Below the pieces are notes generated by a model. That model searched no databases and was not told where the DNA came from. It was given only the letters and a program-made list of their open reading frames with translations. Positions 1 through 64,000 of a DNA stretch of 64,000 nt are shown piece by piece; position 1 is the first letter of the stretch; each line of letters starts with the position of its first letter. The stretch is taken from contig RPFO01000774.1 of the NCBI GenBank assembly GCA_009746045.1, forward strand, positions 501,970-565,969, read 5' to 3'. Position numbers and translations under genes: made by a program. Origin of the DNA: Mesostigma viride (taxonomy: Eukaryota; Streptophyta; Mesostigmatophyceae; Mesostigmatales; Mesostigmataceae).

Positions 1-223
1 GAGCTGTCCTCTACTGTAAGCATGGCAGACGAGGCGGTAGTGCAGCGGCTGTCCTCAGAGGCAATAACCTCCGCCTGCTGACTTCTACCCTGGCTTGCAA
101 TGGGCCGCGGGGGCTGTGAGGAGACAATAGGATCGCGTACCCAGGGAAGGCTTCAGGAAGGTGCTTATTATCGCAAATGGCAGCCCATTTCTCCTTCAAT
201 CTATGCAGGCTCGATGCCACCAC
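1..223 (-). mobile_element. LINE family D fragment (C-terminal ORF2 region)
   Basis: Read on the minus strand this encodes a degenerate piece containing KEKWAAICD and a K-HLPE motif. The same segment recurs at 28778-29047, where it ends in an acidic SSDEDY tail. It is the C-terminal end of a non-LTR retrotransposon ORF, clipped by the window edge and frame-damaged. Function beyond membership of this LINE family is not visible. Confidence 0.6.
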
Positions 224-513
224 AGCTGCATAATACAGTATATACAGTAGTTTGCTTTTCTTTGGTCCAAGTTATCTAACTAACGGTGTCTTCTTGCATC
301 TAGGAAGTCACTTTGCATTACACATTGCCTCTCTGGATCATGTGTGCATCACATGCATGCCTTGCTCATGCATGCAGGTTGAGATAGAGGCTTTATACAC
401 AAGAGGAGTTGGCTTCCTCGCTGAGAGGATTGCGCAGAAGATAGTTCGACAAGATTTCTTGTGACATTCAGGAATCAGGGCTCCACAGGAACATTAATTA
501 GTTCATCGATAGG

Positions 514-532
514 CACGTGACTGCGTCACGTG
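514..532 (-). repeat. LINE family G 3' hairpin fragment
   Basis: CACGTGACTGCGTCACGTG is a perfect 8-bp inverted repeat around a 3-nt loop. It recurs at 6303-6322, 31079-31098 and, degenerate, at 54250-54272, each time next to TTAA-type tails, so it marks the 3' end of a short interspersed family. Confidence 0.5.
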
Positions 533-550
533 GGTGCGAATTCATATGAA

Positions 551-866
551 TAAGTATTAAGTACTTGTGTGTCATGCGCATGGGCATGCCACGGAGTTCA
601 ATGCTACATGATCTCATCAGAAGTTAAGAATTTCACGAAAGTTACAAATATATCGTCTGCATCATGCCCCAGCGCCATATAGTCACCATAGGGGGATATC
701 AGATCCCCATCTGAGCTGTCCTCGATACTGTAATGGCAGACGAGGCGGAGTACGTAGCGGCTAGATCGATCCTCAGCTAGCTAGGGGCAATAACCTCACC
801 CTGCGGACTTCTACCGGCTGCATGCTAGCTTTGGGCGCCGGGGGGGCCGTGGGGATAAAACTGGAG
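551..866 (-). mobile_element. LINE family D 3' end (5'-truncated)
   Basis: On the minus strand this runs from the ORF C-terminus with the acidic SSD-type end through the 3' UTR to the TACTCCGTGGCATGCC hairpin region. It matches 28661-29047, 7130-7520 and 58125-58293. It abuts a family C fragment in the opposite orientation at about 866. Confidence 0.6.
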
Positions 867-1890
867 CCCCCCGCATCGGCCTGGCCTGGGCCAGGCTCCG
901 TTCGCTCACCACCTACTGGCGCTCGAAGGGCCTGGGCGAGCACCGCAAGCGCATGCTCTTCAAGGTCCTCGTCCTCACGGTGCTTACATATATGGCGCTG
1001 AGGCGTGGACACTCACGGACACACTGGCAGCTAAGCTCGACGCAGGATGCTCCGACAGGTCCCGAATGTAGGGTTTTCCCAGCGTAGGTCATTAGAGTCT
1101 TTGTATCAGGGTATGCCTCGTATTTCGGATGAGATTAGGCAGCGTAGTATAGCATTTGTAGGACATCTTCACTCGCACCAGCCAGGTCGACACCGCCCTT
1201 GGTCTGGCCGGCCCCCAGCGGCTTGGCCAACCAGCTAGGGCGGCATATTTTGACCTGGCCTGGCCCGGTGGCCCCAAGAAGGGGCATTCCCAGGAAGCTA
1301 GGTAAACCTGCCATGAACTACACCCATGCAGATGTTGCTGGCCGACCTAGTGGTCCCAGCTCAGTTTGAACACCGCATCCTGGCACTCCCTCTCCCTTCT
1401 TTGGACTGCCATGCAGAACACTTGAAGTGGTGGCAGCTAGAAGATTGTCCAGGCTCACACGCCAGCCCCTGTGGGCAAGGGCCACCCCCCCCCCAATTGA
1501 GGAAGGGGCGTTTTGCTGAGTAGCTTGTACAGTGAGGATTTTTATAGACTATATAGCTTAGACATCCAGATGTTGCTGGATGACCTAGTGGTCCCAGCCC
1601 AGTTTGAGCACCGCATCCACTCTCTCTCCCGTCTTTGGACTGCCATGCAGGACAAGACGCGGTGGAAGAAGATTGTCAAGGCGCACACGCCCGACCCTGT
1701 GGGCAAGCCCCCTCCCCCCAAGCGGAGAAGGCGTTTTGATGATCGAGTAGTGTAGTTAGGATTTTCTAGACTAGATAGCTTAGAGTTAGGATAGTTCGAT
1801 CACGCGGCTTCCTCCACCCCATCCATCATGGAATATGTGCTACATGACCTCCCCACGGAGGCATGTTATAATTTAATTTAATTCAATTTA
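867..1890 (+). mobile_element. LINE family C copy, RT thumb/C-terminus plus 3' UTR
   Basis: Plus-strand remnant of a non-LTR retrotransposon. The part after the RT active site is recognisable (IGLAWARLRSL, LGEHRKRMLFKVL) but is broken by frameshifts. The C-terminal module QMLLxDLVVPAQFEHRI occurs twice in tandem (1326-1523 and 1563-1755), each with a Pro/Lys-rich end, so the 3' part of the element was duplicated. The 3' UTR follows from 1755 to a hairpin near 1846-1866 and an AT-rich TTAATT tail. Non-functional. Confidence 0.65.
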
Positions 1891-2000
1891 ATAGCTTAGA
1901 GTTAGGTTAGTTCGATCACGCGGCTTCCTCCACCTCCACCCCCCATCAAGGAATATGTGCTACATGATCTCCCAAGGGAGTCATGTTGTAATGTACCACC
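1891..2000 (+). mobile_element. LINE family C, second 3' UTR copy
   Basis: Repeats the 3' UTR immediately upstream (the TTAGAGTTAGGTTAGTTCG motif to the CATGATCTCCC hairpin and the TTGTAAT end). It appears to have inserted at the AT-rich tail of the preceding copy. Confidence 0.55.
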
Positions 2001-2061
2001 TGTGTACGTCACCTTAATAAGCGACATCACAGCCCAAGTTCGGTCCCTCTAGTAGCTCTCG

Positions 2062-2270
2062 CCGCAAGAAGCTGGTGGACACCTCCTGGTCGCTTGACGA
2101 CGACCTGACGCCAGCCCAGCAGCAGCAACGCCGCGATCAGTGGCCCGACTACATCCGCCACAAGACCAAAACCGAGAAGCCCCACTAGTGTACTGGCGCG
2201 GGGCGGGGACCTTTATGTCAACAAGAAACTGTGGAAGCCCCCCCGGGCTTCCCCGGGATAGAGCACTCAA
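2062..2270 (+). mobile_element. LINE ORF1 C-terminal fragment
   Basis: Plus-strand reading gives SWSLDDDLTPAQQQQRRDQW and then a KTEKP stretch, matching the C-terminal end of the ORF1-like protein at 26180-27175 (LTPAQQQQRRDLWPEYLRHK). It is a short, 5'-truncated and frameshifted ORF1 remnant. Confidence 0.6.
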
Positions 2271-2489
2271 GCTAGTTGTCTAGCTGGGGGCAATCGATTA
2301 TGGGATATAGCTTAGGCATTACAGCACTTGAAACGACATTAGCGCACAGCGTTTTAGTACCTTCAATTAATTAGCTCTGGCACCTTGTGGTCATCACTTG
2401 CGCGCCTTAATTAGCCGACGTCTTGAGCCCACCTCACATTTGTAGCATGCATAATAAGCTATATGCGTTGCAGCCTGGCCTACCTTTAT

Positions 2490-3059
2490 GAATCATTAAT
2501 GAATTAGTTAGACTCGTGCTCCCGTTGCCGGGGAGTCACGGAGCATTAACCCCGATGAATGGATGGATGGATGGATGGATGGATGGATGGGTGCAAACAG
2601 TCCTACCGGTCTAATCTATCTACAACAGCTATCTACAACATCTATCTACAAAATCTATCAATGTTCATCAACTCTACGTACCCTAGGGCCGGATCTGTCG
2701 AGCGTGCCTCCCGCGGGTTTGCACACGCGGGCGCTTCCCCACGGGGGGGGGCTCGTTGTCCTCTATGACCTGGGCCCACTTGGCCTTGTCCATCATCTTC
2801 TTCCAAATCACGGAGAGGCCTAGGCCCCCCATGACAGTCCTCTAATTGCTGTAATGCTGTTCTTTGAAGCCTTCAAATTGAAGGTGCGGGCCTTGCGGCG
2901 TCTAACATCACGGGGCTCGGCCCACCGGTCAGGAGGTCGGTGCCTGCCAGGCTGAGCAGCTAGGCGCAGTCCCTTAATTATTAGGGGGGGCCACGTGATC
3001 TGTCTACCTGGTTGGTGCTCGAGCTAGGTGCCCTACGAGCTGCAGGCGCCGCTAGCTGC
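2490..3059 (-). mobile_element. LINE family E copy A, 3' part
   Basis: Minus strand. It carries the TTAA-type tail, the GCTCCGTGACTCCCC hairpin end, a (GGAT)n stretch at 2558-2590 and the coding end (WKKMMDKAKWAQVIED read on minus near 2760-2805). It is collinear with 31471-31970 and continues on the far side of the inserted transposon at 4786. Confidence 0.65.
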
Positions 3060-4785
3060 TTAACTCGTCGTCTGTCCCTGGTCCTAATTTTAGGACTGAG
3101 TTCAACTCAGTCCTAATTTTAGGACCTAATTTTGAGGTTTTGTAGAAAATTCGCCCCGGTCGGAATATTTGGCAGAAAAATTTTCTCAAAATTTATTCAA
3201 ATACTACTTGAAAAGATCTTTCTTGGACATATTTTTGGGATTTTTTTGGATTTGATTTGGGCGTCTAACCGTACGGTGAAAGTACAGGTGGTAAGGGTAC
3301 ATTTTCACGCGAAACGTGAGTTCCGGAAATGCACGACCTAGCCATGGCGGCTTGCGCCCATGCATGCAGTTTACGTTTTCGGACGATTTTGCGGGCCAAA
3401 CCCAGGAAATAGATTTTTTATGTCCTAAAGATGATACAAGTGAATTTTAACCTCGCGGGGATGCGATTTACTGGGTGTCGGCACTGTTCTTGCTGGAAAA
3501 ATCTGCGATTAGGCAGGTCGACGGAATGGATTACTACAATTGATTCCCGGATCAAATCGAAGGGTTTATAGGTTTCTTTCTACCTTTTATCATGTATTGT
3601 CGTAGGTTAAGTCTAGTGGCAGTAAAGATTTGATGATTTCGACCACTCTGTCACGTCATGGTTTGTGTGCCGCAAAGTGCCACTTTTGCAGGCACCGCCT
3701 GGGCCAAGGTAACGCCAGCCGTGCCAGGTAAAGCTGGAATATCGCTGCTTCATCGTTTCTTGGTATTCTTACATGAGTTTAAGCTTGCGATGCGCTGTCA
3801 GTTTTGAGTCTTGCTGCTCTTTCTTGACCGTTGCCTGCCCCTCTCTAAAACCATCTTTTTAGATGATCTTACCAGGCATTTGCCTTACCGTAGCGTGGCT
3901 GTACAAGGTTTTAGGTGCTGAATGGGTTAAAACACTTTCATAGATGTTAGTTATTCTCTTGCTATGTTCATACTGCATGATTGTGTGGTCATGGGCTGCG
4001 TCAAGGGTACTGTCAAGCTTATACGGGTGAGTGAAAAATCATGGTGATAAACCACTGTCATCATGTGCCAGCAGGTATCCTGGCCATGTCATGGCAAGGT
4101 AATACAGTTTTATCCATGTCCATTCTTGTAAAGAACAATTAAATGTGACTAACCTACCCATTATATCGGTGGTTATTACTTATAATACATCCCTTTGTAG
4201 CTACGTATCCATACGCATTCCCTACATGTATGCATAGGCTTTCACACATAATAAGGTACAATATAACTGCAATATGATGATGCAAGTATGTTTTCCTATT
4301 ATGCCTGAAGGGAAATGGGCTGATTGACATGGTTTGTGGCCACGCTACTATGTAGTATGACCGCACTTACATGCTTGCAAATTGCTAGCATGGCCCAGTC
4401 CTATGTATAGGACTGGCAGTATTTGGCGTGTTTTAGGCAGTGCCAGTGGCCAAATTGAGTCCAGTTTTTTGCCACAGGTCAAGAACTATATTTTTTACAT
4501 GCCTGTATTTTTTTAACATGCATATGGAATTTATTCAATTTTTGCCACTCGTGCTTCCACACAAAAATGCAAATTCGCCGACGGTGCCATACATCCATGT
4601 AATTTTTAGGAGTTTGGGTCAAGTTTTCACTGATGTAGTATTTTTGCCAGCAAGAGGACATCAAATACTCCATAGACCCACATCTAAGCATCTTGGATGG
4701 ACCCCCCACCTAGTCACTACACACGGTTGAAAAAGGTCAACTCAGTCCTATTATTAGGACTGAGTTGGGACAGACGACGAGTTAA
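3060..4785. mobile_element. Non-autonomous DNA transposon with TTAA target duplication (piggyBac- or Kolobok-type)
   Basis: Terminal inverted repeats CTCGTCGTCTGTCCC (3064-3078) and its reverse complement (4767-4781) are flanked by TTAA at 3060-3063 and 4782-4785. Inside each end lies a near-palindromic block built on AGTCCTAATTTTAGGACT-like sequence. The host LINE reads straight across the site in an uninterrupted copy at 31960-31970, with a single TTAA, which gives an empty site. The interior (1.7 kb) is AT-richer than its surroundings and has no ORF longer than 96 codons, so no transposase is encoded here. TTAA duplication is known for piggyBac and Kolobok; the ends alone do not decide which. 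Confidence 0.8.
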
Positions 4786-5960
4786 TGGTGCTGGTGATAT
4801 ATATATGGCATGCCAAGGTACAGCTAGGTCCTCATTGCGGACATGAGCAGCATATCCTCACTATGCATGAAAATGGATCGCATGCATGTTGGTGACCGCG
4901 CCGTCCAGCTTGCGCGGGCCAGGTCGGCGGTGAGGGTCCACGTCTCGGCCCCATACGTAATGAGAGTTCAGTCCTGAAGGACGAGGACCTTAAACAGGTC
5001 CTGTTTCTCGATCTTGCCAAGGGGCTCAAGTGTGCCACACTGGCCCGGGATCAATTGGCGTAAGGCGTGCCAGGCGAGGGAGATCGATGCGGTGGTCCAC
5101 ATCAGCCTCGCAGCTTGGAAGCAGCTGGCTGCCCAGCAGCTTGACATGCACGGTCCCGATACAGGACTCGAGAGCCGTCAAGGAGAAAGAGGGCTGGCAG
5201 TTGGTACGTGGGTGAGCCCTATCGCCAGGGCCTCTTGTCTTCTTGCTGACCTCAAACCCCACTGCACGGGCGCCTCGATAGCCAGGCAGTCAAGCCTGCA
5301 CGTCTGCACGTGCCCAGTGTCCTCGAAGAGGGTGGTGTCGTCTGCATAGATGATGTCCGCCAGCCGAATCTCCGTTTCCGCCCCGCCATGCCAGAAGCGG
5401 TTGGCAACCTGCACCCCCGGTTCCCTACCCAGGATGCGGGCAAATCTCTTGCGCGCCTGAATCATTACGTATTCAACCACAATAATGAACAACAGGTAGT
5501 AGGGCGACAGCACGCATGCATGCAGCCCTGCCACACACCCTTCTGTAAAGGGCATGGTGGCGTGGTCCCGTAGGAAGTGCGCACCGAAGTGGTGGACCCT
5601 TCATACAGGTTGCGGATGACAGCAATAAGGGGGCGGGGGATCCGGAACAGCTCGAGGATGTCCCATAGCGCAGGCCAGAAAACCGAATCGAAGGCTTTGA
5701 TGAAGTCCACCAGCACACTTGGGTGCAGAGGGGACTCACCAGGCTGAAGGCGTTGCAGTTCCTCCACAAGTCGGCGAGTAGCGAAGAGCGCCTGTACTGT
5801 GCTGCGACCTGAACGGAAGCCGTGCTGAGTCTCGCTGAGGTGACCGTCCAGGGCCGTGCGCAAGCGGTTCAGGATGAGCCGCATATTAAGCTCAGCTTGA
5901 GGGGCCGGGCACTTTGGATGCACACCCCTCTGTAGTTACCGGGGTCGGCTGGCGACCCCT
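4786..5960 (-). pseudogene. LINE family E copy A, reverse transcriptase part
   Basis: Minus strand. It has reverse transcriptase motifs in order: GFRSGRSTVQALFATRRL, then VDFIKAFDSVFW, then LQKGVWQGC, then IIYADDTTLF (the YADD catalytic box). Small insertions (duplicated ATGCATGCAT-type patches near 5510-5525, and others) shift the frame between palm blocks, so it is dead. It is nearly identical to copy B at 31471-32967. The 5' end near 5960 lacks the endonuclease domain. Confidence 0.8.
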
Positions 5961-6084
5961 TCTTGTTCTTGTACAGCATCGTGCGAAAACTGTGTTGCCA
6001 TGCAGGCCGCTGGAGGCGGTTGCGACGACAGCAGAAGGCGGCTGCAGATATCCCGGAAGAGCAGCATAACACCAGTGATCTATC

Positions 6085-6345
6085 CCGGAAGAGCCTGGCC
6101 TACCTATGGTATTGCACTGGTTGTATTGCATCGGCCCACAGTGTTGCGCCGGGCGGCATGATGCACGGCCATGCCGTGGAGAGAGCGCTCTGTGGCCTGC
6201 CCATGCAAGTTTGCGGCAGTGATCGAGAGAAGCTAGGGCGCCCTCCCTCCTTCTCGCTATGTATATATTGTTGAAGGTTCCTTTATACTCTGTCTTGGCA
6301 CCCACGTGACGCAGTCACGTGCTTATTAATTAACTAATGTTATAA
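6085..6345 (+). mobile_element. LINE/SINE family G 3' end
   Basis: Plus strand. A non-coding segment ends in the CACGTGACGCAGTCACGTG hairpin at 6303-6322 and an AT-rich tail (TTAATTAACTAATG). The same ~250 bp lies inverted at 31060-31290. Only 3' ends are present in this window, consistent with 5' truncation during target-primed insertion. Confidence 0.5.
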
Positions 6346-6369
6346 TGTAAATTAATTTTAATTTAATGC

Positions 6370-7545
6370 ATGCCCCTCAGTCAGGAAGGTGCTTATTGCA
6401 GACGGCAGCTCATTTCTCCTTGTCTAGATATTATATTCGCCCTTTACTGCTCAGTCGGTTCGAAGCTGGCTTGTACATCTTTGACGGTCGCGAAAAGGGC
6501 GGCGCGGTGGCCAGCTGATTACCGCCTGTCCGACCTGATTTTATGCTGATGATCCCCCCCACATCAAGCGCCCCGAGCACATTCAGACCTGGCTGGACTG
6601 TCTGGGCTGGAAGGCGCGCGGGCCGCGGTGGGGTTGGAGATTAGGGTCAATAATGAGGCGATGGTGATTGGGGCTACCAGTTGCCCGCCTCAGGCGGGGC
6701 CGCGGCTGCTAGACGGGACCCCGTTTCGTGATCCCTTCAAACTGATGGGCCGGGAGCATGCTCCCCGACGGACACCGCCGACGATGTGGCCGGATCGATC
6801 GACACCCCCCATCGGCCTGGCCTGGGCCAGGCTCCGTTCGCTGAAGTACCTACTGGCCGACACTCGAAGGACCGGCTGCAGGCGAGGATCGAGCGCAAGC
6901 GAGTGCTCTTCAAGGTCCTGGTCCTCACGGTGCTCACCTATGGCGCCGAGGCATGGACGCGCACGGATCGACTTGTAAGCTGGCCACCCGGCTGGACGGC
7001 ACGTTTTACACCTGATGCTCCGACAGGTCCTGAATGTAGGTTTTTCCACACATGCATAGGTCATTGGAGTCTTTGTATAAGGGTATGCCTCGCATTACAG
7101 ACGGGATTGAGAATGCAGGGCTTAGAACTGGTCCGATTATCTGCGCTCGCATGATAGACAAGGGGAAATGGGCTCCCGTCTGCGATAAGCACCTTCCTGT
7201 GCGTGGGCCCGGGCATGCTCCTGTATTCTCCCTGCATGGGCCCCACGGCCAATTGCATGGTAGAATGCGCACGTAGAATTAAGTCCGCAGGTGGAGGTTA
7301 TTGCGGCCCATGCAGGCTGAGGATAGCCGCTACACTAGCTACCGCCTCGTCAACCATTGCGGTAGAGGACAGCTCAGATGAGGATTATACCGGCCCCCCT
7401 CTAGTGACGATATATGGTTGGGCCGGGCATGATGCAGACCATATTTGTAACTTTGGTGTAATAGTTTTTTCTAATATGAGATTAGCATAGTACTCCGTGG
7501 CATGCCCATGCGCATGACACGCAACTTACTTACTTACGGATGAGA
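6370..7545 (+). mobile_element. LINE family D/C composite copy
   Basis: Plus strand. It contains a damaged RT region (HIQTWLDCLGW, IGLAWARLRSLKYL, then VLTYGAEAW), the GMPRITDGIE segment, the family D C-terminus (ARMIDKGKWAPVCDKHLP, then SSDEDYTG) and the family D 3' UTR. It ends in a (CTTA)n tail at 7518-7541 that runs directly into family C sequence. Frameshifts and stops are frequent. Confidence 0.6.
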
Positions 7546-8057
7546 TTAGGCAGCTAGCGTAGGATTGTCAGCATTCGTAGGACATCTTGCTCGCACGAGT
7601 CAGGTAGACCTACACCGCCATTGGTCTTGCTGGCCCCCAGCGGCTTGGCCAGCCAGGGCGGCATATCCTGACCTGGCCTAGATGGCCCCAAGGACATTCC
7701 CAGGTCCTGCCTTGAGCTATACACAGCATACGTACAAATCAGAATACACAGCAGCTGCTGGCCGACCTATAGTGCCCCCAGCCCAGTTTGAACACCGCAT
7801 TTCCTCCCTCTCTCTTGCTTGGACTGCTGTGCAGAACAAGAAGAGGTGGCAGACCATTGTCTAGGCCCACACGCCAGCCCCTGTGGGCAAGCCCCCCCCC
7901 CTCCCAGGAGGAAGGGTGCTTTGCCGAGTAGGGTAGTTAGGATTTTCTTGATTAGCTTAGAGATAGCTTAGTTAGGTTTCACGGCTTCGCTCGCCTCCAT
8001 CCATCAAGCAAGGGAATACGTGATACATGATCTCCCCACGGAGTCATGTTATAATTC
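7546..8057 (+). mobile_element. LINE family C 3' end
   Basis: Plus strand. It begins inside the coding sequence (DEIRQ-like), passes the C-terminal PAQFEHRIS module with a stop-broken lysine-rich end, and finishes with the CATGATCTCCCCACGGAGTCATG hairpin (8025-8048) and TTATAAT. The preceding (CTTA)n shows that a family D element lies immediately upstream of this copy. Confidence 0.6.
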
Positions 8058-8437
8058 AGGAAGTCAAGCCCCAGTCCTCTGGCCTGAGTGCCTTCCATGT
8101 GGCGGCGGTGTCATAGCAAATGCCCATCTGTTGCTTAGACTTACTAATGCCTTCCATGTTGCCACAAGCTCCATTGACCGAAGGCATGCACGCTGCGCGG
8201 CTTATTGATGTGTTGCTGCCTGACTTCTGGACCGTCGGGCAGCCACACGAAGCAGGAGTCAGAGCATCCGGTAGCCAGAACATAGCCCCCAGAGCCAGAC
8301 AATCCGTGGGCATGCCCACAGGAAGGCACGCAGCGATTTTCCTCGATGGACATCTGCAAAGACGTGAGCGAGTCTCTGGTGCCCCACGGCTCACCGACCA
8401 TGCAAGGTGCCAGCCGGCGCCAGCATGATGCCATGTC

Positions 8438-11400
8438 TCACTTCATCACAACGTCACTCCGCAGAATGTACTTGGTCCCTTGGGTCACCTCCAGGGCCTC
8501 GTGCAGCATGCAGCGGTCCCCATGGATGTGGAACAGTGCCAGGCCTGTCAGCGGGGCAACCTGCGGATGCCAGCATAAACTCACACAATGCCACCGTTCA
8601 ATGCGCGCACATGGCAGCGGGCGCAGAGCACAGGTAACCTAAGCAAAGGCTCTCCTTTATGCCAAAAATAAGGCAGATGCAACCCTATACGCAGCATAGC
8701 AGGACAAACTACGCACATGGGCCACGAAATGGGACCCCACCTAAAGCAAGGCCACGGTGTATCTTTGCATGCCATAGCTGTGTAATATACTTTCATGATG
8801 GTTGCAGGTAGGAGTACATCCTTACCCTCCCGGCGTCGACCATGTGAAACGCACACGTCACAATGCTTGACGCAGCGGTATGCTGATTGGGGATAAGCGC
8901 TGTGGAGCCATAGTCCCTTGGCGATGATGTCGTGAAGGGCGAGGAAGGATGCCATGGAAGGAGGATCCCCTCAGATAACCTTGGTCACTGGATAGCATGC
9001 CAGACATGATTATCAAGCAAGGCAAGACGTAGACCATCGCCACGGGGGTCAACGCCATCCATGTGCCGACATACTGGTGGGCTGTTAGGTGGACCGTTAG
9101 GTGGGCTAACTTACTGATAGCACCTTCCTCCCTCGGCCATCATAGACTGTCTGTTAGGTGGACAGTTAGGTGGGCGAACTTACTGATAGCACCTTCCTCC
9201 CTCGGCCATCATAGAAGACCGTCTCCCCTCCCACCAGGGGCGCCCGACAGCTGGCCTCGTCTCGTGCCAGGTCCACTTTCTTGGCCTTGTCGCCCTTTTT
9301 GCCCTGGCCAGGTGGCGGGGCGGCATTGGCCTGGCCCTTGCCACCCGCCGACCCCTCCCCATTGAGGTATATCAGCAGTGTGTACGTGGTGTGTGCGCGC
9401 ATGCCATCGCTGGTCATTACATCGACACTCTCGTCAATGTGGCGGCCGAAACGTTGCCCGGGCTGGTAGCGGTAGATCCGAACTGACCATGGGAAGACGG
9501 GGGGGAGGGACAAGGCAAGTCACGGCAGAAACTACCCCTTGAAGAACTCATGATGGGTGGGTTTGCCCCCGAAGACCATGGACAGGAAACGACATCATTG
9601 AAGCGCCCGTCTCACATCACACTTCCAAACTTTAAACGTACCAACATACAGCGGAGATCATGAGATGGAGCGAGGAGTCCTTAAGCCTGAGCAGAATACG
9701 CCGTTAAGGCTGGCCTCAGCCCCCACATCATCCCAGCTCAGATGCGCCCCCCCCCCCCTCATCCCCACCCCACCCCACCCAACCCCATACATGGAACCAC
9801 CTCCCCCCCCAAAACCACCCAAAGAGTGCCACCACTGCATCTCCAACTGTCTTGCCCCAAGTGCCCCGCCAACCCCGTCCATACTTCCCATCCTGACCCA
9901 ATGTACCCTGCAGTGTGCCATGTCACCATACCTCCATGAGCATCTATCGCCAGCCTCCTCCTCGTGAGGCATACTCCAACTCACGGCTAGTTTGGAACAG
10001 AACATGCTGCGCGTATTCTAGAACTGCTATCGTTATTGTGTCCTTGTAGGCACGCACCCCCTGAATGGAGATATGGACCGAATCAAAGCAGCGGATGCCA
10101 CTCACTGTTGGGGTTCAGCCCGACGGCGGTTTCCCCCAAGCGTGCCTGCCAGGGTGCAATAAGAGGGCCAAAGGGAACCCACAGCAGAGCGCAAGAGGCG
10201 GGAAGCCGTCAGGTGCAACACATGCAGGTAATCGGGATTTCACCCCACCATGCCTCAGGCCGAGTGTTGGCAAGGGCAAGCAAAGAGAGAAGGGATTTTA
10301 GTTATCATGATTGGCATATGAAAGATGGACAAAGGTAGAGGACTTATGCCATCAACAGCTGCCGTGCATGGGTGCACCATATTTTCCTGTACAACTTTGT
10401 CCCCAGAAAAAAGGATTGCGGCCGTGTGTCGATTACCCACCACACAAAGCAGCATGACTCGAGACAACAGCACACCCGCAGTTGGATCATGCTATTGCAT
10501 GACCGCGACAGCATGGCAGCGACAGCCTGGAAGATGATGTGGGTGTCCACAGGGCATGCTCCTGACCATCCCACCTGGATCTCGCCCCACACCGGCAGGT
10601 GGCACATGCCCGTGTCCTCCCAGAGTGCGGATGCCAGCGCATCGTTTTGCTCTGAGATGCGATGGTTGTCACGGTAGGCCTGCGGCAAGGGCACGGTGGA
10701 TGGTGGGCACAGGGCAGGAGGGGCAGGGGGCAGAGGGGCAGGGTGCAGAGGGGCAGGGGGCAGAAGGGCAGGGGGCAGAGAGGCAGGGGGCGGGAGGAGG
10801 GGCGGCGAAATAGGGGGTGGGGCAGGCACAAGAGCGGCAGAGTCAGGTGAGCTCGCTGCATTTGCTAGCATGACGGTGGTGGGCATGGCAGTACCAATAT
10901 TGGATGGGCCGCACATGCCCTGGTGTCCACAAGCAGGCACCCAAAAGCGATTGCCCGGCCCCATAATGAAGATGTTTTGCATTTGTGCGCACTGCCATGT
11001 CTTGCATGCACCTGCGGCATGTTCAACCATGACAAAGAAGACTTGCACTTCATCACCCTGTGCAGGAGCGAATAACCTGAACTGCCGCCAACCCGGGTAC
11101 ATCGTGTCCAAGTCTAACAACAACTAAAAACTCAATGCTTCCGGGAGAATGCTGGTTGTCTCATGGACATGCACCAGCAAAGACACCCTCACCCTGTACG
11201 TCCCTTGTTCACGCCCCCCCCCCCCAAACGGCATCCTTGTTATGCATATCAGCTCCATGCATGCAACCCAGCAGCTGTGCATTGCTGTCTGACGCGAGCC
11301 AAGACCAGTGACAAATATAGGTTGCAGCAATACAGAAGCACAGTTGTACAGTTGGCCATGGCATGGCACGTGGCTTTGTTTTTTTTTTTGCGGGGGTAAG

Positions 11401-12365
11401 CAAAAGGTTGCTACCAGCACGGCACCATGCGGTGCTTACCGTACCTCCTGACACAAGCCACGTGGGCTGTGCAGGCATGCAGACCAGACTGGGTGGGTAC
11501 ATATTTTTTTCATCCCAGCCGTGACGGTGCCAGCAGTAAATGCCCATCCCATCTGCAAACCCCATTTCCATGTCAAGAAATCGACTCTGATAGCCATGGA
11601 CAACTTGGACCTGTATCAATACGTGTGAACGCCTAACGTGTGGTAACCAGAGACTGCCTGTCGTCACCACGGTTCACCCCACCAACTCATATGGACGTCC
11701 CGCCCTCATCATGAACCAGCCCACCTCTCCTTTGGCAGCCCCTCCGCTGCCCTGCCACGCAAACCCTTTGCTCTCCGCCGCGCGGATGAACTCTGACGCC
11801 TCGGTCGCATTCAGCAGGTGGCGGACCTGGTGGTGGTTGGGGTGAGGGGGGATAGCGTGAGCAGCGGCGGCATCCAGCAGGTGGTAAGTATGACAGAGGG
11901 CTTGCCAGTAGACACACAGATAAGGTACACATCAAAGCAGCGATCAGGGACAGGCATCGCCAAAGTTGCCACGAGTGCCTGGGTGCCGACGAAGTGTGTT
12001 GTCCAACTATCATAGCACAAGGGCAGCCTCCCACACGGAGGTGGGAACGGATCCTGGAAGGGCGAAAGCTGGAAGCAGAAACATGGCTGCGTGCGACTAC
12101 GGCTACGAGGTTACCAGCTTTGTGGCTAACACTAGCACAGGGGCGGGGTTCCAAACCATAATGAGGGAATGGGTCGGAGGAGGGTGAAGGTGGGTTGCGT
12201 GGGAGGGGGGGACGCGCACCGCAATGCAGTATCGCTCGTGCACTCCAGACGTTTTTTTATTGAGCCAAGTCAAGATTGGGTGTGCTTACTGTGAACGCGT
12301 TCAGCCCGAGGCCGCATGTTTCGTGGACAAGTCCTTTCTTTCGCGATACACGAGGCCAATCATGT
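8438..12365 (-). CDS. 2-oxoglutarate/Fe(II)-dependent oxygenase (prolyl-4-hydroxylase-like superfamily), 5' end incomplete
   Basis: Minus-strand spliced gene. Exons: 12290-12365 (tentative), 11725-11826, 10575-10679, 10106-10145, 9184-9482 and 8438-8560. All are bounded by AG/GT and join in phase, giving 222 residues from VRHLLNATEASEF to the stop (TGA at 8438-8440), plus about 25 tentative residues upstream. The facial triad is visible: HxD in RFGRHIDES and the distal His in CMLHEAL. The 2OG-binding Arg lies in KYILRSDV. AYRDNHRIS, AVGLNPNIRIYRY and LVGGETVFYD match the family found in plants and algae. It is expected to hydroxylate or oxidise a substrate using O2 and 2-oxoglutarate; the substrate is unknown. 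A Gly/Lys-rich insertion interrupts the core after TLLIYLNGE. The gene is divergent from the PTB gene. The start codon exon was not found. Confidence 0.85.
8561..9083. other. Oxygenase intron, no other feature
   Basis: Last intron of the oxygenase gene on the minus strand. No conserved coding segment, repeat family or RNA gene was recognised in it apart from the duplication at its 5' end. Confidence 0.5.
9084..9223 (-). repeat. 69-bp tandem duplication spanning an exon end and its 5' splice site
   Basis: The 69-bp unit starting at 9084 is repeated at 9153 with few differences. The second copy contains the last ~40 bp of the oxygenase exon 9184-9482 and its GTAAGT donor (9178-9183). The first copy lies in the downstream intron and carries a second intact CAGTAAGT donor (9109-9114). 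Use of the distal donor would read into a stop codon. Confidence 0.85.
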
Positions 12366-12929
12366 CTGGAAGAACTCATTGTCACTGGTGTGGGAATAAA
12401 GCAGGGGGGTGCTCTTGCCAAGCAAAGGCCGTCACCCGGGACAGTGAACCCACGTTGGGGTACTGTAGCATCAACAGCGCCCAGCATCGCCTGTAATAAA
12501 GCTCCCAATCAAGTATCTACGGGACGATTGTGGTTGATTTGTATTTTTAGACGTGCGAGACATGATGCCATTCTTCTCCTCAAAAGTGACCGTAATGAGG
12601 CCATTGCATATACAGGCGGTACTCATAATTGGCAGGTCCAGGACTTCACTCAACTAAACGCCTCGGCTGTGACAATGACAGGAGCATGAACACACGCGAG
12701 AAATTGCTGGTATTGGCAGCATTTGCGGCGAAATGGGATCTGCCACTGGCCACATGCTAATTTGTTGTAATGTTGGCGGGTACAACATCGGTAATTATTT
12801 TTGGCGAAATCATGGAGGAAATGATTTATCGGCACGGCATCAGGCATGGCAGTACTTATGAACGTCTGACGCCGGCGACGTCTGCTTAAAGTCTGCCACG
12901 GACCTCTCGGCTGGCTGTCAATCACGTCT

Positions 12930-13562
12930 CATATCCCACTGCTGTCAGTCCGTCAGCTTCGCACGACGGGTATACGTACATTATCGAGTACGGGGAATTG
13001 TTGATCAGTTTTTAGTGACGGTCGCAGTATATACGCCTTTACATTGTAAGAAATCCGCCCCTTAAAGTATATAGGATCGTAGATTGCCACTTACACGTTA
13101 CCGACTGCAGCAGGCATCTCGTCGCCCATCGGTCGTGGCTGCATCGTGAAAAGAAGAGCCCAGCCAGGCCCAGCATGAACCTACCATTACTTCAAACTTT
13201 TTAATTGAGAATTTGGGAAGGCTACAGAGGTCCTCGGGGGCCCGGATCTCTTTGTCTCTTTTTCCTTCTCTTCTTCTTCTTCTCCTTTTTCTTTCCCCCT
13301 TTCTGTGTCACTCGTTGGCCGGAAAACCCGCGTCCCTTGTTGGCCGGGAAACCCCTCTGATATCTTCTTGAGACCGGTTTTCTTGAAACGGAAGCAACGT
13401 GCGACCGGTCTTCCTCAGTCCCGAGTCATTTGCCTCTTCTACTCTTTTTCTGAGTCCGGAATCATTTGTCTCTCGTTTATCGTCCTTGTACTTTCTCCGC
13501 CTGCTTTTCTCTCAAATCCGGCATCCAAGAATCCTTCCTCTCCTGCCCTGTCATAGTTAACG
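12930..13562. promoter_or_regulatory. Presumed intergenic promoter region and PTB 5' leader
   Basis: Lies between the divergent oxygenase and PTB genes. 13240-13310 is strongly pyrimidine-rich on the PTB sense strand (runs of CTTCTTCTTCTTCTCC). An in-frame TAG at 13554-13556 sits three codons before the PTB ATG, supporting that start. No TATA-like element could be assigned with confidence. The missing oxygenase 5' exon(s) may also be in 12366-13400. Confidence 0.4.
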
Positions 13563-25342
<11,780 letters not shown>

Positions 25343-25610
25343 GAAGCTTTTGGATGCTCCTGTTCAATAGCTGGCAGCGTGTCATTCTATCTACTTTGTT
25401 CCACGGCACAAGCTCCTTGCCTCTGGGGTGTTACCCCTGCCCCTTTGGGCAGACTGTGAAGCCAACGCTTGTTCAGCTCAGGCATGTCATGTACCTTTGC
25501 CCTCCATGGTGCAGACTCGTGGTTCCATGCGCACTACTGGCCGGCCTTGGCTCTTCGGCGCTTAGTCGATTGAATCAGTCTGCTGTATGGACATCCCATT
25601 ACAAGTAAGG

Positions 25611-25710
25611 AAGTACTTGCGTGTCATGTGCATGGGCATGCCGTGGAGTACTATGCTAATCTCATTAGAAAATAATAAGACGGAAGTTTTAAATATCGTC
25701 TGCATCGTTA
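25611..25710 (-). mobile_element. LINE family D 3' end
   Basis: Minus strand. The last ~100 bp of family D, including the AGTACT/CGTGGCATG hairpin, with a short TTAC-type tail at 25603-25620. It is heavily 5' truncated and lies 270 bp beyond the PTB stop codon, so it may sit inside or just past the PTB 3' UTR. Confidence 0.65.
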
Positions 25711-25765
25711 AATTAAATTAAATTAAATTATAACATGCCTCCGTTGGGAGATCATGTAGCACATA
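25711..25765 (-). mobile_element. LINE family C 3' end
   Basis: Minus strand. The TTAAATTAAATT tail, then TTATAACATGCCTCCG and the GGGAGATCATG hairpin. It is only ~50 bp, directly joined to the neighbouring family D and E-type ends. Confidence 0.6.
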
Positions 25766-27175
25766 TTAATTAATTAATTAATTAAACTCGTGCTCCCGTT
25801 GGGGAGTCACGGAGCACCGAAGTGCTTTTAATCCCTGTGTGTGCACTACAGGAGAAAGGGCAGAGACCCCCAGTCTCCTTCATGCCAAAGGCATGCCACA
25901 GCTGCAATCGGGCGCGGCTAGCTAAAAGGACAGGCTAACGATCCGGCAAACTGTGGGTGCAATAAGACCCATGTGAGCATATCATAGCAAGGAGCGTGGG
26001 CAAGTAATCTGAACATAGCCAGGGCGTAGCATGGCTGTACTAGGACTAGGCTATGGCTGGTTGTGTACCGTGCGTTGGCGGCACGTGACTAGGTGTGTTG
26101 GCACAGCTAGGCAACATTCTAGGCATGGCTGCCTTAGCGGCAGTGACGCCAATGGTTACAAGCTAGGGCTATTGCTATTCTAGCCCGCTGGGGGCGTCCA
26201 CATCTTGTGGTTGATCATCAGGTCCCCGCCCCTCCAGTACACCTTGGGCTTCTGGGGGTCCTGCTTATGGCGGAGGTATTCCGGCCACAGGTCGCGTCGC
26301 TGCTGTTGCTGAGCGGGGGTGAGGTCGTCATCCAGCGTCCAGGTGAGGTCGTGCAACCGCTTGCGACGAGAGAGGAACCGCTGCTTATCCTCAGGGGAGG
26401 AGAAGGTGAGTAGGACTGGTGGGGGAGCCGCCTTGTCCCGTGAGTGGGGAAGGCGGTGGCACCCACGCAGTTCTACCTCACCTACCAGGCCCATGAGGGT
26501 AAGAAGCTGGTTCTTGAGCTCGTCAGCAAGAGAGGTTGACGTCTCACCTGGCTTCTGGGGGAAGCGACGTAGCACCACTCGGCACTCGCGGCGAGCGCGA
26601 TCGGTGACCTCCCGTTGCTGGGCCTGGCGGTGGTCCTCCAGCTCCTGGAGCTTTGTGGCGATGGCGTCGGTGGTGGAGGCGGTCGCTGACCGCAGCAGGT
26701 CCGCGTAGGAGAGCGGCGGGAGGTCGCCAGCATCCTGCCGGGGTGGCTGGGATGCAATGGTGGCCGTCTGCTCCGCTATCTTGGGGACCTGTGTGGCCAG
26801 GGCCTCGGTGTGGGCGGTGATGGCCTCAAGCTTCTTCAGGAGCACGCCACACTTGCCCTCCACCTGGTTAAGGCGAGAGACAAGTGCCGCATGCGTTTCC
26901 GAAGCTTGTGCCGCGGTGTGCAGCGTCGTGAACTGGGGCTGGAGCTTGTGGACGACCTTGGTTTCCACGTTGGAGACCCGGGCCTCGACCGTGTTGAGCG
27001 TGGTGTTCAGCGATGTCAGCTGCTCGGCCAGCGGCCAGGTCACGTGCTCCTCCAGCACTGCGCGGATGTCATCCTTGCAGAGGGAGGAAGCCGAGGGGGC
27101 TGCCGGCTGTGCGGGGGCTGGGGTGCGGAGCGTGCGGGTGATGTCGATGAGGCGGAGCTGGAAATGGCTGGTCAA
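25766..27175 (-). mobile_element. ORF1-only LINE element with family E-type 3' end
   Basis: Minus strand. An open ORF1-like frame (26180-27175) is followed directly by ~390 bp of 3' UTR ending in AAGCACTTCGGTGCTCCGTG, the ACTCCCCAACGGGAG hairpin and a (TTAA)n tail at 25766-25785. No endonuclease or reverse transcriptase lies between them. The 3' UTR end matches 33020-33140. This resembles the ORF1-only 'half-LINE' arrangement known in mammals (HAL1), but whether it derives from internal deletion or is a mobilised family cannot be told from one copy. Confidence 0.65.
26180..27175 (-). CDS. LINE ORF1p-like protein (coiled coil + RNA-binding C-terminus), 5' truncated
   Basis: The open frame of 331 codons has no ATG at its beginning (it opens with TTG), so the true N-terminus is lost or upstream. 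Residues ~45-190 have heptad-like spacing and look coiled-coil. The C-terminal third has CRVVLRRFPQK, then ELRGCHRLPHS, then PPPVLLTFSSPEDKQRFLSR and DDDLTPAQQQQRRDLWPEYL. This is the layout of L1-type ORF1 proteins, where the C-terminal half packs an RRM and a CTD that bind LINE RNA. The frame is intact over almost 1 kb, unlike most LINE remnants here, which suggests youth or selection. A C-terminal fragment of the same protein is at 2062-2270. Confidence 0.75.
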   Translation of the reverse strand: MTSHFQLRLIDITRTLRTPAPAQPAAPSASSLCKDDIRAVLEEHVTWPLAEQLTSLNTTLNTVEARVSNVETKVVHKLQPQFTTLHTAAQASETHAALVSRLNQVEGKCGVLLKKLEAITAHTEALATQVPKIAEQTATIASQPPRQDAGDLPPLSYADLLRSATASTTDAIATKLQELEDHRQAQQREVTDRARRECRVVLRRFPQKPGETSTSLADELKNQLLTLMGLVGEVELRGCHRLPHSRDKAAPPPVLLTFSSPEDKQRFLSRRKRLHDLTWTLDDDLTPAQQQQRRDLWPEYLRHKQDPQKPKVYWRGGDLMINHKMWTPPAG

Positions 27176-27185
27176 GATAGCACAT

Positions 27186-27478
27186 ATTCCATGATGGATG
27201 GGTGGAGTGGAGGAAGCCGCGTAATCGAGCTAACCTAACTCTAAGCTATCTAGTCTAGAAAATCCTAACTACACTATTCGTTGATCGAAACGCCTCCTCC
27301 TCTTGGGGGGAGGTGGCTTGCCCAGTGCCCACAGGCCGGGGCTGGCGTGTCAGCCTTGACAATCTTCTGCCACAGCGTCTTGTCCTGCATGCATGCAGTC
27401 CAAAGGAGGGAGAGAGAGTGGATGCGGTGTTCAAACTGGGCTGGGACCACTAGGTCGGCCAGCAACATTTGGGTGTAG
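27186..27478 (-). mobile_element. LINE family C C-terminus and partial 3' UTR
   Basis: Minus strand. The open end MLLADLVVPAQFEHRIHSL continues through a Pro-rich segment, then the 3' UTR to GGAATATGTGCTA, where it joins the ORF1 element at about 27186 without its hairpin or tail. It was truncated by the neighbouring insertion. Confidence 0.65.
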
Positions 27479-27584
27479 TTAATTAATTAATTATCAACAT
27501 CACTCCGTTGGGAACTCGTAGATGTATCTTCCCCCCCATGACAGGCTCCCCCTTCGCTGGGCATAGCTTGAAGATCATGGGGAT

Positions 27585-27835
27585 GCAAGTGCCCTGGTGC
27601 ACCTAGAGCAAGGGTCCTTTACATCCCCACCCTTGCAGGAAGTAGCTTAGGATGTATGATAGGCCATATGCCCCCCTCTCAAGGGCTGTGTGCTACATAT
27701 ACTCCCAACGGAGTTATGTTATAATTCCATAGCCCTGAGAAGGGGCATATGGCTTTTTATACATTCTAGGCTACTTCATGCAAGGGTGGGAATGTAAGCT
27801 ACCCCTGCTCTAGGTGCACCAGGGCACCCGCACCC
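27585..27835. repeat. Long imperfect inverted repeat (foldback)
   Basis: The left arm (about 27591-27690, starting CCCTGGTGCACCTAGAGCA) and the right arm (about 27727-27831, ending CTCTAGGTGCACCAGGG) are reverse complements with scattered differences. They are separated by ~40 bp containing the family C-type CTCCCAACGGAG hairpin. It may be two copies of one short element inserted tail to tail. A related single copy is at 53690-53760. Confidence 0.7.
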
Positions 27836-27879
27836 TCATGGTCTATGGGTGTAGTTCATGGCATATTAATTTCCCTACC

Positions 27880-28535
27880 CTTTTAGGAGTGTTCAATTGG
27901 GGCCAGGCCAGGTCAAAATATGCAGCCCTGGTTGGCCGAGCCGCTGGGGGCCGGCCAGACCAAGGGCGGTGTCGACCTGGCTGGTGCCAGCAAGATGTCC
28001 TACAAATGCTATCCTACGCTGCATGCCTAATCTCGTCCGAAAATACGAGGCATACCCTGATACAAAGGCTCTAATGACCTACGCTTGGAAAACCCTACGT
28101 TCAGGACCTGTCGGAGCATCCTGTAAACCGTGCCGTCTAGCTTAGCTGCCAGTGTTTCCGTGAGTGACCACGCCTCGGCGCCATACCAGCCTGAGCACCG
28201 TGAGGATGAGGACCCTGAAGAGCATGCGCTTGCGGTGCTCGCCCAGGCCCTTGGAGCGCCAGTAGGTGTTGAGCGAACGAAGCCTAGCCCAGGCCAGGCC
28301 GATGCGGATGTCCACATCGTCGGCGGTGTCAGGGAGAATGCTCCCCAACAGTTTGAAGCGATCGCGGAACGGGACCTCCGTCCCGTCGAGCAGGCGCGGC
28401 AGTGGTGGGAGACTGGAGGCCCGAATCACCATCGCCTCAGTTTTGACACTAATCTCCAACCCCACGGCCCTCGCCTCCAGGCCCATACAGTCCAGCCAGG
28501 TCTGAATGTGCTCGGGGCGCGCAATGAGGGTGGTG
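27880..28535 (-). pseudogene. LINE family C reverse transcriptase fragment
   Basis: Minus strand. It begins at the DTTLI residues just after the YADD catalytic box and runs through HIQTWLDCMGLEARAVGLEI, FKLLGSILPDTADDVD, RIGLAWARLRSL and KRMLFRVLILTVL. It then breaks frame (LAAKLDGTVYRMLRQVL continues in another frame) and ends near the C-terminal module. The (CTTA)n tail of another LINE abuts exactly at the catalytic motif. Confidence 0.75.
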
Positions 28536-28536
28536 T

Positions 28537-28660
<124 letters not shown>

Positions 28661-29047
28661 CTTGCGTGTCATGCGCAAAGGCATGCCACGGAGTACTATG
28701 CTAATCTCATTAGAAAAAAAATTACACAAAAGTTTAAACAAATATCGTCTGCATCATCCCCCACCAACCGTTAAGCACTAGATGGGGATGTAATCCTCAT
28801 CCGAGCTGTCTTCTACTGTAATGGCAGACGAGGCGGTAGTGTAGCGGCTATTATCCTCAGGACCAATAACCTCCACCTGCGGACTTCTACCCTGGCTAGC
28901 AACGGGCCGCGGGGCCCGTGGGGAGAAAACAGGAGCATACCCCTCGGGAAGGTGCTTATCGCAGATGGCAGCCCATTTCTCCTTGTCAATCATGCGGGCG
29001 CGGAGTAGGCGGATAGTCCCAGTTCTAAGCCAGGGCTGCATCTTCAA
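28661..29047 (-). mobile_element. LINE family D C-terminus and 3' UTR
   Basis: Minus strand. It codes for LRTGTIRLLRARMIDKEKWA, then a Pro/Arg-rich linker, then a Ser/Thr segment ending SSDEDYIPI-stop, followed by ~130 bp of 3' UTR and the AGTACTCCGTGGCATGCC hairpin. This is the cleanest example of the family D 3' end in the window. Confidence 0.7.
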
Positions 29048-29089
29048 GCAGTTGCGTCACATCAGTAGGTCCGGGTCGCGCCGCGCCGG

Positions 29090-30440
29090 TGCCTGGCGCG
29101 CGCAAGTTTGCCAGTGGACGTTGCGATGGGACAAGGGGACCCTGCCATCGGAGGAGGAGGTGTCTACCTCAGTGGTTGGCCCGTCTTAAGCCCCCCGGCA
29201 GGGCCCACATCGGTATTCACCTGGTCTGTGCGGGCAAGATGGCCGGCAAAGAGGAGGCGGCGGTGTCGGACGGTATGGGTGACAAGAGGGAGCTCGCAGT
29301 AGAGCTCGGCCCGGGTGCGGCGTTCTTGGTAGCGGACGCCGAGGATATGACGGAGCATTCGAGTGTTTTGATGAGTAGTGTAGTTAGGATTTTCTAGATA
29401 GCTTAGAGTTGGGATAGTTCGATCACGCGGCTTCCTCCACCCCATCCATCATGGAATATGTGCTACATGACCCCCCCACGGAGGCATGTTATAATTTAAT
29501 TTAATTTTTTTAATTCGAGTGACGGTGCCGTCAAGCTGCTGGCTCAGCGCCTGGTCCAGGGTCCACGCCTCGCAGCCATAAAGGAGGATGCTGAGGTCGA
29601 CAAGGGCCTTGAACAGAATGCGCTTGCGTCGCTCACTCAGGTAGCGACAGGTCCAGAACCTGTCGAGGCGGCGGAGGGCCGCCCAGGCCTGGCCAATGCG
29701 GGTGTTGATGTCGTCGGCCGTGGAGGGAAGCCAGCTGCCAAGGAGCTTGAAGCGAGTCGTGCGAGCTAGTGGTGTCGTCCGTGCATATAAATCAGGTCAG
29801 CCAGGCGGTAACCCGTGCTAACCCCGCCGTGCTCGCGCTCGTTATAATTAAGGATGGACATCCAAGCCTGGCTCGAACCCCTTAAGAGCAGTAAAGCGCG
29901 CACGTGCCCGGCGCATGACGTACGTGATCCACTGACGACAATAATGACACAGGTATGGGGACAGGACGTACACAACCTTGCCACACCCCGTGGTGAAGGG
30001 GCCGGAATGGTGGGATGGTGCCTAGTTCCGCAGTCCGCACTTACTGCCTGTGAGCCCTCATACAGTCGACGAATGGCAGCAATATAAACGCTGGTGGCAC
30101 CCGATCCAGAGCTAGGATGGCCCAAAGAGCCTCCCAGAGGACCGTGTCAAAGGCCTTGATATAGTCGACAAAAATGAAGACCAGCGGCAAACTGTCAGGG
30201 CAAAGGCGACGCACCTCCTCCATCAACCGACGCGCGACAAACACAGCCATGACAGTGTTACGACCACGACAGAAACCCATCAGTGAGACTCACCCAGGTG
30301 TGGGTCCAGCGCGGCGCGGAGCCGGTGCAGCATCATGCGCATGAAGACCTTAAGCGCGGCGCTCTGGAGGCAGACACCCCGATAGTTACCGGGGTCAGCA
30401 GCAGAGCCCTAAGTTCTTGTACAGCATGACGTGGATGGCC
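29090..30440 (-). pseudogene. LINE family F reverse transcriptase remnant
   Basis: Minus strand. The RT fragment has GFCRGRNTVMAVFVARRLME, then VDYIKAFDTVLWEALW, then MLRHILGVRYQERRTRAELY and LLFAGHLARTDQVNTDVGP at the end. The frame is broken several times. A 147-bp family C insertion (29366-29512) interrupts it. It is related to, but clearly diverged from, families C and E. Confidence 0.75.
29366..29512 (+). mobile_element. 5'-truncated LINE family C insertion with 9-bp target duplication
   Basis: Only the last codons, 3' UTR, hairpin and TTAATTTAATTT tail of family C, in the plus orientation. It is flanked by ATTCGAGTG at 29357-29365 and 29513-29521, a direct repeat of the interrupted family F sequence. 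This fixes both ends of a family C retrotransposition event. Confidence 0.85.
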
Positions 30441-30479
30441 GTCTGCCACTCAGCACGCCTGCATCACTCAGCAGGTCTG

Positions 30480-30755
30480 CATCATGCCCCAACCATATAG
30501 TCACTAGGGGGGGAAATAACCCCCATCGCTAGCTGCCCTCTACTGTAATGCGCAGATCGACGAGGCGGTAGTGTAGCGGCTATCCTCAGGGGTGTGCACA
30601 ATAACCTCCACCTACAGAAGTACTTCTACCCTGTATTCTAGCAAGTGACCGCGGGGCCCTTGCCCCTTGGGGAGAAAACAGGAGCATGCATGCCCCTCAG
30701 GAAGGTGCTTATCGCAGACGGCAGCCCATCTCTCCTTGTCTATCATGCCGGCTTC
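30480..30755 (-). mobile_element. LINE family D C-terminal fragment
   Basis: Minus strand. Same segment as 28770-29040 (acidic end, then Pro/Arg linker, then the GEKWAA-like region), with several insertions that break frame. Its 5' side meets a plus-strand family C fragment at 30756. Confidence 0.55.
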
Positions 30756-31044
30756 CGTTCAAGGACTGCCATGCAGAGCAAGAAGCGGTGGCAGAAGATC
30801 AGTGTACCCAGGCTCACACGCCACTGGCCCCTGTGGGCAGGCCACCCCCCCCCAAGAGGAAGGGGCGTTTTGCTGAGTAGTGTAGGTAGGATTTCATAGA
30901 TAGACTAGATAGCTTCGAGTTAGGTTAGTTCGATTACGCGGCTTCCTCCACCTCCACCCCCCAAGGAATATGTGCTACATGATCTCCTTACGGAGGCATG
31001 TTATTAAAAAAAAATTAAATTAAATTATAACATGCCTCCGTGGG
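30756..31044 (+). mobile_element. LINE family C 3' end, with opposed family C tail
   Basis: Plus strand. C-terminal codons (SKKRWQKI, then the Pro-rich stop), 3' UTR, hairpin CTCCTTACGGAG and CATGTTATT. It is followed by A/T tail sequence and, at 31017-31044, an oppositely oriented family C hairpin end. Two copies therefore meet tail to tail. Confidence 0.6.
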
Positions 31045-31059
31045 GAGATTAATTAATTA

Positions 31060-31290
31060 ATTAATCTAGTTAATAAGCACGTGACTGCGTCACGTGGGTG
31101 CCAATACAGAGTAAAGGAACCTTCAACCCTATATACACAGTGAGAAGGAGCGAGGGCGCCCTAGCTTCGATCTCACTGCCGCAGGTGGGCAGGCCACAGA
31201 GCGCTCTAGCTCTCCACGGCATGGTGCCGGGGCGCAACACTGTGGGTGCAATACAACCAGTGCAATACCATAGGTAGGCTGACGCATAGC
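31060..31290 (-). mobile_element. LINE/SINE family G 3' end
   Basis: Minus strand. Inverted copy of 6085-6345, with the CACGTGACTGCGTCACGTG hairpin at 31079-31098 and a TTAA-type tail on its left. No coding content. Confidence 0.5.
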
Positions 31291-31436
31291 TTATGGGGAG
31301 ATCATGTAGCACATATTCCATGATGGATGTTATGATGCATGTTATAGTTTAAGTTAATTTAATTAATCATGCCGGCGTGGAGTACAGATAATCCCAGAAG
31401 CCGGCCCCGCATCTTCAAGCATTGATTGTGTCATAT

Positions 31437-31470
31437 AATTAATTAATTAATTAATTAATTAATTAATTAG
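31437..31470 (-). repeat. (TTAA)n tail of LINE family E copy B
   Basis: About eight TAAT/TTAA units directly adjoining the conserved CTCGTGCTCCCGTTGGGGAG end; it is the 3' tail of the element at 31471-32967. Confidence 0.75.
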
Positions 31471-32967
31471 ACTCGTGCTCCCGTTGGGGAGTCACGGAGC
31501 ATTAACCCCGATGGATCGGATGGATGGGTGCACACATTCCTACCGGTCTAATCTATCTACATTGGCTACATACTACATCTATCTAACAACATTCTAACTA
31601 CATCATCTATCTAGGCAGCCGCACGCTGCCCTAGGGGGAGCTATCTAGCGTGCCTCCCGCGGGATTGCACACGCGGGCGCTTCCCCACTGGGGGGGGCTC
31701 GATCGTTGTCCTCTATGACCTGGGCCCACTTGGCCTTGTCCATCATCTTCTTCCAAATCACGGAGAGGCCTAGGCCCCCCATGTCCTCTACTAGCTGTTC
31801 TTTGAAGGTGCGGGCCTTGCGGCGTCTAACATCACTGGGCCCAGCCCACGTCAGGAGGTGCCGGCCAGGCTGGGCTGGTCGCAGTCCTGCGGGGGGCCAC
31901 GTGAGGTGTCTACCTGGTTGGTGCGAGCTAGGTGCCCTACTAGCTGCAGGCGGCGTTGCTTAATGGTGCTGGTGATATAGGGCATGCCCTGGTACAGGTC
32001 CTCATTGCGGACATGAGCAGCATATCCTACTCTGAAAATGGAACGCAGCATGCTGGTGACCGCGCCGTCCAGCTTGCGGGCCAGGTCGGCGGTGAGGGTC
32101 CACGTCTCGGCGCCATACGTGAGAACAGGAAGGACGAGGACCTTGAACAGGTCCTGTTTCTCGATCTTGCCCAGGGGCTTGCGCCATAGGGCCCGGTACT
32201 GGCGTAAAGCGTGCCAGGCGAGGGAGATGCGGTGGTCCACATCCACCTCGCAGCTAGGGAGCAGGCTGCCCAGCAGCTTAACGCGGTCCCGATACAGGAC
32301 TCGAGAGCCGTCTAGGAGATAGAGGGGCGGCGCTGGGTTGGTGAGCCCAACCGCCAGGGCCTCTGTCTTCTTGCTGACCTCAAGCCCCACTGCACGGGCC
32401 TCGAGAGCCAGGCAGTCAAGCCATGTCTGCACGTGCTCAGTGTCCTCAAAGAGGGTGGTGTCGTCTGCGTAAATGATGTCTGCTAGCCGAATCTCCGTGT
32501 CCGCACCGCCATGCCAGAATTTGTTAGCACCCTGCACTCCTGGTTCCCTGCCCACGATGCGGGCACTGAAATCGCTTGCGCGCCTGAATCATTACGTATT
32601 CGACAACAATAATGAACAGGTAGGGCGACAGCACGCAGCCCTGCCACACACCCTTCTGTAGAGGGCATGGGGGCGTGGTCCCGTAAGAAGTGCGCACCGA
32701 AGTGGTGGACCCTTCATACAGGTTGCGGATGACAGCAATCAGGGGGCGGGGGATCCGGAACAACTCGAGGATGTCCCAAAGCGCAGGCCAGAAAACCGAA
32801 TCGAAGGCTTTGATGAAGTCCACCAGCACAAGGTGCAAAGGGGACTCACCAGGCTGAAGGCGTTGCAGTTCCTCCACCAGTCGGCGAGTAGCGAAGAGCG
32901 CCTGTACTGTGTTGCGACCTGAACGGAAGCCGTGCTGAGTCTCGCTGAGGTGACCGTCCAGGGCCGT
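31471..32967 (-). pseudogene. LINE family E copy B (reverse transcriptase to 3' end)
   Basis: Minus strand. The best preserved LINE in the window. Frame 1 (32524-32877) has VDFIKAFDSVFWPALWDIL, LIAVIRNLYEGSTTSVRTSY and LQKGVWQGCVLSPYLF. After one frameshift near 32560, frame 2 (31851-32555) has LADIIYADDTTLF (YADD), the thumb VGLEVSKKTEALAVGLT, and then YGAETWTLTADLARKLDGAV to HLARTNQVDTS. The 3' end carries DKAKWAQVIED-type codons and a hairpin. It lacks the 5' endonuclease. It provides the empty site for the TTAA transposon found in copy A. Confidence 0.85.
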
Positions 32968-33145
32968 GTGTCATATAGGCCTCATATTGCCACGAGCCAC
33001 AAGCCACGAGGTAGCCATGGCTGATGAGCTTTGGCATGAAGGAGACTGGGGGTCTCTGCCCTTTCTCCTGTAGTGCACACACAGGGATTAAAAGCACTTC
33101 GGTGCTCCGTGACTCCCCAACGGGAGCACGAGTTTAAATAATTAA
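32968..33145 (+). mobile_element. Family E-type 3' UTR end, plus orientation
   Basis: Contains GGCATGAAGGAGACTGGGGG, the AAGCACTTCGGTGC hairpin and the CTCCGTGACTCCCC end with a TTAAATAATTAATTAA tail. It matches the end of the ORF1-only element at 25786-25900 and lies head to head with copy B. Confidence 0.6.
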
Positions 33146-34229
33146 TTAATGGCTGATGGCGGAGCTCATAATTCTTTCACGTTTCAAACGAATTTGGTGC
33201 CCGGGGCACCGAAATCCGCGGATGTGAATATCACAATCGCTTCGTGTTTCTAAGACGAACACGCTGATATAATGTTCCGAAGCTAGCTAGTTGCGCAATA
33301 TATGGCGAGCAAACGCTCCTCCGTCCGCGCAACCCAGCCTGGCGGCTGCGCTAAGCCATGAAAATCGGTCTGCAGCTCCAATTGCAGCTTTGCCCTCAGG
33401 TCCGGCAGGCAGCGCTAACAACACATGATTATACACCATGATTATGGGCACCTAGCTGATCTTCTTGCACAATCAACGCAGTATAAGCCATCAACATCCA
33501 AACCTCACGATATATATGCACGGCTTGACGACGTATGCTGCACCTAAATACTGCACAACTGCAACCTAGTGCTATCAAGGAGACAACCAGCGCAGGCCAG
33601 AAATCGGGAGAATCCGGACCATGCCGGTAGCTCGAGCCTGCCGTTATTGTGTGACCCGCGTGTTCGAGTCGTTCAGGATGGTGAAGATGAATGGTGATGG
33701 AAATGTGTAGCCTTGTGCATTGAAATTATGGCTGGCTTACGTGTAGAGCGACTATTACGCGTTCCAGCCGGTCCACGACCAGCTGTTTGTAGAGCTTGTG
33801 CCAAGGGGCAGCACCGAACAGATGTGGGTGACGTTGCAAAAAACATCGGACTTGACGGAGCGTACATGTAATGTCTCGGTCATAGTCTTTGACCAACAAA
33901 CGATGCAAGAGTTCAACAAGAGTCGTGATGAAATCGACACAATAAGAACAAAGACGGGGAAAACGATGTAACTGACTAAGAACATGTTTTGCTGTGTGGG
34001 AAAGGAGACTGTGAATATCAGGGTAACGAATAAAAGGAATTTGCTGGTATTTAGGATCCTTGCGCTTATCACATAGACAGCCGTATGCCAGCCCTGCTAG
34101 TTGTTATGGGTAATGTTAAGATCGAGGTAATTGCAATTAGTATCCTCCGACGTGAGCTTTAATGTGAGGGACGCTTGCGGATAGATGCCAGGCAGACCAG
34201 CGGTGATATACGAATGGGTTGTGAAATTA
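33146..34229. other. Intergenic, no gene recognised apart from the dispersed repeat
   Basis: Contains the repeat at 33573-33752. A hydrophobic minus-strand frame of 105 codons at 33755-34072 has no recognisable family and no supported splice context, so it is not called. Confidence 0.4.
33573..33752 (+). repeat. Dispersed repeat, inverted partner at 42925-43101
   Basis: About 180 bp, from TATCAAGGAGACAACCAGCG to GGCTTACGTGTAGAGCGAC, reappear inverted inside DLST intron 1 with moderate divergence. No ORF is conserved between copies. Likely a short non-autonomous element or a segmental copy. Confidence 0.7.
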
Positions 34230-34556
34230 AAATTAAATTAAATTATAACATGCCTCCGTTGGGAGATCATGTAGCACATATTCCTTGATCATGGATGGGT
34301 GGAGTGGAGCCGCGTAATCGAACTAACGGCTAACTCTAAGCTATCTAGTCTAGAAAATCCTAACTACACTACTCATCAAAACGCCTCCTCCGCTTGGGGG
34401 GAGGTGGCTTGCCCACAGGGGCTGGCGTGTGAGCCTTGACAATCTTCTGCCACCGCGTCTTTTTCTGCATGGCAGTCCAAAGAAGGGAGAGAGAGTGGAT
34501 ATGCGGTGTTCAAACTGGGCTGGGACCACTAGGTCGTCCAGCAACATCTGGATGTA
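34230..34556 (-). mobile_element. LINE family C C-terminus and 3' end
   Basis: Minus strand. An open MLLDDLVVPAQFEHRIST continues to a Pro/Gly-rich C-terminus, then the complete 3' UTR, hairpin and (TTAAATT) tail at 34230-34245. Confidence 0.7.
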
Positions 34557-34737
34557 GTTCGTGACATGTTTTCCTACCCTTTTGGGAATGCCCTTGGGGC
34601 CAGGTTTGCGAAATCAGGGTGCTAGTGCTATGGCTGACATGCAAGCAACGTCGAGTCGGATGGCGGTCTTAGAGAGGCTGGGCAGACGTCGGTAGAAATT
34701 TAAGTGGAAAACTGGCAGAAACTAGGTAGAAACAGGC

Positions 34738-35958
34738 GATATACTTACCATCAAATATACGCTTGGCTGATTTCGATAGTACCGGCTACGCCCCCTTCTA
34801 CTAAAAGAAGGATTCAGCCGTGTTCAGCCCGTCTCACGGTGCGAGACTGAACAAGTCTCGCGTGCAGACACGTGTGTAGTACTCCTACACACAGATCTCG
34901 AGTGATTTATCTAGTACCAAATCCGAAAGGCTTGCATCACTCCCCGGACAGGAGAACTTTTGCGGATGACTGTAGGTGTAAGTTGGCGATGCCATGGTAA
35001 CCGGAGACGTCCGTCCTATAGTCAGCAAAATTGGTGCGAGAGGTCCCCAGTTCGATTCCGGTCGGATTCATTTGCAGATCGCGTTTTTCCGCGTTTTCCG
35101 CGGCCCGGTACTGAACGCAAATGGTTTTCACCTTTGCGGAGTGCCTGATCAAATATACGCTTGGCTGATTTCGATAGTACCGGCTACGCCCCCTTCTACT
35201 AAAAGAAGGATTCAGCCGTGTTCAGCCCGTCTCACGGTGCGAGACTGAACAAGTCTCGCGTGCAGACACGTGTGTAGTACTCCTACACACAGATCTCGAG
35301 TGATTTATCTAGTACCAAATCCGAAAGGCTTGCATCACTCCCCGGACAGGAGAACTTTTGCGGATGACTGTAGGTGTAAGTTGGCGATGCCATGGTAACC
35401 GGAGACGTCCGTCCTATAGTCAGCAAAATTGGTGCGAGAGGTCCCCAGTTCGATTCCGGTCGGATTCATTTGCAGATCGCGTTTTTCCGCGTTTTCCGCG
35501 GCCCGGTACTGAACGCAAATGGTTTTCACCTTTGCGGAGTGCCTGATCAAATATACGCTTGGCTGATTTCGATAGTACCGGCTACGCCCCCTTCTACTAA
35601 AAGAAGGATTCAGCCGTGTTCAGCCCGTCTCACGGTGCGAGACTGAACAAGTCTCGCGTGCAGACACGTGTGTAGTACTCCTACACACAGATCTCGAGTG
35701 ATTTATCTAGTACCAAATCCGAAAGGCTTGCATCACTCCCCGGACAGGAGAACTTTTGCGGATGACTGTAGGTGTAAGTTGGCGATGCCATGGTAACCGG
35801 AGACGTCCGTCCTATAGTCAGCAAAATTGGTGCGAGAGGTCCCCAGTTCGATTCCGGTCGGATTCATTTGCAGATCGCGTTTTTCCGCGTTTTCCGCGGC
35901 CCGGTACTGAACGCAAATGGTTTTCACCTTTGCGGAGTGCCTGATCAGATATACTTAC
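34738..35958 (+). repeat. Three identical 398-bp tandem monomers with tRNA-like module, flanked by an 11-bp direct repeat
   Basis: Units start at about 34749, 35147 and 35545 and appear identical over their length. The array is bounded by GATATACTTAC at 34738-34748 and 35948-35958, consistent with a target-site duplication around the whole trimer. Each unit contains a B-box-like AGTTCGATTCC (for example 35049-35059), a possible A-box-like TTGGCGATGCCATGG ~57 bp upstream, and TTTTT ~25 bp downstream, the order of an internal pol III promoter and terminator. A folded tRNA cannot be drawn: the T-stem has mismatches and the anticodon arm is missing. Each unit also holds overlapping short frames, judged non-coding. 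Confidence 0.8.
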
Positions 35959-35959
35959 G

Positions 35960-36620
35960 CCTGCAAGCACTAGCTATTGAGCCGGTGGCAGAGGCCATTT
36001 CCAGGAAAATATGTACAGCATACCGTAGCAATAGCCACGGTCACGCTTTACGTACGCTATTTGCAGGCGCCATCATGCCCGGAGCTACCCAATAAAAGTC
36101 TGCACAAATCTCGGTTTAGCCGATCGGAGTCCGGGCGTTCGGAATGAATAAACATCGAAAGACCTGATGAAGTCGAAACACCTTGGAAATACCAAGCATG
36201 GTGCAGCAGCAGACCCGAGTCTTGCTGTAATAATATGTATGCCGGTTTCCATGGTTTCCGCATGAAAGTTGGGTGAGAAACTGGAAAAAACTACGTTTCC
36301 TTTGCCCCAGTACCTCAATTAACAAACACGTAGAAACCTAATTATCAACCTTTGAGCGCATCTTCATGGTCGTGCCACCCAACAGCCGCTGAAATTCGCG
36401 CGAAAACTGGCGAGATCTACCTGCCGCCATAGCCGTCGTCTTCACCTTCGTCCCGCCAAAATGCCTGATTTCAGTGGTACATATTTGTTTGCAGCTGTCA
36501 CAAAAAAAAATACCAAAAATACCAGGATTTTTTTCTTGAATTCTATGAGATGTTTCTGACCCGTGTTGAAAGTTTCAGACCAAAAAACGCATGTTTAATA
36601 GGTTTGCCACGAGTCAGATT
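35960..36620. other. Intergenic, nothing recognised
   Basis: No frame longer than 80 codons, no known repeat family and no RNA gene were recognised. Confidence 0.4.
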
Positions 36621-36670
36621 ACAACGCGATACATCGCGTCCTAACCCTACAACGCGATGTATCGCGTTGT
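36621..36670. repeat. Perfect 19-bp inverted repeat (hairpin)
   Basis: ACAACGCGATACATCGCGT at 36621-36639 and its exact reverse complement at 36652-36670, with a 12-nt spacer (CCTAACCCTACA), followed by seven A residues. In RNA this would form a very stable 19-bp stem. It lies in the intergenic space downstream of the DLST gene. Confidence 0.85.
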
Positions 36671-37457
36671 AAAAAAACACGGGAGACAACTACTCCTGGA
36701 GGCATGGAACACTCAATGACCAATCATACAGACACAGTGCTCACAATCAATTCTTACCTCAGAAAAACTTTTCAACATTGACAATCAACCATTGTGAGTG
36801 TCATCACTCTCATGCAAGTGTAAGGGAGTGCCCCAGGCACACCACTTGGCGGCCTGTTGTGTGATTCAGGTCACAGGAGAATTTCCAGTGTTACCATGGA
36901 TGCACAGCTTGGCCAGTGGATAGCTGCCAGGTGCTGGTTCCCATAAACAGATTGCAGATCTAATGTTTGTCACACCTAACCAAAGAGAATCGGCCACCCT
37001 CGATGTCGTCACCCTCAGAACTATCTTGTCGAAGGACGCCACATTGAATCCCATGTTCAAAGGGACTCACGATTCAAGTTTGCCAGGAGATGCTGGCAAA
37101 TAACAGCAGGGGAATGCCCTAGCACATTCTTGATGGCGGCTTTCCAGGATTGTGAATAGGGAAACCTTCTCTGTCACCGAGGTCAAGCCCTTTTCCTCAG
37201 CATACAACCACAGTGCAGAGCTACCATGGATGCCCCAAGACGACCGATTGCATATGTGCCCGATGTCAAAAACCTCGACTCCACATTCAGCGCCACCTGT
37301 GCTCGCCGTGCCCATGGGCACGTGGATGCCTCGGATGTACCCTAGCGGTGGCTTGCACTTAGCTGCCGCGTGGGCAATGTATTGGTCGTCTCACTTGACA
37401 TGTATGGGTGCATATACAGCCAAAGGATGTGTGGCCACCGTGGCGCCCCTTTGCTCC
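36671..37457. other. DLST 3' flank, no separate gene recognised
   Basis: Likely contains the DLST 3' UTR immediately below 37458 on the minus strand. No poly(A) signal of the green-algal TGTAA type was found close to the stop, and no other gene was recognised. Confidence 0.4.
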
Positions 37458-43527
<6,070 letters not shown>

Positions 43528-43559
43528 CTGGAGGAACAGCCACCGTCCAGCAAGGAAGG

Positions 43560-45398
43560 AGAAAAAAGAGACAGCAGTTACTTCATGGCCACATGGGCCA
43601 GCCGGAGAGTAGGCCGGCATGCAGCAGGGGCACAGGCATCAAGTGCGTGCCGGCATAGGGGCAGTGTGGCGAGGGAGAGAACGGAAGGGTGGGGTGGGTG
43701 GAGGGGGAGAAAGGGGAGGGGGATATACTGAGACCTCTTTTTCTGAGGGTATATCCCAGAAAAAGTGGCTTCCTGCTCGGCATGGCAGCCGGACGGAAGC
43801 ACGTGGCAGCCGCTACCCAAAATCAACCACGGACTAGCATACAATACTTTCGGGGCTAGAACCCCATCAGCCAAGCAAATCGCATCCCCTGGACATCATA
43901 CTAGAAAATGACAGGTACAAACGTTACCATCATGACACTAAAGCAGCCCAAAGTACGGACGAAACAGCCAATAAAATTGTTCAGCACACCATGGTGTCTG
44001 CGTTACTCCATGGCAGGTGCATGGCAGGTCTACAACGCAAGGGGCTGCCCTTGACGCCCGCCGACACATCATTATTGGGAAATAATAAAATGAAGCCTTT
44101 CCTTTCCACAATAAAGCTTCAAGCAGAATTCTTCTCCAACTAGCTGTGTACGATCTAGTTAAGACATAGCATAACCACGCCGCCACTAGTGGCTACGAAG
44201 AAGCACGATGCCATTGCATACCATCGTTTAGAGGGCTCCCACGATGGAAAACCTGCTGATAAGCACATGCAGAGTAGCACAGGAGACGATGTAGTTGGTG
44301 ACAAGAAATGTGTTACATGCGGCACGCAAGGTCGATTCAGCAAACTAGCAAGTCACAGAGCTGGTACAGGCATGTCACCCTAGCCTTGCAACAGCTCGCA
44401 CGTGGCAGCTTGCACGAGTTCACGACCAAACAGCAATCCACGTGCATTGCAGAGCTCTACTCCATCGGCAGCATTATCAAAACAGGAAGGGAAAGCCTGA
44501 AACAGCGAATTTCAAGTGCAACTCTCACCACAACAACTCGAAAACAGGGACAAGGGAGCACCACTTACATGTGGCTTTGGCGTTGGGAGAGTGTTCAGGC
44601 AACACGGATGCCTGGACGACGCTGACCGAGGGGAGAAACTGGTGGGCCTGCGAGCCAGTTTGACAAAACGATGAATCGCTATCCAATCAGCTCGCTAAAT
44701 CGTTATACACCATTGTAAACCACCAGGTATATTGGATGATGATGAAACGTCTAACGGCGACGCGACCACTAGAATTGCTGTTTTTATGCGTGAGGCGCCA
44801 AACCGTCGGGTTCGCAACTTACCCTCCATCGGAGAGCTTTCCCCACGGCTGCAGCCACGCAGCGGGCAGAGCCCCCCGCCCTAATGGCCGGCATCAAGAA
44901 ACCACGAAATATTGACGGGGGTTCACCCTTCTCTACCACCAAGTCCGCCACCAAGGTTGCCACCGAGGTTTTAGGCGGTGCCGGGCCCTTCCGTTAGAGC
45001 GGGTGCAACAGCACGTTTACAGCACCTTGGCTTGCAGAACGTGCAGACGGAGCCGGACGCGCGCACGCGCGCACGGCGGGATACAAGTCGGTCAGCACGC
45101 ACGCTGCACAAACCGAGTCGAAGCGACGGATTGCGCCCAGGACAGGCGTTTGGATGGAGCTTACAAGAAACGATCTTGAGATACAAGCTAGAAAATCATG
45201 GCATGATTGAAAAGTGTACGGTTAACTATGTAAGCCGACAGATGTTCCGTATAACGCTATAAAAAATCTACTGTTGTATCCAGGGTTGCATGCAGGGGCC
45301 GTGAGAGATCAAGTTGCAGCAGGGGCGAGGAGGGTTTACCGTATTTCCAGGTATAGTGAGATTCGCCACCTTCACCCTCCTACACCTGACCTGCCCAT
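43560..45398. other. Intergenic, no gene recognised
   Basis: Upstream of DLST. Probably includes its missing 5' exon and promoter. Short frames occur but none has recognisable family features or convincing splice context. Confidence 0.4.
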
Positions 45399-45486
45399 GT
45401 GCGGCGTGGGCAACAACAACAAGTTAAACAACAACACCTGACCTGCTTGCCCATGTGCGGCCGGCGGCGTGGGCTACTGTACGGTC

Positions 45487-45487
45487 G

Positions 45488-45547
<60 letters not shown>
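45487..45547 (+). repeat. (GTT)n trinucleotide repeat
   Basis: About 20 GTT units. Both sides carry related GGCGTGGGCTACTGTAC / CCGTGGGCTACAGTAC segments plus AAC-rich stretches, so the repeat sits between two copies of a short flank. Confidence 0.9.
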
Positions 45548-45548
<1 letters not shown>

Positions 45549-45584
45549 GTCCCACGCCGTGGGCTACAGTACAACCACAACAAC

Positions 45585-45942
45585 AGCTTATGTAGGGGTC
45601 AAGCCTGGGTCAAGTCCATTTCTCACCTGTTTGTCACCCTTCAGGTCGGACCAGCCTACGGTATGGATCCACTATTAATAACCCTGTCGGACCACCGGCG
45701 CGGGAATCAACTCAACTCAACTCAACTCAACTCAACTCAACTCAACTCAACGCCGCACATTGGGAAGCAGAGATTTGGAAACAGCCGAGGGCCCTGAACA
45801 TCATGACACCACAGACAGCGTACGGTTGCATCATCGGATCCACCCGCGTTGGTAACAACGTCTTGGTGGCCACAGACTGGTCCTTCCTTTTGGTAGTTGA
45901 AAAAAATACTAGGGGATTCCGTACTTGACCCCTACATAAGCT
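45585..45942. mobile_element. Small element with 19-bp perfect inverted repeats
   Basis: AGCTTATGTAGGGGTCAAG at 45585-45603 and its exact reverse complement at 45924-45942 bound ~320 bp with no significant ORF. A (CTCAA)n microsatellite lies inside at 45713-45751. The form is that of a MITE-like element, but no clear target duplication was found. Confidence 0.5.
45713..45751 (+). repeat. (CTCAA)n pentanucleotide repeat
   Basis: Seven to eight units of CTCAA/AACTC inside the small inverted-repeat element. Confidence 0.9.
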
Positions 45943-46443
45943 AGTCCTGACCACGCGCGGCGGCCATGTCCAGCGAGGGAATCAACAACAACAACACCCA
46001 AACAAGATTATTTTACAAGCCAAGCCCACGCCTGCGTGCCAGCCAGGATTCTCTTGGTGGAGCACCACGGTGTGGCAGCTTGATAGAATCTTGAACAACG
46101 TGGTCTGGCAGGCCTGGCCTGATTCCAACTGGCTTCGTGAGACGTGAGGGGCTCGGTTCGCCACCGATAGATAGCCCAAATTTTCATCTGCTGGTCGCTG
46201 GAAACGAGGAATCGCGCTTTGCCAAGAAGGGTCGGTAGTCTTCGTGTGCACACATTCCACATTGATCAGGCGACTGCACAAGCTCGATGCCTGCATGCTG
46301 TTGTAAAAGTTTTATCGAAATTTGTCGCAACCTAAACAATTGGCAAGTAACAGGCAAACGGCATCTCCCTCAGCTACATCGAGGCCCGAGGCGCCACTTA
46401 CTGCCCACTCTCCTTACCGGCAAATTGTGCTAATTAATTTTAC

Positions 46444-46564
46444 CGGTCATGCAACCAGTGATTTTGATCACAGTGCTGCAGCTATCGTGGATGCGGTATA
46501 TTTCCGTGACACGCATCGACTTAAGGGCTTCCTTGCGTTTCGGGGCCATCGGATCAGACAGCAT
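46444..46564 (-). CDS. Tentative first exon of an unknown gene, divergent from the Sec14-like gene
   Basis: Minus strand. An ATG at 46562-46564 opens a 40-codon frame containing MAPKRKEALKSMRVTEIYRI, which reads like real protein and ends at a CCG|GTAAAA donor. A following exon may begin after the CATGCAG acceptor near 46288 (GIELVQSPDQCGMCAHEDY in phase), but it soon meets a stop. I do not recognise the family. Its ATG is only 78 bp from the ATG of the plus-strand gene, so one of the two 5' ends may be wrong. Confidence 0.3.
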
Positions 46565-46641
46565 TTGTTAGTACACTGTTGGGCGTGGCGCTGCAGTTCA
46601 GGGGCTGGATAGCTACAAGATTTATCAGCATTTGCAGAGAA

Positions 46642-49600
46642 ATGGATTCCACAAATGAGGTGGGTGTTCATATTGGCAGTCATGTCAGCGTTCGTCGGCA
46701 GTCAGCCTCGGCTAATTCGAAGTGGACACCGGAGCAATGCGCAGTGTTCGAAGAGCTGCGCGTACACGGGTTATCAGACTCCCAGGTTCGTGCTTGTTTA
46801 ACGCACTGATCGATGTATGTGCTTACCTGTGATAGTCGTTATGCCGTTTGCAGGTAGGAATTGCCGCGACAGGGATGGCTATATTTGTATCTCCAATGAG
46901 CATAGGAGCTTTAGTCATCACTAACCCTGTGTTAGTTGATGGCTATGGCACATTAAAAAGCCGGGCGTCGCCCCAAACCCTTCCTTCCCCACCCCCCTTC
47001 TCCACCTTCCGCCCCCCTGGCAACCAATCCCCTCTATCCTCCCAAATAGCTCCCAATTAGAACCTCGGCCTGCACTCCCAGCTGCCTCCGCGCCTTGACT
47101 TGACTAGATAGTGGTCGGTCTAATACGTAGCCTATACTCCCCAGCGCATCATGCATTTGCTGCATCATACACTTGCTGCATCATGACTAGCCATCGCCAC
47201 GTGCGTGGGTAGGTGCGGCAGTATCAACCACGCATTGATGCATGTCTCATCTCCAGCGTTTGGATTGGGGGGGGGGGAGGGCGGAGTGTAGACGCAGGTC
47301 TGCGCAGTCAGTGACGATGGGGAATGCTGAGCAAGCCTCTTTGTAGCGTGCTCGTCACAAAAGTGCACATGCTCATGTATATTGCCTTTATGAACAGCTG
47401 GAATTGGTGCCAGGAAGCCCTTTCATGCGGTCGATGCACCGGAGCCGTGTGCATCTGTGTTCGGCCTAGACGTGACGACACATGCAGCGCGCAACTTGAC
47501 CCCTGTGTGCATTGCTTTGTTTGCACATGCCTGCTTGCCTATGCCTGCTTGCCCATGCCTGCATGGCCCCACCTGCTGGCCCACGCATGCTTGCCCACGC
47601 ATGTTTGCCCACGCATGTTTGCCCACGCATGCTTGCCCATATGCCTGCCGGCCATCCATGCCTGCAATTTGTGTGCATCCTTGCATACATACATGCTTGC
47701 CACGGTGCCCCTTGTTCTCCCTGCTCCCTGTACCATAAGTCCCTTCATCTGCTGTACATGCTATACACTGCTTGTCTGATGGCGCTGTACCAAGCATGCA
47801 GCTACTGCGCTTCTCCTCTCACACCGGGTGCCTCCCGCTCAATCATGGTCATTTGCAGCCCATTGAAACTTGGATTCATAATCCCTGGTCCCTTAACCCT
47901 AGCTCCTGTACTCTAAACTCCGAAACCGTACTTCCCTACTTCCCTAGACCTTACCATAACCCCTAGAGCAGGAGTCCATCCCTTGGTGCGGCATGTGTGG
48001 AATACGTCCCCTCCCCCTCCCTCGGTCGCACAGATGGCCTACCTGGATGGCCCTTGCCTGGAGCGCAGCCTCCGCGCCCGCCAGAACGATGCCCCTAAAG
48101 CGGTGGTCATGCTCCGCAACACACTGACGTGGCGCAGCCAGTTTGGAGTCCGTACGTCGACATGCAGCGGCGGCTTTCTGTCACGTGTCTTGAATCATAC
48201 AGCGCGGCTATCTTTTGAATCCACAATACGTACAGCTATGTGAGCACTACATAGACATCGCCACGGAGCTGGGCGAACACATTTTGTTGCCAAATATCTT
48301 GCATAATGATGTATACTAGTTGAGTACTAGATGCTAGAGTTTTAGTTGTGACAACTTTAACGGGTTCAGGCCAGCGCTGCTTTAATTGCGTGCATATGGA
48401 TACCTGTAATGCGGTGCCCCTTCTCGTCTCTGGCTCTTGCCCATGGGGCTGGGGAGCTGGTAGAACGGCCAGCACAGGGGCAGGTTTTAGCGACACGGGT
48501 TGACTTGCAATCGCGTTGGCTTGGTATAATGGCGCGTGAGTCAACACGGCAAAGCATGTGCTGGTTGTCTCGTAATGGCATACGGCGTGTACCCTTTTCT
48601 GTACTGCGTATGCAGCCCATTGCATGGGATGCTGTTGCAGCTGCATGGTATTTGCCCCTCCCTTGCCAGCCTTTGCTCGCCCGCCCCTTCCTTGCCAGCC
48701 CTTTGCTCGCCCGCCCCTTCCTTGCCAGCCCTTTGCTCGCCCGCCCCTCCCTTGCCAGCCCTTTGCGCGTCCACCCCTCCCTTGCCAGGCCTGTGCTTGT
48801 CTGCCTTGGCACGCTTGTCTTGACCAACGACACGCTCCCTGGCGGTGGCGCAAGAGAAGGCGCCTCTTCCACCTGGCCCAGGATAACCTCAGATGCACGG
48901 TGGCTGGTGTTCTGCTCTCTTGTCGGTTTGCCCTTGCTAATGCTGGCATACGCGCTGTGGCCTCTGGGCCCTGGCCCCGACCCACACACGCCTGGCCTCC
49001 CCCCCCCCCCTCGCAGCGCCCGACCCCTGTCTCCTTGCCTGCTTGCCGCATCCGTTAGCACCCGTGCCTAGCTCATCTGCAGAAACCCCTGCGTGCGCAC
49101 AGCTTGTGTCACATTTCGAACCAGCCTCTGGTTTCCATCGACCCCCTCACGGTGCATTGCCGTAGCCTGTCCGTGCTGCCTATCTGTGCACTCCGGCCGC
49201 CAGAGCACCTGCGCATGAAGGAATTTCCCGAAGAGATGAAGTCCGGCGTGTTCTACGTGGCGGGCTTCGACGCGGGCCAGCGGCCCATCATGGTGCGTGT
49301 GGCAGCAGTAGTGTATGCCAGCGGCCCGCCATGGTGCGTGCGACAGCAGGCTAGCCAAGGACAGGGAGGAAACCAATTACCGGGAGAGTTCCACCAAACC
49401 GCGTAACCCATGATGCCCCCCCTGGTCGGTTAGCACGGTTTGAGTCCTGGTAGCACCCTGTCTATGGTGTGCTGGGTCCATGGAGGAGCACCTGTAGTCT
49501 ACATGATGATGGCGTTTTTGGCAGTGTTCTAATTGTTTGATAGCCGTAAACTAGCTAGGCGAGTGTGGCAACGCACGTCACCCGGCCTTGCCTTGCAAGA

Positions 49601-50239
49601 ATACCGTGCAAACATCACCCACCACTTGTTCGTTCTCGCGAGATGGTTTGAATGAGCGCCCCACCGTGGCTGGTCCCGCACTAGCCAGGTGCATGGTTTT
49701 GCTGACAAGAAGCGAGCAGCCTGTCTGGGACTTGTCATCTCTCTCGTTTTTATACATATATATATAAATGATTCACTAAAACCATTTAGGAATAGTAATA
49801 GCATGTAGAAATCAAAACAAGATAGTTGTTTATCTGACTGTGATAAACCATAGCTTAGGGAAGATGTGTCGATCTGATTGTGACTGATAAATATCTGATT
49901 GTGGCTGATAAATATCATTTACATTATCATAAAAATAGACATTGCAATAATGTAATATCTTTATCTTACATTGGATGATATTCGGAATCTTATCGTTATA
50001 AATCTTATCCATTATAAACTCCCTCCATCTCTCTCTCTCTCACTCACTCACTCGCTCGCTCACTCACTCACTCACTCACTCACTCACTCACTCACTCACT
50101 CACTCACTCACTCACTCACTCACTCACTCACTCACTCACTCACTCACTCACTCACTCACTCACTCACTCACTCACTCACTCACTCACTCACTCACTCACT
50201 CACTCACTCACTCACTCACTCACTCACTCACTCACTCAC

Positions 50240-50331
<92 letters not shown>

Positions 50332-50333
50332 AG

Positions 50334-50364
<31 letters not shown>

Positions 50365-53069
50365 CCCATCACCCCCTTCCCTACACACACATCCCCACAT
50401 CCCCGCATCCTGACACCACGGCCGCGCACAGGTGTGCCGCAAGAACGCGGAGCGCTATTTTAAGGACGACGCCGACAAGTACCTGCGCTTTCTCGTGCTC
50501 ACGCTGGAGGCCGCCATCGCCATGATGCCCCAAGGGGTGGAACAGATGGTGTGGGTGCTGGACGCCAGAGGTGAGCTGTCCTTCAGTCACTGATGCCCCA
50601 GAGGGTGGAGCAGATGGTGTGGGTTCTCCGTCTCTTCTATTGGAGTGCCAGATGTAAGTGTGTTTCTGGCGGATGCAACGGACATCCTTGGTCTTGACAG
50701 ACGCCAGAAGTCACCGTCACTGAAGCACGGCGTACAGCGCATCCTCATATGATACGCACGCATGCGCAGGCAGGCAACTTGTGCCCTTGTTGCCACCTCT
50801 GCATATAGCTTGCCTCGACCATCGTGTGCAAAAAATGCGCAGAAATGGTCCTGTGATAACGCTCCCCTCATGTGTGGGGCTGGGCGCAGGATTGCGTGCA
50901 GCCGAAGAGGCCCCTGGAAAGGGAAGCGAAATGAGACCGGCTTCCCCACGCATGCACTGCAGTAGCTTCTATTCTCCCCATGGAAAGTCCATGAGTAGCT
51001 TCTGTGCACGCAGCCACCCGTTGTGTGTCGAACCGTCAGCACATGACACCCGCAACGTGCAGGCTCCCTTTTCCATAACCTCATAGGTCCCGAGGTCCTG
51101 CCATTCGGCTTCTATTCTTGGATTAGCTTATACCAGTGAGCCACGTCGCGCCATTTCTGCGCTCTTGAGGACCATGCTGAGGCATCTGTTACGTGCACCA
51201 TGTTGTTCCATTCCTTAGGAAAAGGGCCCTCAGGAAATATGACCCTCAGGAAATAGGACACACGTGCATGGATGTCATGTGGCCGCACACGTGCTCAACC
51301 CCCCCCCCACCCACACACACACACACACACCGGCTCAACCTCCACCTCCCCACCCCCCCAAAGCACCCACAGGCCTGCGCAGCTCCGACTCCCCCCCCAT
51401 CAAGGTCACCCAGAAGCTGCTCAACATCTGCGCGGACCACTATCCGGAGCGGCTGCGCGCGGTGTATGTGGTGGATGCGCCCAAGGTCTTCTGGTACCTT
51501 TGGAAGGTGCGCGCAGGGGTCCCCTGAATGTTTTCAACCCATGGGAGGTGTATGTGGAAGCTGTGTGCAGAATGCCGTATGTAGAGACCCGTGGAAAGGA
51601 CCGGTGGATGGTGTGCGCAGGATGCCTTATGCGGGACCCTATAAGAGACTCTATTGAAGGTGGGCGCGAGAGGGGGGGCATAGCCTGTTGGGCCATGACC
51701 TTTAACATCCTGTCTTTATGGTCCACATATCCCGTTATGTGGATAACTGTATCCGTTATTCTGGCTCGGCCAGCATTGACACCATGTGTGGCTGGTAGTG
51801 CCTACAGTTTGACCATTCCACCTGCTAGTCCATCAACCCTGCCATTTAGGAGGGAGTACACCCAGCTAATCCTCGGAGGCCCATGTCCCGAAACCTTAGA
51901 GACACCCTTTGAGCTTGTGTACGCATCACCTGGACTAGGGCCAGCTCACAGCGCAGCTCCCCGCTCAAGTGATGGGCAGGCAGAAAAGGGGTTTTACTGA
52001 GCACGCCGAACAGGGTCGTCACTGTGTTCTGAGGGATTGTGTGGCCGTTTGGGTCGGCACCCAGCACAGCTACTCCCCGTCACCTCGGGTAGCGGTAGTT
52101 TTGGCGGCGAATACCTGGCAGCCATCGCGAATCCCCCGCAAACCCTAGCCACCCTAGTAACCTCCGTGGCCACCCCAGGCCATCGCCACCTTCAGTCATG
52201 CCGTGTGCATGCAGGGATTGACAGCACGTTCAGTGCTGGATATATCCCCCTAGTGAGATAGGCTGGATATATCCCCCTAGTGAGATAGGCTGGATATATC
52301 CCCCTAGTGAGATAGACTGGATATATCCCCCTAGTGAGATAGGCTGGATATATCCCCCCTAGGGGACCACGTGTTTTGATTGATGGATGCTTGCCGTGCA
52401 GACTAGCGTGACACATCATCAAAGCGCACACACTATGGGTGGTTTGTCCCCCGCCGGCCGCGTCAATATGGTAGCCAAGGGCCTGTGTGAGGGACATCCA
52501 TTATCATGCTGTCACGTGCTACTTGATCACGGGTTTAGGGTTCAGGACTCAGGGCTTCGATGACCCAGGCCTAGAGCTGACCTAGGGCATCATCGTGTCC
52601 CTGTTTTCCTTCCCATACCCGTGTCCGTGCCCGTTCATGCCCATCCCTGCTGGCACGCCCTTTCTGCGGCCATGTGCCCCCCCACCCGCCCAACCGTTCC
52701 CTGATGGCCTGTTGCCCACTCTCCCCCCCCTCCCCCAAGTCCTGTCCTCCTTACTTCAATAAATTGCCTGCGATGATACCCGATATTGGCCTGTACCCCC
52801 CTCAGACCATCAACCCCTTCCTGGACAGGAGCACAAAGTCCAAGATCCACTTTGTGTGGGCCAAGGACTTTGATGCTGGCGACGCGCACCGCGACGAGCC
52901 CATCTCGCTGGAAGAGGCGGCCGCGGCCAGTGAGTACGCGGACAAAGCGCTGGAGGACGCGGCCGCGCTGGAGAAGGAGTTTGCCTCGTACAAGCTCGCG
53001 TTCGAGGCGGCGTATGAGGAGGACAAGTACCGCTCGCTGCTGGGGAAGTGTGCGCCCGCGTGGTGCTGA
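46642..53069 (+). CDS. CRAL-TRIO / Sec14-like lipid-binding protein
   Basis: Plus-strand exons: 46642-46785, 48034-48151, 49204-49292, 50432-50570, 51373-51506 and 52806-53069. Phases agree and give 295 residues plus TGA. The N-terminal CRAL-TRIO_N helices include WTPEQCAVFEELR and LERSLRARQNDAPKAVVMLR. The lipid-binding domain runs from SGVFYVAGFDAGQRPIM through MPQGVEQMVWVLDARG and LNICADHYPERLRAVYVVDA to VFWYLWKTINPFLDRSTKSK. The C-terminus (about 230-295) is acidic and Ala-rich and looks helical. The family moves or presents phosphoinositides and other lipids between membranes; the ligand here is unknown. Exon 1 uses a weaker GTTCGT donor and is the least certain. Introns carry many tandem repeats, and two of the exon ends are duplicated downstream. 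Confidence 0.88.
47530..47690 (+). repeat. ~14-bp CCCACGCATGCTTG repeat in Sec14-like intron 1
   Basis: Degenerate units of GCCCACGCATGTTT and TGCCTGCTTGCC follow one another. Both strands read open over it by chance. Confidence 0.75.
48650..48790 (+). repeat. ~36-bp tandem repeat in Sec14-like intron 2
   Basis: Four to five copies of a unit with CTTGCCAGCCCTTTGCTCGC. It is pyrimidine-rich on the sense strand. Confidence 0.85.
49277..49349 (+). repeat. Duplicated exon 3 end plus 5' splice site, Sec14-like gene
   Basis: A 32-bp segment from CCAGCGGCCCATCATGGTGC (49277-49308), covering the last 16 bp of the exon and the donor, recurs at 49318-49349 with about four differences and an intact GTGCGT donor. 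The spacing is 41 bp. Confidence 0.8.
50029..50380 (+). repeat. (CT)n, (CACT)n and (CA)n compound microsatellite in Sec14-like intron 3
   Basis: Order: short CT, ~200 bp of ACTC tetramer, ~60 bp CT, ~60 bp CA with GACA interruptions. It ends ~50 bp before exon 4 and provides the pyrimidine-rich 3' splice site region. Confidence 0.95.
50523..50660 (+). repeat. Duplicated exon 4 end, Sec14-like gene
   Basis: TGATGCCCCAAGGGGTGGAA (starting 50523, in exon 4) recurs with about four changes at 50591-50627 in the intron, including CAGATGGTGTGGGT. 20-30 bp further a GCCAGATGTAAGT donor-like site lies at 50646-50658. The spacing is 68 bp. Confidence 0.75.
52238..52356 (+). repeat. 27-bp tandem repeat containing GGATATATCC
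   Basis: Four full copies and one partial of a 27-bp unit with GGATATATCCCCCTAGTGAG, in the last intron of the Sec14-like gene. Each unit holds the perfect 10-bp palindrome GGATATATCC. 27 is a multiple of three, so it reads as a 9-residue repeat on the minus strand. Confidence 0.9.
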
Positions 53070-54300
53070 GCCATTTTGGGTGCAAGGGCGTGGGGTCGAA
53101 TGATGGTGCTGAGCCATGATGTGGGATACATTGCCTTTACCGGAGGCAAGGTGCATGTGGAGGCACAATGCGGATGCATGATTTGAGCAAGGGTGCTGGG
53201 GCATCATTTGCACTGGCATCCTTTTTTCAGAGGCATGGGCTTGAGGCATGGTGCCGTGCTATGGGTAGGGGGGAGGCTGGGGGCCAGGTGCTCAGGCATC
53301 GGTGTTGCCACATCAGTGTTGATGAGGCGGGCTGGGGAGGCAGGGTGGGTGTGGAGTGACGGTGCGAGGTGTCATGGGCGCGGAGGCATAACGTTGAGGG
53401 GCATGGCATGCAAATGCCAGTAGAGAACCCCTGGCACGGAGTTGCGTCTACGAAACAAGACGCCTCGTGTGCAACCATTACACGACAATGCCAGGGGACA
53501 GCGTGCCCGCGTGTGGTTCTGTTCTCTCTCACGAGCTGGGTCGATGGCGTCATCGACACAAGGTGCGGCTCCACGGAACTGGTGGACTGGGGGATATATG
53601 GTGGCGGCTGGCAGTATTGGTGCCAGGGACAAGTGCTTTTTTTGTCGAGCACATTATTTAATTAATTAAGAACATACCTCCGTGGGGAGGATATGTAACA
53701 CATATCCCTGAGAAGCGGCATATGGGTTTTAATACATTGTAGGCGATAACCTGCAGGTGGTGGACCTGTAAACTGCCACCTACTCGGGGTGCACAGCTGA
53801 GGTGTGCAACCTGCACCACCATGTATTCCAGCATCTATGCTTAAAGTTGCGCACATGGGGTGGAAGATGATCATGGCTCAGCATGGCTAGGGCATGATGG
53901 CGTCTCAGCAGAGAGTGGCTCTCTGCATGGGCAAAGCATGGCTGTCTCATAGCGGATGCAGTAAGGCTGCTCCATGGCCGGTCCAGAGCCCACAATCGAT
54001 ATGCTTGGAACACATTGAGAGGCGCCTGTTTGGGAGATTATAAAGGCCTCTCCCGGAGCCTGACATGATGTGTCATGCATGGTGAATTATAATGCTGTGC
54101 CTGCTATGCAAAATATGCATCCATGTTGCATGTGCATAATATACACACAAACATGTACACATGCACGTGCACACGCACGCATATTACAGAGCTGAATGAG
54201 CCACTGAGGTGGACTGAGCACACGGTTTTAGGGTGTTAATTAATTAATAGACACGTGACTTGCACGTCACGTTCACGAGCATAAGTCCTCAGTGGGAGGG
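53070..54300. other. 3' flank of the Sec14-like gene with repeat ends
   Basis: 53650-53770 carries a TTAATTAATTAA tail, a CCTCCGTGGGGAGG hairpin end and a segment related to the foldback at 27585-27835. 54236-54275 carries a TTAATTAATTAAT tail and a degenerate family G hairpin. No gene was recognised. Confidence 0.45.
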
Positions 54301-55130
54301 GAACATGGGATGGAATGGATGGTGTTAGCTATCTAGGTCCTAGTTACAGGGGTGTGGGCACCGCGGCCCGAATCGCTATGAATGCCTTATACGCGGTCAC
54401 ACGCGGATCGACCCCCCGCAGACTAGTTGGGGGTGCACATCACCTAAAAATGGCCTTTTTTGTTACATGGGGTCATATCTCCCACACATATAGTCAGATC
54501 GGGGTGCCTTTCTGGACTTAAGGTCCCCCTAGGACCCTGTTCACATCACATAAATTGGGGGGCCAACTGAACTATTTTTAGCATCAAACCGTGACGTGGA
54601 AAAGTGCAAAAAACGATGTTTTCCAGGCATAAGGAGGCATAGCAGCCACACACAAGTAGTAAATGTAGTCCAATTCAGTTGGAAATGGTCATGCTTATTA
54701 ATTTACATCCAAAGACAAAAACCGCCCTTAAGTATGCAATGTAGGACCAAACTATGTGCTATAATTCTGGCATACATGAGCCAAAACACCGTTTTAGTGC
54801 ATTATTTTCAAACTTATGAAGCCCCTGCCAGCACATATGTGGCCCAATCATGCCAGAATTCGTCACAATAGTAGCACAATACTTGAATTTACACTAGAAC
54901 ACAAGTTGGACATACTAGGACCACTGCCGGCCCACTGAAAGTGACGGATGCAAGCAGAAATAGAGCGATTTTTGCCAAAATACTCCATATTCTGCGCCAT
55001 TGTCTTGGAAAACTTTGCATTCTTCACTCAATTATCGTCATGGCTGTCATGGGATTCATATACATGCCACTGGGGCTGGATACATTAACCAACACAGACT
55101 AAAAAAGCGATCATCAAGGGACAAAATCTC
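54301..55130. other. AT-richer unassigned region
   Basis: Base composition is clearly lower in GC than the flanks and no frame exceeds ~90 codons. It may be an old mobile element; nothing specific was recognised. Confidence 0.35.
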
Positions 55131-55332
55131 CATCAATCACAGTAGATGCTGGCATTCGGAACAAGCACCGTAGTGCCTACAAGCCTTAAGAAGGGGAGCT
55201 TGGCTGACCAGTCGTGCCTGTCGGCTGACCAGTCTCTTTTCTAAACGGGCCCCGCTCGACAGCACACACAATCTCCTTTGCAGTACTTGGCCCACTCTGC
55301 TGGGCACCCCTGCTGTGCGTGTGTTATAGCAG

Positions 55333-56630
55333 CTAATCCACATATATATCTGCCAGGTGCCTCTCTGCTACATGGAAATACAAAGCGCAATCAAGGACAG
55401 CAGTGGCTTGGGCTGCTATTCGATTGAGCTCAGCACCTAGCTGCTGTGCAACATGATTCTGCATCAGTGCCTGTCCTAATTGCGCCCCCCCGCCCCGGCC
55501 CTTGCCATCATCGTCATGCTCATCATAGTCTTTGGAACGTGCACTGAACTCCAACCCTTGGACAGTCCATAGGTCATTTTAAGAATCTGTGCATGTAATG
55601 CTAGCTCTTCTCAGTTGAACTCATCTACCACCCTCTCATGGTCGTGTCATCTCTCATGTAATCCACCTAGGTTTATCGTGGCCACTGATCTTTCACCCCT
55701 CCTGACATCAAAATCTGGGCAAACACACTGTTGACATCGCCCTTCCTTTTTAGCCTGCATGGCTCCTCATGTTTATCCTTATCTCATCCCTCAATACACC
55801 TAGAACTGTCTATTCATCCCCCTTGCATAGGCGGTGCATAATTGCGGCGTGATGGGGGATTGCCAAAAATAGGTGTAAAATGCATGGGATGGCACGGGGA
55901 GGCTCACACTCATCGCTTTACAATCACATGCACTCATGTGCTAACAATGTCCCTCCCTGCTTTTGACACTGCATGCACATGCATTTCCTACCGGCTATAT
56001 CAAGCCTTTAGTGTGGTTTGGTGCATCAAGAGACATGGCAGGTCAGCTGAGTGCATCAGACCACATTTGTGTTAAGTGTACGCTTGCAACGCTGTTTGCC
56101 CACCGCATGGAGCTCCCCTTTCGGACAGTGGCACAAGTAGCAAGTGCTTACACCTTACTCCCAGCCGCTCACCCTGCCCATGCTAGCAACAAGAACAAAT
56201 GCATGGTCCCCATCCCAACGTAAGGTGCATCACATTGATGGCCCTGCCATCACCTAGCAGTGTGCCACCCCTCTCCACCTCAACCTACTCTGAAAGGCCT
56301 GGGCCCCAACAAACCTTTCAAGACATGGCACTCCTCAAAGAAGGCAACCCCTCAAAGAAGGCGAGGCAGTTTAGGTCTAGGGGGGCTTTGGGTAAGTTAA
56401 AAGATGATAGAGTTCACTAACACAGGCCATGGCAACGACAACCTGCTTCACCCGCTGCATCCATACACCACAAGCCATAAACTGCACAGCCTGGCATGAT
56501 TGCCTAAGGGTCACGTGATCCAAGATGCCCTTCAGGCTCACCCCAGCACACCGGCCCATCCTCACCACCCCACTGGTCATAGTCATCTACAGTGGCATCA
56601 AACTCCTCTAGGACAGAGTGCAGTAAAGGC
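55333..56630 (-). other. Minus-strand coding-like patches of unknown origin
   Basis: Two patches look protein-coding. 56543-56628 gives MLPLLHSVLEEFDATVDDYD and ends at a GG|GTGAGC donor. 55333-55554 gives LNRIAAQATAVLDCALYFH followed by a stop at 55333-55335. They could be exons of one minus-strand gene or a decayed transposon ORF. I could not link them in phase and recognise no family. Confidence 0.25.
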
Positions 56631-56639
56631 AACATAGAC

Positions 56640-57960
56640 GTCCTGACACAATTGAATAAGAACGTGGCTGCTACCTACTGCCCTTAAAAAAAAATGTCGA
56701 TTGCTTGCACACATACGCATTCAATTCTTCAAGCAAGCATGCTAACACCTTCACAGCACATCCCAAGGTTGACATCCATCGAGCTTTGTCAACAAGCATG
56801 ACTTCCTGATGCAAACTTAGCTGTCAAGCTAGGAGAAGGAAAGCTAGGTAAAGAGGTGAGATAGACCCCCCCGCAGCACCTTCCTGCACCAAAACCATGA
56901 CAATATCATCCAGAGCTTGCTAAATACGTACAGCTAACCGGTAGCGGGCGACCTTGCAGTCCAGGTTCAGCGCAAACATCTCGTGTCAGCACCCGCCGGA
57001 GATGGCGGACGCGAACCCACAATGCTTTTAAAGCGAGTCATAAGACTATTTCGGGGAGCGGTGAACGGCTTGGAACACCGAAGGTATGCCGCGACAAAAG
57101 CCTGAAGTTTTTCTCGGAAATACACGCCTGGATGTGGATAAGGGCACCGTTGTCGTGCTTGTGCTTGCGTTGCGAGCAGGCAACCAGTGTTTCTTGCAGT
57201 GTCGAGCAGTAACAGATGGTGGCGCGAGAGCAATATGTGACTTTTAAATCATGGCTACACAGCTTACACCTCCGCAGGCATGTTGGAACAAGCCCCGCCA
57301 TGCCGTGAGCCGAAAAAAAGGAAGAAACGCATCAAGCAAGGACGGTCGTAAACGTCACTGAAAACAGCAAAATCTGACCTGCCGGCAGGTAATGCGACAG
57401 CCTGGAAAATGTGATTCGTTTCTCGAAAAACTGATCAGCGCTCGTGAAAGTAGACTTGAAGCCCATTCGGATTCGACCTTTTGGGAACTGTGAGCTTCCA
57501 ACAAAAAAGTTTCCCCCACAATTAATAAACATGCATTTTCGCTGCCAATTCCAGATCTGGCTGACACAAAAAAATAGCGTCTCAGTTTGCGAATTATTTT
57601 GACGCATGAACATACGCGAATAATATCTACCATGCATCATCGCAAAGCAGGAGAGTTTACGCGTCGTTTGCATCCATCGCAGCGACTTAACATGCATAAT
57701 TGACTTATGACTGATATTCCGGCGGACATAGGGTCGACAGCCATGCGAGGTGGAATTTTTCTGGTCCCGTCGTCCTCAACGCGACGCGTTCGCGCCAAAA
57801 TTCCCAGGATCTCATGTAACCGGACGGACCGATTTTAGGTGATGTGGGTCTCCTTCATCACTACTTGCCATCTATCCTTGCATGCGCATGCGTACCATCT
57901 GCCTCCATATTACAGACAAACCAGGAGGCTGCCCGGGTGTGAGCCCGTCACGTCTAGTGT
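56640..57960. other. Unassigned region
   Basis: Minus-strand frames at 57038-57301 (starting MAGLVPTCLRRCKLC, with a CxxC) and 57332-57697 have no recognised family and no supported splice sites. No RNA gene was seen. Confidence 0.3.
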
Positions 57961-57969
57961 AGCACATGG

Positions 57970-58762
57970 CCATGCCGAGTCTATCACGAAAAGTCCGCGG
58001 GTGGCGGCCCTGCCGCGTGCGGCCTGGGGCACGCCAGGTGAGCTAGGACATATCGCCCAGGCTGGGCGGGCTTGGTGCCAGCTAGTCTATCTGATCGTGT
58101 GTCTACCTGATCTGTGCGGGCCAGCTCGGATGAGGATTACATCCCCATCTAGTGCTTAGTGGTTGGGGAATGATGCAGATGATATTTGTTTAAACTTTTG
58201 TGTAATTATTTTTTTCTTATGAGGTTGGCATAGTACTCCGTGGCATGCCTTTGCGCATGACACGCAAGTACTTACTAATTACTTACTTACTTACTGTGCG
58301 AGCCAGGTGCCCGGCTAGGCCCAGGCGCCTGTGCCTAATAATGTGGGAAACATAGGGCAAATCAGCGTACAAATCCTCATTACTAATGTGCAAACCAAAG
58401 GGGATGTTAAGGGCCTTGCGCAGCATCTTGGTGACGGTGCCGTCGAGTCGTTGCTCCAGCTCCTGCATCAGTGTCCAGGTCTCGGTGCCGTAGGTCAGGA
58501 TCGTCAGAATGACGACCTTGAAGAGGTCACGCTTGACGATCCAGGGTAGGGCGGGCATGCTCCACCAGCGGCGGTGGTCGGCATGGAGTTGAGCCCACAC
58601 CATGCCGATCCGTTTCGTCATGTCGTCCTCGCAGTCGAGAAGCCAACTGCCGAGCAGCTTTGAGCGGCCGGCCTGAAGTAGGGTAGTTGACCTTGGTACG
58701 TGTTGTCTAAGAGGGCGTCCCCAACATCTACTGCTCCAATTTTGGTACTTTTGAAATTCCAT
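57970..58762 (-). pseudogene. LINE remnant (family F-like), C-terminal RT region
   Basis: Minus strand. KLLGSWLLDCEDDMTKRIGM, IVKRDLFKVVILTILTYGTE, LDGTVTKMLRKALNIPFGLH and RRLGLAGHLART follow in order in one open frame of 159 codons (58283-58762). The continuation beyond HLART is separated by a family D insertion at 58125-58293. Confidence 0.7.
58125..58293 (+). mobile_element. LINE family D 3' end insertion with target duplication
   Basis: Plus strand. The acidic last codons, 3' UTR, hairpin and (CTTA)n tail of family D. The flanks CTGTGCGGGCCAG (58112-58124) and CTGTGCGAGCCAG (58294-58306) are a 13-bp direct repeat with one mismatch, taken from the interrupted LINE. Confidence 0.75.
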
Positions 58763-58839
58763 GCCTGGAGCGCAAAGTTTGCAATATATGTGCCGTTTGT
58801 AGCTCTAGCTCTATAATAACCTGACCAACCCCGCATTCC

Positions 58840-59368
58840 TCAAAGTACTTAGCACTTGTTGCCTATTCTCATTATGCGAATCACATGATTAGGATGTGCT
58901 TCATGATTGCTATTGCTCGAGATTCAATTAAGAATGATTGACATCAATAAATGATGAACCAAATAAACCAAATTAGGCCACTTGACAAGTTCATGATCCA
59001 TTTAAATTGTACAATTAAGCGATTAATTAATTCATAAATCATACATTACATGGGATACCCCCGTCGACGAGCTAGTGGTACGTACAATGAAACATTTGAG
59101 TTTGTAACATGTCTCCATGGATATATACATGTATGCTGGACCTCGCGCATCTCAGCCCTCTAAGAAATGTTATTTGAACTCAGGTCTAGATCTAAATATA
59201 TACATGATCTGGATAATATTATACACTTCCTTAAAAGAGCATGAATCGAGCTTTACAATTCAGGACAAGGAACTCGTTTGCAAATCACGGCTGAAAGGCA
59301 AGTGCTCACAACGAAGCACGTGCTCTCAAGGCTGTCCACCTCGTCCAACCAAGCCCGGGCGAGCTGGC
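58840..59368. other. AT-rich spacer
   Basis: Low-GC sequence with no frame of interest between the LINE remnant and the 3' end of the transposon-type gene. Confidence 0.4.
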
Positions 59369-62300
59369 CTACTCAACAGGTCTCTTCTTGGCCAAGTTCG
59401 TGAGCCGTTTCTCGACGTCTGTCGGAATGGTCAAGATGGCCTGGCGATTGTTAGCTGGGTTGACAACAATGGTGTGTTCGAACCCCGCGTCCATGCACAG
59501 GTAGCAATTGACCAAGTTTGGCTGTTCAGCTTGCGCATCGGCGTCCATTTTGAACATCGTCGCCATACCCGGAAATCTGTCCCAGTAGCGCACCCCCACC
59601 ACCCATTGTCCCTTACGGAACAACTCCCTATCGACCTTGCCGTTTCTGTCGGCCACTCGCCTCACGAAAGTAGCGGCCACCTGATAAGGCTCCTGCAAGA
59701 CTTCCGCTAGCCAATATGGATGATCTGGATCGTGGGACTCATCACCAGAGTAGGACTCGACGGCAAAAATGTCTCGCAGCTTCAGTCTCCTTCCCATCAT
59801 CGTCCTCTCTGCCTGTAGTCTGTTCAGTCGCGTCCCTGCGTGCCCCCCTTGTCCGTTTGGGTTCCTTTGCACTGGCTCCCCCAGTTTGTGGAGCTTCATC
59901 CGAGCACCTCCCACATTCCAGCCGTCCATGTCGGTCCACTCCTTTCGACAATCCCACCACCTTTCCTCGGCGCACGCACCGCCACAATAGCAGGAATACT
60001 GGCGCAGCATTAAGCGCGTCACATTCGACTTGTCCATGCGCCACCAGTGCGCCTTCTTCACTCCTTTGATTTCGCCGCGCCCTGGGCTGTAAGGAAGCAC
60101 CTGCGCGTCGAAGACAAGATTTGCACAAGGGAAAGTTGAAGTTACGAGACCATCGAGCTAGTTGTGTTTTATTAAGCACTCCTGATCGCCAGGACTCCAA
60201 GAACGCCCTAGAAACGACGGCCGGCGTAACTATTCCCTGAACGAGGACTGTACACTTAATTACCTCGGGGAACTCGAAGAAGTTACGCCTGGTCGTTGTG
60301 GTCCCGCCCACCGCCCCCGACGCCAGATTCTCCACCAACTGGGCGGCCGTCTGTTTGTCCTGGTTCTCTTCCCTGATGTGCCACCTCCTCAACATGCACT
60401 TCACAGTCCCACCAGCTCCATCCACCTCCCCCTTTCCGTGCTGCTCCCCAAAGTAATTCCACTCAAATGACTCCAGGTGCGGATCCTCCGTCAGCAGCCG
60501 GGCCACTTCCGCGATCACATTCCTTGACTTGAACTGCATGGAGCAATTGTCCGACCACCCAATGAAGCGCTTCACCTCTACCCCTTCTGACCGTAGTGTC
60601 GCCAGGATTTTGAGGATAGCAAAACGGAGGGCCCGCCCGTCCCTTTTCATTCCGCCCTGTCCGATGAAGTGAAACTCCCTTCTCACGACCTTTCCCGACG
60701 CTGGATCCAAGTAGCGCACGATCCAGGGCATAAGGACGAATGTGACTGGATGCCAATACTGTGCTTGGAGATTGTGATAGGTGTAAGACTGGTAGTTCTC
60801 GGCGTAATCTGTGTGGCATACAAGGTCCCCCACCCGCATCCTTGAGAGACATTCCTTGGAGGCGTCCGCTTGCCACCACGCGTTGAAGCAATGCTGGATG
60901 AAGTCCGGCCACTTGTCCACAATTGCCTCCTTTAGCTCCGTTGGTGTGGACTTGACGTCGACTTGCGTCAATCGCTGCCCACCAGCCTTTGCGATCTCGT
61001 CACAGTCGTCCTGCATATGCGCAGTGTGCACATACAGAAAAGACATCAACTTCGACCCACCAATGACCTGTAGAAAGAAAAAAGACAGGACCTCAGGAAA
61101 AATTGAAAAAGAAACGCCTTGGGGCGCAACCACTCCACTAAAAATTACCTCTGGCCCAAGAACTTCAGGAAACATTGCAAAAGAAACGCCTTGGGGCGCA
61201 ACCACTCCACTAAAAATTACCTCTGGCCCAAGAACCGCACCCGGCGGCACATCCTGCATCTCGTATCTGGTCCATGAAATCAGGTGGTTGGAAGCCTCCT
61301 CCCGTTCGCATAACATGAAGTTCCGAATTCCACACTTGGGAGCCAGGCAAGTGCCCAACACACAAGCCTTACGCCGGATCGAGCAAACCCCCAACTCCTC
61401 GCCCAGGTCATGATCGGGCACCCCTTCCTCGTCGTCCAGCACCCTCCCATGCATGGGCAGATCCTCAAGTTCGCCCTGAAAAGGCTGAACCTGCGGCCGC
61501 GACGACCCCACAGACGACCTCGAACCTCCCCCCTCCCTCATCCCCTCCACCTCACAAGTAAACTTGTTCACCCACTCTGTCGTGTGAGTGGCTTTGAAAA
61601 TGGAACATGTGGGCACGGACGACCCCACGTCGAGCTGGCTACCATGATCGCACGCGTGGCATTCAGGTCCGCACTCGCATCTGGCATGAAAAGTTGCACG
61701 AAATTTGGCCAACCCCCCAACCATGGACTGCATGGTAGTGTGGTGCTGGCATGCGCACAAGTTCCGCATTTTCCACCGCCCCTTGACGCATGCGGGCATA
61801 TGCTTGCAAAAAGTAGTGTATCCCACATGAACTGTGCTCTTCTGATTCGTGCGTAGCATTGACATCCCTGCCTCCGTCTCCAAAATCACCTGATTTCCCC
61901 CCCTCACACCCTCCTCTCCCTCCCCCCCCCCCCCTCCCTACTGTCCATCCGCCGCGGTGGCTTCAACTCCGGATGGCGGGAAATGAACACTTCGTAAATC
62001 TTCGACTTGGAGACAGTATAGTAGCGCGCACCCTCCGAAAACGCTAGTGTATGTTTGTAATCCTTTCTGGTCCATTCACAATGAACATCCTTCATGTTCG
62101 GAGACGCCCGCGTCAAGTTATCATCCCTCCAGCACGCTTGTATCAGGGCAATGACTTCCGTCGGAAGCTCGTCTTTCCTCCTCCTCTCTGGCGCACTCAT
62201 CAAAAGGTCGTCCTCCCCTTCTTCCATTCCATCCCTGTGACCCCGAACAGTTGCGACAAAGCGCCTGTCAATCCCGAACGCGCGCTCCACAATCCTGTCC

Positions 62301-62779
62301 GGGACGCCCTCCATTGCCTTCGTAACAAGTCCACACAAGGCCCACCTAAGCCCACGATCCTTCTCAGATGTTCCCAAGTCGCCAAAAGCCTTCTTGATGT
62401 TATCCCGAAGAGATTCCGCCCAATTTTCAGGAAGCCCGCCGTCACAGTTCTTCCTCTTCTTAATGCCGTTGCTCTCCGCCACCATGGCATTTAGTCTTGA
62501 AGCTGCGCAAGACAGAACCTCCGCGCTCATCTCTGGCGTCCTGTGGTTGTTTGCTTTCACGCGTTCCGCCATGATAGGAAAGATGTCATTGGCAATTTTG
62601 TACCCCTTGTTCTCGATGTACTTGTCGCTCCAGAGACCGCGAAGTGCAGGCTCCCGGTCGTCATTGGACAAGGGACGCGAACCGTCGGAAACGGCCCCCC
62701 GCCCCGATCGCGCCATCAGACTTTGGTCAGACGGCAGCTGATTTTTTTCGCCTCTTAATCCCGCGGCACCGAAAGCCCT
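59369..62779 (-). CDS. Transposon-derived protein with DDE-like core (HGKG...DGxGGTVK family), frameshifted
   Basis: Minus strand. Segments: about 61923-62779, then about 61221-61921 after a one-base frame offset in a 13-C run (61922-61934), then 60264-61067 and 59369-60100 (stop TCA at 59369). Introns 61068-61220 and 60101-60263 are GT-AG and phase 0. The N-terminal part (WRDDNLTRASPNMKD, then YTVSKSKIYEVFISRHPELK) and the Cys/His cluster (CACQHH, CECGPECHAC) match a protein family spread as a mobile element in animals and protists. The core keeps acidic residues in the order expected of an RNase H-fold transposase: HTDYAENYQ, then GWSDNCSMQFKSR, then FGEQHGKGEVDGAGGTVK. It is therefore probably a DNA transposase; activity is unproven. 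The start codon is uncertain. An upstream repeat array may contain its binding sites. Confidence 0.7.
60216..60230 (+). promoter_or_regulatory. GACGGCCGGCGTAAC motif inside a transposon-gene intron
   Basis: An isolated copy, within the intron 60101-60263, of the motif repeated six times upstream of the gene at 62866-63417. Confidence 0.6.
61090..61233 (-). repeat. 72-bp tandem duplication carrying two 5' splice sites
   Basis: Two 72-bp copies (61090-61161 and 61162-61233) with few differences. Each contains CCAGAG|GTAATTTTTAG on the minus strand. Donors lie at 61219-61220 and 61147-61148 and share the acceptor at 61068. Both resulting introns (153 and 81 bp) are multiples of 3 and intron retention also stays in frame, so three in-frame isoforms are possible. 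Confidence 0.85.
61922..61934 (-). other. 13-base C/G homopolymer at a frame break
   Basis: On the minus strand a G13 run separates the two longest frames of the transposon-type gene. They are offset by one base, so a single-base length difference here would make one reading frame. Confidence 0.75.
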
Positions 62780-62865
62780 GAGGATGAGTAATGATAAATA
62801 ATCACCATTAAAGACACGACGAAAACGATGGGCATCAAACAAGAACGACAAGCGTCATTAATAAC

Positions 62866-63417
62866 GCCGGCCGGCGCAACTGGATACATGTAAACCATAC
62901 AAAAGTGATTTTATGAAACACATACAGTTTGTCATTAATAACGACGGCCGGCGTAACTCGGGCGCAATTAAAAACCATTAAGAAGCAACTCAGGATATGC
63001 AGGCAGAAATCCTTCAGGTGTAAAAAAGATGTACAAACACACTTTTGGTAATGGGGCCTGATTGCGCAACTGCAAGATACCATTGGAAACGCCGGCCGGC
63101 GCAACTGGATGCATGTACATAAACCATACAAAAGTGATTTGCACAAAACCCCTACAATTTGTCATGAGTAACGACGGCCGGCGTAACTCGGTTGCATTTG
63201 AAAACCACAAAGAAGCAACTCAGGTAGTGAAGGCGGAAATCCCAGAGGTGATAAAATGTTTACCAACACAAAATGTTGATAAGCGTGCAAGCTTTTGCAA
63301 GTGCGCGCAAGATACCATTGGAAACGCCGGCCGGCGCAACTGGAACACCAAAACAAAAAACTTGATTTGCACGAAACCCATTCAGTTCGTCATGGATAAC
63401 GACGGCCGGCGCAACTT
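62866..63417. repeat. ~230-bp repeat array with alternating CGGCCGGCG motifs
   Basis: Motif A, GCCGGCCGGCGCAACTGG, at 62866-62883, 63091-63108 and 63326-63343. Motif B, GACGGCCGGCGTAACTCGG, at 62943-62961, 63173-63191 and (variant) 63401-63417. A-to-A spacing is 225 and 235 bp; B-to-B is 230 and 228. Surrounding sequence (CATACAAAAGTGATTT, AAGAAGCAACTCAGG) is also shared. The array lies directly upstream of the transposon-type gene. Confidence 0.85.
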
Positions 63418-63689
63418 CATGGCACTCACCACTTTCACCAAATGCCATGTCGCCATTATATTGAGGAAAGCGAAGTATGCCCACTTGAAGCTGTGGTCTG
63501 CAGAACATTGACACAAAATATGCATGGTATTTCAAGCAATGAATGCTATGTGTCAGGCATCAATGTCTTTATTGTATCCAAATGTGGTTAGGACGGAGGT
63601 TTACATTGGTTGCTATTTTAAGACAATGGCGTATAACCAAACATTGCACACACTCAAGAGTGTACTTATGCTGAACTGGAAAGGAACAT

Positions 63690-63900
63690 TAAACCCCAAT
63701 AAGGTAGATATTTTTCTTTTACATTTTAATTTTTTATATACTACTTTATATAATATTATATTATATTATATTATATTATGCTATATTATGTTATATGAAA
63801 TAACATTAAAATTAACATAAAATTAAAATTATATATTAATTATAGTATATTATATAATTTATATTATATATTATATTCACGATGCTCTGTGTATTAATGA
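63690..63900. repeat. AT-rich low-complexity tract
   Basis: ATATT/TATTA repeats and poly-T runs with very low GC. Open frames over it are compositional artefacts. Confidence 0.85.
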
Positions 63901-64000
63901 CATATCAGACACACCTACATCACATCGCCTTGATGTTTCCGTTGTATGGGTCCGGTCGGGCGTTGGTAGCTGGTCGACAACAATTCTACATTTCCTAAAA

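Follow-up and report, generated by a model that had tools for sequence, protein, structure and literature searches.

The stretch of Mesostigma viride DNA analysed here (the window, 64,000 nucleotides) contains short direct repeats in an oxygenase gene, a PTB-type gene, a Sec14-like gene and a transposon-type open reading frame (ORF). The features concerned are listed below, with gene models taken from a strict gene-model run and a slash between exon end and donor.

9184..9482, minus strand: 2OG-Fe(II) oxygenase exon with duplicated 3' end (...GRGRKVLS/GTAAGT; gene model and Pfam PF13640)
9151..9215, minus strand: first unit of the oxygenase 69-bp tandem, with exon end and donor 1 (GTAAGT 9183-9178; Tandem Repeats Finder, self-alignment)
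9082..9146, minus strand: second, intronic unit of this tandem, with the identical donor 2 (GTAAGT 9114-9109; Tandem Repeats Finder, self-alignment)
8442..8560, minus strand: next oxygenase exon (VAPLTGLALFHIHGD...; gene model, Pfam gain on joining)
15378..15495, plus strand: PTB-type exon ending ...GLTSHA/GTGAGT, source 19-mer 15485-15503 (gene model, self-alignment)
15551..15572, plus strand: degenerate copy of the PTB exon end and donor, 19/22 identical, lag 71
15633..15651, plus strand: exact 19-bp copy of the PTB exon end and donor, lag 148 (self-alignment)
17122..17210, plus strand: for contrast, a local duplication within intronic sequence of the modelled PTB-type gene, away from any junction (17122-17153 and 17179-17210, lag 57)
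49209..49292, plus strand: Sec14-like exon 3 (...FDAGQRPIM/GTGCGT), exon start approximate, source segment 49276-49308
49317..49349, plus strand: copy of the exon 3 end and donor, lag 41, 29/33 identical to 49276-49308 (self-alignment)
50432..50570, plus strand: Sec14-like exon 4, of which 50523-50559 is copied downstream (gene model)
50591..50627, plus strand: copy of the 3' portion of exon 4, donor not included; GTAAGT from 50654 onward
61165..61235, minus strand: 72-bp unit 1 of the transposon-type ORF, with a donor-like GAG/GTAATT (G at 61220; Tandem Repeats Finder, self-alignment)
61093..61163, minus strand: 72-bp unit 2, in the same open frame as unit 1 (Tandem Repeats Finder, self-alignment)
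59742..61937, minus strand: ORF of 731 aa, open through both 72-bp units

The repeats had been reported at these places in the first-pass annotation, and self-alignment and Tandem Repeats Finder agree on them. Three of the four duplicated donors claimed there hold up, namely those of the oxygenase, the PTB-type gene and Sec14-like exon 3, in which both copies contain an intact GT within an identical 6-nt motif. In the oxygenase, self-alignment pairs 9082-9146 with 9151-9215 at a lag of 69 (63/65 identical). The donor, placed at 9192 by the gene model itself, was corrected to 9183, and joining the ORF at GTAAGT 9183-9178 to 8442-8560 raises the 2OG-FeII_Oxy_3 (PF13640) score from 23.0 bits for the ORF alone to 33.9 bits; splicing at donor 2 would lengthen the exon by 69 nt that contain in-frame stops. 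In the PTB-type gene, 15485-15503 and 15633-15651 are identical at 19 of 19 positions (self-alignment), and in the Sec14-like gene a CRAL_TRIO match of 32.5 bits is obtained with exons 3 and 4 joined. Exon 4 had been described as copied at its end but without its donor, and this is what the alignment gives: 50523-50556 and 50591-50624 share 31 of 34 positions, and the homology stops 11-14 nt short of the donor.

The fourth claimed case, in the transposon-type ORF, is doubtful, as the supposed intron is a stop-free stretch of 153 nt, divisible by three, inside the 731-aa ORF, and is thus not secure. No Pfam family was reported for this ORF. Its two units are 97% identical (Tandem Repeats Finder), the double unit is present in all 30 fetched element copies (drawn from the 40 best matches of 293 candidates), and an exact-pattern search found a single-unit version in two genomic element copies, so that the duplication is a single event within an element that has multiplied.

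Exon-edge copies in the window exceed chance. In 62 predicted introns, copies scoring at least 14 were found for 9/61 upstream and 6/61 downstream exon edges, while none of these 61+61 edges had an inverted copy there, and exon ends matched unrelated introns in 0/409 cases at the same threshold. The underlying process had been thought to be local to the window, but the pattern is also present in UPF1, kinase and CCT genes outside it. This outside sample comprises UPF1, 20 kinase-exon loci and the CCT chaperonins, and includes ab initio neighbours beside homology-confirmed exons; UPF1 came from a set of twelve random stretches and joined the sample once its repeats had been noticed.

In the centred test, a 62-mer placed on the junction was compared with the adjoining 300 bp for a copy in direct orientation, on the downstream side for donors and the upstream side for acceptors. 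Such copies were found for 22/56 donors, 11/57 acceptors and 16/232 intron-interior 62-mers, an excess at donors over both interiors (p = 1.1e-8) and acceptors (p = 0.024). The p-values here and in the intron-only test are uncorrected for the several designs tried; both tests were devised after other designs. The comparison of donors with interiors is conservative, because the interior matches include some copy-to-copy pairs and three windows of one repeat. Donor-centred queries matched shuffled targets in 0/280 and other genes in 2/615 cases. Without UPF1 the donor count is 20/49 (p = 6.4e-8), and CCT genes alone give 8/17 (p = 3e-4). Intron starts devoid of exon sequence are likewise copied in excess (10/49; p = 0.006 against interiors, p = 0.013 against intron ends), whereas intron ends without exon sequence (2/53) show no excess over interiors. 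These matched 62-mer comparisons replace earlier statistics that gave a larger excess over simulation.

Recurrent duplication at 5' splice sites, as first proposed, is thus borne out by these genes, but a restriction to donors is not: acceptors, too, exceed interiors (p = 0.009), and the stop-codon end of one gene was copied as well. Equal rates at acceptors and random intron positions had been named as what would refute the proposal; the centred test does not give them, as it separates donors from both, although exon-anchored queries leave donors (15/57) and acceptors (9/63) inseparable (p = 0.11); CCT genes alone give 3/17 exon-anchored donors against 8/96 interiors (p = 0.37). At an exon-edge score of at least 15, donors were copied in 9/29 cases at kinase loci, 4/41 in random 10-kb stretches and 4/32 in the window, and acceptors in 5/30, 1/56 and 1/41, respectively, with the random-stretch rates diluted by false predicted exons.

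The copies are in direct orientation in the adjacent intron, and in the youngest cases they are full tandem units. Units that include the intron half occur in the oxygenase, in UPF1 (44 bp) and at the loci L063, L058, L052 and L047. With the false lag of 26 at L058 left out, 24 of 25 lags between source and copy lie within 34-305 nt and one is 1,115; five of the 25 are divisible by three, i.e. there is no frame preference, and second donors mostly shift the frame or add a stop. The copied exon part comprises 12-53 nt, with a donor median of 23 nt. At the kinase and UPF1 loci (15,357 exon bp), 3'-end pieces occur solely downstream and 5'-end pieces solely upstream, and all 26 exon-derived matches lie at most 80 nt from a predicted exon end, as expected if exon-internal duplications are purged. 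Copy mismatches at the three codon positions (22/237, 23/240 and 39/235) indicate that the copy is non-coding, and the copies are without coding constraint. UPF1 itself is gap-free in alignment across first-donor joints, and in one CCT gene present in two near-identical copies (98.3%), a complex indel that separates these lies within an exon-edge copy.

An intron half is alignable in 7/28 exon-edge copies, compared with 0.50-0.60 in simulation, although detection power drops with divergence; counted per donor it is 4/57, a figure that overlooks full units in which the exon part is short (L063, L052) or the predicted exon end lies in the wrong place (L047). Short exon extents and few alignable intron halves are not predicted by plain tandem duplication. 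The first impression that strictly the junction is copied was weakened by later comparison. The idea that the copies are intronic cassette exons found no support: acceptor scores of at least 2 near donor copies (9/20) stand against 0.21 at random, but scores of at least 4 (2/20) against 0.12.

In simulations of neutral change in which exons were conserved and no position was favoured, the donor/interior ratio was 0.84-1.34 for exon-anchored queries (eight settings) and 1.03-1.29 for donor-centred queries (two settings), whereas 3.8 and 5.7, respectively, were observed, so that a bias of some kind is needed. The simulated exon extent was 34-56 nt, well above the observed donor median. As under neutral local duplication, the copies are direct and lie beside their source, but junctions and interiors are not copied at an equal rate.

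We have moderate confidence in an explanation by recurrent short tandem duplications with a donor-side bias, which would be tolerated because splicing presumably goes on at the first donor. Most of these direct duplications would measure about 30-150 bp, and they would often arise in genes of the Mesostigma viride genome, preferentially where an exon meets the intron start. A donor-spanning duplication would place the copy in the intron and disrupt neither the exon nor its first donor, the gene would likely work on with that donor, and the copy would drift as intron sequence, presumably neutrally. As the exon hardly changes, exon edges stay recognisable for longer. The bias would be seated in the origin of the copies, i.e. 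in mutation, rather than in their retention.

What else could produce such copies? Duplications might fall evenly, with the conserved exon side merely keeping old edge copies visible. Exons are indeed conserved, and the full units are arranged as tandems should be, but exon-free intron starts exceed interiors and intron ends, and the ratios from neutral simulation remain close to 1. The centred and intron-only tests largely disfavour this reading, which we consider unlikely, and their donor-side excess raises the odds of a bias. It is similarly doubtful that copies are kept because extra splice-site-bearing edges might be useful, be it as back-up or decoy sites or for nonsense-mediated control, although this could account for the donor excess, the short extents and the loss of intron halves. 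Copied donors that retain GT are nearly as strong as real donors (mean score 7.3 vs 8.5; 6/14 at least equal), but the GT bases are kept no better (16 and 15 of 18) than neighbouring exon bases (17, 14 and 17 of 18; exon-only detection, false L058 row dropped), and the lags are indifferent to frame.

Template switching during repair or replication at splice-site-like microhomologies (AG/GTRAGT, CAG/G) would place edge pieces beside donor- or acceptor-like motifs instead of yielding whole tandem units, and would fit the scarcity of alignable intron halves and a UPF1 copy that sits 1,082 nt inside a 1,491-nt intron. In 19 donor copies, moreover, identity over the 10 exon bases before the junction is 0.91-0.92, compared with 0.46 at +7 to +10 and 0.29 past +20. 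However, identity at +7 to +15 (0.45-0.46) is above that of unrelated donors (0.27-0.29) and close to what neutral tandem duplication gives in simulation (0.46-0.61 at +7 to +16), and young full tandem units occur, which makes this mechanism improbable as well. Mobile elements that insert at splice junctions and leave long target-site duplications, like introners, would explain why copies bracket a spacer and contain the junction, but are rejected as highly improbable, since the 34 spacers of 12-359 nt that were compared belong to no common family and 0/528 pairs score at least 14. Chance, low-complexity sequence or an artefact of assembly is hardly credible as the origin, either: simple repeats abound in the genome, but these were masked, the copies have diverged, and the shuffled, other-gene, inverted and cross-gene counts given above are at or near zero.

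Returning to biased tandem duplication, it is plausible, though by no means assured, that 5' junctions are preferentially copied into the next intron, or that such copies are preferentially kept, so that about a quarter to two fifths of 5' junctions have a copy close by, in many cases one that includes a second donor, as a genome-wide supply of spare sites. The donor-side excess is present even with intron-only sequence. Tandem duplication at splice sites has so far been discussed from single cases as a route to new introns, whereas here one lineage has many copies with a donor-side bias, both in conserved genes (UPF1, kinases, CCT) and in those of the window. This opens to measurement the tolerance of junctions for duplicated sites, the rate at which copies decay, any use of the spare donors, and the cause of the preference for intron starts. 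If the reading is right, introns could grow, and alternative splicing and new introns could arise, from such spare splice sites.

Short local tandem duplications in noncoding DNA are direct, place the copy adjacent to its source and let it drift; the copies described here have all of this in common with them, but their donor side exceeds interiors and neutral simulation. In the intron gain ascribed to Rogers, an exonic AGGT-containing segment is reportedly duplicated so that its two copies come to flank the new intron, an arrangement not found here, as the Mesostigma viride copies add a further junction within an intron that is already there. In the titles and abstract beginnings of papers listed from one open-access library, no earlier description of genome-wide exon-edge copies in introns was recognised. 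With introner elements, as summarised in PMC9860276, the copies share a genome-scale sequence change at splice sites, but their spacers are without a repeated element family. Tandem genomic duplication adds GT/AG sites to potato RdRp, where an intron-exon structure has been copied (PMC4974935, which also cites Gao & Lynch 2009 and Hellsten 2011 in this context), and to Drosophila genes (PMC2891723). Extra GT/AG sites are brought into the gene in all these cases, but in Mesostigma viride the segment spans an existing junction and its copy lies in an existing intron, with no new intron implied. The tandem alternative splice sites GYRGYR and NAGNAG, named in PMC2891723, likewise consist of two close competing sites; in our case the competition is putative, 12-53 nt of exon are copied along, and the spacing is 34-305 nt in 24/25 lags.

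All five short direct repeats of exon ends that the first-pass annotation had reported in four genes of the window are present where it had placed them, but duplication of the 5' splice site (donor) along with the exon end stands for three of them only. A duplicated 5' junction is found in the 2OG-Fe(II) oxygenase gene (tandem unit of 69 bp, GTAAGT following tca in each of the two copies), in the PTB-type gene (an exact 19-bp copy and a degenerate one, at lags, i.e. spacings from original to copy, of 148 and 71 respectively; GTGAGT in all) and in exon 3 of the Sec14-like gene (copy at lag 41; GTGCGT in both). At Sec14 exon 4, the exon end was copied and the donor is absent from the copy, and in the transposon-type gene the “donor” is unproven, since the alleged intron of 153 nt is open and in frame. 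The repeat there is an in-frame duplication of 24 codons within a 731-aa open frame; the double unit is carried by all 30 fetched element copies (taken from the best 40 of 293 candidates), a single unit by two genomic copies.

When exons are joined at the first donor, Pfam matches above the cut-off result for the oxygenase (33.9 bits) and Sec14 (32.5 bits); for PTB, the joined exons reach only 22.4 bits with RRM_8, a match below the cut-off that lies in the second exon. Use of the second oxygenase donor or the third PTB donor would bring in-frame stops, and use of the second PTB or Sec14 donor would shift the frame.

The window also contains many further long simple repeats and the following elements:
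59742-62854, minus strand: transposon-type element, at least 40 genomic copies identical over 601 bp (best 40 of 293 candidates), often on contigs of 29-45 kb; complete identity at 6 of the 30 loci that were fetched
15781-16240: 46-copy array of the 10-bp unit GGGCCGATAG, in the PTB-type intron just past the donor copies
21205-22250: CCCTCTCT microsatellite of about 1 kb
34750-35954: 398-bp unit in three near-identical tandem copies (99% match), away from modelled exon edges

Contrary to the earlier suggestion, the duplication is not local to the window. A self-trained gene finder, applied to the window and twelve 10-kb stretches, revealed further exon-end copies in a UPF1 gene (L037:1681-9590; donor copies at three exons, one acceptor copy), whose exon joints align gaplessly to solved UPF1 across 192 residues. 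The genome searched comprises 440 Mb in 2,243 contigs (window, G000:C2178:501970-565969); it holds 33 matches to light-harvesting proteins, which mark it as algal, and 150 scored matches (of 500 candidates) to the EsV-1-7 repeat, which may point to a brown alga. This repeat sits in long open frames, often at a spacing of about 117 bp (e.g. G000:C2189:632713-633754).

Rates were counted with the window genes excluded, in UPF1 and in loci picked irrespective of repeats (20 kinase-exon loci, four CCT gene stretches). Queries of 62 bases, either exon-anchored (60 exon and 2 intron bases) or junction-centred (31 + 31), were searched over 300 bp at a score of at least 14.

Sites with a copy. All splice sites are predicted, homology confirming only the central exon per kinase locus and HMM-matched CCT exons; sample sizes are low, and the p-values are uncorrected for the use of several designs.
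Query; all; kinase; UPF1; CCT; versus interior
Exon-anchored donors; 15/57; 10/33; 2/7; 3/17; odds ratio 4.8, p = 1.2e-4
Exon-anchored acceptors; 9/63; 7/37; 1/7; 1/19; odds ratio 2.2, p = 0.07
Junction-centred donors; 22/56; 12/32; 2/7; 8/17; odds ratio 8.7, p = 1.1e-8
Junction-centred acceptors; 11/57; –; –; –; odds ratio 3.2, p = 0.009
Intron-interior 62-mers; 16/232; 5/88; 3/48; 8/96

Donors, acceptors and intron positions thus do not share one rate: junction-centred donors exceed acceptors (odds ratio 2.7, p = 0.024) as well as interiors, while exon-anchored queries do not separate donors from acceptors (odds ratio 2.1, p = 0.11). Without UPF1, the donor excess over interiors (13/184) persists for exon-anchored (13/50, p = 5.4e-4) and centred queries (20/49, p = 6.4e-8); in CCT alone, only the centred design is significant (p = 3.2e-4, against p = 0.37). 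Chance matches are rare, both for centred donors (0/280 in shuffled targets, 2/615 in other genes) and for intron starts (1/245 and 0/543).

The geometry of the copies is that of local tandem duplication. They are in direct orientation, with no inverted copy in 61+61 tests, and a comparison of kinase and UPF1 exons (15,357 bases) with the noncoding DNA around them gave 26 matches, each at most 80 nt from a predicted exon end, pieces of the 3' end downstream and of the 5' end upstream. Multiple copies are present in several introns, and one MAP-kinase-like gene shows the same copying at its stop codon. Some cases are full tandem units; the intron half is alignable in only 7 of 28. Mismatches at codon positions 1, 2 and 3 number 22, 23 and 39 (about 237 sites each), so the copies are free of coding constraint. 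Echo-type sequence is also turning over, as differences between two near-identical CCT gene copies indicate (L068 on C1641 and L069 on C887, possibly two haplotypes; 98.3% identity over 1,374 aligned bases): a complex indel inside the echo separates them, and a second difference, outside it, is an 18-bp insertion beside near-identical sequence. This pair could serve to measure duplication turnover.

How could the donor excess arise? Duplicated coding DNA would survive only when reaching into noncoding DNA, the gene would retain its nearest splice site after a junction duplication, and conserved exons would keep old copies visible. Exon conservation nevertheless does not account for the higher duplication rate of intron starts, measured on intron sequence alone (first 62 bases, 10/49), relative to intron ends (last 62 bases, 2/53, p = 0.013) and interiors (p = 0.006). 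In simulations where tandem duplication was neutral and unbiased and exons were conserved, the rates came out nearly equal (ratios 0.84-1.34 over ten settings, with size, indel and turnover settings of the author's choice, and with base composition and repeats of real introns outside the model). Together with the intron-start excess, a donor-side bias is therefore needed, in either origin or retention. As the GT of the copy is retained about equally to adjacent bases, without special retention, and as frame is not favoured, we favour a bias in the origin of the duplications over one in their retention.
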